A stretch of DNA of 64,000 nucleotides from Volvox africanus (taxonomy: Eukaryota > Chlorophyta > Chlorophyceae > Chlamydomonadales > Volvocaceae): NCBI GenBank assembly GCA_030268105.1, contig BSDZ01000053.1, positions 46,007-110,006 on the forward strand, read 5' to 3'. This document shows positions 1 to 64,000 of this stretch, piece after piece. Within the stretch, counting starts at the first letter, position 1, and every line of letters begins with the position of its first letter. The translations under genes and the position numbers were made by a program. The notes under the pieces were generated by a model. That model worked only from the letters and a program-made list of their open reading frames with translations, was not told where the DNA came from and did no database searches.

Positions 1-1
1 A

Positions 2-448
2 CGACTCCTTGCCGGCGAGGAAGAAGTCAAGTCTGCCCCTCGTGCAAATACCGTGCAAGTGCAGGATCCGCTTGGGGAAGCTGTAGCTCTCGACCAGGAC
101 CTCGGCGCGACCCGCCCCACGCCTACTGCCGCGACGCGACGCAGCAACGGGCAACGCAAGGCGCGCGGGGGCGCTAGCTCGGGTGTCCGTGGTACAGGAG
201 GAGCAGGTCCGAGCTCGGACCCAGCTAGGAACAGGAAGCGTGGTGGTGCGCCGTCGTCGGCAGCCGCACAGCGTTCCGACCCCAACGCGAAGCGTACTCG
301 TACGGACGACACATTTATGCCAAAATGGAATTGCAATCGTTCCGAATTCGAGCGTCGAAAATTGGCCAATGTTTGTCTACGGTGTGCGGAGAATCATTCC
401 ACGAAGGATTGCCCTCTAATGCCGCCGTTTGTACCTCAGCCGAAATAG
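2..448 (+). CDS. gag: Gag, C-terminal part (partial)
   Basis: This is the C-terminal end of the gypsy Gag (nucleocapsid), which packages the element RNA. The frame is open from base 2, so the start codon lies outside the window; a GTG at 53 is only an internal codon. The visible part is basic and low in complexity (many R, K, G, A and S residues), as in nucleocapsid tails. It ends with a zinc knuckle CLRCAENHSTKDC at 374-412. The spacing is CX2CX3HX4C, one residue shorter than the usual CX2CX4HX4C. It stops at TAG 446-448, and the same frame stays open beyond that stop into the protease, so Gag-Pol could be made by stop readthrough. That use of the stop is inference. Confidence 0.8.
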   Translation, partial: RLLAGEEEVKSAPRANTVQVQDPLGEAVALDQDLGATRPTPTAATRRSNGQRKARGGASSGVRGTGGAGPSSDPARNRKRGGAPSSAAAQRSDPNAKRTRTDDTFMPKWNCNRSEFERRKLANVCLRCAENHSTKDCPLMPPFVPQPK

Positions 449-1684
449 GGGCTTGCCCGGGTTCCTGCGGAGGGGGCACCACCTGGGATTTCTGAACTAA
501 CGCGTGGTCGGTGGTCATCCTTACGGCCAGCCGTTAAGGCATTGTTGCCTTGTGCACTTGGACACATCGAGCGAGTCATTGCGCGACGCATCACGCTTGA
601 CGGACGCACGGGACTTCTCTGCTTCGACCCGTTGTGTAATTTGTTTACACCTCGCCGTCCCCTGTCGTCTATCGATCTGTCTAACCACGTGGTTTTGTTC
701 ATCCCCTCGTCTCTGCGTGAGATGTCGGAACAGTTGGCCATATACAGGAGGTGTAGGCGTCAATATCCAGGCACGGCCGCATGTGTTTTACTCCCCGCTT
801 TCTGTCGGCGCAAGGCAGAGGCATCGTTAAGGGGTATGCGGCATGTCCACCGGTTCGAGCCGGGCACCGTTTTGTTTAATGGTGTGGATCGGGAGGGTAC
901 GCTGGCTCCGTGGCCACACCTATCCTACTCGATTGACGTTTGGTACGAAGCTCCTGATGGGGGTGCCGTTGGTTACGGACCCGCCTTAAGTGCACTGACG
1001 TTGTCTGCTGGGCAGTCGCTCGTAGATAACCGTGTCCCTGTGGTTCAGATCGGTTTAAACGGCCGTACTCTGAAGGCACTTGTTGACACCGGTGCCAGCG
1101 ACGACTTCATCTCTGTCGCAGAGGTGAATGCGCTGGGGTTGTCCCCAGAGTCGTCTGATTGTCCACAGGTTACCCTTGCTGACGGGGGTAAGCATCCCAT
1201 CGTGGGCAGGATTACCCTTAGCCTATCGTTAGGCCCTTTGCGTGTTGTGACCCGGCCGTACGTGCTGCAGGGCTTAGCAGAGACTGCACCGTACATAATG
1301 GGGTCGTCGACATTACGACAGTACCGCGCGCGCATCGACATGGAGACCGCAACCCTGCATATGTGCAAGGGTACTCTGTCGATTAAGGTACCTTTCCTGT
1401 CGTTCGAACATGTCACACCAAAGGAGGGCGAAGCTGAGGCGGTGCCTATGGTTAATTTCGCTGTGGCCGCAATGGCCGCGCGAATCGAACCAGAGCTAGT
1501 CGGGCGTAAGGAGGCCGTCCGTTTGTTACGGAAGGGTGCCCACGGACTGCTTTTAAGGCCGCGGGTGAGCTGTTGTGTCACCATTGCGCAGATTTCTGTG
1601 GATCCTGAGGTTGAGGCCCTACTGTCGCAGTATGAGGACGTCTTTAAAGATATCCCCTATCCTACCACCTATGCGTCCTGTTGA
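449..1684 (+). CDS. pro: Protease segment of gypsy polyprotein
   Basis: This segment continues in the Gag frame directly after the TAG at 446-448. No convincing start codon was found; the first alternative start is a TTG at 542. The aspartic protease active site DTGAS lies at 1085-1099 within the context [16 protein letters not shown] hydrophobic IMGSSTL motif about 110 residues further on matches the second conserved retropepsin block. The protease cuts the polyprotein during particle maturation. Between Gag and the protease, roughly 659-890, lies a stretch of about 75 residues with a conserved look but no firm identity (see findings). The frame ends at TGA 1682-1684, shortly after the linker that normally joins protease to RT. 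RT continues in the next frame, so this end is a break or a frameshift site rather than a natural C-terminus. Confidence 0.75.
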
Positions 1685-4511
1685 TCACACAATCCCTCTC
1701 ATGCCTGGAGCGCAGCCTACAGCCCGGCCAATGTACAGGTTGAGTCCATTGGAGCTGGATGAGGTGAAGCGCCAGGTGACGGATTTGCTCGCGAAGGGTA
1801 TGATACGCCCCAGCACATCCCCGTATTCTGCACCGATTTTGTTTGTCGGTAAGAAGGATGGGACCTTGCGCATGTGCATTGATTACCGGGGGTTAAATGC
1901 GAATACGGTGAAAAATCGCTACCCTTTGCCACGCGTTGACGACCTGTTGGATAAGCTGAAGGGCTCGGCTTATTTTTCCTCAATTGACTTACAACAGGGC
2001 TACAATCAGATTCGCATCGCTGCCTCTGATATCCCGAAAACCGCTTTTCGGACGCCCTTCGGTCACTTTGAGTATACGGTCCTATCATTTGGTTTGACTA
2101 ATGCCCCTGCGACGTTTCAGGCGGTTATGGACCGAATGTTTAGGCCGTTTATCGACAGGTTCGTTGTTTGCTACCTGGATGACATCTTGGTATATTCTAA
2201 AACGCGCGAGGAGCACTTGGAGCATCTTCGGCTCGTGCTCGACGTTATGAGGCGGGAGCAATTGTTTGCTAAACGCGCCAAATGCTTTTGGGCGCAGCCT
2301 CAGGTGGAATATTTGGGCCACATTGTGTCGGCCACCGGTGTGAAGATGGACCCACGGAAGGTCGCCGTGGTTCGCGATTGGCCTGCGCCTCAGAACCTCA
2401 CGGAGCTGCGTAAGTTCCTTGGCTTGACCAATTATTTCCGAAAGTTCATTGAAAAATATTCCATCATTGCGGCCCCGCTTACTAACTTAACTCGCAAAGG
2501 CGTTTTCGTTTCGCTCGAGTCGTGGACGTCGCAATGCCAGCGGGCATTCGAAGAGCTCAAACGAATCGTTGCCGAAGATGTCACCCTTGCATTCCCTGAT
2601 TACTCGTTGCCATTTCGTGTTGAGGTAGTGTCTGATGCCTCAATATTTGGAAGTGGCGCTGTATTGTTACAGGAAGGGCGACCGATCGCTTTCACGAGTA
2701 AGAAGTTTTCTGGTGCGGAGATTCGCTACACCACCGGGGAACAGGAGCTTCTGGCAGTGCTGCATGCTTTAAAGGAATGGCGCTGTTACCTCGAGGGACG
2801 CCCGTTTACTTTAAAGACTGACCACAAGCCCCTAACGTTTTTGCAAAGCGTTCCGACGTTGAACCGCCGTCAAGCTAGGTGGATGGAATATCTAGCTAGG
2901 TTCAACTGCACCTGGGAGTATATTTCTGGTAAATTGAATATTGCCGATGCTCTCAGTCGACATCCGTCGCTACACGCTGCAATTTTGGCAGCGCCCGTCG
3001 TGCGGCCGCGTAGCGAGGAGGTTCCGATCGCGACGGACCTCGCGGAGCGGTTGAAGGTTGCCTACAGCGCAGACGCCTGGTTCGCGGACCCGGCTAATGT
3101 AGAAAACCTTCGCAAGCAGAATAGCCTTTGGCTACGGACGGAGGGTGCAGCTACGCAAATCGTCGTTCCGAACGACGACGCGCTACGCTATGACATCCTT
3201 GCACGGTTCCACGAGGACCCGTTAGCAGGACACCCTGGTAGCAAGCGATTGATCGACTTGGTGCAACGTTCCTTTTGGTGGCCTCGTTTGGCTAAGGATG
3301 CGGCGAACATCGTCCAGACATGCAGTCTGTGCCAGCGCAATAAGGCTTTGTCCGGTAAGGGCCATGGGTTGTTGCAACCGTTGCCTGTCCCGGATGCGCC
3401 TTGGGAAAGTGTTTCCATGGACTTCGTAGTCGCGCTGCCCAAAACTGAGGGGGGATACGATGCGGTGTTCGTAATGGTCGATCGTCTGACTAAGATGGTC
3501 CACCTAGCACCATGCACATCATCCTGCACGGCTGAGCAAACCGCACGTTTGTTTTTCGACAATGTGGTTCGGTTACACGGGGTTCCCAAAAATGTGATCT
3601 CGGACCGCGGTGGACAGTTCACGTCTAAGTTTTGGGAAGCGCTCTGCAAACTAGTTGGCATGCGCGTCAACCTGAGCACAGCGTATCACCCGCAGACTGA
3701 TGGTCAAACCGAACGCACAAACCGCACGTTGGGTGATATGTTGCGCAATTATGCTGGTCGCACACCACTTGTTTGGGATACATATTTGACTGCGGCAGAA
3801 TTCGCGCTTAACAATGCTGTTAACCGCTCTACAGGCAAAAGTCCGTTCTTTCTTAACTACGGGTTTCATCCCGCGCTACCCGTGTGGCGTGAGTTGGAAG
3901 TGAACGTGCCTGCTGCTAAACTTTTTGCCAAGTCGTTTATGTCCCGAATCACAGACGCGAAGTCGTGTTTAGACGCGGCGCAGCAACGAACGACAGAATA
4001 CTACAACAAATCCAAGCAGGATGTGACGTTTTCGGAAGGGCAACTCGTGTTGCTAAGCACCAAGAACTTGCGTTCCTTGGCCGACGGATCCCGAAAACTC
4101 TTACCCCGCTGGATTGGTCCGTATCCTGTCGTGCGCATGGTTGGGAATGTGGCTGTGGAGCTTGCATTGCCCACTGATATGACCATTCACCCCACGTTTC
4201 ACGTATCGCTTGTTCGTCCGTATCGTAGTACGGAACCCGTCCCTGAGCCTGCTGACGCCCCCACAGCGATCGAACCAGTTCCCGAGACCTGGATCGCTGG
4301 TAAACAGAAGTTTTACGATGTGGAGCGGGTGTTAGATTATCGCGCGCGTCGTGTGGGCCGACACCGACGTAAGCGAACAGTACACGAGTACTTGGTTAAG
4401 TGGACAGGGTATACCGACAAGCACAACTCATGGGAACCGGCACGCAACTTCTCACAGGACATGAAACCCCTGCTCGAAGAAGCCCGCAAACGTGCCACGC
4501 AAGCCCAATGA
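1575..4511 (+). CDS. pol: Pol: RT, RNase H, integrase, chromodomain
   Basis: Copies the element RNA into DNA and inserts it. The frame is open from 1575, but homologous sequence starts only at about 1656, where it takes over from the protease frame. Residue numbers count from 1575. Reverse transcriptase spans about 60-230, with D138 and YLDD at 200-203. RNase H spans about 345-460, with D354, E391, D416 and D458. The integrase zinc finger is H546, H553, C583, C586. The integrase core has D616, D677 and E713, with 35 residues between the last two. A GPY module lies at 848-850. The chromodomain spans about 912-965, and all three cage aromatics are present (Y914, W943, Y946), as in methyl-lysine-binding chromodomains. 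There is no internal stop. Apart from the missing frame link to protease, the protein looks functional. Confidence 0.93.
1655..1658 (+). other. Frame change between protease and RT (CCC T)
   Basis: Protease-frame similarity runs up to the CCC codon at 1655-1657, and the RT frame picks up one base later. Dropping a single base here would join the two frames without loss of conserved residues. It is either a one-base insertion that kills the element or a +1 slip site in which a proline tRNA moves from CCC to CCT. The old frame then meets TGA at 1682. Confidence 0.7.
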
Positions 4512-4555
4512 CACCTACAGTCGATGCTGTATGATGCAGCGAGGACGCTGCATAC

Positions 4556-4567
4556 GGGAGGGGGGAT
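4556..4567 (+). other. Polypurine tract of gypsy element
   Basis: A run of purines (GGGAGGGGGGAT) ends 3 bases before a TG that opens the probable 3' LTR, and it lies 45 bases after the pol stop. This is the standard position of the plus-strand primer in LTR retrotransposons. Confidence 0.75.
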
Positions 4568-4570
4568 AAT

Positions 4571-5394
4571 TGTTGTGCTACGGTTCATTTCCCGCCGACG
4601 CGTAGGTCGACGCGATCCTACGAGGCGAAGTGCTTTTGTGATGAACGCATTGCATATGAATGAATCTGCATGATATAAATGTATTCGTGTACATTTATAT
4701 ATGCATCTGGCATGTTGTCATTATCCATCGCGACATCGCATCATGGCAAATCCGCCTAGCATGCATGAATAACCGAAGCATTGAAGTGCGCATTATGCTC
4801 GTGCTACAAAACGATAAGTAATATTATCTGATATAATATTACTTCATTTAAGCACACGTTGAGAGCGCTGCACTCGTCGCGATACATGCCCCGCAACCGG
4901 ATATCGTTATCCGGACCCTTGCATCATGCGAATGCCGGAAAGGCTTATACGTTGTTATGCGTAGACATCGCCTAGACGCAGTAGGGTTGTCACATCTAGG
5001 ATCGGCCTCCTAATGTGAATCGTACGGCATTGCGATGCTGCGAGTATAACAGATGCGAGGACGGCTAAGCTAAAAAAGACATTCGATACCGGAGAACACT
5101 CGTGTGTTCTGTATTACTATTTCTATACACTATTCTACTTAGCCCGAGCTAAGCCTGAACTTCGCTAATCACCGCCGCGTGATGATTGCTTGCTTCCGGC
5201 GCTGACGGCGATTTCGTCCATTGCATCGTTCTGATCCGTAAGACTGTAAGTTATATCTCTCTTCGTCTTGAAGTCTTCCGCTGTCTCTGTTTGCTCTCGC
5301 TTGCCTTGCTGTACTTGCAAGTGCTCGCGCATCGGTGTCGATAGTCTCCAGACGTGCAGATACTTATGAGCAAACGCGAACGAGAGGTACAACA
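4571..5394 (+). repeat. Probable 3' LTR of gypsy element
   Basis: Starts with TGTTGT just after the polypurine tract. The best matching end is ACAACA at 5389-5394, giving a 6-bp inverted terminal match and an LTR of 824 bp. A TATA-like box (TATAAA, 4674-4679) could be the promoter. The LTR holds several perfect hairpins: 4816-4844 (12-bp stem), 4897-4914 and 5093-5110 (7-bp stems, both with a TCGT loop). The 5' LTR is outside the window, so neither the right end nor a target duplication could be confirmed. Confidence 0.6.
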
Positions 5395-5852
5395 TTAACA
5401 TCCATAGGGATATTCAGCTTAGGCACTGCGATCGCTATTTTTATCACCTCGTCCTCATGTCCAGTATGAGGAGGCCCAGGTGGCCTGGAAGAGGTGCCCG
5501 CAACAGCAGCACAACTTGTTGCGGCAGCAGCGGGAGCCATCCCAGGAATATCCACGGCACCAGGTGTCAAATGGTTTGACACTACAGCAGGGCCATGAAC
5601 ATAAAAAGGGGATGGGGCATAAATAGGTGATGTAGGTGCCTCAGGGGATGCTGTGCCGCCTTGCCTGGGAATAGGTGAAGGCTGGTTCGGAAGGTCGATA
5701 CCACCTGCCACAGCAGCATTTGGTGGCTGTGTCAACCTAGAGAGCCATTCCCACCTATTCGCTTGGCTAGCATTAGCAGCAATCCGGCCAACAAACTGAA
5801 AGGTGTTGGCAGCAAGAGCCGAGACAGCATTCGCTAAGTTCGAGGCTTGCAT
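5364..5852 (-). pseudogene. Proline/alanine-rich gag-like fragment
   Basis: A 162-codon minus-strand frame from ATG at 5852. It is rich in Pro, Ala, Ser and Asn; the first 45 residues could be helical (alternating A, N, L and V) and the rest is low-complexity. The same frame is also open upstream of the ATG to a TGA near 5970, so the start is uncertain. The last ten or so codons fall inside the predicted gypsy LTR (from 5394 leftward), which suggests that the original C-terminus was removed by that insertion. I do not recognise the protein. Its place behind an LTR, primer site and leader suggests a Gag N-terminal region, which is inference. Confidence 0.35.
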
Positions 5853-6402
5853 ATTGTATGCCTGAAAGCCTAACAGATCGAACTGCGAGTGACTGTTCTG
5901 GCGAAAGGCAAAGCAAAGGCAAGGACCAGGGCCTACCCAACGCTTGGATGCCTTCGATGAACTTCAAAAATTTTGAAGTCCGCGCGTGAAGTTGATTTGC
6001 GATGGATCGGAGTGACTGGGCAGAAGTGCCGCTCCGAAGGGTCTGAGGTGTTGACACTGCAGAAGCACTCACGGCGGTTGGAACAAACACAATACCTTTC
6101 AAGTAATAGAGATATATATGTATTAGTGAAAGCCGAAGTGAATTCACGAAGTTGACTCCTCGTTGGATTCGATGCGAAGGTACTATCGAACCCGCAACTA
6201 CAGGGATTCCTCAGCAAAACTGCAATACAAGTTCTAGATAGAAAGCAGTGTTGCAGGAAGATATTACCTAATAGAGAAGGCAGAATTGTCTAGGTCGCGA
6301 GCCACGTTGACCGCGACTAACTTAGAGATTGACTTTAACAGAAAGCACAGCCAAACTCATAGAGAGCAGGTTCTAAGTGTCACTAGACTAATTTCGTGAA
6401 TA
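5853..6402. other. No supported gene; between two gag-like frames
   Basis: On the minus strand two overlapping frames of 94 and 124 codons cross this stretch, but neither shows a recognisable domain. The upstream 35-codon frame ends in ACCG followed by GTCTGT, which could be read as a splice donor, so an intron here is possible but unproven. I see no RNA gene and no clear repeat. Confidence 0.3.
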
Positions 6403-6510
6403 TTACAGACCGGTGGTAGCCGCAGCGAAAATGGCGGCGCTCAGCTCCTCAGGCAATGTCTCCATGTCCAGAGGGATGTCGGCAGGAGGAAGATCGTGGT
6501 CGATGTCCAT
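6403..6510 (-). CDS. Short acidic ORF, possible gag start or first exon
   Basis: A 35-residue frame starting MDIDHDLPPADIPLD and ending AAATTGL before TAA. A TATAAA sequence overlaps the base just before the ATG on the minus strand. It is acidic and rich in Asp, Glu, Pro and Ala. It lies about 130 bases after the proposed primer binding site, where gag would begin. It may be exon 1 of a spliced frame, a leader peptide, or the remains of a gag gene broken by a stop. No family was recognised. Confidence 0.3.
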   Translation of the reverse strand: MDIDHDLPPADIPLDMETLPEELSAAIFAAATTGL

Positions 6511-6640
6511 TTATAAAAGGGCAACTTGAGTGGCTTGAGTGCGTTGCGCGGTTAGAGTGGCTTGAGCAGTTACCACAGAAAGACTTGAGAAGGGTTGAAC
6601 GATTTCAGCGGAAGACTTGACGAGACGTCCCAGGGAGGAA

Positions 6641-6654
6641 CGGTCTCGATACCA
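6641..6654 (-). other. Primer binding site of minus-strand LTR element
   Basis: On the minus strand the sequence TGGTATCGAGACCG lies 3 bases after the LTR end. It begins with TGG, the complement of a tRNA CCA end. The implied tRNA has U72 and A73, hence an A1:U72 pair as in eukaryotic initiator tRNAs, and it resembles the TGGTATCAGAGC site used by many plant elements. The match to this organism's own tRNA was not tested. Confidence 0.5.
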
Positions 6655-6657
6655 GCT

Positions 6658-6986
6658 TGTTGTATATGGTACCCACGAAGGGTGGTATCAAAAGATACCG
6701 GTTGTTGTGCCAGAGCCCGATTAAGTAGAGCCGCCGACTAGGTCGTACTTGAGAGACCATAAGGCCTCGAACCGGGCGTGACCTTCAGAAGTCACCACTA
6801 CAACCGGAGATTCAGTGAACCAGGAACCAGATGTTCCACCATTTACCATTCAGGCGGTAAATGGCCCATTCCATACAGGTTATGGAGTAACCGACAGGTT
6901 CGGATGTTTCAGGAAGTCGGTTAGTATTGGTCGTCGACAGCCGAGACCAAATCCACAAATCGAATGCCAGATGGAAACATGAAACA
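6658..6986 (-). repeat. Probable 5' LTR of minus-strand element
   Basis: 329 bp. On the minus strand it begins TGTTTCATG and ends ATACAACA, giving TGTT and AACA termini, and it is followed by the primer binding site. Inside lie a 9-bp stem hairpin (6839-6864, CCATTTACC paired with GGTAAATGG) and a GGTATC-AAAA-GATACC hairpin. No second LTR is in view, so the call rests on the termini and the adjacent primer site. Confidence 0.5.
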
Positions 6987-7078
6987 GTTAATATGATAAT
7001 TAAATATATTATATTATAAAATAATAAACAGATAATTATTATATCTTAATGAATTACCGAAATGCATTAAGGATACTG
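6987..7078. other. AT-rich strip between LTR element and array
   Basis: About 90 bases of mostly A and T with no gene. If the minus-strand LTR is real, GTTAA at 6987-6991 would be its target duplication. The tandem array starts abruptly on its right side, inside the 8-base minisatellite. Confidence 0.5.
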
Positions 7079-7298
7079 ATTGCGTAATTGCGTTGTTGCG
7101 TTGTTGCGTTGTTGCGTGAGTGCGTTGTTGCGTTGTTGCGTTGTTGTGTTGTTGCGTTGCTGTGTTGTTGCGTTGCTGTGTTGTTGCGTTGTAGCGTTGT
7201 TGTGTTGTTGCGTTGTTGCGTTGTTGTGTTGTTGCGTTGTTGCGTGCGTGAGTCCGTATGTGGTTGTGGTGCGGCCCTTTACGCCCTCGTTGTCGTTG

Positions 7299-7369
7299 GC
7301 ACCAGTGGTATAGTGGTAGCATAGGTCCTTGCCACGGACCAGACCCGAGTTCGATTCTCGGCTGGTGCA
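7299..7369 (+). tRNA. tRNA-Gly(GCC) copy 1, fully paired T-stem
   Basis: A 71-nt tRNA with a 7-bp acceptor stem (GCACCAG with CTGGTGC), discriminator A, and anticodon loop TTGCCAC with anticodon GCC at 7331-7333 on a 5-bp stem. The T-stem (CCGAG with CTCGG) is fully paired. The D-stem has an A12-C23 mismatch. No CCA is encoded and there is no intron. The A box TGGTATAGTGG is intact. The first TTTT downstream is at 8554-8557, so no normal Pol III stop is near. It reads GGY codons, that is GGC and GGT. Confidence 0.95.
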
Positions 7370-8068
7370 TCCGACCGCCAGGAACGCAGTCTGCCTCGGA
7401 GAGAGACCTATCCAAGACCTATCTGTAGGGACGCTGCAAGGGAGCTGGAATATATTCGCACACCTACACCCTATTCGTGATACAGCCTGCACGGAACTCC
7501 AGTGCACCTGTCGGCAAAACTGAGAGCAAGAACCCAGTGTGCTGTGGGTTGTGGGGTGTGGGATGGAGCTTGTGTGAGACAGGGAGACACTGCTGCATAG
7601 TAGAAATACTGGGCAGGGGGACTTATTGCTGGTCAATAGCTACTATAAAGGTGAGCGGGAAAACATGTTGATTGGAGTTGAGGAAAGGGCCATCAATGGT
7701 GGCTTATTACACTCCTCAACCTTGTGTAGAAAGGTCAACACCTGTCCATACCTTTGGTGAGGCATTTAACAGCAGCAACCTACAGATGGGAGCAGGTAGA
7801 ACTCATACCACACACACTTGACTTTCATTTAGCATTGCTGCTGTTTAATAGGTAGGATGGGATACATGCTGGCATGGCCATGCATGCATGCAGGCCGTGA
7901 CAGATGTTGTATCCCTCTTCGCTGCTCATGCACTTATCTGCACGTCTTAACGTTAAGTGCCACGTGCCGAATGCTCACAAGACAGACCAAAACATCCAGA
8001 CGCGATATCAGGGGCAGCGGAAGTCTTCAGGAGCAAAAAGGCTACCACTTACAGTCAAAAAGGTGCGA

Positions 8069-8072
<4 letters not shown>

Positions 8073-8108
<36 letters not shown>
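8073..8108 (+). repeat. (GT)18 microsatellite (example, unit 1)
   Basis: 18 GT dinucleotides between GATGCA and TTGGCTATC. The same tract sits at the same place in every unit and ranges from 14 copies (for example 38066-38093) to 23 copies (15452-15497). This makes it a good marker of unit identity. Confidence 0.97.
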
Positions 8109-8111
<3 letters not shown>

Positions 8112-8588
8112 GCTATCAGAACCGACACCAGGCGATCATCATCTAACCGGCTCTCAATGCTCAGGCTTGGCTCGGGCCAATCACAGTGTAATATAGTTCA
8201 GTATGATAATATTGACGATAATCCGATAAGAGCTCGGTAAAAGCGTATGCTATCCGGCCGTTCTCGCACGTAATCTTCTTGTGATACCAATACACGGTAC
8301 ATATCACACCAGATCGTCCATCCACAAGTGTGATAAGCCCTAGCAGACGTATCAACGATATTCTATTCGCATGCAGTATATTTATCATACACAAGCCTTC
8401 CCGGCATTTGTTCAATGTGAATGGCCAAGTATCAATGAATGGCCAACTAACCACTGTGGTTATAGCACTTCTCACACCTATGTGTCGATCATGCCAGCAT
8501 GGAAGTAATGGTATAACCAAACAGTAAATAATAGTACTTAACATGTCATGCCATTTTAATGCTCGTCAACTATGTTTGCCGGCTGGAT

Positions 8589-8754
8589 CCAAACATTTGT
8601 TAGTTGGCGCATTAATGATGCAGCTGGCAACGCAAGACAAGGAATCCCAATTGCATGGATTCCACAATGCATAACTAGCGAAATATATACAGATGTATTT
8701 ATTGACAGCATTGCATATTTTACGTGTGCTTATCACCTTGTTAGGTCGCAGCAA
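8589..8754. repeat. 166-bp presence/absence segment (example, unit 1)
   Basis: Present in long units and missing in short ones. It is bounded by CCAA at 8589-8592 and again at 8755-8758; short units keep one CCAA (for instance near 14246). This fits a deletion between 4-base direct repeats. No terminal inverted repeats suggest a transposon. It contains a GGAATCC/GGATTCC hairpin. Confidence 0.9.
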
Positions 8755-8886
8755 CCAACACATTGATGATAATCAATCCGTAATACAACAGCAGCCATCA
8801 CCAGGTGTTGGTGGCTAGGGTGCAGAGTAAAACTGTGTCTGGAAGGCCAGTTGCCTACCATTGTAGGCCCCCTGCCTCAGAGATCC

Positions 8887-9110
8887 ATTGCGTGATTGCA
8901 TGATTGTGTGATTGTGTGATTGCGTGATTGCGTGATTGCGTAATTGCGTTGTTGCGTTGTTGCGTGAGTGCGTTGTTGCGTTGTTGCGTTGTTGTGTTGT
9001 TGCGTTGCTGTGTTGTTGCGTTGTTGCGTTGTTGTGTTGTTGCGTTGCTGTGTTGTTGCGTTGTTGCGTTGCTGTGTTGTTGCGTTGTTGCGTTGTTGCG
9101 TTGTTGCGTG
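8887..9110 (+). repeat. 8-base minisatellite (example, unit before tRNA copy 2)
   Basis: An uninterrupted run of 8-base words, first mostly ATTGCGTG and then mostly TTGCGTTG, with variants containing GTG, GCGAG, GCGTAA and GTGAGTG. The switch from the ATT type to the TTG type is in the same order in every unit. The plus strand carries almost only G and T with few C and A. One such block precedes each tRNA gene, and its length differs from unit to unit. The first block (7079-7247) is shorter and lacks the ATTGCGTG part. Confidence 0.95.
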
Positions 9111-9162
9111 CGTGAGTCCGTATGTGGTTGTGGTGTGGCCCTTTACGCCCTCGTCGTCGTTG

Positions 9163-9233
9163 GCACCAGTGGTATAGTGGTAGCATAGGTCCTTGCCACG
9201 GACCAGACCCGAGTTCGATTAGCGGCTGGTGCA
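9163..9233 (+). tRNA. tRNA-Gly(GCC) copy 2, T-stem C61A/T62G
   Basis: Same body and anticodon as copy 1, but the 3' side of the T-stem reads AGCGG instead of CTCGG. Two pairs next to the T-loop (53:61 and 52:62) are lost and the B box is altered. Likely inactive or poorly folded. Next tRNA 1886 bp on. Confidence 0.85.
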
Positions 9234-9932
9234 TCCGACCGCCAGGAACGCAGTCTGCCTCGGAGAGAGACCTATCCAAGACCTATCTGTAGGGACGCTG
9301 CAAGGGAGCTGGAATATATTCGCACACCTACACCCTATTCGTGATACAGCCTGCACGGAACTCCAGTGCACCTGTCGGCAAAACTGAGAGCAAGAACCCA
9401 GTGTGCTGTGGGTTGTGGGGTGTGGGATGGAGCTTGTGTGAGACAGGGAGACACTGCTGCATAGTAGAAATACTGGGCAGGGGGACTTATTGCTGGTCAA
9501 TAGCTACTACAAAGGTGAGCGGGAAAACATGTTGATTGGAGTTGAGGAAAGGGCCATCAATGGTGGCTTATTACACTCCTCAACCTTGTGTAGAAAGGTC
9601 AACACCTGTCCATACCTTTGGTGAGGCATTTAACAGCAGCAACCTACAGATGGGAGCAGGTAGAACTCATACCACACACACTTGACTTTCATTTAGCATT
9701 GCTGCTGTTTAATAGGTAGGATGGGATACATGCTGGCATGGCCATGCATGCATGCAGGCCGTGGCAGATGTTGTATCCCTCTTCGCTGCTCATGCACTTA
9801 TCTGCACGTCTTAACGTTAAGTGCCACGTGCCGAATGCTCACAAGACAGACCAAAACATCCAGACGCGATATCAGGGGCAGCGGAAGTCTTCAGGAGCGA
9901 AAAGGCTACCACTTACAGTCAAAAAGGTGCGA

Positions 9933-9973
<41 letters not shown>

Positions 9974-11048
9974 GCTATCAGAACCGACACCAGGCGATCA
10001 TCATCTAACCGGCTCTCAATGCTCAGGCTTGGCTCGGGCCAATCACAGTGTAATATAGTTCAGTATGATAATATTGACGATAATCCGATAAGAGCTCGGT
10101 AAAAGCGTATGCTATCCGGCCGTTCTCGCACGTAATCTTCTTGTGATACCAATACACGGTACATATCACACCAGATCGTCCATCCACAAGTGTGATAAGC
10201 CCTAGCAGACGTATCAACGATATTCTATTCGCATGCAGTATATTTATCATACACAAGCCTTCCCGGCATTTGTTCAATGTGAATGGCCAAGTATCAATGA
10301 ATGGCCAACTAACCACTGTGGTTATAGCACTTCTCACACCTATGTGTCGATCATGCCAGCATGGAAGTAATGGTATAACCAAACAGTAAATAATAGTACT
10401 TAACATGTCATGCCATTTTAATGCTCGTCAACTATGTTTGCCGGCTGGATCCAAACATTTGTTAGTTGGCGCATTAATGATGCAGCTGGCAACGCAAGAC
10501 AAGGAATCCCAATTGCATGGATTCCACAATGCATAACTAGCGAAATATATACAGATGTATTTATTGACAGCATTGCATATTTTACGTGTGCTTATCACCT
10601 TGTTAGGTCGCAGCAACCAACACATTGATGATAATCAATCCGTAATACAACAGCAGCCATCACCAGGTGTTGGTGGCTAGGGTGCAGAGTAAAACTGTGT
10701 CTGGAAGGCCAGTTGCCTACCATTGTAGGCCCCCTGCCTCAGAGATCCATTGCGTGATTGCGTGATTGTGTGATTGTGTGATTGCGTGATTGCGTGATTG
10801 CGAGATTGCGTGATTGCGTGATTGCGTAATTGCGTTGTTGCGTTGTTGCGTTGTTGCGTAATTGCGTTGTTGCGTTGTTGCGTTGTTGCGTTGTTGCGTG
10901 AGTGCGTTGTTGCGTTGTTGCGTTGTTGTGTTGTTGCGTTGCTGTGTTGTTGCGTTGTTGCGTTGTTGTGTTGTTGCGTTGTTGCGTTGTTGCGTGCGTG
11001 AGTCCGTATGTGGTTGTGGTGTGGCCCTTTACGCCCTCGTCGTCGTTG

Positions 11049-11119
11049 GCACCAGTGGTATAGTGGTAGCATAGGTCCTTGCCACGGACCAGACCCGAGT
11101 TCGATTAGCGGCTGGTGCA
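11049..11119 (+). tRNA. tRNA-Gly(GCC) copy 3, T-stem C61A/T62G
   Basis: Carries the same double T-stem change as copy 2, and its flanking unit is also of the one-copy 18-base, long type. Copies 2 and 3 therefore derive from one another. Confidence 0.85.
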
Positions 11120-11818
11120 TCCGACCGCCAGGAACGCAGTCTGCCTCGGAGAGAGACCTATCCAAGACCTATCTGTAGGGACGCTGCAAGGGAGCTGGAA
11201 TATATTCGCACACCTACACCCTATTCGTGATACAGCCTGCACGGAACTCCAGTGCACCTGTCGGCAAAACTGAGAGCAAGAACCCAGTGTGCTGTGGGTT
11301 GTGGGGTGTGGGATGGAGCTTGTGTGAGACAGGGAGACACTGCTGCATAGTAGAAATACTGGGCAGGGGGACTTATTGCTGGTCAATAGCTACTACAAAG
11401 GTGAGCGGGAAAACATGTTGATTGGAGTTGAGGAAAGGGCCATCAATGGTGGCTTATTACACTCCTCAACCTTGTGTAGAAAGGTCAACACCTGTCCATA
11501 CCTTTGGTGAGGCATTTAACAGCAGCAACCTACAGATGGGAGCAGGTAGAACTCATACCACACACACTTGACTTTCATTTAGCATTGCTGCTGTTTAATA
11601 GGTAGGATGGGATACATGCTGGCATGGCCATGCATGCATGCAGGCCGTGGCAGATGTTGTATCCCTCTTCGCTGCTCATGCACTTATCTGCACGTCTTAA
11701 CGTTAAGTGCCACGTGCCGAATGCTCACAAGACAGACCAAAACATCCAGACGCGATATCAGGGGCAGCGGAAGTCTTCAGGAGCGAAAAGGCTACCACTT
11801 ACAGTCAAAAAGGTGCGA

Positions 11819-11857
<39 letters not shown>

Positions 11858-12932
11858 GCTATCAGAACCGACACCAGGCGATCATCATCTAACCGGCTCT
11901 CAATGCTCAGGCTTGGCTCGGGCCAATCACAGTGTAATATAGTTCAGTATGATAATATTGACGATAATCCGATAAGAGCTCGGTAAAAGCGTATGCTATC
12001 CGGCCGTTCTCGCACGTAATCTTCTTGTGATACCAATACACGGTACATATCACACCAGATCGTCCATCCACAAGTGTGATAAGCCCTAGCAGACGTATCA
12101 ACGATATTCTATTCGCATGCAGTATATTTATCATACACAAGCCTTCCCGGCATTTGTTCAATGTGAATGGCCAAGTATCAATGAATGGCCAACTAACCAC
12201 TGTGGTTATAGCACTTCTCACACCTATGTGTCGATCATGCCAGCATGGAAGTAATGGTATAACCAAACAGTAAATAATAGTACTTAACATGTCATGCCAT
12301 TTTAATGCTCGTCAACTATGTTTGCCGGCTGGATCCAAACATTTGTTAGTTGGCGCATTAATGATGCAGCTGGCAACGCAAGACAAGGAATCCCAATTGC
12401 ATGGATTCCACAATGCATAACTAGCGAAATATATACAGATGTATTTATTGACAGCATTGCATATTTTACGTGTGCTTATCACCTTGTTAGGTCGCAGCAA
12501 CCAACACATTGATGATAATCAATCCGTAATACAACAGCAGCCATCACCAGGTGTTGGTGGCTAGGGTGCAGAGTAAAACTGTGTCTGGAAGGCCAGTTGC
12601 CTACCATTGTAGGCCCCCTGCCTCAGAGATCCATTGCGTGATTGCGTGATTGTGTGATTGTGTGATTGCGTGATTGCGTGATTGCGAGATTGCGTGATTG
12701 CGTGATTGCGTAATTGCGTTGTTGCGTTGTTGCGTTGTTGCGTAATTGCGTTGTTGCGTTGTTGCGTTGTTGCGTTGTTGCGTGAGTGCGTTGTTGCGTT
12801 GTTGCGTTGTTGTGTTGTTGCGTTGCTGTGTTGTTGCGTTGTTGCGTTGTTGTGTTGTTGCGTTGTTGCGTTGTTGCGTGCGTGAGTCCGTATGTGGTTG
12901 TGGTGTGGCCCTTTACGCCCTCGTCGTCGTTG

Positions 12933-13003
12933 GCACCAGTGGTATAGTGGTAGCATAGGTCCTTGCCACGGACCAGACCCTAGTTCGATTCTCGGCTGGT
13001 GCA
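12933..13003 (+). tRNA. tRNA-Gly(GCC) copy 4, T-stem G51T
   Basis: The T-stem reads CCTAG opposite CTCGG, so pair 51:63 is a T-C mismatch while the 53:61 pair and the T-loop are intact. This is milder than the other variants. First of the short units; the flank at about 13328 lacks one A. Confidence 0.88.
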
Positions 13004-13701
13004 TCCGACCGCCAGGAACGCAGTCTGCCTCGGAGAGAGACCTATCCAAGACCTATCTGTAGGGACGCTGCAAGGGAGGTGGAATATATTCGCACACCTA
13101 CACCCTATTCGTGATACAGCCTGCACGGAACTCCAGTGCACCTGTCGGCAAAACTGAGAGCAAGAACCCAGTGTGCTGTGGGTTGTGGGGTGTGGGATGG
13201 AGCTTGTGTGAGACAGGGAGACACTGCTGCATAGTAGAAATACTGGGCAGGGGGACTTATTGCTGGTCAATAGCTACTATAAAGGTGAGCGGGAAAACAT
13301 GTTGATTGGAGTTGAGGAAAGGGCCATCATGGTGGCTTATTACACTCCTCAACCTTGTGTAGAAAGGTCAACACCTGTCCATACCTTTGGTGAGGCATTT
13401 AACAGCAGCAACCTACAGATGGGAGCAGGTAGAACTCATACCACACACACTTGACTTTCATTTAGCATTGCTGCTGTTTAATAGGTAGGATGGGATACAT
13501 GCTGGCATGGCCATGCATGCATGCAGGCCGTGGCAGATGTTGTATCCCTCTTCGCTGCTCATGCACTTATCTGCACGTCTTAACGTTAAGTGCCACGTGC
13601 CGAATGCTCACAAGACAGACCAAAACATCCAGACGCGATATCAGGGGCAGCGGAAGTCTTCAGGAGCGAAAAGGCTACCACTTACAGTCAAAAAGGTGCG
13701 A

Positions 13702-13750
<49 letters not shown>

Positions 13751-14058
13751 GCTATCAGAACCGACACCAGGCGATCATCATCTAACCGGCTCTCAATGCT
13801 CAGGCTTGGCTCGGGCCAATCACAGTGTAATATAGTTCAGTATGATAATATTGACGATAATCCGATAAGAGCTCGGTAAAAGCGTATGCTATCCGGCCGT
13901 TCTCGCACGTAATCTTCTTGTGATACCAATACACGGTACATATCACACCAGATCGTCCATCCACAAGTGTGATAAGCCCTAGCAGACGTATCAACGATAT
14001 TCTATTCGCATGCAGTATATTTATCATACACAAGCCTTCCCGGCATTTGTTCAATGTG

Positions 14059-14094
14059 AATGGCCAAGTATCAATGAATGGCCAAGTATCAATG
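14059..14094 (+). repeat. 18-base minisatellite (example, 2 copies)
   Basis: The word AATGGCCAAGTATCAATG occurs twice, followed by a partial copy. Units after tRNA copies 1-3 and 9 have one copy; units after 10, 12-15, 17, 18, 20, 22 and 28 have three; the remaining complete units have two. Confidence 0.95.
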
Positions 14095-14677
14095 AATGGC
14101 CAACTAACCACTGTGGTTATAGCACTTCTCACACCTATGTGTCGATCATGCCAGCATGGAAGTAATGGTATAACCAAACAGTAAATAATAGTACTTAACA
14201 TGTCATGCCATTTTAATGCTCGTCAACTATGTTTGCCGGCTGGATCCAACACATTGATGATAATCAATCCGTAATACAACAGCAGCCATCACCAGGTGTT
14301 GGTGGCTAGGGTGCAGAGTAAAACTGTGTCTGGAAGGCCAGTTGCCTACCATTGTAGGCCCCCTGCCTCAGAGATCCATTGCGTGATTGCGTGATTGTGT
14401 GATTGTGTGATTGCGTGATTGCGTGATTGCGAGATTGCGTGATTGCGTGATTGCGTAATTGCGTTGTTGCGTTGTTGCGTTGTTGCGTAATTGCGTTGTT
14501 GCGTTGTTGCGTTGTTGCGTTGTTGCGTGAGTGCGTTGTTGCGTTGTTGCGTTGTTGTGTTGTTGCGTTGTTGTGTTGTTGCGTTGTTGCGTTGTTGTGT
14601 TGTTGCGTTGTTGCGTTGTTGCGTGCGTGAGTCCGTATGTGGTTGTGGTGTGGCCCTTTACGCCCTCGTCGTCGTTG

Positions 14678-14748
14678 GCACCAGTGGTATAGTGGTAGCA
14701 TAGGTCCTTGCCACGGACCAGACCCTAGTTCGATTCTCGGCTGGTGCA
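14678..14748 (+). tRNA. tRNA-Gly(GCC) copy 5, T-stem G51T
   Basis: Same T51 mismatch as copy 4. The sequence just after the tRNA reads CATCCCACC, as in copies 6-9 and 12, instead of CATCCGACC. Confidence 0.88.
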
Positions 14749-15447
14749 TCCCACCGCCAGGAACGCAGTCTGCCTCGGAGAGAGACCTATCCAAGACCTA
14801 TCTGTAGGGACGCTGCAAGGGAGCTGGAATATATTCGCACACCTACACCCTATTCGTGATACAGCCTGCACGGAACTCCAGTGCACCTGTCGGCAAAACT
14901 GAGAGCAAGAACCCAGTGTGCTGTGGGTTGTGGGGTGTGGGATGGAGCTTGTGTGAGACAGGGAGACACTGCTGCATAGTAGAAATACTGGGCAGGGGGA
15001 CTTATTGCTGGTCAATAGCTACTATAAAGGTGAGCGGGAAAACATGTTGATTGGAGTTGAGGAAAGGGCCATCAATGGTGGCTTATTACACTCCTCAACC
15101 TTGTGTAGAAAGGTCAACACCTGTCCATACCTTTGGTGAGGCATTTAACAGCAGCAACCTACAGATGGGAGCAGGTAGAACTCATACCACACACACTTGA
15201 CTTTCATTTAGCATTGCTGCTGTTTAATAGGTAGGATGGGATACATGCTGGCATGGCCATGCATGCATGCAGGCCGTGGCAGATGTTGTATCCCTCTTCG
15301 CTGCTCATGCACTTATCTGCACGTCTTAACGTTAAGTGCCACGTGCCGAATGCTCACAAGACAGACCAAAACATCCAGACGCGATATCAGGGGCAGCGGA
15401 AGTCTTCAGGAGCGAAAAGGCTACCACTTACAGTCAAAAAGGTGCGA

Positions 15448-15500
<53 letters not shown>

Positions 15501-16427
15501 GCTATCAGAACCGACACCAGGCGATCATCATCTAACCGGCTCTCAATGCTCAGGCTTGGCTCGGGCCAATCACAGTGTAATATAGTTCAGTATGATAATA
15601 TTGACGATAATCCGATAAGAGCTCGGTAAAAGCGTATGCTATCCGGCCGTTCTCGCACGTAATCTTCTTGTGATACCAATACACGGTACATATCACACCA
15701 GATCGTCCATCCACAAGTGTGATAAGCCCTAGCAGACGTATCAACGATATTCTATTCGCATGCAGTATATTTATCATACACAAGCCTTCCCGGCATTTGT
15801 TCAATGTGAATGGCCAAGTATCAATGAATGGCCAAGTATCAATGAATGGCCAACTAACCACTGTGGTTATAGCACTTCTCACACCTATGTGTCGATCATG
15901 CCAGCATGGAAGTAATGGTATAACCAAACAGTAAATAATAGTACTTAACATGTCATGCCATTTTAATGCTCGTCAACTATGTTTGCCGGCTGGATCCAAC
16001 ACATTGATGATAATCAATCCGTAATACAACAGCAGCCATCACCAGGTGTTGGTGGCTAGGGTGCAGAGTAAAACTGTGTCTGGAAGGCCAGTTGCCTACC
16101 ATTGTAGGCCCCCTGCCTCAGAGATCCATTGCGTGATTGCGTGATTGTGTGATTGTGTGATTGCGTGATTGCGTGATTGCGAGATTGCGTGATTGCGTGA
16201 TTGCGTAATTGCGTTGTTGCGTTGTTGCGTTGTTGCGTAATTGCGTTGTTGCGTTGTTGCGTTGTTGCGTTGTTGCGTGAGTGCGTTGTTGCGTTGTTGC
16301 GTTGTTGTGTTGTTGCGTTGTTGTGTTGTTGCGTTGTTGCGTTGTTGTGTTGTTGCGTTGTTGCGTTGTTGCGTGCGTGAGTCCGTATGTGGTTGTGGTG
16401 TGGCCCTTTACGCCCTCGTCGTCGTTG

Positions 16428-16498
16428 GCACCAGTGGTATAGTGGTAGCATAGGTCCTTGCCACGGACCAGACCCTAGTTCGATTCTCGGCTGGTGCA
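16428..16498 (+). tRNA. tRNA-Gly(GCC) copy 6, T-stem G51T
   Basis: T51 mismatch. It lies 1750 bp after copy 5, and by eye the two units are almost the same, including the 23-repeat GT tract. Confidence 0.88.
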
Positions 16499-17197
16499 TC
16501 CCACCGCCAGGAACGCAGTCTGCCTCGGAGAGAGACCTATCCAAGACCTATCTGTAGGGACGCTGCAAGGGAGCTGGAATATATTCGCACACCTACACCC
16601 TATTCGTGATACAGCCTGCACGGAACTCCAGTGCACCTGTCGGCAAAACTGAGAGCAAGAACCCAGTGTGCTGTGGGTTGTGGGGTGTGGGATGGAGCTT
16701 GTGTGAGACAGGGAGACACTGCTGCATAGTAGAAATACTGGGCAGGGGGACTTATTGCTGGTCAATAGCTACTATAAAGGTGAGCGGGAAAACATGTTGA
16801 TTGGAGTTGAGGAAAGGGCCATCAATGGTGGCTTATTACACTCCTCAACCTTGTGTAGAAAGGTCAACACCTGTCCATACCTTTGGTGAGGCATTTAACA
16901 GCAGCAACCTACAGATGGGAGCAGGTAGAACTCATACCACACACACTTGACTTTCATTTAGCATTGCTGCTGTTTAATAGGTAGGATGGGATACATGCTG
17001 GCATGGCCATGCATGCATGCAGGCCGTGGCAGATGTTGTATCCCTCTTCGCTGCTCATGCACTTATCTGCACGTCTTAACGTTAAGTGCCACGTGCCGAA
17101 TGCTCACAAGACAGACCAAAACATCCAGACGCGATATCAGGGGCAGCGGAAGTCTTCAGGAGCGAAAAGGCTACCACTTACAGTCAAAAAGGTGCGA

Positions 17198-17250
<53 letters not shown>

Positions 17251-18193
17251 GCTATCAGAACCGACACCAGGCGATCATCATCTAACCGGCTCTCAATGCT
17301 CAGGCTTGGCTCGGGCCAATCACAGTGTAATATAGTTCAGTATGATAATATTGACGATAATCCGATAAGAGCTCGGTAAAAGCGTATGCTATCCGGCCGT
17401 TCTCGCACGTAATCTTCTTGTGATACCAATACACGGTACATATCACACCAGATCGTCCATCCACAAGTGTGATAAGCCCTAGCAGACGTATCAACGATAT
17501 TCTATTCGCATGCAGTATATTTATCATACACAAGCCTTCCCGGCATTTGTTCAATGTGAATGGCCAAGTATCAATGAATGGCCAAGTATCAATGAATGGC
17601 CAACTAACCACTGTGGTTATAGCACTTCTCACACCTATGTGTCGATCATGCCAGCATGGAAGTAATGGTATAACCAAACAGTAAATAATAGTACTTAACA
17701 TGTCATGCCATTTTAATGCTCGTCAACTATGTTTGCCGGCTGGATCCAACACATTGATGATAATCAATCCGTAATACAACAGCAGCCATCACCAGGTGTT
17801 GGTGGCTAGGGTGCAGAGTAAAACTGTGTCTGGAAGGCCAGTTGCCTACCATTGTAGGCCCCCTGCCTCAGAGATCCATTGCGTGATTGCGTGATTGTGT
17901 GATTGTGTGATTGCGTGATTGCGTGATTGCGAGATTGCGTGATTGCGTGATTGCGTAATTGCGTTGTTGCGTTGTTGCGTTGTTGCGTAATTGCGTTGTT
18001 GCGTTGTTGCGTTGTTGCGTGAGTGCGTTGTTGCGTTGTTGCGTTGTTGTGTTGTTGCGTTGCTGTGTTGTTGCGTTGTTGCGTTGTTGTGTTGTTGCGT
18101 TGTTGTGTTGTTGCGTTGTTGCGTTGTTGCGTTGTTGCGTGCGTGAGTCCGTATGTGGTTGTGGTGTGGCCCTTTACGCCCTCGTCGTCGTTG

Positions 18194-18264
18194 GCACCAG
18201 TGGTATAGTGGTAGCATAGGTCCTTGCCACGGACCAGACCCGAGTTCGATTCTCGGCTGGTGCA
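18194..18264 (+). tRNA. tRNA-Gly(GCC) copy 7, fully paired T-stem
   Basis: One of three copies with an intact T-stem and B box. The unit is short and has two 18-base copies. Candidate for a working gene, but with no nearby T-run terminator. Confidence 0.95.
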
Positions 18265-18963
18265 TCCCACCGCCAGGAACGCAGTCTGCCTCGGAGAGAG
18301 ACCTATCCAAGACCTATCTGTAGGGACGCTGCAAGGGAGCTGGAATATATTCGCACACCTACACCCTATTCGTGATACAGCCTGCACGGAACTCCAGTGC
18401 ACCTGTCGGCAAAACTGAGAGCAAGAACCCAGTGTGCTGTGGGTTGTGGGGTGTGGGATGGAGCTTGTGTGAGACAGGGAGACACTGCTGCATAGTAGAA
18501 ATACTGGGCAGGGGGACTTATTGCTGGTCAATAGCTACTATAAAGGTGAGCGGGAAAACATGTTGATTGGAGTTGAGGAAAGGGCCATCAATGGTGGCTT
18601 ATTACACTCCTCAACCTTGTGTAGAAAGGTCAACACCTGTCCATACCTTTGGTGAGGCATTTAACAGCAGCAACCTACAGATGGGAGCAGGTAGAACTCA
18701 TACCACACACACTTGACTTTCATTTAGCATTGCTGCTGTTTAATAGGTAGGATGGGATACATGCTGGCATGGCCATGCATGCATGCAGGCCGTGGCAGAT
18801 GTTGTATCCCTCTTCGCTGCTCATGCACTTATCTGCACGTCTTAACGTTAAGTGCCACGTGCCGAATGCTCACAAGACAGACCAAAACATCCAGACGCGA
18901 TATCAGGGGCAGCGGAAGTCTTCAGGAGCGAAAAGGCTACCACTTACAGTCAAAAAGGTGCGA

Positions 18964-19014
<51 letters not shown>

Positions 19015-19957
19015 GCTATCAGAACCGACACCAGGCGATCATCATCTAACCGGCTCTCAATGCTCAGGCTTGGCTCGGGCCAATCACAGTGTAATATAGT
19101 TCAGTATGATAATATTGACGATAATCCGATAAGAGCTCGGTAAAAGCGTATGCTATCCGGCCGTTCTCGCACGTAATCTTCTTGTGATACCAATACACGG
19201 TACATATCACACCAGATCGTCCATCCACAAGTGTGATAAGCCCTAGCAGACGTATCAACGATATTCTATTCGCATGCAGTATATTTATCATACACAAGCC
19301 TTCCCGGCATTTGTTCAATGTGAATGGCCAAGTATCAATGAATGGCCAAGTATCAATGAATGGCCAACTAACCACTGTGGTTATAGCACTTCTCACACCT
19401 ATGTGTCGATCATGCCAGCATGGAAGTAATGGTATAACCAAACAGTAAATAATAGTACTTAACATGTCATGCCATTTTAATGCTCGTCAACTATGTTTGC
19501 CGGCTGGATCCAACACATTGATGATAATCAATCCGTAATACAACAGCAGCCATCACCAGGTGTTGGTGGCTAGGGTGCAGAGTAAAACTGTGTCTGGAAG
19601 GCCAGTTGCCTACCATTGTAGGCCCCCTGCCTCAGAGATCCATTGCGTGATTGCGTGATTGTGTGATTGTGTGATTGCGTGATTGCGTGATTGCGAGATT
19701 GCGTGATTGCGTGATTGCGTAATTGCGTTGTTGCGTTGTTGCGTTGTTGCGTAATTGCGTTGTTGCATTGTTGCGTTGTTGCGTGAGTGCGTTGTTGCGT
19801 TGTTGCGTTGTTGTGTTGTTGCGTTGCTGTGTTGTTGCGTTGTTGCGTTGTTGTGTTGTTGCGTTGTTGTGTTGTTGCGTTGTTGCGTTGTTGCGTTGTT
19901 GCGTGCGTGAGTCCGTATGTGGTTGTGGTGTGGCCCTTTACGCCCTCGTCGTCGTTG

Positions 19958-20028
19958 GCACCAGTGGTATAGTGGTAGCATAGGTCCTTGCCACGGACCA
20001 GACCCGAGTTCGATTCTCGGCTGGTGCA
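19958..20028 (+). tRNA. tRNA-Gly(GCC) copy 8, fully paired T-stem
   Basis: Intact T-stem, matching copy 7. The downstream flank carries the GTGGG variant near 20983, also seen after copies 9, 11, 13, 16 and 19. Confidence 0.95.
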
Positions 20029-20727
20029 TCCCACCGCCAGGAACGCAGTCTGCCTCGGAGAGAGACCTATCCAAGACCTATCTGTAGGGACGCTGCAAGG
20101 GAGCTGGAATATATTCGCACACCTACACCCTATTCGTGATACAGCCTGCACGGAACTCCAGTGCACCTGTCGGCAAAACTGAGAGCAAGAACCCAGTGTG
20201 CTGTGGGTTGTGGGGTGTGGGATGGAGCTTGTGTGAGACAGGGAGACACTGCTGCATAGTAGAAATACTGGGCAGGGGGACTTATTGCTGGTCAATAGCT
20301 ACTATAAAGGTGAGCGGGAAAACATGTTGATTGGAGTTGAGGAAAGGGCCATCAATGGTGGCTTATTACACTCCTCAACCTTGTGTAGAAAGGTCAACAC
20401 CTGTCCATACCTTTGGTGAGGCATTTAACAGCAGCAACCTACAGATGGGAGCAGGTAGAACTCATACCACACACACTTGACTTTCATTTAGCATTGCTGC
20501 TGTTTAATAGGTAGGATGGGATACATGCTGGCATGGCCATGCATGCATGCAGGCCGTGGCAGATGTTGTATCCCTCTTCGCTGCTCATGCACTTATCTGC
20601 ACGTCTTAACGTTAAGTGCCACGTGCCGAATGCTCACAAGACAGACCAAAACATCCAGACGCGATATCAGGGGCAGCGGAAGTCTTCAGGAGCGAAAAGG
20701 CTACCACTTACAGTCAAAAAGGTGCGA

Positions 20728-20764
<37 letters not shown>

Positions 20765-21699
20765 GCTATCAGAACCGACACCAGGCGATCATCATCTAAC
20801 CGGCTCTCAATGCTCAGGCTTGGCTCGGGCCAATCACAGTGTAATATAGTTCAGTATGATAATATTGACGATAATCCGATAAGAGCTCGGTAAAAGCGTA
20901 TGCTATCCGGCCGTTCTCGCACGTAATCTTCTTGTGATACCAATACACGGTACATATCACACCAGATCGTCCATCCACAAGTGGGATAAGCCCTAGCAGA
21001 CGTATCAACGATATTCTATTCGCATGCAGTATATTTATCATACACAAGCCTTCCCGGCATTTGTTCAATGTGAATGGCCAAGTATCAATGAATGGCCAAG
21101 TATCAATGAATGGCCAACTAACCACTGTGGTTATAGCACTTCTCACACCTATGTGTCGATCATGCCAGCATGGAAGTAATGGTATAACCAAACAGTAAAT
21201 AATAGTACTTAACATGTCATGCCATTTTAATGCTCGTCAACTATGTTTGCCGGCTGGATCCAACACATTGATGATAATCAATCCGTAATACAACAGCAGC
21301 CATCACCAGGTGTTGGTGGCTAGGGTGCAGAGTAAAACTGTGTCTGGAAGGCCAGTTGCCTACCATTGTAGGCCCCCTGCCTCAGAGATCCATTGCGTGA
21401 TTGCGTGATTGTGTGATTGTGTGATTGCGTGATTGCGTGATTGCGAGATTGCGTGATTGCGTGATTGCGTGATTGCGTAATTGCGTTGTTGCGTTGTTGC
21501 GTAATTGCGTAGTTGCGTTGTTGCGTTGTTGCGTTGTTGCGTGAGTGCGTTGTTGCGTTGTTGCGTTGTTGTGTTGTTGCGTTGCTGTGTTGTTGCGTTG
21601 TTGCGTTGTTGTGTTGTTGCGTTGTTGCGTTGTTGCGTTGTTGCGTGCGTGAGTCCGTATGTGGTTGTGGTGTGGCCCTTTACGCCCTCGTCGTCGTTG

Positions 21700-21770
21700 G
21701 CACCAGTGGTATAGTGGTAGCATAGGTCCTTGCCACGGACCAGACCCTAGTTCGATTCTCGGCTGGTGCA
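21700..21770 (+). tRNA. tRNA-Gly(GCC) copy 9, T-stem G51T
   Basis: T51 mismatch returns after two clean copies, so the variants are interleaved along the array. Short unit with one 18-base copy. Confidence 0.88.
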
Positions 21771-22469
21771 TCCCACCGCCAGGAACGCAGTCTGCCTCGG
21801 AGAGAGACCTATCCAAGACCTATCTGTAGGGACGCTGCAAGGGAGCTGGAATATATTCGCACACCTACACCCTATTCGTGATACAGCCTGCACGGAACTC
21901 CAGTGCACCTGTCGGCAAAACTGAGAGCAAGAACCCAGTGTGCTGTGGGTTGTGGGGTGTGGGATGGAGCTTGTGTGAGACAGGGAGACACTGCTGCATA
22001 GTAGAAATACTGGGCAGGGGGACTTATTGCTGGTCAATAGCTACTATAAAGGTGAGCGGGAAAACATGTTGATTGGAGTTGAGGAAAGGGCCATCAATGG
22101 TGGCTTATTACACTCCTCAACCTTGTGTAGAAAGGTCAACACCTGTCCATACCTTTGGTGAGGCATTTAACAGCAGCAACCTACAGATGGGAGCAGGTAG
22201 AACTCATACCACACACACTTGACTTTCATTTAGCATTGCTGCTGTTTAATAGGTAGGATGGGATACATGCTGGCATGGCCATGCATGCATGCAGGCCGTG
22301 GCAGATGTTGTATCCCTCTTCGCTGCTCATGCACTTATCTGCACGTCTTAACGTTAAGTGCCACGTGCCGAATGCTCACAAGACAGACCAAAACATCCAG
22401 ACGCGATATCAGGGGCAGCGGAAGTCTTCAGGAGCGAAAAGGCTACCACTTACAGTCAAAAAGGTGCGA

Positions 22470-22520
<51 letters not shown>

Positions 22521-23437
22521 GCTATCAGAACCGACACCAGGCGATCATCATCTAACCGGCTCTCAATGCTCAGGCTTGGCTCGGGCCAATCACAGTGTAA
22601 TATAGTTCAGTATGATAATATTGACGATAATCCGATAAGAGCTCGGTAAAAGCGTATGCTATCCGGCCGTTCTCGCACGTAATCTTCTTGTGATACCAAT
22701 ACACGGTACATATCACACCAGATCGTCCATCCACAAGTGGGATAAGCCCTAGCAGACGTATCAACGATATTCTATTCGCATGCAGTATATTTATCATACA
22801 CAAGCCTTCCCGGCATTTGTTCAATGTGAATGGCCAAGTATCAATGAATGGCCAACTAACCACTGTGGTTATAGCACTTCTCACACCTATGTGTCGATCA
22901 TGCCAGCATGGAAGTAATGGTATAACCAAACAGTAAATAATAGTACTTAACATGTCATGCCATTTTAATGCTCGTCAACTATGTTTGCCGGCTGGATCCA
23001 ACACATTGATGATAATCAATCCGTAATACAACAGCAGCCATCACCAGGTGTTGGTGGCTAGGGTGCAGAGTAAAACTGTGTCTGGAAGGCCAGTTGCCTA
23101 CCATTGTAGGCCCCCTGCCTCAGAGATCCATTGCGTGATTGCGTGATTGTGTGATTGTGTGATTGCGTGATTGCGTGATTGCGAGATTGCGTGATTGCGT
23201 GATTGCGTAATTGCGTTGTTGCGTTGTTGCGTTGTTGCGTTGTTGCGTTGTTGCGTTGTTGCGTTGTTGCGTTGTTGCGTTGTTGCGTTGTTGTGTTGTT
23301 GCGTTGCTGTGTTGTTGCGTTGTTGCGTTGTTGCGTTGTTGTGTTGTTGCGTTGTTGCGTTGTTGCGTTGTTGCGTTGTTGCGTGCGTGAGTCCGTATGT
23401 GGTTGTGGTGTGGCCCTTTACGCCCTCGTCGTCGTTG

Positions 23438-23508
23438 GCACCAGTGGTATAGTGGTAGCATAGGTCCTTGCCACGGACCAGACCCGAGTTCGATTGTCGG
23501 CTGGTGCA
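23438..23508 (+). tRNA. tRNA-Gly(GCC) copy 10, T-stem C61G
   Basis: First copy with GTCGG on the 3' side of the T-stem: the near-invariant 53:61 G-C pair becomes G-G and the last conserved C of the B box is lost. The flank also has CATCAGACC and a 4-base deletion near 23868. Confidence 0.87.
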
Positions 23509-24203
23509 TCAGACCGTCAGGAACGCAGTCTGCCTCGGAGAGAGACCTATCTAAGACCTATCTGTAGGGACGCTGCAAGGGAGGTGGAATATATTCGCAC
23601 ACCTACACCCTATTCGTGATACAGCCTGCACGGAACTCCAGTGCACCTGTCGGCAAAACTGAGAGCAAGAACCCAGTGTGCTGTGGGTTGTGGGGTGTGG
23701 GATGGAGCTTGTGTGAGACAGGGAGACACTGCTGCATAGTAGAAATACTGGGCAGGGGGACTTATTGCTGGTCAATAGCTACTATAAAGGTGAGCGGGAA
23801 AACATGTTGATTGGAGTTGAGGAAAGGGCCATCAATGGTGGCTTATTACACTCCTCAACCTTGTGTAGGTCAACACCTGTCCATACCTTTGGTGAGGCAT
23901 TTAACAGCAGCAACCTACAGATGGGAGCAGGTAGAACTCATACCACACACACTTGACTTTCATTTAGCATTGCTGCTGTTTAATAGGTAGGATGGGATAC
24001 ATGCTGGCATAGCCATGCATGCATGCAGGCCGTGGCAGATGTTGTATCCCTCTTCGCTGCTCATGCACTTATCTGCACGTCTTAACGTTAAGTGCCACGT
24101 GCCGAATGCTCACAAGACAGACCAAAACATCCAGACGCGATATCAGGGGCAGCGGAAGTCTTCAGGAGCGAAAAGGCTACCACTTACAGTCAAAAAGGTG
24201 CGA

Positions 24204-24248
<45 letters not shown>

Positions 24249-25327
24249 GCTATCAGAACCGACACCAGGCGATCATCATCTAACCGGCTCTCAATGCTCA
24301 GGCTTGGCTCGGGCCAATCACAGTGTAATATAGTTCAGTATGATAATATTGACGATAATCCGATAAGAGCTCGGTAAAAGCGTATGCTATCCGGCCGTTC
24401 TCGCACGTAATCTTCTTGTGATACCAATACACGGTACATATCACACCAGATCGTCCATCCACAAGTGTGATAAGCCCTAGCAGACGTATCAACGATATTC
24501 TATTCGCATGCAGTATATTTATCATACACAAGCCTTCCCGGCATTTGTTCAATGTGAATGGCCAAGTATCAATGAATGGCCAAGTATCAATGAATGGCCA
24601 AGTATCAATGAATGGCCAACTAACCACTGTGGTTATAGCACTTCTCACACCTATGTGTCGATCATGCCAGCATGGAAGTAATGGTATAACCAAACAGTAA
24701 ATAATAGTACTTAACATGTCATGCCATTTTAATGCTCGTCAACTATGTTTGCCGGCTGGATCCAAACATTTGTTAGTTGGCGCATTAATAATGCAGCTGG
24801 CAACGCAAGACAAGGAATCCCAATTGCATGGATTCCACAATGCATAACTAGCGAAATATATACAGATGTATTTATTGACAGCATTGCATATTTTACGTGT
24901 GCTTATCACCTTGTTAGGTCGCAGCAACCAACACATTGATGATAATCAATCCGTAATACAACAGCAGCCATCACCAGGTGTTGGTGGCTAGGGTGCAGAG
25001 TAAAACTGTGTCTGGAAGGCCAGTTGCCTACCATTGTAGGCCCCCTGCCTCAGAGATCCATTGCGTGATTGCGTGATTGTGTGATTGTGTGATTGCGTGA
25101 TTGCGTGATTGCGAGATTGCGTGATTGCGTGATTGCGTAATTGCGTTGTTGCGTTGTTGTGTTGTTGCGTGAGTGCGTTGTTGCGTTGTTGCGTTGTTGT
25201 GTTGTTGCGTTGCTGTGTTGTTGCGTTGTTGCGTTGTTGTGTTGTTGCGTTGTTGCGTTGTTGCGTTGTTGCGTGCGTGAGTCCGTATGTGGTTGTGGTG
25301 TGGCCCTTTACGCCCTCGTCGTCGTTG

Positions 25328-25398
25328 GCACCAGTGGTATAGTGGTAGCATAGGTCCTTGCCACGGACCAGACCCGAGTTCGATTGTCGGCTGGTGCA
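25328..25398 (+). tRNA. tRNA-Gly(GCC) copy 11, C61G; unit split by copia
   Basis: C61G variant. The copia element begins 335 bp downstream of the tRNA end, so the rest of this unit lies after 30256. Without the insertion the unit would be 1744 bp, a short unit. Confidence 0.87.
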
Positions 25399-25732
25399 TC
25401 CGACCGCCAGGAACGCAGTCTGCCTCGGAGAGAGACCTATCCAAGACCTATCTGTAGGGACGCTGCAAGGGAGCTGGAATATATTCGCACACCTACACCC
25501 TATTCGTGATACAGCCTGCACGGAACTCCAGTGCACCTGTCGGCAAAACTGAGAGCAAGAACCCAGTGTGCTGTGGGTTGTGGGGTGTGGGATGGAGCTT
25601 GTGTGAGACAGGGAGACACTGCTGCATAGTAGAAATACTGGGCAGGGGGACTTATTGCTGGTCAATAGCTACTATAAAGGTGAGCGGGAAAACATGTTGA
25701 TTGGAGTTGAGGAAAGGGCCATCAATGGTGGC

Positions 25733-25894
25733 TATTGGACTTTTCGTGTGTATTATCGCTTACATGTTACAAGAGATTCTAGGCTCTCAAGGCAAGGAAC
25801 AAGAGACCGATATAGTCAGTCGTACACAAACGACTTCTAACCAAAAACATCATAAAGGCAAGTCTGACCGAACTCGTAAAGCCAAATTCCAACA
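25733..25894 (-). repeat. 3' LTR of copia element
   Basis: 162 bp. On the minus strand it starts TGTTGGAATTT and ends GTCCAATA, so the 3' end is TA rather than the usual CA. By eye no difference from the other LTR. Confidence 0.95.
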
Positions 25895-25901
25895 CTCCCA
25901 C
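25895..25901 (-). other. Polypurine tract of copia element
   Basis: GTGGGAG on the minus strand, directly before the 3' LTR and four bases after the stop codon. Very short but correctly placed. Confidence 0.7.
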
Positions 25902-25905
25902 GCGG

Positions 25906-28900
25906 TCAGATCTTGCACACGCCCATGCTCTTCTGGTGCTTTGCAAACTTCTCCAACGGCAGCGGCTTCGTCAAGATATCCGCCACCATGTCGTCGCTGC
26001 GACAGTCCTCCATGACCACCGCTCCACGTGCCACTTGCTCACGAACCATGTGATATCGCACAGCAATGTGCTTTGATTTTCCTGAAATTACTGGGTTCTT
26101 CGTGATCTTAATCGCTGACTGGCTATCACAGTTGATGGTGGTCGGACGTAACGAGTAACCCAACTCCGAGAGCAGAAGACGTAGCCAGAGTGCCTCCTTG
26201 GTAGCCTCCGATGCCGCCACGTATTCCGCTTCCATGGTCGAACTCGTAACTGTACGCTGTAGCCTGCTCGACCAACTCACTGAGCCTCCATGCAAAGTGA
26301 AAACGTAACCACCAGTTGACTTGCAGCTCTCAATGCATCCTGCATAATCTGAATCTGTATAACCAATTAAACCTTCTTCAACACGTTCGCCACCAAAAAC
26401 GATGCCGCACTGAGGTGTTGCCAGCGAGAAGCGAACTACCGCCTTCGCAGCTCTCCAGTGCTGCTCAGTGGGTGCTGACATGTGGCGTGTGAGGACTCCC
26501 ACGGCTTGTGCAATGTCAGGCCGGGTGCAATTTGTGATGTACATCAAGCTGCCTACCAGCTCAATGTACGGATATCGCGAGCGATCCAAAACTTCCCCGT
26601 CAGCAGCCCGCATCAGGATCATCCCCGGGCTCATGGGAATGGATCTTGGATCTGCATTAACCATGCCATACCGCTCGATCAGCTCATGGATCATGTGTTC
26701 CTGCGACACTGTGAGGGTGCGGGTCTCACGGTCCCGCTTGATGACTAAACCCAAAAACACCTCCGCTTCCCCCATGTCACGGCATTCATACAACTGCTTG
26801 ATCTCCTCTTTCACCTCCAAAACGGTCTGCTCATCGTGAGATGCAATTAATACGTCATCTACGTACACTAACAAGTACGTGCATATCTGACCATCTAGAT
26901 CACGACGTATGTATAGGCTTGGGTCCGCATTGGACACCTCAAAACCCATCTGAATCAACTTCTCATGCAAGGTCTTGTTCCAGGCGCGCGAGGCCTGGCG
27001 CAAGCCGTACAACGCTTTGTGCAAACGACAGACGAGGCCTGGACCACCACTCTCAAAGCCTGGGGGCTGCACGGTGTAGATTTCCTCCTCCAGGTCTCCA
27101 TTTAGGAAAGCCGTTTTCACATCAAGCTGGTGTAGCTCCATGTCGTCCGCAGCTACCATGGCTAAGAAAACACGCAGAGTGGAATGCTTGCTAACTGGTG
27201 CAAAGACCTCTTCAAAGTCCACACCTTCACGCTGCATGAATCCTTTCACCACGAGGCGTGCCTTGAAACGCTCAACGACCCCATGCTTATCCAACTTCAC
27301 TGAGTAAACCCACTTAACGCCTAGGGCTTGATTGTCCGCCGGCTTCTCAACCAGCGACCAGGTGCCCTTTTCCTGCAGCGAAGCAAACTCCTCCTCCATC
27401 GCCTCAATCCAGAAATCAACCAAGGGTGATGCAATTGCTTCTTCATACGTAGCGGGGATATCCACGTTTACCCCTAAAATCGACTTAGCGTACTTGGTAT
27501 TTTGACGCTGCGATTTACGTAATGCAATTGGAACGTCTAACTCCGGTTCCGGCTGGGGTGCTGGTTCCGGGGGTTGCTCCGGCGGCGACTCCTCCTGTAT
27601 TTCGTTGCCCTCATCAGCCTCGGGATCGGACCCAGAGACATCCTCCTCCTCCGATTCTGAGGCGTCGAACTCCATGCTCCCACGAACGCCCCACTCATCA
27701 AACTTAACATCACAACTGATGCGGACACGCCTATCCTTCGGTATCCACACCCGCCATGCACTCATGCCTGGTGCATAACCCACAAACTGGCCCGGCACGC
27801 TCACGGGATCCAGCTTATGGCGCTGCTGCTTAGGAATCATGACGTATGCAGGGCAGCCAAAAACCCTCAACTTCGACACGTCCGGTTTTTCACCAATGAA
27901 CCGCTCCCAAGGCGTGAGATTGCTGCCCTTCGTGGGAGATACGTTGCGAAGAGTATTGGCCGTAATAACAGCCTCACTCCACATTTCCTGCGGCAAACCT
28001 GAATCGGCCAACATGGTGCGCACACACTCCTCCAGAGTGCGATTCAAACGCTCCGCGGCGCCATTCTGCTGTGGTGTGTACGGCGCCGTCTTCTCATGGA
28101 AAATGCCCATGTCCCGCAAAGTGCTAGCCAGTTCTTCATTTACGTACTCTAAGCCACGGTCAGTGTGGATGCGGCGGACCTTGTCGCCAGTCTGCCGCTC
28201 CCACAACTTTATCACCTCCTTCACCGTCTCAGGAACCACGGTCTTGTCAGTGATACACCGCACCTCCGAAAACTTCGTGCAATCATCGTAGAACGTGACC
28301 CAATACTTCGCATTATTCCACGACTTCACTGGCAATGGACCGCAAAGGTCCATATGCACCAAATCGAGCCTCTTACTCGTAACATTGCCGGTTGATGGGT
28401 GCGGCTGCCGTGTCTGCTTGCCCTCGGCGCAGGGCTTACAGAACTGCCCCTTCGCAGCCACCACATCATCCACACTTGCACCGAAACCCGTGACCATATC
28501 ACTGCTGGCCACCTTGGCCAGGGCGTCAAAACCCAAATGTCCGTACCGTTTATGCCAAAGAACGCCAAGATTGGAATCCTGCTTCGTGATGGCAAGCTTG
28601 ACCTTCCTCAATTCCTCACGGACCTTCTTACCACTTAAGCACCTGTCGGACCCATACCGACCCATCCAGCTGTCGTAGCTGGAGTCCTCAGCATAGAACA
28701 ACCCATCGATCTTCTCCAACTCAATCGCGGGTGCCCCACCAATCTCCACGTGTGGCAAGACCCCTGAGAACTGGGGAACCACATTCGGTCCAAAACTGCC
28801 CTCTAACGCCTTCAAAGACAGAATATGACCCATGATCCCCGGTGCATGGTACACGTCTACCTCGACATCTGTCTCAAAACAAGAGGAGCGGAACATGACC

Positions 28901-30000
28901 CGCCCATGGCCCTCCGGGCGTACCACGCTTCCATTCGCTGTTTTTAACCACACTTTACAATCTGAACCACAATGCTGATAGTTCCGGAGCTTGTCCTTGT
29001 CTCCAGTGACATGGACTTCTGCTCCAGTGTCGAACAGCCACAACTCCCGCTCCCAGTCGTCCTGCTGGGAAGAGTATACCCGGGCGATCAGCTGTCTCCG
29101 TTGGCCTTGTGCTGGCCGTGGGGGAGCCGCTGCCTGTGCGGCGGCTGGGGGTTGGGCCACGGGCGCCACTGGAGGCGGCGCCGGCGGTGGAGCTGCTAAT
29201 GCCGGCGGGTTTGGGGGCTTCTGCCGCAATCCCTTCAACGCCGGCCTCCAAATCCCCCGCTGCTCATCATTTGCCTTCTTCCTGCATTCTGCGATGAAAT
29301 GCCCCTCCTTATTGCAGTAGAGGCACGCCTTCCTACTCCTGCCTCCGTCGGCGTTGCCTGCTCCAGCGCCCTGGCTGGGCCCCACTCGGGCTCCATCATG
29401 GGTACGGGAGAGGGACATCAGGGACACCTCGCGAGCCTTGTTACGCTGAAGCCTTAGCTCGCCCTCTTCGGTCTTGAGCATATCCTGCAGCTGGTCCACG
29501 CTTTCGATGCTCTCCATGTGGCGTAGCACGGACTTGACTCCGTCGTAGTCCGATGACAAGCCGCGGATAAGGTGGAGTAACGCATCCTCAGGCTCAATCT
29601 TCATCGAAATAAGGCTGGCCTTGTAGCCAATTTTATAAAAGCGGCGGAAATAATCGTCAATACTTTCTCCTGACAACATCTCAAAATCCTTAAGCTGTTG
29701 TTGGATTTGCATCCTGAAATTGCGGACGTTGGGAATGTGCTTCTTCGCCAGCGCCACCCACAAATCTCGTGCCGTTGTGTTGCCCGCAAACTGTAGCAAA
29801 TCTTCTGGTAAAATGTATTTCTTGATGGTGCCGCGAGCCAATTTGTCGTCGTTTGGCTTGATCGCAGCGAGGACATCCTCGTCGTCGCTGATCGTGTCAT
29901 CGATGAGCTTCCTCTCCAAGTGTGCGTTCACAACTTGGGTCACCGTAACGTAGTCATCGCGACCGAAGAATACCTTCGTGGTATCCTCGTCCTTGCCCAT
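25906..30000 (-). CDS. gag-pol: Copia Gag-Pol polyprotein, intact
   Basis: One uninterrupted 1364-residue frame. Gag spans about 1-260 and ends in a zinc knuckle (C226, C229, H234, C239, spacing CX2CX4HX4C), followed by a proline/alanine-rich linker (about 262-298). Protease: D324-T-G. Integrase: zinc finger H483, H488, C521, C524 and catalytic D551, D614, E650, with 35 residues between the last two. An acidic, proline-rich linker lies at about 779-823. RT spans about 880-1100, with YVDD at 1046-1049. RNase H: D1216, E1257, D1292. All catalytic residues are present. No frameshift separates Gag from Pol, so how Gag excess is achieved is not visible. The ATG at 30000 is the first after a leader of about 90 bases. 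Confidence 0.96.
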   Translation of the reverse strand: MGKDEDTTKVFFGRDDYVTVTQVVNAHLERKLIDDTISDDEDVLAAIKPNDDKLARGTIKKYILPEDLLQFAGNTTARDLWVALAKKHIPNVRNFRMQIQQQLKDFEMLSGESIDDYFRRFYKIGYKASLISMKIEPEDALLHLIRGLSSDYDGVKSVLRHMESIESVDQLQDMLKTEEGELRLQRNKAREVSLMSLSRTHDGARVGPSQGAGAGNADGGRSRKACLYCNKEGHFIAECRKKANDEQRGIWRPALKGLRQKPPNPPALAAPPPAPPPVAPVAQPPAAAQAAAPPRPAQGQRRQLIARVYSSQQDDWERELWLFDTGAEVHVTGDKDKLRNYQHCGSDCKVWLKTANGSVVRPEGHGRVMFRSSCFETDVEVDVYHAPGIMGHILSLKALEGSFGPNVVPQFSGVLPHVEIGGAPAIELEKIDGLFYAEDSSYDSWMGRYGSDRCLSGKKVREELRKVKLAITKQDSNLGVLWHKRYGHLGFDALAKVASSDMVTGFGASVDDVVAAKGQFCKPCAEGKQTRQPHPSTGNVTSKRLDLVHMDLCGPLPVKSWNNAKYWVTFYDDCTKFSEVRCITDKTVVPETVKEVIKLWERQTGDKVRRIHTDRGLEYVNEELASTLRDMGIFHEKTAPYTPQQNGAAERLNRTLEECVRTMLADSGLPQEMWSEAVITANTLRNVSPTKGSNLTPWERFIGEKPDVSKLRVFGCPAYVMIPKQQRHKLDPVSVPGQFVGYAPGMSAWRVWIPKDRRVRISCDVKFDEWGVRGSMEFDASESEEEDVSGSDPEADEGNEIQEESPPEQPPEPAPQPEPELDVPIALRKSQRQNTKYAKSILGVNVDIPATYEEAIASPLVDFWIEAMEEEFASLQEKGTWSLVEKPADNQALGVKWVYSVKLDKHGVVERFKARLVVKGFMQREGVDFEEVFAPVSKHSTLRVFLAMVAADDMELHQLDVKTAFLNGDLEEEIYTVQPPGFESGGPGLVCRLHKALYGLRQASRAWNKTLHEKLIQMGFEVSNADPSLYIRRDLDGQICTYLLVYVDDVLIASHDEQTVLEVKEEIKQLYECRDMGEAEVFLGLVIKRDRETRTLTVSQEHMIHELIERYGMVNADPRSIPMSPGMILMRAADGEVLDRSRYPYIELVGSLMYITNCTRPDIAQAVGVLTRHMSAPTEQHWRAAKAVVRFSLATPQCGIVFGGERVEEGLIGYTDSDYAGCIESCKSTGGYVFTLHGGSVSWSSRLQRTVTSSTMEAEYVAASEATKEALWLRLLLSELGYSLRPTTINCDSQSAIKITKNPVISGKSKHIAVRYHMVREQVARGAVVMEDCRSDDMVADILTKPLPLEKFAKHQKSMGVCKI

Positions 30001-30072
30001 CCTGTCCTATCGTCGCTACCACCTCGTGCGGCCGACTTTTTGGATAATCAGGATTCACCTAGACGCGCCGTT

Positions 30073-30089
30073 GCGCGGGGCTCATAACC
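30073..30089 (-). other. Half-tRNA primer binding site of copia element
   Basis: The plus strand directly beside the 5' LTR reads GCGCGGGGCTCATAACC. The last 12 bases equal the anticodon stem-loop of eukaryotic initiator tRNA-Met (anticodon CAT followed by AACC). The minus-strand RNA would therefore pair with an initiator tRNA cut in its anticodon arm, as known for Drosophila copia and yeast Ty5. No TGG-type site matching a tRNA 3' end is present. Confidence 0.75.
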
Positions 30090-30251
30090 TATTGGACTTT
30101 TCGTGTGTATTATCGCTTACATGTTACAAGAGATTCTAGGCTCTCAAGGCAAGGAACAAGAGACCGATATAGTCAGTCGTACACAAACGACTTCTAACCA
30201 AAAACATCATAAAGGCAAGTCTGACCGAACTCGTAAAGCCAAATTCCAACA
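30090..30251 (-). repeat. 5' LTR of copia element
   Basis: 162 bp, matching the left LTR base for base by eye. It should hold the element promoter; I saw no clear TATA box in it. Confidence 0.95.
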
Positions 30252-30621
30252 GTGGCTTATTACACTCCTCAACCTTGTGTAGAAAGGTCAACACCTGTCC
30301 ATACCTTTGGTGAGGCATTTAACAGCAGCAACCTACAGATGGGAGCAGGTAGAACTCATACCACACACACTTGACTTTCATTTAGCATTGCTGCTGTTTA
30401 ATAGGTAGGATGGGATACATGCTGGCATGGCCATGCATGCATGCAGGCCGTGGCAGATGTTGTATCCCTCTTCGCTGCTCATGCACTTATCTGCACGTCT
30501 TAACGTTAAGTGCCACGTGCCGAATGCTCACAAGACAGACCAAAACATCCAGACGCGATATCAGGGGCAGCGGAAGTCTTCAGGAGCGAAAAGGCTACCA
30601 CTTACAGTCAAAAAGGTGCGA

Positions 30622-30660
<39 letters not shown>

Positions 30661-31595
30661 GCTATCAGAACCGACACCAGGCGATCATCATCTAACCGGC
30701 TCTCAATGCTCAGGCTTGGCTCGGGCCAATCACAGTGTAATATAGTTCAGTATGATAATATTGACGATAATCCGATAAGAGCTCGGTAAAAGCGTATGCT
30801 ATCCGGCCGTTCTCGCACGTAATCTTCTTGTGATACCAATACACGGTACATATCACACCAGATCGTCCATCCACAAGTGGGATAAGCCCTAGCAGACGTA
30901 TCAACGATATTCTATTCGCATGCAGTATATTTATCATACACAAGCCTTCCCGGCATTTGTTCAATGTGAATGGCCAAGTATCAATGAATGGCCAAGTATC
31001 AATGAATGGCCAACTAACCACTGTGGTTATAGCACTTCTCACACCTATGTGTCGATCATGCCAGCATGGAAGTAATGGTATAACCAAACAGTAAATAATA
31101 GTACTTAACATGTCATGCCATTTTAATGCTCGTCAACTATGTTTGCCGGCTGGATCCAACACATTGATGATAATCAATCCGTAATACAACAGCAGCCATC
31201 ACCAGGTGTTGGTGGCTAGGGTGCAGAGTAAAACTGTGTCTGGAAGGCCAGTTGCCTACCATTGTAGGCCCCCTGCCTCAGAGATCCATTGCGTGATTGC
31301 GTGATTGTGTGATTGTGTGATTGCGTGATTGCGTGATTGCGAGATTGCGTGATTGCGTGATTGCGTGATTGCGTAATTGCGTTGTTGCGTTGTTGCGTTG
31401 TTGCGTAATTGCGTTGTTGCGTTGTTGCGTTGTTGCGTTGTTGCGTGAGTGCGTTGTTGCGTTGTTGCGTTGTTGTGTTGTTGCGTTGTTGTGTTGTTGT
31501 GTTGTTGCGTTGTTGTGTTGTTGCGTTGTTGCGTTGTTGCGTGCGTGAGTCCGTATGTGGTTGTGGTGTGGCCCTTTACGCCCTCGTCGTCGTTG

Positions 31596-31666
31596 GCACC
31601 AGTGGTATAGTGGTAGCATAGGTCCTTGCCACGGACCAGACCCTAGTTCGATTCTCGGCTGGTGCA
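31596..31666 (+). tRNA. tRNA-Gly(GCC) copy 12, T-stem G51T
   Basis: The last copy of the T51 type, located after the copia element and surrounded by C61G copies. Long unit with three 18-base copies. Confidence 0.88.
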
Positions 31667-32365
31667 TCCCACCGCCAGGAACGCAGTCTGCCTCGGAGAG
31701 AGACCTATCCAAGACCTATCTGTAGGGACGCTGCAAGGGAGCTGGAATATATTCGCACACCTACACCCTATTCGTGATACAGCCTGCACGGAACTCCAGT
31801 GCACCTGTCGGCAAAACTGAGAGCAAGAACCCAGTGTGCTGTGGGTTGTGGGGTGTGGGATGGAGCTTGTGTGAGACAGGGAGACACTGCTGCATAGTAG
31901 AAATACTGGGCAGGGGGACTTATTGCTGGTCAATAGCTACTATAAAGGTGAGCGGGAAAACATGTTGATTGGAGTTGAGGAAAGGGCCATCAATGGTGGC
32001 TTATTACACTCCTCAACCTTGTGTAGAAAGGTCAACACCTGTCCATACCTTTGGTGAGGCATTTAACAGCAGCAACCTACAGATGGGAGCAGGTAGAACT
32101 CATACCACACACACTTGACTTTCATTTAGCATTGCTGCTGTTTAATAGGTAGGATGGGATACATGCTGGCATGGCCATGCATGCATGCAGGCCGTGGCAG
32201 ATGTTGTATCCCTCTTCGCTGCTCATGCACTTATCTGCACGTCTTAACGTTAAGTGCCACGTGCCGAATGCTCACAAGACAGACCAAAACATCCAGACGC
32301 GATATCAGGGGCAGCGGAAGTCTTCAGGAGCGAAAAGGCTACCACTTACAGTCAAAAAGGTGCGA

Positions 32366-32402
<37 letters not shown>

Positions 32403-33497
32403 GCTATCAGAACCGACACCAGGCGATCATCATCTAACCGGCTCTCAATGCTCAGGCTTGGCTCGGGCCAATCACAGTGTAATATAGTTCAGTATGATAA
32501 TATTGACGATAATCCGATAAGAGCTCGGTAAAAGCGTATGCTATCCGGCCGTTCTCGCACGTAATCTTCTTGTGATACCAATACACGGTACATATCACAC
32601 CAGATCGTCCATCCACAAGTGTGATAAGCCCTAGCAGACGTATCAACGATATTCTATTCGCATGCAGTATATTTATCATACACAAGCCTTCCCGGCATTT
32701 GTTCAATGTGAATGGCCAAGTATCAATGAATGGCCAAGTATCAATGAATGGCCAAGTATCAATGAATGGCCAACTAACCACTGTGGTTATAGCACTTCTC
32801 ACACCTATGTGTCGATCATGCCAGCATGGAAGTAATGGTATAACCAAACAGTAAATAATAGTACTTAACATGTCATGCCATTTTAATGCTCGTCAACTAT
32901 GTTTGCCGGCTGGATCCAAACATTTGTTAGTTGGCGCATTAATAATGCAGCTGGCAACGCAAGACAAGGAATCCCAATTGCATGGATTCCACAATGCATA
33001 ACTAGCGAAATATATACAGATGTATTTATTGACAGCATTGCATATTTTACGTGTGCTTATCACCTTGTTAGGTCGCAGCAACCAACACATTGATGATAAT
33101 CAATCCGTAATACAACAGCAGCCATCACCAGGTGTTGGTGGCTAGGGTGCAGAGTAAAACTGTGTCTGGAAGGCCAGTTGCCTACCATTGTAGGCCCCCT
33201 GCCTCAGAGATCCATTGCGTGATTGCGTGATTGTGTGATTGTGTGATTGCGTGATTGCGTGATTGCGAGATTGCGTTGTTGCGTTGTTGCGTTGTTGCGT
33301 TGTTGCGTTGTTGCGTTGTTGCGTTGTTGCGTGAGTGCGTTGTTGCGTTGTTGCGTAATTGCGTTGCTGTGTTGTTGCGTTGTTGCGTTGTTGTGTTGTT
33401 GCGTTGTTGCGTTGTTGCGTTGTTGCGTTGTTGCGTTGTTGCGTGCGTGAGTCCGTATGTGGTTGTGGTGTGGCCCTTTACGCCCTCGTCGTCGTTG

Positions 33498-33568
33498 GCA
33501 CCAGTGGTATAGTGGTAGCATAGGTCCTTGCCACGGACCAGACCCGAGTTCGATTGTCGGCTGGTGCA
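33498..33568 (+). tRNA. tRNA-Gly(GCC) copy 13, T-stem C61G
   Basis: C61G variant (53:61 is G-G). From here to the window end every copy has this change. The downstream flank has a unique T at 34150 (TTAATGTTAAG). Confidence 0.87.
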
Positions 33569-34267
33569 TCCGACCGCCAGGAACGCAGTCTGCCTCGGAG
33601 AGAGACCTATCCAAGACCTATCTGTAGGGACGCTGCAAGGGAGCTGGAATATATTCGCACACCTACACCCTATTCGTGATACAGCCTGCACGGAACTCCA
33701 GTGCACCTGTCGGCAAAACTGAGAGCAAGAACCCAGTGTGCTGTGGGTTGTGGGGTGTGGGATGGAGCTTGTGTGAGACAGGGAGACACTGCTGCATAGT
33801 AGAAATACTGGGCAGGGGGACTTATTGCTGGTCAATAGCTACTATAAAGGTGAGCGGGAAAACATGTTGATTGGAGTTGAGGAAAGGGCCATCAATGGTG
33901 GCTTATTACACTCCTCAACCTTGTGTAGAAAGGTCAACACCTGTCCATACCTTTGGTGAGGCATTTAACAGCAGCAACCTACAGATGGGAGCAGGTAGAA
34001 CTCATACCACACACACTTGACTTTCATTTAGCATTGCTGCTGTTTAATAGGTAGGATGGGATACATGCTGGCATGGCCATGCATGCATGCAGGCCGTGGC
34101 AGATGTTGTATCCCTCTTCGCTGCTCATGCACTTATCTGCACGTCTTAATGTTAAGTGCCACGTGCCGAATGCTCACAAGACAGACCAAAACATCCAGAC
34201 GCGATATCAGGGGCAGCGGAAGTCTTCAGGAGCGAAAAGGCTACCACTTACAGTCAAAAAGGTGCGA

Positions 34268-34310
<43 letters not shown>

Positions 34311-35389
34311 GCTATCAGAACCGACACCAGGCGATCATCATCTAACCGGCTCTCAATGCTCAGGCTTGGCTCGGGCCAATCACAGTGTAATATAGTTCAG
34401 TATGATAATATTGACGATAATCCGATAAGAGCTCGGTAAAAGCGTATGCTATCCGGCCGTTCTCGCACGTAATCTTCTTGTGATACCAATACACGGTACA
34501 TATCACACCAGATCGTCCATCCACAAGTGGGATAAGCCCTAGCAGACGTATCAACGATATTCTATTCGCATGCAGTATATTTATCATACACAAGCCTTCC
34601 CGGCATTTGTTCAATGTGAATGGCCAAGTATCAATGAATGGCCAAGTATCAATGAATGGCCAAGTATCAATGAATGGCCAACTAACCACTGTGGTTATAG
34701 CACTTCTCACACCTATGTGTCGATCATGCCAGCATGGAAGTAATGGTATAACCAAACAGTAAATAATAGTACTTAACATGTCATGCCATTTTAATGCTCG
34801 TCAACTATGTTTGCCGGCTGGATCCAAACATTTGTTAGTTGGCGCATTAATAATGCAGCTGGCAACGCAAGACAAGGAATCCCAATTGCATGGATTCCAC
34901 AATGCATAACTAGCGAAATATATACAGATGTATTTATTGACAGCATTGCATATTTTACGTGTGCTTATCACCTTGTTAGGTCGCAGCAACCAACACATTG
35001 ATGATAATCAATCCGTAATACAACAGCAGCCATCACCAGGTGTTGGTGGCTAGGGTGCAGAGTAAAACTGTGTCTGGAAGGCCAGTTGCCTACCATTGTA
35101 GGCCCCCTGCCTCAGAGATCCATTGCGTGATTGCGTGATTGTGTGATTGTGTGATTGCGTGATTGCGTGATTGCGAGATTGCGTGATTGCGTGATTGCGT
35201 AATTGCGTTGTTGCGTTGTTGTGTTGTTGCGTGAGTGCGTTGTTGCGTTGTTGCGTTGTTGTGTTGTTGCGTTGCTGTGTTGTTGCGTTGTTGCGTTGTT
35301 GTGTTGTTGCGTTGTTGCGTTGTTGCGTTGTTGCGTGCGTGAGTCCGTATGTGGTTGTGGTGTGGCCCTTTACGCCCTCGTCGTCGTTG

Positions 35390-35460
35390 GCACCAGTGGT
35401 ATAGTGGTAGCATAGGTCCTTGCCACGGACCAGACCCGAGTTCGATTGTCGGCTGGTGCA
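35390..35460 (+). tRNA. tRNA-Gly(GCC) copy 14, T-stem C61G
   Basis: C61G variant. The preceding minisatellite has the same word order as those before copies 11 and 21, linking distant units. Long unit, three 18-base copies. Confidence 0.87.
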
Positions 35461-36159
35461 TCCGACCGCCAGGAACGCAGTCTGCCTCGGAGAGAGACCT
35501 ATCCAAGACCTATCTGTAGGGACGCTGCAAGGGAGGTGGAATATATTCGCACACCTACACCCTATTCGTGATACAGCCTGCACGGAACTCCAGTGCACCT
35601 GTCGGCAAAACTGAGAGCAAGAACCCAGTGTGCTGTGGGTTGTGGGGTGTGGGATGGAGCTTGTGTGAGACAGGGAGACACTGCTGCATAGTAGAAATAC
35701 TGGGCAGGGGGACTTATTGCTGGTCAATAGCTACTATAAAGGTGAGCGGGAAAACATGTTGATTGGAGTTGAGGAAAGGGCCATCAATGGTGGCTTATTA
35801 CACTCCTCAACCTTGTGTAGAAAGGTCAACACCTGTCCATACCTTTGGTGAGGCATTTAACAGCAGCAACCTACAGATGGGAGCAGGTAGAACTCATACC
35901 ACACACACTTGACTTTCATTTAGCATTGCTGCTGTTTAATAGGTAGGATGGGATACATGCTGGCATGGCCATGCATGCATGCAGGCCGTGGCAGATGTTG
36001 TATCCCTCTTCGCTGCTCATGCACTTATCTGCACGTCTTAACGTTAAGTGCCACGTGCCGAATGCTCACAAGACAGACCAAAACATCCAGACGCGATATC
36101 AGGGGCAGCGGAAGTCTTCAGGAGCGAAAAGGCTACCACTTACAGTCAAAAAGGTGCGA

Positions 36160-36196
<37 letters not shown>

Positions 36197-37291
36197 GCTA
36201 TCAGAACCGACACCAGGCGATCATCATCTAACCGGCTCTCAATGCTCAGGCTTGGCTCGGGCCAATCACAGTGTAATATAGTTCAGTATGATAATATTGA
36301 CGATAATCCGATAAGAGCTCGGTAAAAGCGTATGCTATCCGGCCGTTCTCGCACGTAATCTTCTTGTGATACCAATACACGGTACATATCACACCAGATC
36401 GTCCATCCACAAGTGTGATAAGCCCTAGCAGACGTATCAACGATATTCTATTCGCATGCAGTATATTTATCATACACAAGCCTTCCCGGCATTTGTTCAA
36501 TGTGAATGGCCAAGTATCAATGAATGGCCAAGTATCAATGAATGGCCAAGTATCAATGAATGGCCAACTAACCACTGTGGTTATAGCACTTCTCACACCT
36601 ATGTGTCGATCATGCCAGCATGGAAGTAATGGTATAACCAAACAGTAAATAATAGTACTTAACATGTCATGCCATTTTAATGCTCGTCAACTATGTTTGC
36701 CGGCTGGATCCAAACATTTGTTAGTTGGCGCATTAATAATGCAGCTGGCAACGCAAGACAAGGAATCCCAATTGCATGGATTCCACAATGCATAACTAGC
36801 GAAATATATACAGATGTATTTATTGACAGCATTGCATATTTTACGTGTGCTTATCACCTTGTTAGGTCGCAGCAACCAACACATTGATGATAATCAATCC
36901 GTAATACAACAGCAGCCATCACCAGGTGTTGGTGGCTAGGGTGCAGAGTAAAACTGTGTCTGGAAGGCCAGTTGCCTACCATTGTAGGCCCCCTGCCTCA
37001 GAGATCCATTGCGTGATTGCGTGATTGTGTGATTGTGTGATTGCGTGATTGCGTGATTGCGAGATTGCGTGATTGCGTGATTGCGTGATTGCGTAATTGC
37101 GTTGTTGCGTTGTTGCGTTGTTGCGTGAGTGCGTTGTTGCGTTGTTGCGTTGTTGTGTTGTTGCGTTGCTGTGTTGTTGCGTTGTTGCGTTGTTGTGTTG
37201 TTGCGTTGTTGCGTTGTTGCGTTGTTGCGTTGTTGCGTGCGTGAGTCCGTATGTGGTTGTGGTGTGGCCCTTTACGCCCTCGTCGTCGTTG

Positions 37292-37362
37292 GCACCAGTG
37301 GTATAGTGGTAGCATAGGTCCTTGCCACGGACCAGACCCGAGTTCGATTGTCGGCTGGTGCA
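37292..37362 (+). tRNA. tRNA-Gly(GCC) copy 15, T-stem C61G
   Basis: C61G variant. First tRNA of the duplicated three-unit block; counterpart of copy 18. Confidence 0.87.
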
Positions 37363-38061
37363 TCCGACCGCCAGGAACGCAGTCTGCCTCGGAGAGAGAC
37401 CTATCCAAGACCTATCTGTAGGGACGCTGCAAGGGAGCTGGAATATATTCGCACACCTACACCCTATTCGTGATACAGCCTGCACGGAACTCCAGTGCAC
37501 CTGTCGGCAAAACTGAGAGCAAGAACCCAGTGTGCTGTGGGTTGTGGGGTGTGGGATGGAGCTTGTGTGAGACAGGGAGACACTGCTGCATAGTAGAAAT
37601 ACTGGGCAGGGGGACTTATTGCTGGTCAATAGCTACTATAAAGGTGAGCGGGAAAACATGTTGATTGGAGTTGAGGAAAGGGCCATCAATGGTGGCTTAT
37701 TACACTCCTCAACCTTGTGTAGAAAGGTCAACACCTGTCCATACCTTTGGTGAGGCATTTAACAGCAGCAACCTACAGATGGGAGCAGGTAGAACTCATA
37801 CCACACACACTTGACTTTCATTTAGCATTGCTGCTGTTTAATAGGTAGGATGGGATACATGCTGGCATGGCCATGCATGCATGCAGGCCGTGGCAGATGT
37901 TGTATCCCTCTTCGCTGCTCATGCACTTATCTGCACGTCTTAACGTTAAGTGCCACGTGCCGAATGCTCACAAGACAGACCAAAACATCCAGACGCGATA
38001 TCAGGGGCAGCGGAAGTCTTCAGGAGCGAAAAGGCTACCACTTACAGTCAAAAAGGTGCGA

Positions 38062-38096
<35 letters not shown>

Positions 38097-39191
38097 GCTA
38101 TCAGAACCGACACCAGGCGATCATCATCTAACCGGCTCTCAATGCTCAGGCTTGGCTCGGGCCAATCACAGTGTAATATAGTTCAGTATGATAATATTGA
38201 CGATAATCCGATAAGAGCTCGGTAAAAGCGTATGCTATCCGGCCGTTCTCGCACGTAATCTTCTTGTGATACCAATACACGGTACATATCACACCAGATC
38301 GTCCATCCACAAGTGTGATAAGCCCTAGCAGACGTATCAACGATATTCTATTCGCATGCAGTATATTTATCATACACAAGCCTTCCCGGCATTTGTTCAA
38401 TGTGAATGGCCAAGTATCAATGAATGGCCAAGTATCAATGAATGGCCAAGTATCAATGAATGGCCAACTAACCACTGTGGTTATAGCACTTCTCACACCT
38501 ATGTGTCGATCATGCCAGCATGGAAGTAATGGTATAACCAAACAGTAAATAATAGTACTTAACATGTCATGCCATTTTAATGCTCGTCAACTATGTTTGC
38601 CGGCTGGATCCAAACATTTGTTAGTTGGCGCATTAATAATGCAGCTGGCAACGCAAGACAAGGAATCCCAATTGCATGGATTCCACAATGCATAACTAGC
38701 GAAATATATACAGATGTATTTATTGACAGCATTGCATATTTTACGTGTGCTTATCACCTTGTTAGGTCGCAGCAACCAACACATTGATGATAATCAATCC
38801 GTAATACAACAGCAGCCATCACCAGGTGTTGGTGGCTAGGGTGCAGAGTAAAACTGTGTCTGGAAGGCCAGTTGCCTACCATTGTAGGCCCCCTGCCTCA
38901 GAGATCCATTGCGTGATTGCGTGATTGTGTGATTGTGTGATTGCGTGATTGCGTGATTGCGAGATTGCGTGATTGCGTGATTGCGTGATTGCGTAATTGC
39001 GTTGTTGCGTTGTTGCGTTGTTGCGTGAGTGCGTTGTTGCGTTGTTGCGTTGTTGTGTTGTTGCGTTGCTGTGTTGTTGCGTTGTTGCGTTGTTGTGTTG
39101 TTGCGTTGTTGCGTTGTTGCGTTGTTGCGTTGTTGCGTGCGTGAGTCCGTATGTGGTTGTGGTGTGGCCCTTTACGCCCTCGTCGTCGTTG

Positions 39192-39262
39192 GCACCAGTG
39201 GTATAGTGGTAGCATAGGTCCTTGCCACGGACCAGACCCGAGTTCGATTGTCGGCTGGTGCA
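39192..39262 (+). tRNA. tRNA-Gly(GCC) copy 16, T-stem C61G
   Basis: C61G variant, followed by the short unit of the block (1740 bp). Counterpart of copy 19. Confidence 0.87.
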
Positions 39263-39961
39263 TCCGACCGCCAGGAACGCAGTCTGCCTCGGAGAGAGAC
39301 CTATCCAAGACCTATCTGTAGGGACGCTGCAAGGGAGCTGGAATATATTCGCACACCTACACCCTATTCGTGATACAGCCTGCACGGAACTCCAGTGCAC
39401 CTGTCGGCAAAACTGAGAGCAAGAACCCAGTGTGCTGTGGGTTGTGGGGTGTGGGATGGAGCTTGTGTGAGACAGGGAGACACTGCTGCATAGTAGAAAT
39501 ACTGGGCAGGGGGACTTATTGCTGGTCAATAGCTACTATAAAGGTGAGCGGGAAAACATGTTGATTGGAGTTGAGGAAAGGGCCATCAATGGTGGCTTAT
39601 TACACTCCTCAACCTTGTGTAGAAAGGTCAACACCTGTCCATACCTTTGGTGAGGCATTTAACAGCAGCAACCTACAGATGGGAGCAGGTAGAACTCATA
39701 CCACACACACTTGACTTTCATTTAGCATTGCTGCTGTTTAATAGGTAGGATGGGATACATGCTGGCATGGCCATGCATGCATGCAGGCCGTGGCAGATGT
39801 TGTATCCCTCTTCGCTGCTCATGCACTTATCTGCACGTCTTAACGTTAAGTGCCACGTGCCGAATGCTCACAAGACAGACCAAAACATCCAGACGCGATA
39901 TCAGGGGCAGCGGAAGTCTTCAGGAGCGAAAAGGCTACCACTTACAGTCAAAAAGGTGCGA

Positions 39962-39996
<35 letters not shown>

Positions 39997-40931
39997 GCTA
40001 TCAGAACCGACACCAGGCGATCATCATCTAACCGGCTCTCAATGCTCAGGCTTGGCTCGGGCCAATCACAGTGTAATATAGTTCAGTATGATAATATTGA
40101 CGATAATCCGATAAGAGCTCGGTAAAAGCGTATGCTATCCGGCCGTTCTCGCACGTAATCTTCTTGTGATACCAATACACGGTACATATCACACCAGATC
40201 GTCCATCCACAAGTGGGATAAGCCCTAGCAGACGTATCAACGATATTCTATTCGCATGCAGTATATTTATCATACACAAGCCTTCCCGGCATTTGTTCAA
40301 TGTGAATGGCCAAGTATCAATGAATGGCCAAGTATCAATGAATGGCCAACTAACCACTGTGGTTATAGCACTTCTCACACCTATGTGTCGATCATGCCAG
40401 CATGGAAGTAATGGTATAACCAAACAGTAAATAATAGTACTTAACATGTCATGCCATTTTAATGCTCGTCAACTATGTTTGCCGGCTGGATCCAACACAT
40501 TGATGATAATCAATCCGTAATACAACAGCAGCCATCACCAGGTGTTGGTGGCTAGGGTGCAGAGTAAAACTGTGTCTGGAAGGCCAGTTGCCTACCATTG
40601 TAGGCCCCCTGCCTCAGAGATCCATTGCGTGATTGCGTGATTGTGTGATTGTGTGATTGCGTGATTGCGTGATTGCGAGATTGCGTGATTGCGTGATTGC
40701 GAGATTGCGTGATTGCGTGATTGCGTAATTGCGTTGTTGCGTTGTTGCGTTGTTGCGTTGTTGCGTTGTTGCGTTGTTGCGTGAGTGCGTTGTTGCGTTG
40801 TTGCGTTGTTGTGTTGTTGCGTTGCTGTGTTGTTGCGTTGTTGTGTTGTTGCGTTGTTGCGTTGTTGCGTTGTTGCGTGCGTGAGTCCGTATGTGGTTGT
40901 GGTGTGGCCCTTTACGCCCTCGTCGTCGTTG

Positions 40932-41002
40932 GCACCAGTGGTATAGTGGTAGCATAGGTCCTTGCCACGGACCAGACCCGAGTTCGATTGTCGGCTGGTG
41001 CA
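40932..41002 (+). tRNA. tRNA-Gly(GCC) copy 17, T-stem C61G
   Basis: C61G variant. Counterpart of copy 20. Its preceding minisatellite has a doubled GCGAGATT word found only here and before copy 20. Confidence 0.87.
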
Positions 41003-41701
41003 TCCGACCGCCAGGAACGCAGTCTGCCTCGGAGAGAGACCTATCCAAGACCTATCTGTAGGGACGCTGCAAGGGAGCTGGAATATATTCGCACACCTAC
41101 ACCCTATTCGTGATACAGCCTGCACGGAACTCCAGTGCACCTGTCGGCAAAACTGAGAGCAAGAACCCAGTGTGCTGTGGGTTGTGGGGTGTGGGATGGA
41201 GCTTGTGTGAGACAGGGAGACACTGCTGCATAGTAGAAATACTGGGCAGGGGGACTTATTGCTGGTCAATAGCTACTATAAAGGTGAGCGGGAAAACATG
41301 TTGATTGGAGTTGAGGAAAGGGCCATCAATGGTGGCTTATTACACTCCTCAACCTTGTGTAGAAAGGTCAACACCTGTCCATACCTTTGGTGAGGCATTT
41401 AACAGCAGCAACCTACAGATGGGAGCAGGTAGAACTCATACCACACACACTTGACTTTCATTTAGCATTGCTGCTGTTTAATAGGTAGGATGGGATACAT
41501 GCTGGCATGGCCATGCATGCATGCAGGCCGTGGCAGATGTTGTATCCCTCTTCGCTGCTCATGCACTTATCTGCACGTCTTAACGTTAAGTGCCACGTGC
41601 CGAATGCTCACAAGACAGACCAAAACATCCAGACGCGATATCAGGGGCAGCGGAAGTCTTCAGGAGCGAAAAGGCTACCACTTACAGTCAAAAAGGTGCG
41701 A

Positions 41702-41748
<47 letters not shown>

Positions 41749-42843
41749 GCTATCAGAACCGACACCAGGCGATCATCATCTAACCGGCTCTCAATGCTCA
41801 GGCTTGGCTCGGGCCAATCACAGTGTAATATAGTTCAGTATGATAATATTGACGATAATCCGATAAGAGCTCGGTAAAAGCGTATGCTATCCGGCCGTTC
41901 TCGCACGTAATCTTCTTGTGATACCAATACACGGTACATATCACACCAGATCGTCCATCCACAAGTGTGATAAGCCCTAGCAGACGTATCAACGATATTC
42001 TATTCGCATGCAGTATATTTATCATACACAAGCCTTCCCGGCATTTGTTCAATGTGAATGGCCAAGTATCAATGAATGGCCAAGTATCAATGAATGGCCA
42101 AGTATCAATGAATGGCCAACTAACCACTGTGGTTATAGCACTTCTCACACCTATGTGTCGATCATGCCAGCATGGAAGTAATGGTATAACCAAACAGTAA
42201 ATAATAGTACTTAACATGTCATGCCATTTTAATGCTCGTCAACTATGTTTGCCGGCTGGATCCAAACATTTGTTAGTTGGCGCATTAATAATGCAGCTGG
42301 CAACGCAAGACAAGGAATCCCAATTGCATGGATTCCACAATGCATAACTAGCGAAATATATACAGATGTATTTATTGACAGCATTGCATATTTTACGTGT
42401 GCTTATCACCTTGTTAGGTCGCAGCAACCAACACATTGATGATAATCAATCCGTAATACAACAGCAGCCATCACCAGGTGTTGGTGGCTAGGGTGCAGAG
42501 TAAAACTGTGTCTGGAAGGCCAGTTGCCTACCATTGTAGGCCCCCTGCCTCAGAGATCCATTGCGTGATTGCGTGATTGTGTGATTGTGTGATTGCGTGA
42601 TTGCGTGATTGCGAGATTGCGTGATTGCGTGATTGCGTGATTGCGTAATTGCGTTGTTGCGTTGTTGCGTTGTTGCGTGAGTGCGTTGTTGCGTTGTTGC
42701 GTTGTTGTGTTGTTGCGTTGCTGTGTTGTTGCGTTGTTGCGTTGTTGTGTTGTTGCGTTGTTGCGTTGTTGCGTTGTTGCGTTGTTGCGTGCGTGAGTCC
42801 GTATGTGGTTGTGGTGTGGCCCTTTACGCCCTCGTCGTCGTTG

Positions 42844-42914
42844 GCACCAGTGGTATAGTGGTAGCATAGGTCCTTGCCACGGACCAGACCCGAGTTCGAT
42901 TGTCGGCTGGTGCA
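42844..42914 (+). tRNA. tRNA-Gly(GCC) copy 18, T-stem C61G
   Basis: C61G variant. Opens the second copy of the three-unit block, 5552 bases after copy 15. Confidence 0.87.
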
Positions 42915-43613
42915 TCCGACCGCCAGGAACGCAGTCTGCCTCGGAGAGAGACCTATCCAAGACCTATCTGTAGGGACGCTGCAAGGGAGCTGGAATATAT
43001 TCGCACACCTACACCCTATTCGTGATACAGCCTGCACGGAACTCCAGTGCACCTGTCGGCAAAACTGAGAGCAAGAACCCAGTGTGCTGTGGGTTGTGGG
43101 GTGTGGGATGGAGCTTGTGTGAGACAGGGAGACACTGCTGCATAGTAGAAATACTGGGCAGGGGGACTTATTGCTGGTCAATAGCTACTATAAAGGTGAG
43201 CGGGAAAACATGTTGATTGGAGTTGAGGAAAGGGCCATCAATGGTGGCTTATTACACTCCTCAACCTTGTGTAGAAAGGTCAACACCTGTCCATACCTTT
43301 GGTGAGGCATTTAACAGCAGCAACCTACAGATGGGAGCAGGTAGAACTCATACCACACACACTTGACTTTCATTTAGCATTGCTGCTGTTTAATAGGTAG
43401 GATGGGATACATGCTGGCATGGCCATGCATGCATGCAGGCCGTGGCAGATGTTGTATCCCTCTTCGCTGCTCATGCACTTATCTGCACGTCTTAACGTTA
43501 AGTGCCACGTGCCGAATGCTCACAAGACAGACCAAAACATCCAGACGCGATATCAGGGGCAGCGGAAGTCTTCAGGAGCGAAAAGGCTACCACTTACAGT
43601 CAAAAAGGTGCGA

Positions 43614-43650
<37 letters not shown>

Positions 43651-44745
43651 GCTATCAGAACCGACACCAGGCGATCATCATCTAACCGGCTCTCAATGCT
43701 CAGGCTTGGCTCGGGCCAATCACAGTGTAATATAGTTCAGTATGATAATATTGACGATAATCCGATAAGAGCTCGGTAAAAGCGTATGCTATCCGGCCGT
43801 TCTCGCACGTAATCTTCTTGTGATACCAATACACGGTACATATCACACCAGATCGTCCATCCACAAGTGTGATAAGCCCTAGCAGACGTATCAACGATAT
43901 TCTATTCGCATGCAGTATATTTATCATACACAAGCCTTCCCGGCATTTGTTCAATGTGAATGGCCAAGTATCAATGAATGGCCAAGTATCAATGAATGGC
44001 CAAGTATCAATGAATGGCCAACTAACCACTGTGGTTATAGCACTTCTCACACCTATGTGTCGATCATGCCAGCATGGAAGTAATGGTATAACCAAACAGT
44101 AAATAATAGTACTTAACATGTCATGCCATTTTAATGCTCGTCAACTATGTTTGCCGGCTGGATCCAAACATTTGTTAGTTGGCGCATTAATAATGCAGCT
44201 GGCAACGCAAGACAAGGAATCCCAATTGCATGGATTCCACAATGCATAACTAGCGAAATATATACAGATGTATTTATTGACAGCATTGCATATTTTACGT
44301 GTGCTTATCACCTTGTTAGGTCGCAGCAACCAACACATTGATGATAATCAATCCGTAATACAACAGCAGCCATCACCAGGTGTTGGTGGCTAGGGTGCAG
44401 AGTAAAACTGTGTCTGGAAGGCCAGTTGCCTACCATTGTAGGCCCCCTGCCTCAGAGATCCATTGCGTGATTGCGTGATTGTGTGATTGTGTGATTGCGT
44501 GATTGCGTGATTGCGAGATTGCGTGATTGCGTGATTGCGTGATTGCGTAATTGCGTTGTTGCGTTGTTGCGTTGTTGCGTGAGTGCGTTGTTGCGTTGTT
44601 GCGTTGTTGTGTTGTTGCGTTGCTGTGTTGTTGCGTTGTTGCGTTGTTGTGTTGTTGCGTTGTTGCGTTGTTGCGTTGTTGCGTTGTTGCGTGCGTGAGT
44701 CCGTATGTGGTTGTGGTGTGGCCCTTTACGCCCTCGTCGTCGTTG

Positions 44746-44816
44746 GCACCAGTGGTATAGTGGTAGCATAGGTCCTTGCCACGGACCAGACCCGAGTTCG
44801 ATTGTCGGCTGGTGCA
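44746..44816 (+). tRNA. tRNA-Gly(GCC) copy 19, T-stem C61G
   Basis: C61G variant, 5554 bases after copy 16. Its flank has GGGAGGTGG where copy 16 has GGGAGCTGG, so the two blocks have begun to diverge. Confidence 0.87.
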
Positions 44817-45515
44817 TCCGACCGCCAGGAACGCAGTCTGCCTCGGAGAGAGACCTATCCAAGACCTATCTGTAGGGACGCTGCAAGGGAGGTGGAATAT
44901 ATTCGCACACCTACACCCTATTCGTGATACAGCCTGCACGGAACTCCAGTGCACCTGTCGGCAAAACTGAGAGCAAGAACCCAGTGTGCTGTGGGTTGTG
45001 GGGTGTGGGATGGAGCTTGTGTGAGACAGGGAGACACTGCTGCATAGTAGAAATACTGGGCAGGGGGACTTATTGCTGGTCAATAGCTACTATAAAGGTG
45101 AGCGGGAAAACATGTTGATTGGAGTTGAGGAAAGGGCCATCAATGGTGGCTTATTACACTCCTCAACCTTGTGTAGAAAGGTCAACACCTGTCCATACCT
45201 TTGGTGAGGCATTTAACAGCAGCAACCTACAGATGGGAGCAGGTAGAACTCATACCACACACACTTGACTTTCATTTAGCATTGCTGCTGTTTAATAGGT
45301 AGGATGGGATACATGCTGGCATGGCCATGCATGCATGCAGGCCGTGGCAGATGTTGTATCCCTCTTCGCTGCTCATGCACTTATCTGCACGTCTTAACGT
45401 TAAGTGCCACGTGCCGAATGCTCACAAGACAGACCAAAACATCCAGACGCGATATCAGGGGCAGCGGAAGTCTTCAGGAGCGAAAAGGCTACCACTTACA
45501 GTCAAAAAGGTGCGA

Positions 45516-45550
<35 letters not shown>

Positions 45551-46485
45551 GCTATCAGAACCGACACCAGGCGATCATCATCTAACCGGCTCTCAATGCT
45601 CAGGCTTGGCTCGGGCCAATCACAGTGTAATATAGTTCAGTATGATAATATTGACGATAATCCGATAAGAGCTCGGTAAAAGCGTATGCTATCCGGCCGT
45701 TCTCGCACGTAATCTTCTTGTGATACCAATACACGGTACATATCACACCAGATCGTCCATCCACAAGTGGGATAAGCCCTAGCAGACGTATCAACGATAT
45801 TCTATTCGCATGCAGTATATTTATCATACACAAGCCTTCCCGGCATTTGTTCAATGTGAATGGCCAAGTATCAATGAATGGCCAAGTATCAATGAATGGC
45901 CAACTAACCACTGTGGTTATAGCACTTCTCACACCTATGTGTCGATCATGCCAGCATGGAAGTAATGGTATAACCAAACAGTAAATAATAGTACTTAACA
46001 TGTCATGCCATTTTAATGCTCGTCAACTATGTTTGCCGGCTGGATCCAACACATTGATGATAATCAATCCGTAATACAACAGCAGCCATCACCAGGTGTT
46101 GGTGGCTAGGGTGCAGAGTAAAACTGTGTCTGGAAGGCCAGTTGCCTACCATTGTAGGCCCCCTGCCTCAGAGATCCATTGCGTGATTGCGTGATTGTGT
46201 GATTGTGTGATTGCGTGATTGCGTGATTGCGAGATTGCGTGATTGCGTGATTGCGAGATTGCGTGATTGCGTGATTGCGTAATTGTGTTGTTGCGTTGTT
46301 GCGTTGTTGCGTTGTTGCGTTGTTGCGTTGTTGCGTGAGTGCGTTGTTGCGTTGTTGCGTTGTTGTGTTGTTGCGTTGCTGTGTTGTTGCGTTGTTGTGT
46401 TGTTGCGTTGTTGCGTTGTTGCGTTGTTGCGTGCGTGAGTCCGTATGTGGTTGTGGTGTGGCCCTTTACGCCCTCGTCGTCGTTG

Positions 46486-46556
46486 GCACCAGTGGTATAG
46501 TGGTAGCATAGGTCCTTGCCACGGACCAGACCCGAGTTCGATTGTCGGCTGGTGCA
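46486..46556 (+). tRNA. tRNA-Gly(GCC) copy 20, T-stem C61G
   Basis: C61G variant, 5554 bases after copy 17. The preceding minisatellite shows one C-to-T difference near 46286. Confidence 0.87.
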
Positions 46557-47255
46557 TCCGACCGCCAGGAACGCAGTCTGCCTCGGAGAGAGACCTATCC
46601 AAGACCTATCTGTAGGGACGCTGCAAGGGAGCTGGAATATATTCGCACACCTACACCCTATTCGTGATACAGCCTGCACGGAACTCCAGTGCACCTGTCG
46701 GCAAAACTGAGAGCAAGAACCCAGTGTGCTGTGGGTTGTGGGGTGTGGGATGGAGCTTGTGTGAGACAGGGAGACACTGCTGCATAGTAGAAATACTGGG
46801 CAGGGGGACTTATTGCTGGTCAATAGCTACTATAAAGGTGAGCGGGAAAACATGTTGATTGGAGTTGAGGAAAGGGCCATCAATGGTGGCTTATTACACT
46901 CCTCAACCTTGTGTAGAAAGGTCAACACCTGTCCATACCTTTGGTGAGGCATTTAACAGCAGCAACCTACAGATGGGAGCAGGTAGAACTCATACCACAC
47001 ACACTTGACTTTCATTTAGCATTGCTGCTGTTTAATAGGTAGGATGGGATACATGCTGGCATGGCCATGCATGCATGCAGGCCGTGGCAGATGTTGTATC
47101 CCTCTTCGCTGCTCATGCACTTATCTGCACGTCTTAACGTTAAGTGCCACGTGCCGAATGCTCACAAGACAGACCAAAACATCCAGACGCGATATCAGGG
47201 GCAGCGGAAGTCTTCAGGAGCGAAAAGGCTACCACTTACAGTCAAAAAGGTGCGA

Positions 47256-47302
<47 letters not shown>

Positions 47303-48381
47303 GCTATCAGAACCGACACCAGGCGATCATCATCTAACCGGCTCTCAATGCTCAGGCTTGGCTCGGGCCAATCACAGTGTAATATAGTTCAGTATGATAA
47401 TATTGACGATAATCCGATAAGAGCTCGGTAAAAGCGTATGCTATCCGGCCGTTCTCGCACGTAATCTTCTTGTGATACCAATACACGGTACATATCACAC
47501 CAGATCGTCCATCCACAAGTGTGATAAGCCCTAGCAGACGTATCAACGATATTCTATTCGCATGCAGTATATTTATCATACACAAGCCTTCCCGGCATTT
47601 GTTCAATGTGAATGGCCAAGTATCAATGAATGGCCAAGTATCAATGAATGGCCAAGTATCAATGAATGGCCAACTAACCACTGTGGTTATAGCACTTCTC
47701 ACACCTATGTGTCGATCATGCCAGCATGGAAGTAATGGTATAACCAAACAGTAAATAATAGTACTTAACATGTCATGCCATTTTAATGCTCGTCAACTAT
47801 GTTTGCCGGCTGGATCCAAACATTTGTTAGTTGGCGCATTAATAATGCAGCTGGCAACGCAAGACAAGGAATCCCAATTGCATGGATTCCACAATGCATA
47901 ACTAGCGAAATATATACAGATGTATTTATTGACAGCATTGCATATTTTACGTGTGCTTATCACCTTGTTAGGTCGCAGCAACCAACACATTGATGATAAT
48001 CAATCCGTAATACAACAGCAGCCATCACCAGGTGTTGGTGGCTAGGGTGCAGAGTAAAACTGTGTCTGGAAGGCCAGTTGCCTACCATTGTAGGCCCCCT
48101 GCCTCAGAGATCCATTGCGTGATTGCGTGATTGTGTGATTGTGTGATTGCGTGATTGCGTGATTGCGAGATTGCGTGATTGCGTGATTGCGTAATTGCGT
48201 TGTTGCGTTGTTGTGTTGTTGCGTGAGTGCGTTGTTGCGTTGTTGCGTTGTTGTGTTGTTGCGTTGCTGTGTTGTTGCGTTGTTGCGTTGTTGTGTTGTT
48301 GCGTTGTTGCGTTGTTGCGTTGTTGCGTGCGTGAGTCCGTATGTGGTTGTGGTGTGGCCCTTTACGCCCTCGTCGTCGTTG

Positions 48382-48452
48382 GCACCAGTGGTATAGTGGT
48401 AGCATAGGTCCTTGCCACGGACCAGACCCGAGTTCGATTGTCGGCTGGTGCA
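48382..48452 (+). tRNA. tRNA-Gly(GCC) copy 21, T-stem C61G
   Basis: C61G variant. Its upstream minisatellite matches those of copies 11 and 14. Long unit, two 18-base copies. Confidence 0.87.
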
Positions 48453-49151
48453 TCCGACCGCCAGGAACGCAGTCTGCCTCGGAGAGAGACCTATCCAAGA
48501 CCTATCTGTAGGGACGCTGCAAGGGAGCTGGAATATATTCGCACACCTACACCCTATTCGTGATACAGCCTGCACGGAACTCCAGTGCACCTGTCGGCAA
48601 AACTGAGAGCAAGAACCCAGTGTGCTGTGGGTTGTGGGGTGTGGGATGGAGCTTGTGTGAGACAGGGAGACACTGCTGCATAGTAGAAATACTGGGCAGG
48701 GGGACTTATTGCTGGTCAATAGCTACTATAAAGGTGAGCGGGAAAACATGTTGATTGGAGTTGAGGAAAGGGCCATCAATGGTGGCTTATTACACTCCTC
48801 AACCTTGTGTAGAAAGGTCAACACCTGTCCATACCTTTGGTGAGGCATTTAACAGCAGCAACCTACAGATGGGAGCAGGTAGAACTCATACCACACACAC
48901 TTGACTTTCATTTAGCATTGCTGCTGTTTAATAGGTAGGATGGGATACATGCTGGCATGGCCATGCATGCATGCAGGCCGTGGCAGATGTTGTATCCCTC
49001 TTCGCTGCTCATGCACTTATCTGCACGTCTTAACGTTAAGTGCCACGTGCCGAATGCTCACAAGACAGACCAAAACATCCAGACGCGATATCAGGGGCAG
49101 CGGAAGTCTTCAGGAGCGAAAAGGCTACCACTTACAGTCAAAAAGGTGCGA

Positions 49152-49190
<39 letters not shown>

Positions 49191-50251
49191 GCTATCAGAA
49201 CCGACACCAGGCGATCATCATCTAACCGGCTCTCAATGCTCAGGCTTGGCTCGGGCCAATCACAGTGTAATATAGTTCAGTATGATAATATTGACGATAA
49301 TCCGATAAGAGCTCGGTAAAAGCGTATGCTATCCGGCCGTTCTCGCACGTAATCTTCTTGTGATACCAATACACGGTACATATCACACCAGATCGTCCAT
49401 CCACAAGTGTGATAAGCCCTAGCAGACGTATCAACGATATTCTATTCGCATGCAGTATATTTATCATACACAAGCCTTCCCGGCATTTGTTCAATGTGAA
49501 TGGCCAAGTATCAATGAATGGCCAAGTATCAATGAATGGCCAACTAACCACTGTGGTTATAGCACTTCTCACACCTATGTGTCGATCATGCCAGCATGGA
49601 AGTAATGGTATAACCAAACAGTAAATAATAGTACTTAACATGTCATGCCATTTTAATGCTCGTCAACTATGTTTGCCGGCTGGATCCAAACATTTGTTAG
49701 TTGGCGCATTAATAATGCAGCTGGCAACGCAAGACAAGGAATCCCAATTGCATGGATTCCACAATGCATAACTAGCGAAATATATACAGATGTATTTATT
49801 GACAGCATTGCATATTTTACGTGTGCTTATCACCTTGTTAGGTCGCAGCAACCAACACATTGATGATAATCAATCCGTAATACAACAGCAGCCATCACCA
49901 GGTGTTGGTGGCTAGGGTGCAGAGTAAAACTGTGTCTGGAAGGCCAGTTGCCTACCATTGTAGGCCCCCTGCCTCAGAGATCCATTGCGTGATTGCGTGA
50001 TTGTGTGATTGTGTGATTGCGTGATTGCGAGATTGCGTGATTGCGTGATTGCGTGATTGCGTAATTGCGTTGTTGCGTTGTTGCGTTGTTGCGTTGTTGC
50101 GTTGTTGTGTTGTTGCGTTGCTGTGTTGTTGCGTTGTTGCGTTGTTGTGTTGTTGCGTTGTTGTGTTGTTGCGTTGTTGCGTTGTTGCGTTGTTGCGTGC
50201 GTGAGTCCGTATGTGGTTGTGGTGTGGCCCTTTACGCCCTCGTCGTCGTTG

Positions 50252-50322
50252 GCACCAGTGGTATAGTGGTAGCATAGGTCCTTGCCACGGACCAGACCCG
50301 AGTTCGATTGTCGGCTGGTGCA
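50252..50322 (+). tRNA. tRNA-Gly(GCC) copy 22, T-stem C61G
   Basis: C61G variant. Long unit with three 18-base copies; the preceding minisatellite lacks the usual GTGAGTG word. Confidence 0.87.
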
Positions 50323-51021
50323 TCCGACCGCCAGGAACGCAGTCTGCCTCGGAGAGAGACCTATCCAAGACCTATCTGTAGGGACGCTGCAAGGGAGGTG
50401 GAATATATTCGCACACCTACACCCTATTCGTGATACAGCCTGCACGGAACTCCAGTGCACCTGTCGGCAAAACTGAGAGCAAGAACCCAGTGTGCTGTGG
50501 GTTGTGGGGTGTGGGATGGAGCTTGTGTGAGACAGGGAGACACTGCTGCATAGTAGAAATACTGGGCAGGGGGACTTATTGCTGGTCAATAGCTACTATA
50601 AAGGTGAGCGGGAAAACATGTTGATTGGAGTTGAGGAAAGGGCCATCAATGGTGGCTTATTACACTCCTCAACCTTGTGTAGAAAGGTCAACACCTGTCC
50701 ATACCTTTGGTGAGGCATTTAACAGCAGCAACCTACAGATGGGAGCAGGTAGAACTCATACCACACACACTTGACTTTCATTTAGCATTGCTGCTGTTTA
50801 ATAGGTAGGATGGGATACATGCTGGCATGGCCATGCATGCATGCAGGCCGTGGCAGATGTTGTATCCCTCTTCGCTGCTCATGCACTTATCTGCACGTCT
50901 TAACGTTAAGTGCCACGTGCCGAATGCTCACAAGACAGACCAAAACATCCAGACGCGATATCAGGGGCAGCGGAAGTCTTCAGGAGCGAAAAGGCTACCA
51001 CTTACAGTCAAAAAGGTGCGA

Positions 51022-51062
<41 letters not shown>

Positions 51063-52149
51063 GCTATCAGAACCGACACCAGGCGATCATCATCTAACCG
51101 GCTCTCAATGCTCAGGCTTGGCTCGGGCCAATCACAGTGTAATATAGTTCAGTATGATAATATTGACGATAATCCGATAAGAGCTCGGTAAAAGCGTATG
51201 CTATCCGGCCGTTCTCGCACGTAATCTTCTTGTGATACCAATACACGGTACATATCACACCAGATCGTCCATCCACAAGTGTGATAAGCCCTAGCAGACG
51301 TATCAACGATATTCTATTCGCATGCAGTATATTTATCATACACAAGCCTTCCCGGCATTTGTTCAATGTGAATGGCCAAGTATCAATGAATGGCCAAGTA
51401 TCAATGAATGGCCAAGTATCAATGAATGGCCAACTAACCACTGTGGTTATAGCACTTCTCACACCTATGTGTCGATCATGCCAGCATGGAAGTAATGGTA
51501 TAACCAAACAGTAAATAATAGTACTTAACATGTCATGCCATTTTAATGCTCGTCAACTATGTTTGCCGGCTGGATCCAAACATTTGTTAGTTGGCGCATT
51601 AATAATGCAGCTGGCAACGCAAGACAAGGAATCCCAATTGCATGGATTCCACAATGCATAACTAGCGAAATATATACAGATGTATTTATTGACAGCATTG
51701 CATATTTTACGTGTGCTTATCACCTTGTTAGGTCGCAGCAACCAACACATTGATGATAATCAATCCGTAATACAACAGCAGCCATCACCAGGTGTTGGTG
51801 GCTAGGGTGCAGAGTAAAACTGTGTCTGGAAGGCCAGTTGCCTACCATTGTAGGCCCCCTGCCTCAGAGATCCATTGCGTGATTGCGTGATTGTGTGATT
51901 GTGTGATTGCGTGATTGCGTGATTGCGAGATTGCGTGATTGCGTGATTGCGTAATTGCGTTGTTGCGTTGTTGCGTTGTTGCGTGAGTGCGTTGTTGCGT
52001 TGTTGCGTTGTTGTGTTGTTGCGTTGCTGTGTTGTTGCGTTGTTGCGTTGTTGTGTTGTTGCGTTGCTGTGTTGTTGCGTTGTTGCGTTGTTGCGTGCGT
52101 GAGTCCGTATGTGGTTGTGGTGTGGCCCTTTACGCCCTCGTCGTCGTTG

Positions 52150-52220
52150 GCACCAGTGGTATAGTGGTAGCATAGGTCCTTGCCACGGACCAGACCCGAG
52201 TTCGATTGTCGGCTGGTGCA
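52150..52220 (+). tRNA. tRNA-Gly(GCC) copy 23, T-stem C61G
   Basis: C61G variant. Long unit with two 18-base copies. Confidence 0.87.
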
Positions 52221-52919
52221 TCCGACCGCCAGGAACGCAGTCTGCCTCGGAGAGAGACCTATCCAAGACCTATCTGTAGGGACGCTGCAAGGGAGGTGGA
52301 ATATATTCGCACACCTACACCCTATTCGTGATACAGCCTGCACGGAACTCCAGTGCACCTGTCGGCAAAACTGAGAGCAAGAACCCAGTGTGCTGTGGGT
52401 TGTGGGGTGTGGGATGGAGCTTGTGTGAGACAGGGAGACACTGCTGCATAGTAGAAATACTGGGCAGGGGGACTTATTGCTGGTCAATAGCTACTATAAA
52501 GGTGAGCGGGAAAACATGTTGATTGGAGTTGAGGAAAGGGCCATCAATGGTGGCTTATTACACTCCTCAACCTTGTGTAGAAAGGTCAACACCTGTCCAT
52601 ACCTTTGGTGAGGCATTTAACAGCAGCAACCTACAGATGGGAGCAGGTAGAACTCATACCACACACACTTGACTTTCATTTAGCATTGCTGCTGTTTAAT
52701 AGGTAGGATGGGATACATGCTGGCATGGCCATGCATGCATGCAGGCCGTGGCAGATGTTGTATCCCTCTTCGCTGCTCATGCACTTATCTGCACGTCTTA
52801 ACGTTAAGTGCCACGTGCCGAATGCTCACAAGACAGACCAAAACATCCAGACGCGATATCAGGGGCAGCGGAAGTCTTCAGGAGCGAAAAGGCTACCACT
52901 TACAGTCAAAAAGGTGCGA

Positions 52920-52960
<41 letters not shown>

Positions 52961-54055
52961 GCTATCAGAACCGACACCAGGCGATCATCATCTAACCGGC
53001 TCTCAATGCTCAGGCTTGGCTCGGGCCAATCACAGTGTAATATAGTTCAGTATGATAATATTGACGATAATCCGATAAGAGCTCGGTAAAAGCGTATGCT
53101 ATCCGGCCGTTCTCGCACGTAATCTTCTTGTGATACCAATACACGGTACATATCACACCAGATCGTCCATCCACAAGTGTGATAAGCCCTAGCAGACGTA
53201 TCAACGATATTCTATTCGCATGCAGTATATTTATCATACACAAGCCTTCCCGGCATTTGTTCAATGTGAATGGCCAAGTATCAATGAATGGCCAAGTATC
53301 AATGAATGGCCAACTAACCACTGTGGTTATAGCACTTCTCACACCTATGTGTCGATCATGCCAGCATGGAAGTAATGGTATAACCAAACAGTAAATAATA
53401 GTACTTAACATGTCATGCCATTTTAATGCTCGTCAACTATGTTTGCCGGCTGGATCCAAACATTTGTTAGTTGGCGCATTAATAATGCAGCTGGCAACGC
53501 AAGACAAGGAATCCCAATTGCATGGATTCCACAATGCATAACTAGCGAAATATATACAGATGTATTTATTGACAGCATTGCATATTTTACGTGTGCTTAT
53601 CACCTTGTTAGGTCGCAGCAACCAACACATTGATGATAATCAATCCGTAATACAACAGCAGCCATCACCAGGTGTTGGTGGCTAGGGTGCAGAGTAAAAC
53701 TGTGTCTGGAAGGCCAGTTGCCTACCATTGTAGGCCCCCTGCCTCAGAGATCCATTGCGTGATTGCGTGATTGTGTGATTGTGTGATTGCGTGATTGCGT
53801 GATTGCGAGATTGCGTGATTGCGTGATTGCGTAATTGCGTTGTTGCGTTGTTGCGTTGTTGCGTTGTTGCGTTGTTGCGTTGTTGCGTTGTTGCGTGTTG
53901 TTGCGTTGTTGCGTTGTTGCGTTGTTGCGTTGTTGTGTTGTTGCGTTGTTGCGTTGTTGTGTTGTTGCGTTGTTGCGTTGTTGCGTTGTTGCGTTGTTGC
54001 GTGCGTGAGTCCGTATGTGGTTGTGGTGTGGCCCTTTACGCCCTCGTCGTCGTTG

Positions 54056-54126
54056 GCACCAGTGGTATAGTGGTAGCATAGGTCCTTGCCACGGACCAGA
54101 CCCGAGTTCGATTGTCGGCTGGTGCA
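54056..54126 (+). tRNA. tRNA-Gly(GCC) copy 24, T-stem C61G
   Basis: C61G variant. Its downstream flank has an 11-base deletion near 55322 that removes the CCATTTTAATG site, the first T4 run in other units. Confidence 0.87.
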
Positions 54127-54825
54127 TCCGACCGCCAGGAACGCAGTCTGCCTCGGAGAGAGACCTATCCAAGACCTATCTGTAGGGACGCTGCAAGGGA
54201 GGTGGAATATATTCGCACACCTACACCCTATTCGTGATACAGCCTGCACGGAACTCCAGTGCACCTGTCGGCAAAACTGAGAGCAAGAACCCAGTGTGCT
54301 GTGGGTTGTGGGGTGTGGGATGGAGCTTGTGTGAGACAGGGAGACACTGCTGCATAGTAGAAATACTGGGCAGGGGGACTTATTGCTGGTCAATAGCTAC
54401 TATAAAGGTGAGCGGGAAAACATGTTGATTGGAGTTGAGGAAAGGGCCATCAATGGTGGCTTATTACACTCCTCAACCTTGTGTAGAAAGGTCAACACCT
54501 GTCCATACCTTTGGTGAGGCATTTAACAGCAGCAACCTACAGATGGGAGCAGGTAGAACTCATACCACACACACTTGACTTTCATTTAGCATTGCTGCTG
54601 TTTAATAGGTAGGATGGGATACATGCTGGCATGGCCATGCATGCATGCAGGCCGTGGCAGATGTTGTATCCCTCTTCGCTGCTCATGCACTTATCTGCAC
54701 GTCTTAACGTTAAGTGCCACGTGCCGAATGCTCACAAGACAGACCAAAACATCCAGACGCGATATCAGGGGCAGCGGAAGTCTTCAGGAGCGAAAAGGCT
54801 ACCACTTACAGTCAAAAAGGTGCGA

Positions 54826-54866
<41 letters not shown>

Positions 54867-55908
54867 GCTATCAGAACCGACACCAGGCGATCATCATCTA
54901 ACCGGCTCTCAATGCTCAGGCTTGGCTCGGGCCAATCACAGTGTAATATAGTTCAGTATGATAATATTGACGATAATCCGATAAGAGCTCGGTAAAAGCG
55001 TATGCTATCCGGCCGTTCTCGCACGTAATCTTCTTGTGATACCAATACACGGTACATATCACACCAGATCGTCCATCCACAAGTGTGATAAGCCCTAGCA
55101 GACGTATCAACGATATTCTATTCGCATGCAGTATATTTATCATACACAAGCCTTCCCGGCATTTGTTCAATGTGAATGGCCAAGTATCAATGAATGGCCA
55201 AGTATCAATGAATGGCCAACTAACCACTGTGGTTATAGCACTTCTCACACCTATGTGTCGATCATGCCAGCATGGAAGTAATGGTATAACCAAACAGTAA
55301 ATAATAGTACTTAACATGTCATGCTCGTCAACTATGTTTGCCGGCTGGATCCAAACATTTGTTAGTTGGCGCATTAATAATGCAGCTGGCAACGCAAGAC
55401 AAGGAATCCCAATTGCATGGATTCCACAATGCATAACTAGCGAAATATATACAGATGTATTTATTGACAGCATTGCATATTTTACGTGTGCTTATCACCT
55501 TGTTAGGTCGCAGCAACCAACACATTGATGATAATCAATCCGTAATACAACAGCAGCCATCACCAGGTGTTGGTGGCTAGGGTGCAGAGTAAAACTGTGT
55601 CTGGAAGGCCAGTTGCCTACCATTGTAGGCCCCCTGCCTCAGAGATCCATTGCGTGATTGCGTGATTGTGTGATTGTGTGATTGCGTGATTGCGTGATTG
55701 CGTGATTGCGAGATTGCGTGATTGCGTGATTGCGTAATTGCGTTGTTGCGTTGTTGCGTTGTTGCGTTGTTGTGTTGTTGCGTTGCTGTGTTGTTGCGTT
55801 GTTGCGTTGTTGTGTTGTTGCGTTGCTGTGTTGTTGCGTTGTTGCGTTGTTGCGTGCGTGAGTCCGTATGTGGTTGTGGTGTGGCCCTTTACGCCCTCGT
55901 CGTCGTTG

Positions 55909-55979
55909 GCACCAGTGGTATAGTGGTAGCATAGGTCCTTGCCACGGACCAGACCCGAGTTCGATTGTCGGCTGGTGCA
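55909..55979 (+). tRNA. tRNA-Gly(GCC) copy 25, T-stem C61G
   Basis: C61G variant. Long unit, two 18-base copies; the preceding minisatellite is one of the shorter ones. Confidence 0.87.
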
Positions 55980-56678
55980 TCCGACCGCCAGGAACGCAGT
56001 CTGCCTCGGAGAGAGACCTATCCAAGACCTATCTGTAGGGACGCTGCAAGGGAGGTGGAATATATTCGCACACCTACACCCTATTCGTGATACAGCCTGC
56101 ACGGAACTCCAGTGCACCTGTCGGCAAAACTGAGAGCAAGAACCCAGTGTGCTGTGGGTTGTGGGGTGTGGGATGGAGCTTGTGTGAGACAGGGAGACAC
56201 TGCTGCATAGTAGAAATACTGGGCAGGGGGACTTATTGCTGGTCAATAGCTACTATAAAGGTGAGCGGGAAAACATGTTGATTGGAGTTGAGGAAAGGGC
56301 CATCAATGGTGGCTTATTACACTCCTCAACCTTGTGTAGAAAGGTCAACACCTGTCCATACCTTTGGTGAGGCATTTAACAGCAGCAACCTACAGATGGG
56401 AGCAGGTAGAACTCATACCACACACACTTGACTTTCATTTAGCATTGCTGCTGTTTAATAGGTAGGATGGGATACATGCTGGCATGGCCATGCATGCATG
56501 CAGGCCGTGGCAGATGTTGTATCCCTCTTCGCTGCTCATGCACTTATCTGCACGTCTTAACGTTAAGTGCCACGTGCCGAATGCTCACAAGACAGACCAA
56601 AACATCCAGACGCGATATCAGGGGCAGCGGAAGTCTTCAGGAGCGAAAAGGCTACCACTTACAGTCAAAAAGGTGCGA

Positions 56679-56721
<43 letters not shown>

Positions 56722-57792
56722 GCTATCAGAACCGACACCAGGCGATCATCATCTAACCGGCTCTCAATGCTCAGGCTTGGCTCGGGCCAATCACAGTGTA
56801 ATATAGTTCAGTATGATAATATTGACGATAATCCGATAAGAGCTCGGTAAAAGCGTATGCTATCCGGCCGTTCTCGCACGTAATCTTCTTGTGATACCAA
56901 TACACGGTACATATCACACCAGATCGTCCATCCACAAGTGTGATAAGCCCTAGCAGACGTATCAACGATATTCTATTCGCATGCAGTATATTTATCATAC
57001 ACAAGCCTTCCCGGCATTTGTTCAATGTGAATGGCCAAGTATCAATGAATGGCCAAGTATCAATGAATGGCCAACTAACCACTGTGGTTATAGCACTTCT
57101 CACACCTATGTGTCGATCATGCCAGCATGGAAGTAATGGTATAACCAAACAGTAAATAATAGTACTTAACATGTCATGCCATTTTAATGCTCGTCAACTA
57201 TGTTTGCCGGCTGGATCCAAACATTTGTTAGTTGGCGCATTAATAATGCAGCTGGCAACGCAAGACAAGGAATCCCAATTGCATGGATTCCACAATGCAT
57301 AACTAGCGAAATATATACAGATGTATTTATTGACAGCATTGCATATTTTACGTGTGCTTATCACCTTGTTAGGTCGCAGCAACCAACACATTGATGATAA
57401 TCAATCCGTAATACAACAGCAGCCATCACCAGGTGTTGGTGGCTAGGGTGCAGAGTAAAACTGTGTCTGGAAGGCCAGTTGCCTACCATTGTAGGCCCCC
57501 TGCCTCAGAGATCCATTGCGTGATTGCGTGATTGTGTGATTGTGTGATTGCGTGATTGCGTGATTGCGAGATTGCGTGATTGCGTGATTGCGTGATTGCG
57601 TAATTGCGTGTTGTTGCGTTGTTGCGTGAGTGCGTTGTTGCGTTGTTGCGTTGTTGTGTTGTTGCGTTGCTGTGTTGTTGCGTTGTTGCGTTGTTGTGTT
57701 GTTGCGTTGCTGTGTTGTTGCGTTGTTGCGTTGTTGCGTGCGTGAGTCCGTATGTGGTTGTGGTGTGGCCCTTTACGCCCTCGTCGTCGTTG

Positions 57793-57863
57793 GCACCAGT
57801 GGTATAGTGGTAGCATAGGTCCTTGCCACGGACCAGACCCGAGTTCGATTGTCGGCTGGTGCA
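57793..57863 (+). tRNA. tRNA-Gly(GCC) copy 26, T-stem C61G
   Basis: C61G variant. From here on the flank reads GACCGTCAGG rather than GACCGCCAGG, marking a right-hand subgroup (copies 26-29). Confidence 0.87.
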
Positions 57864-58562
57864 TCCGACCGTCAGGAACGCAGTCTGCCTCGGAGAGAGA
57901 CCTATCCAAGACCTATCTGTAGGGACGCTGCAAGGGAGGTGGAATATATTCGCACACCTACACCCTATTCGTGATACAGCCTGCACGGAACTCCAGTGCA
58001 CCTGTCGGCAAAACTGAGAGCAAGAACCCAGTGTGCTGTGGGTTGTGGGGTGTGGGATGGAGCTTGTGTGAGACAGGGAGACACTGCTGCATAGTAGAAA
58101 TACTGGGCAGGGGGACTTATTGCTGGTCAATAGCTACTATAAAGGTGAGCGGGAAAACATGTTGATTGGAGTTGAGGAAAGGGCCATCAATGGTGGCTTA
58201 TTACACTCCTCAACCTTGTGTAGAAAGGTCAACACCTGTCCATACCTTTGGTGAGGCATTTAACAGCAGCAACCTACAGATGGGAGCAGGTAGAACTCAT
58301 ACCACACACACTTGACTTTCATTTAGCATTGCTGCTGTTTAATAGGTAGGATGGGATACATGCTGGCATGGCCATGCATGCATGCAGGCCGTGGCAGATG
58401 TTGTATCCCTCTTCGCTGCTCATGCACTTATCTGCACGTCTTAACGTTAAGTGCCACGTGCCGAATGCTCACAAGACAGACCAAAACATCCAGACGCGAT
58501 ATCAGGGGCAGCGGAAGTCTTCAGGAGCGAAAAGGCTACCACTTACAGTCAAAAAGGTGCGA

Positions 58563-58601
<39 letters not shown>

Positions 58602-59670
58602 GCTATCAGAACCGACACCAGGCGATCATCATCTAACCGGCTCTCAATGCTCAGGCTTGGCTCGGGCCAATCACAGTGTAATATAGTTCAGTATGATAAT
58701 ATTGACGATAATCCGATAAGAGCTCGGTAAAAGCGTATGCTATCCGGCCGTTCTCGCACGTAATCTTCTTGTGATACCAATACACGGTACATATCACACC
58801 AGATCGTCCATCCACAAGTGTGATAAGCCCTAGCAGACGTATCAACGATATTCTATTCGCATGCAGTATATTTATCATACACAAGCCTTCCCGGCATTTG
58901 TTCAATGTGAATGGCCAAGTATCAATGAATGGCCAAGTATCAATGAATGGCCAACTAACCACTGTGGTTATAGCACTTCTCACACCTATGTGTCGATCAT
59001 GCCAGCATGGAAGTAATGGTATAACCAAACAGTAAATAATAGTACTTAACATGTCATGCCATTTTAATGCTCGTCAACTATGTTTGCCGGCTGGATCCAA
59101 ACATTTGTTAGTTGGCGCATTAATAATGCAGCTGGCAACGCAAGACAAGGAATCCCAATTGCATGGATTCCACAATGCATAACTAGCGAAATATATACAG
59201 ATGTATTTATTGACAGCATTGCATATTTTACGTGTGCTTATCACCTTGTTAGGTCGCAGCAACCAACACATTGATGATAATCAATCCGTAATACAACAGC
59301 AGCCATCACCAGGTGTTGGTGGCTAGGGTGCAGAGTAAAACTGTGTCTGGAAGGCCAGTTGCCTACCATTGTAGGCCCCCTGCCTCAGAGATCCATTGCG
59401 TGATTGCGTGATTGTGTGATTGTGTGATTGCGTGATTGCGTGATTGCGAGATTGCGTGATTGCGTGATTGCGTGATTGCGTAATTGCGTTGTTGCGTTGT
59501 TGCGTGAGTGCGTTGTTGCGTTGTTGCGTTGTTGTGTTGTTGCGTTGCTGTGTTGTTGCGTTGTTGCGTTGTTGTGTTGTTGCGTTGCTGTGTTGTTGCG
59601 TTGTTGCGTTGTTGCGTGCGTGAGTCCGTATGTGGTTGTGGTGTGGCCCTTTACGCCCTCGTCGTCGTTG

Positions 59671-59741
59671 GCACCAGTGGTATAGTGGTAGCATAGGTCC
59701 TTGCCACGGACCAGACCCGAGTTCGATTGTCGGCTGGTGCA
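59671..59741 (+). tRNA. tRNA-Gly(GCC) copy 27, T-stem C61G
   Basis: C61G variant of the GACCGTCAGG subgroup. The 166-bp segment of its unit has ATTAATGATG, as in units 1-3, not ATTAATAATG. Confidence 0.87.
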
Positions 59742-60440
59742 TCCGACCGTCAGGAACGCAGTCTGCCTCGGAGAGAGACCTATCCAAGACCTATCTGTAG
59801 GGACGCTGCAAGGGAGGTGGAATATATTCGCACACCTACACCCTATTCGTGATACAGCCTGCACGGAACTCCAGTGCACCTGTCGGCAAAACTGAGAGCA
59901 AGAACCCAGTGTGCTGTGGGTTGTGGGGTGTGGGATGGAGCTTGTGTGAGACAGGGAGACACTGCTGCATAGTAGAAATACTGGGCAGGGGGACTTATTG
60001 CTGGTCAATAGCTACTATAAAGGTGAGCGGGAAAACATGTTGATTGGAGTTGAGGAAAGGGCCATCAATGGTGGCTTATTACACTCCTCAACCTTGTGTA
60101 GAAAGGTCAACACCTGTCCATACCTTTGGTGAGGCATTTAACAGCAGCAACCTACAGATGGGAGCAGGTAGAACTCATACCACACACACTTGACTTTCAT
60201 TTAGCATTGCTGCTGTTTAATAGGTAGGATGGGATACATGCTGGCATGGCCATGCATGCATGCAGGCCGTGGCAGATGTTGTATCCCTCTTCGCTGCTCA
60301 TGCACTTATCTGCACGTCTTAACGTTAAGTGCCACGTGCCGAATGCTCACAAGACAGACCAAAACATCCAGACGCGATATCAGGGGCAGCGGAAGTCTTC
60401 AGGAGCGAAAAGGCTACCACTTACAGTCAAAAAGGTGCGA

Positions 60441-60481
<41 letters not shown>

Positions 60482-61550
60482 GCTATCAGAACCGACACCA
60501 GGCGATCATCATCTAACCGGCTCTCAATGCTCAGGCTTGGCTCGGGCCAATCACAGTGTAATATAGTTCAGTATGATAATATTGACGATAATCCGATAAG
60601 AGCTCGGTAAAAGCGTATGCTATCCGGCCGTTCTCGCACGTAATCTTCTTGTGATACCAATACACGGTACATATCACACCAGATCGTCCATCCACAAGTG
60701 TGATAAGCCCTAGCAGACGTATCAACGATATTCTATTCGCATGCAGTATATTTATCATACACAAGCCTTCCCGGCATTTGTTCAATGTGAATGGCCAAGT
60801 ATCAATGAATGGCCAAGTATCAATGAATGGCCAACTAACCACTGTGGTTATAGCACTTCTCACACCTATGTGTCGATCATGCCAGCATGGAAGTAATGGT
60901 ATAACCAAACAGTAAATAATAGTACTTAACATGTCATGCCATTTTAATGCTCGTCAACTATGTTTGCCGGCTGGATCCAAACATTTGTTAGTTGGCGCAT
61001 TAATGATGCAGCTGGCAACGCAAGACAAGGAATCCCAATTGCATGGATTCCACAATGCATAACTAGCGAAATATATACAGATGTATTTATTGACAGCATT
61101 GCATATTTTACGTGTGCTTATCACCTTGTTAGGTCGCAGCAACCAACACATTGATGATAATCAATCCGTAATACAACAGCAGCCATCACCAGGTGTTGGT
61201 GGCTAGGGTGCAGAGTAAAACTGTGTCTGGAAGGCCAGTTGCCTACCATTGTAGGCCCCCTGCCTCAGAGATCCATTGCGTGATTGCGTGATTGTGTGAT
61301 TGTGTGATTGCGTGATTGCGTGATTGCGAGATTGCGTGATTGCGTGATTGCGTGATTGCGTAATTGCGTTGTTGCGTTGTTGCGTGAGTGCGTTGTTGCG
61401 TTGTTGCGTTGTTGTGTTGTTGCGTTGCTGTGTTGTTGCGTTGTTGCGTTGTTGTGTTGTTGCGTTGCTGTGTTGTTGCGTTGTTGCGTTGTTGCGTGCG
61501 TGAGTCCGTATGTGGTTGTGGTGTGGCCCTTTACGCCCTCGTCGTCGTTG

Positions 61551-61621
61551 GCACCAGTGGTATAGTGGTAGCATAGGTCCTTGCCACGGACCAGACCCGA
61601 GTTCGATTGTCGGCTGGTGCA
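61551..61621 (+). tRNA. tRNA-Gly(GCC) copy 28, T-stem C61G
   Basis: C61G variant. Long unit with three 18-base copies, GACCGTCAGG subgroup. Confidence 0.87.
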
Positions 61622-62320
61622 TCCGACCGTCAGGAACGCAGTCTGCCTCGGAGAGAGACCTATCCAAGACCTATCTGTAGGGACGCTGCAAGGGAGCTGG
61701 AATATATTCGCACACCTACACCCTATTCGTGATACAGCCTGCACGGAACTCCAGTGCACCTGTCGGCAAAACTGAGAGCAAGAACCCAGTGTGCTGTGGG
61801 TTGTGGGGTGTGGGATGGAGCTTGTGTGAGACAGGGAGACACTGCTGCATAGTAGAAATACTGGGCAGGGGGACTTATTGCTGGTCAATAGCTACTATAA
61901 AGGTGAGCGGGAAAACATGTTGATTGGAGTTGAGGAAAGGGCCATCAATGGTGGCTTATTACACTCCTCAACCTTGTGTAGAAAGGTCAACACCTGTCCA
62001 TACCTTTGGTGAGGCATTTAACAGCAGCAACCTACAGATGGGAGCAGGTAGAACTCATACCACACACACTTGACTTTCATTTAGCATTGCTGCTGTTTAA
62101 TAGGTAGGATGGGATACATGCTGGCATGGCCATGCATGCATGCAGGCCGTGGCAGATGTTGTATCCCTCTTCGCTGCTCATGCACTTATCTGCACGTCTT
62201 AACGTTAAGTGCCACGTGCCGAATGCTCACAAGACAGACCAAAACATCCAGACGCGATATCAGGGGCAGCGGAAGTCTTCAGGAGCGAAAAGGCTACCAC
62301 TTACAGTCAAAAAGGTGCGA

Positions 62321-62365
<45 letters not shown>

Positions 62366-63452
62366 GCTATCAGAACCGACACCAGGCGATCATCATCTAA
62401 CCGGCTCTCAATGCTCAGGCTTGGCTCGGGCCAATCACAGTGTAATATAGTTCAGTATGATAATATTGACGATAATCCGATAAGAGCTCGGTAAAAGCGT
62501 ATGCTATCCGGCCGTTCTCGCACGTAATCTTCTTGTGATACCAATACACGGTACATATCACACCAGATCGTCCATCCACAAGTGTGATAAGCCCTAGCAG
62601 ACGTATCAACGATATTCTATTCGCATGCAGTATATTTATCATACACAAGCCTTCCCGGCATTTGTTCAATGTGAATGGCCAAGTATCAATGAATGGCCAA
62701 GTATCAATGAATGGCCAAGTATCAATGAATGGCCAACTAACCACTGTGGTTATAGCACTTCTCACACCTATGTGTCGATCATGCCAGCATGGAAGTAATG
62801 GTATAACCAAACAGTAAATAATAGTACTTAACATGTCATGCCATTTTAATGCTCGTCAACTATGTTTGCCGGCTGGATCCAAACATTTGTTAGTTGGCGC
62901 ATTAATAATGCAGCTGGCAACGCAAGACAAGGAATCCCAATTGCATGGATTCCACAATGCATAACTAGCGAAATATATACAGATGTATTTATTGACAGCA
63001 TTGCATATTTTACGTGTGCTTATCACCTTGTTAGGTCGCAGCAACCAACACATTGATGATAATCAATCCGTAATACAACAGCAGCCATCACCAGGTGTTG
63101 GTGGCTAGGGTGCAGAGTAAAACTGTGTCTGGAAGGCCAGTTGCCTACCATTGTAGGCCCCCTGCCTCAGAGATCCATTGCGTGATTGCGTGATTGTGTG
63201 ATTGTGTGATTGCGTGATTGCGTGATTGCGAGATTGCGTGATTGCGTGATTGCGTGATTGCGTAATTGCGTTGTTGCGTTGTTGCGTGAGTGCGTTGTTG
63301 CGTTGTTGCGTTGTTGTGTTGTTGCGTTGCTGTGTTGTTGCGTTGTTGCGTTGTTGTGTTGTTGCGTTGCTGTGTTGTTGCGTTGTTGCGTTGTTGCGTG
63401 CGTGAGTCCGTATGTGGTTGTGGTGTGGCCCTTTACGCCCTCGTCGTCGTTG

Positions 63453-63523
63453 GCACCAGTGGTATAGTGGTAGCATAGGTCCTTGCCACGGACCAGACCC
63501 GAGTTCGATTGTCGGCTGGTGCA
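63453..63523 (+). tRNA. tRNA-Gly(GCC) copy 29, T-stem C61G
   Basis: C61G variant. The window ends 477 bases after this tRNA, before the GT tract of its unit, so the array continues to the right. Confidence 0.87.
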
Positions 63524-64000
63524 TCCGACCGTCAGGAACGCAGTCTGCCTCGGAGAGAGACCTATCCAAGACCTATCTGTAGGGACGCTGCAAGGGAGGT
63601 GGAATATATTCGCACACCTACACCCTATTCGTGATACAGCCTGCACGGAACTCCAGTGCACCTGTCGGCAAAACTGAGAGCAAGAACCCAGTGTGCTGTG
63701 GGTTGTGGGGTGTGGGATGGAGCTTGTGTGAGACAGGGAGACACTGCTGCATAGTAGAAATACTGGGCAGGGGGACTTATTGCTGGTCAATAGCTACTAT
63801 AAAGGTGAGCGGGAAAACATGTTGATTGGAGTTGAGGAAAGGGCCATCAATGGTGGCTTATTACACTCCTCAACCTTGTGTAGAAAGGTCAACACCTGTC
63901 CATACCTTTGGTGAGGCATTTAACAGCAGCAACCTACAGATGGGAGCAGGTAGAACTCATACCACACACACTTGACTTTCATTTAGCATTGCTGCTGTTT

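Follow-up and report, generated by a model that had tools for sequence, protein, structure and literature searches.

The stretch of Volvox africanus DNA analysed here (64,000 nucleotides, hereafter the window) shows the central part of a tRNA-Gly(GCC) macrosatellite that measures about a quarter megabase or more and is split among four contigs of the assembly. Of its 109 tRNA copies, 105 carry a changed T arm and four a canonical one, and the B box is altered in 97. Tandem tRNA arrays are already known; what is new is that T-arm damage extends over nearly the whole array. Our best reading, which we consider somewhat probable, is that unequal exchange has homogenised a tRNA macrosatellite and that units with a damaged T arm or B box have spread repeatedly within it.

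Organization and extent of the array

ARAGORN predicted 29 tRNA-Gly(GCC) genes in the window, all on the plus strand with starts from 7299 to 63453 (Table 1), which agrees with the 29 units reported in a first-pass annotation of this DNA. Each unit (1.7-1.9 kb) contains a single tRNA-Gly gene with an 8-bp minisatellite upstream of it, together with a GT microsatellite and an 18-bp repeat, the three kinds of internal short repeat described in that annotation. The 8-bp block (TTGCGTTG/ATTGCGTG) lies upstream of the tRNA in 29 of 29 units. A (GT)n run of 14-23 copies was found 3' of the tRNA in 28 of the 29, the last being expected past the window edge, and TRF lists the 18-bp repeat TGAATGGCCAAGTATCAA (2.6 or 3.6 copies) in 24 of the 28 units having a GT run. 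Successive tRNA starts were 1738-1912 bp apart in 27 of 28 cases, in line with the unit length of about 1.8 kb first proposed. The remaining spacing (6268 bp, from 25328 to 31596) corresponds to a single unit that a Copia LTR retrotransposon has interrupted, so that the array makes up less than all of the almost 57 kb it had been thought to fill.

Open reading frames were listed for positions 1-7300 and 25400-31600 of the window. The LTRs of the Copia element (25733-25894 and 30090-30251) are identical over the 158 bp compared, its ORF (25906-30000) is on the minus strand, and the insertion is flanked on both sides by GTGGC. Its protein matched Volvox africanus at 100%, which ruled out the oomycete origin considered at first in view of the Phytophthora infestans arrays described below. 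The array had also been thought to start at 7079. Instead, position 7077 is the edge of another LTR-retrotransposon insertion (C52:38439-53082, C52 being the contig of the window), with a nested Gypsy element whose right LTR lies at 4567-5394. Unit sequence restarts at 7077, and left of the insertion the array resumes with 15 further tRNA copies and extends to base 1 of C52. The right edge of the window (64000) is the end of this 110,006-bp contig. The tRNA calls, repeats and LTR insertions bear out the earlier description of a macrosatellite with one tRNA per unit in a retrotransposon-rich setting.

Table 1. Features of the tRNA-Gly(GCC) array in the window
Feature	Position	Strand	Evidence or remark
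Right part of LTR element (C52:38439-53082) with nested Gypsy element	1..7076	.	interrupts array
Array segment, tandem units with one tRNA-Gly each, LTR insertion to Copia insertion	7077..25732	+	unit homology C52:53083-71742
8-bp tandem block TTGCGTTG, ~50 bp upstream of first tRNA	7080..7245	+	similar block before other 28 tRNAs
tRNA-Gly(GCC), canonical T arm	7299..7369	+	ARAGORN; 57.1 bits
(GT)n run, ~0.7 kb downstream of first tRNA	8073..8108	+	first of 28 in window
tRNA-Gly(GCC), C61A+T62G	9163..9233	+	ARAGORN; 38.8 bits
tRNA-Gly(GCC), C61A+T62G	11049..11119	+	ARAGORN, Rfam
tRNA-Gly(GCC), G51T	12933..13003	+	ARAGORN; 48.8 bits
18-bp repeat TGAATGGCCAAGTATCAA	14057..14103	+	first of 24 TRF-listed places
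tRNA-Gly(GCC), G51T	14678..14748	+	ARAGORN, Rfam
tRNA-Gly(GCC), G51T	16428..16498	+	ARAGORN, Rfam
tRNA-Gly(GCC), canonical T arm	18194..18264	+	ARAGORN, Rfam
tRNA-Gly(GCC), canonical T arm	19958..20028	+	ARAGORN, Rfam
tRNA-Gly(GCC), G51T	21700..21770	+	ARAGORN, Rfam
tRNA-Gly(GCC), C61G	23438..23508	+	ARAGORN; 48.4 bits
tRNA-Gly(GCC), C61G	25328..25398	+	ARAGORN, Rfam
Copia-type LTR retrotransposon inside a unit	25733..30251	-	LTRs, ORF, boundaries
Array segment up to contig end	30252..64000	+	unit homology C52:76258-110006
tRNA-Gly(GCC), G51T	31596..31666	+	ARAGORN, Rfam
17 tRNA-Gly(GCC), all C61G, 71 bp each	33498..63523; starts 33498, 35390, 37292, 39192, 40932, 42844, 44746, 46486, 48382, 50252, 52150, 54056, 55909, 57793, 59671, 61551, 63453	+	ARAGORN, Rfam

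Beyond the window, the array occupies C52 and a second contig (C61) end to end, with insertions, and parts of two others (C25 and C101) reaching a contig end. Orientation and contig ends suggest that the four contigs represent one locus. The total of 109 tRNA copies, which may include as many as 12 duplicate counts from C61, spans approximately 258 kb excluding the part of C61 shared with C52. The spacings of 1.74-1.91 kb in the window, and an array that extends over four contigs, agree with the definition of a macrosatellite as a long array of tandem units of at least 1 kb. The 77 units that we aligned, drawn from 90 copies fetched in the four contigs, average 98.8% identity over 1666 core columns, a likeness far beyond chance. 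Within C52, similarity is 99.45% between next neighbours and approximately 98.9-99.0% at distances near 20 units. Units scattered genome-wide would have spoken against an array; instead, the 109 copies lie on these four contigs, as against four dispersed places with near-identical copies. A DNA search with the whole unit listed at least four places, such listings being incomplete for repeats. We also considered a tRNA-derived SINE and rejected it, as the units are tandem and the locus on another contig, C24, shares with the unit only the 72-bp tRNA and the GT-run stretch.

Canu and Pilon are generally error-prone on repeats, and copy number or arrangement might have been made by the assembler or by polishing. 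Indeed, C61:1-42358 matches C52:16014-58349 at 99.86%, so part of the array may have been assembled twice. That the array is an assembly artefact only is nevertheless very unlikely: the units are distinguished by shared variants, target sites are duplicated at three of the four insertions examined in C52, and PacBio coverage is given as approximately 197x in the available text of PMC10291315. Moreover, the contigs break off within the array, suggesting that the assembly lacks units instead of having surplus ones.

Changes in the T arm and B box

The T-arm changes fall mostly at the G53-C61 pair, within the Pol III B box. Among the 109 copies, the classes were C61G (68 copies), C61T (12), C61A+T62G (9), G51T (8, outside the B box) and G53A (4), with G53A+C61T and G53T seen once each, the latter in an edge unit with further changes. 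G57A was found together with G61 in two copies, one of them with an extra base. Positions in the 3' part of the tRNA were counted back from the 3' end, which makes the numbering of the variable loop and D loop approximate. Several distinct substitutions at the G53-C61 pair have thus each been amplified, with all three possible changes seen at 61 and two at 53. In the window, 26 of the 29 genes have a non-canonical T arm, which the first-pass annotation had overlooked. No substitution was found at sequence positions 1-48 in any of the 90 fetched copies. Beyond the T-arm changes listed above, none was found in the rest of the tRNA either, except in the edge unit and in a single copy with a frame shift. 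Given the background rate, 48 invariant positions are unsurprising.

Seven amplified alleles lie in 12 bp of the T arm versus 37 in the other 1418 core positions. Random placement gave such a cluster anywhere in 3 and 2 of 20000 trials, and in 11 of 20000 when the linked C61A/T62G pair was counted once, the T-arm focus having been picked post hoc, after inspection of the data. On a spacer tree the T-arm classes cluster, with 17 changes compared to at least 25 in 1000 shuffles. The raised diversity, however, is not confined to the T arm but continues into the 3' trailer, over approximately 100 bp in all, with amplified alleles at core positions 74, 75, 80, 99, 115, 119 and 147, and a mutation hotspot explains this as well as selection does. 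Such a hotspot is a serious rival, which we hold as a tentative alternative. The T arm and trailer would mutate faster, through transcription-associated damage, methyl-CpG decay at C56-G57 or recombination, and unequal exchange would amplify the results with no selection for dead copies. It fits less well that none of the Gly changes at 53 and 61 is a CpG change, and that so many substitutions hit these two positions yet none the first 48.

The Rfam tRNA score decreased from 57.1 bits for the canonical sequence to 51.1 (G53A), 48.8 (G51T), 48.4 (C61G) and 38.8 (C61A+T62G). In minimum-energy folds the T-arm hairpin was kept in the canonical sequence, C61T (which leaves a G-U pair at 53-61) and G53A, and lost in C61G, G51T and C61A/T62G, although the predicted fold of the canonical sequence is itself not a standard cloverleaf.

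Possible gene-dosage and structural roles

The first-pass annotation had proposed gene dosage as one role, many tRNA-Gly(GCC) genes together supplying glycine tRNA. All 29 window copies are still called tRNA by ARAGORN and Rfam, above the gathering score, and the 5' part with the A-box region and anticodon is invariant. A functional array of type 2 Pol III genes would, however, have intact B boxes and T stems, and four of 109 copies are canonical. It would also have a close T-run. In the 46 units, out of 77, for which distances were listed, the first TTTT lies approximately 1.2 kb downstream and none is nearer. The latter is weak evidence, because other V. africanus tRNA arrays also have a distant or no TTTT (the sampled Thr and Trp units and one of three Phe units). 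Finally, an exact canonical tRNA-Gly(GCC) gene stands alone at C24, with TTTT 34 bp beyond its end. Together, the changed T arms, the lack of a near TTTT and this intact dispersed gene weaken the dosage proposal, and a working gene battery appears improbable.

Alternatively, the array could be structural DNA (an insulator, heterochromatin or a centromere-type satellite) retained on account of its repeats or of the proteins bound to it, with the tRNA merely the origin of the unit. We regard this as doubtful. The array is large and homogeneous with several LTR insertions. The B box is the main TFIIIC contact, and changes within it in 97 of 109 copies weaken the earlier suggestion of insulation through TFIIIC sites. 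As for published parallels, a human tRNA tandem repeat has been proposed as a boundary element (PMC4041453, in part), and in the accessible sections of PMC8226300 the centromeres of Chlamydomonas reinhardtii are linked to a Zepp-like LINE, which argues against a centromeric role.

Other tRNA families of V. africanus

An organisation of the Entamoeba type would place nearly all tRNA genes of a genome in arrays. With 63 of 7002 candidates scored, arrays were found for Gly, Thr, Lys, Trp and Phe, as well as dispersed copies. The Thr, Phe and Lys sets each have one amplified allele at the 53-61 pair, and over the five families 7 of 25 amplified alleles strike this pair (binomial, 4e-6). Without Gly, the numbers were 3 of 19 for the pair (p = 0.015), 6 of 19 for the B box (p = 0.058) and 10 of 19 for the T arm (p = 0.006), so a multi-family excess at the pair, Gly left out, appears weak. 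None of the three amplified Trp alleles changes the B box. Array copies sampled from the Lys, Phe, Thr and Trp families had Rfam tRNA scores of 61-71 bits, as working genes might.

These families also bear on the hotspot. The Phe changes at C56-G57 (C56T at 69 places, G57A at 12) are both as expected of methyl-CpG decay, and CpG transitions were amplified beyond the T arm too (Thr G70A and Lys G5A, two copies each). On the other hand, no amplified CpG transition was found at the other tRNA CpGs of Phe and Gly among the alleles tabulated, which for Phe are a subset. The idea that the other Phe copies are double mutants was dropped; two of three copies sampled outside the listed stretch were canonical.

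Comparison with known tRNA arrays

In the literature searched, most subscription papers being outside it, neither a tandem tRNA macrosatellite in Volvox africanus nor array-wide T-arm loss is described. In Entamoeba, the available portion of PMC2652664 describes tandem units of one or more tRNA genes whose intergenic short repeats are generally 7-12 bp long; the [R-TCT] unit, with its single tRNA, has repeats of 8 bases. The arrays often have retrotransposons at their flanks, and one of them encodes a suspected snRNA. The Volvox array likewise consists of tandem tRNA units with intergenic repeats in the 7-12 bp range, but its host is a green alga, an intact dispersed copy coexists, and most copies have a changed T arm, which that portion does not report for Entamoeba. 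The first-pass annotation had considered the array exceptional, contrasting Entamoeba with this retrotransposon-rich genome. This argument fails, since long tandem tRNA arrays occur in the repeat-rich genome of Phytophthora infestans, where a single chromosome carries nearly identical tandem copies of one tRNA (for tRNA-Cys, 271), with variants grouped, and read depth confirmed the gene number (PMC9584435, partial text). Both are monomeric, near-identical tandem tRNA arrays; the Volvox copy number comes from the assembly, and array-wide T-arm change is not described in that partial text.

Arabidopsis SYY and tRNA-Cys clusters are tandem and partly pseudogenised. SYY is silenced in most tissues and highly methylated, and the tRNA-Cys repeats have mispairings in the T-stem, acceptor-stem and anticodon-stem (sections of PMC12308677 and PMC10701932). 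SYY resembles the Volvox array in its tandem, partly decayed copies; in those sections, 13 of 54 clustered tRNA-Tyr genes are tRNA-like, versus 105 of 109 changed T arms in Volvox. The human 1q23.3 tRNA VNTR, likened to macrosatellites, has a comparable total size (largest allele, 310 kb) but a 7.3-kb unit with CTCF sites (PMC4041453, same part). Volvocine genomes (Volvox carteri, Chlamydomonas) have many clustered tRNA loci, with 1051 in V. carteri, pseudogenes included, 41% of them clustered within 1 kb (PMC2888827). The excerpt of that article describes no long arrays of kilobase units, and its 1-kb rule would miss the V. africanus array.

Proposed explanation and significance

With nearly all copies damaged in the internal-promoter part of the tRNA, the array resembles a repeatedly silenced satellite rather than a working gene battery. 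In the reading that we favour, it would grow, shrink and homogenise through unequal exchange and gene conversion. Most copies would be poorly transcribed or yield unstable tRNA, and working glycine tRNA would be supplied by dispersed genes together with the few copies still intact. Less surely, units with a damaged promoter or T arm may have spread because they are better tolerated than a long series of strong Pol III genes with few terminators, or else than copies making defective tRNA. A broader version is speculative: large tandem tRNA arrays might be burdensome, units losing the B box or the G53-C61 pair being favoured or filtered and spread by exchange, so that V. africanus arrays in several families would repeatedly become promoter-dead satellites, with genetic silencing replacing or following epigenetic silencing.

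One practical consequence is that gene dosage can be overestimated when tRNAs are counted with gene finders, as in the window, where every copy was called and 26 have an altered T arm. More broadly, these results touch on the ability of cells to tolerate Pol III genes by the hundred in tandem, and on the conversion of a gene array into a satellite. V. africanus has several tRNA arrays with differing T-arm change, and in one of them several different changes at a single base pair have been amplified; this combination makes promoter-first decay, mutation hotspots and epigenetic silencing separable.

Structure and extent of the array

ARAGORN placed 29 tRNA-Gly(GCC) genes in the window, all on the plus strand and 1738-1912 bp apart in 27 of 28 steps. 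Upstream of all 29, TRF recovered an 8-bp block; it also found 28 GT runs and, in 24 units, the 18-bp repeat, bearing out the 29 units with three kinds of short repeat described in the first-pass annotation. Part of the units (e.g., in window 12933-23438), several of them adjoining each other, are shorter by about 150 bp; by eye, the stretch of spacer between two CCAA words appears to have been deleted. The long step (25328-31596) is accounted for by a Copia element flanked on either side by GTGGC. Its insertion is probably recent, since its ORF is open (1364 aa) and its LTRs are identical across the 158 bp compared; the encoded protein matches one of Volvox africanus at 100% identity. On the left side of the window, no target duplication of the outer LTR element was seen when looked for.

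Coordinates of array segments, inserted elements and other tRNA arrays
Feature	Location	Copies	Remark
Unit sequence	C52:1-10414		homology to unit
Unit sequence	C52:14048-32579		homology to unit
Unit sequence	C52:37714-38438		725-bp piece, homology to unit
Unit sequence	C52:53083-71742		homology to unit
Unit sequence	C52:76258-110006		homology to unit
Array	right end of C25	23
Array	throughout C52	44
Array	throughout C61	23
Array	right end of C101	19	minus strand
Copia element	window 25733-30251
Right portion of LTR element, with nested Gypsy element	window 1-7076
tRNA-Thr(TGT) with U2 snRNA tandem array	C22		fetched: 55001-60100 (L027)
tRNA-Lys(CTT) tandem array	C40, C100
tRNA-Trp(CCA) tandem array	C11
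tRNA-Phe(GAA) tandem array	C98:252591-444365		units ~1 kb

Excerpts of its report describe the V. africanus 1101-NZ-11 assembly as 129 gap-free contigs (141.0 Mb, PacBio ~197x, Canu and Pilon; PMC10291315); the genome analyzed here comprises 126 contigs (141.0 Mb). Because unit sequence occupies C52 (the window's contig) at base 1 and at 110006, the array extends past both contig ends. Four contigs carry 109 copies, among which 12 on C61 may be counted twice, as C61:1-42358 matches C52:16014-58349 at 99.86% (8 mismatches). This 42-kb stretch, which includes LTR insertions, may be a duplicate assembly, a variant form of the array within the culture, or a genuine duplication; it stops short of the Copia site, C61 has no Copia copy, and beyond it unit order differs between the contigs. 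With the overlap removed and insertions included, the array measures ~258 kb, and orientation and contig ends suggest that all four segments may belong to one locus. At the left edge on C25 (C25:1832430 onward), by-eye reading found a seemingly scrambled first unit with a partly inverted spacer and extra changes in its tRNA, immediately preceded by a Gypsy-like coding stretch. Four dispersed places closely match the tRNA 3' half (C24, C13, C26, C16); C24, the only one read full-length, is an exact canonical gene.

T-arm changes

The G53-C61 pair is near universal in tRNA, and positions 52-62 are the B box. Ninety copies were fetched as sequence, the other 19 being known through pattern matches only. 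Substitutions at sequence positions 1-48 were absent from the 90, and changes 3' of the T arm were confined to the edge unit (C25:1832430) and one frame-shifted copy.

T-arm classes (tRNA numbering) and Rfam scores
Class	Copies (of 109)	Window (of 29)	Rfam score
Canonical	4	3	57.1
C61G	68	19	48.4
C61T	12
C61A+T62G	9	2	38.8
G51T	8	5	48.8
G53A	4		51.1
G57A with G61	2
G53A+C61T	1
G53T	1
Edge copy			40.5

Minimum-energy folding preserved the T-arm hairpin of the canonical sequence and of C61T and left G53A with a shortened one, whereas C61G, G51T and C61A/T62G had none. These predictions weigh little because none of the six, canonical included, gave a standard cloverleaf. Gene dosage and TFIIIC insulation, both proposed earlier as functions, fit most copies poorly: the T arm is canonical in 4/109, and most are T-arm/B-box-damaged.

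Aligning the 77 normally spaced units among the 90 (1430 core positions) gave 44 alleles in at least two units, seven at core positions 49-60 (tRNA 51-62) and none at 1-48. An equally tight cluster arose anywhere in 3 and 2 of 20000 random placements, or in 11 of 20000 with C61A/T62G as one allele. Trailer alleles (core positions 74, 75, 80, 99, 115, 119 and 147) count against this statistic, showing that raised diversity continues from the T arm into the trailer. Either selection or a mutation hotspot may drive the pattern.

Adjacent C52 units are 99.45% alike; identity drops to ~98.9-99.0% near distance 20 and climbs again towards distance 30. T-arm classes required 17 changes on the spacer tree, whereas each of 1000 label shuffles needed at least 25. 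Both neighbor likeness and this clustering fit local unequal exchange or conversion.

Other tRNA arrays

Places within three mismatches numbered 32 (Thr), 24 (Lys) and 9 (Trp), all listed, and 200 for Phe, of which 100 and a few more were listed, nearly all on C98. Amplified alleles (in at least two copies) of the 53-61 pair were Thr G53A (7), Lys C61T (2) and, among the Phe places listed, G53C (3, on C75). Phe C56T (69 places) and G57A (12) are CpG transitions in the B box. Across five families, amplified alleles fell on the pair in 7/25, the B box in 11/25 and the T arm in 16/25 (binomial 4e-6, 6e-4 and 2e-5); excluding Gly, 3/19, 6/19 and 10/19 (0.015, 0.058 and 0.006). These figures are rough because alleles are partly dependent and Phe is represented by the listed places. 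Amplified changes beyond the T arm are present in Thr, Lys, Trp and Phe. The 2.33-kb C22 unit pairs a tRNA-Thr(TGT) gene with a full-length U2 snRNA gene (142 bits) and contains a (TACCC)n run; the 5.1 kb fetched holds two U2 and three tRNA copies.

Interpretation

Judged from sequence, the array is best explained as a tRNA macrosatellite in which exchange would keep units alike while T-arm/B-box-damaged units spread again and again. Tandem tRNA arrays are already a known kind, judging from excerpts on Entamoeba (PMC2652664), Phytophthora infestans (PMC9584435), Arabidopsis clusters (PMC12308677, PMC10701932), a human tandem repeat (PMC4041453) and clustered loci in Volvox carteri (PMC2888827). 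Those excerpts contain no near array-wide, recurrent T-arm change, and it is this change, rather than the tandem array itself, that appears to be new in V. africanus.
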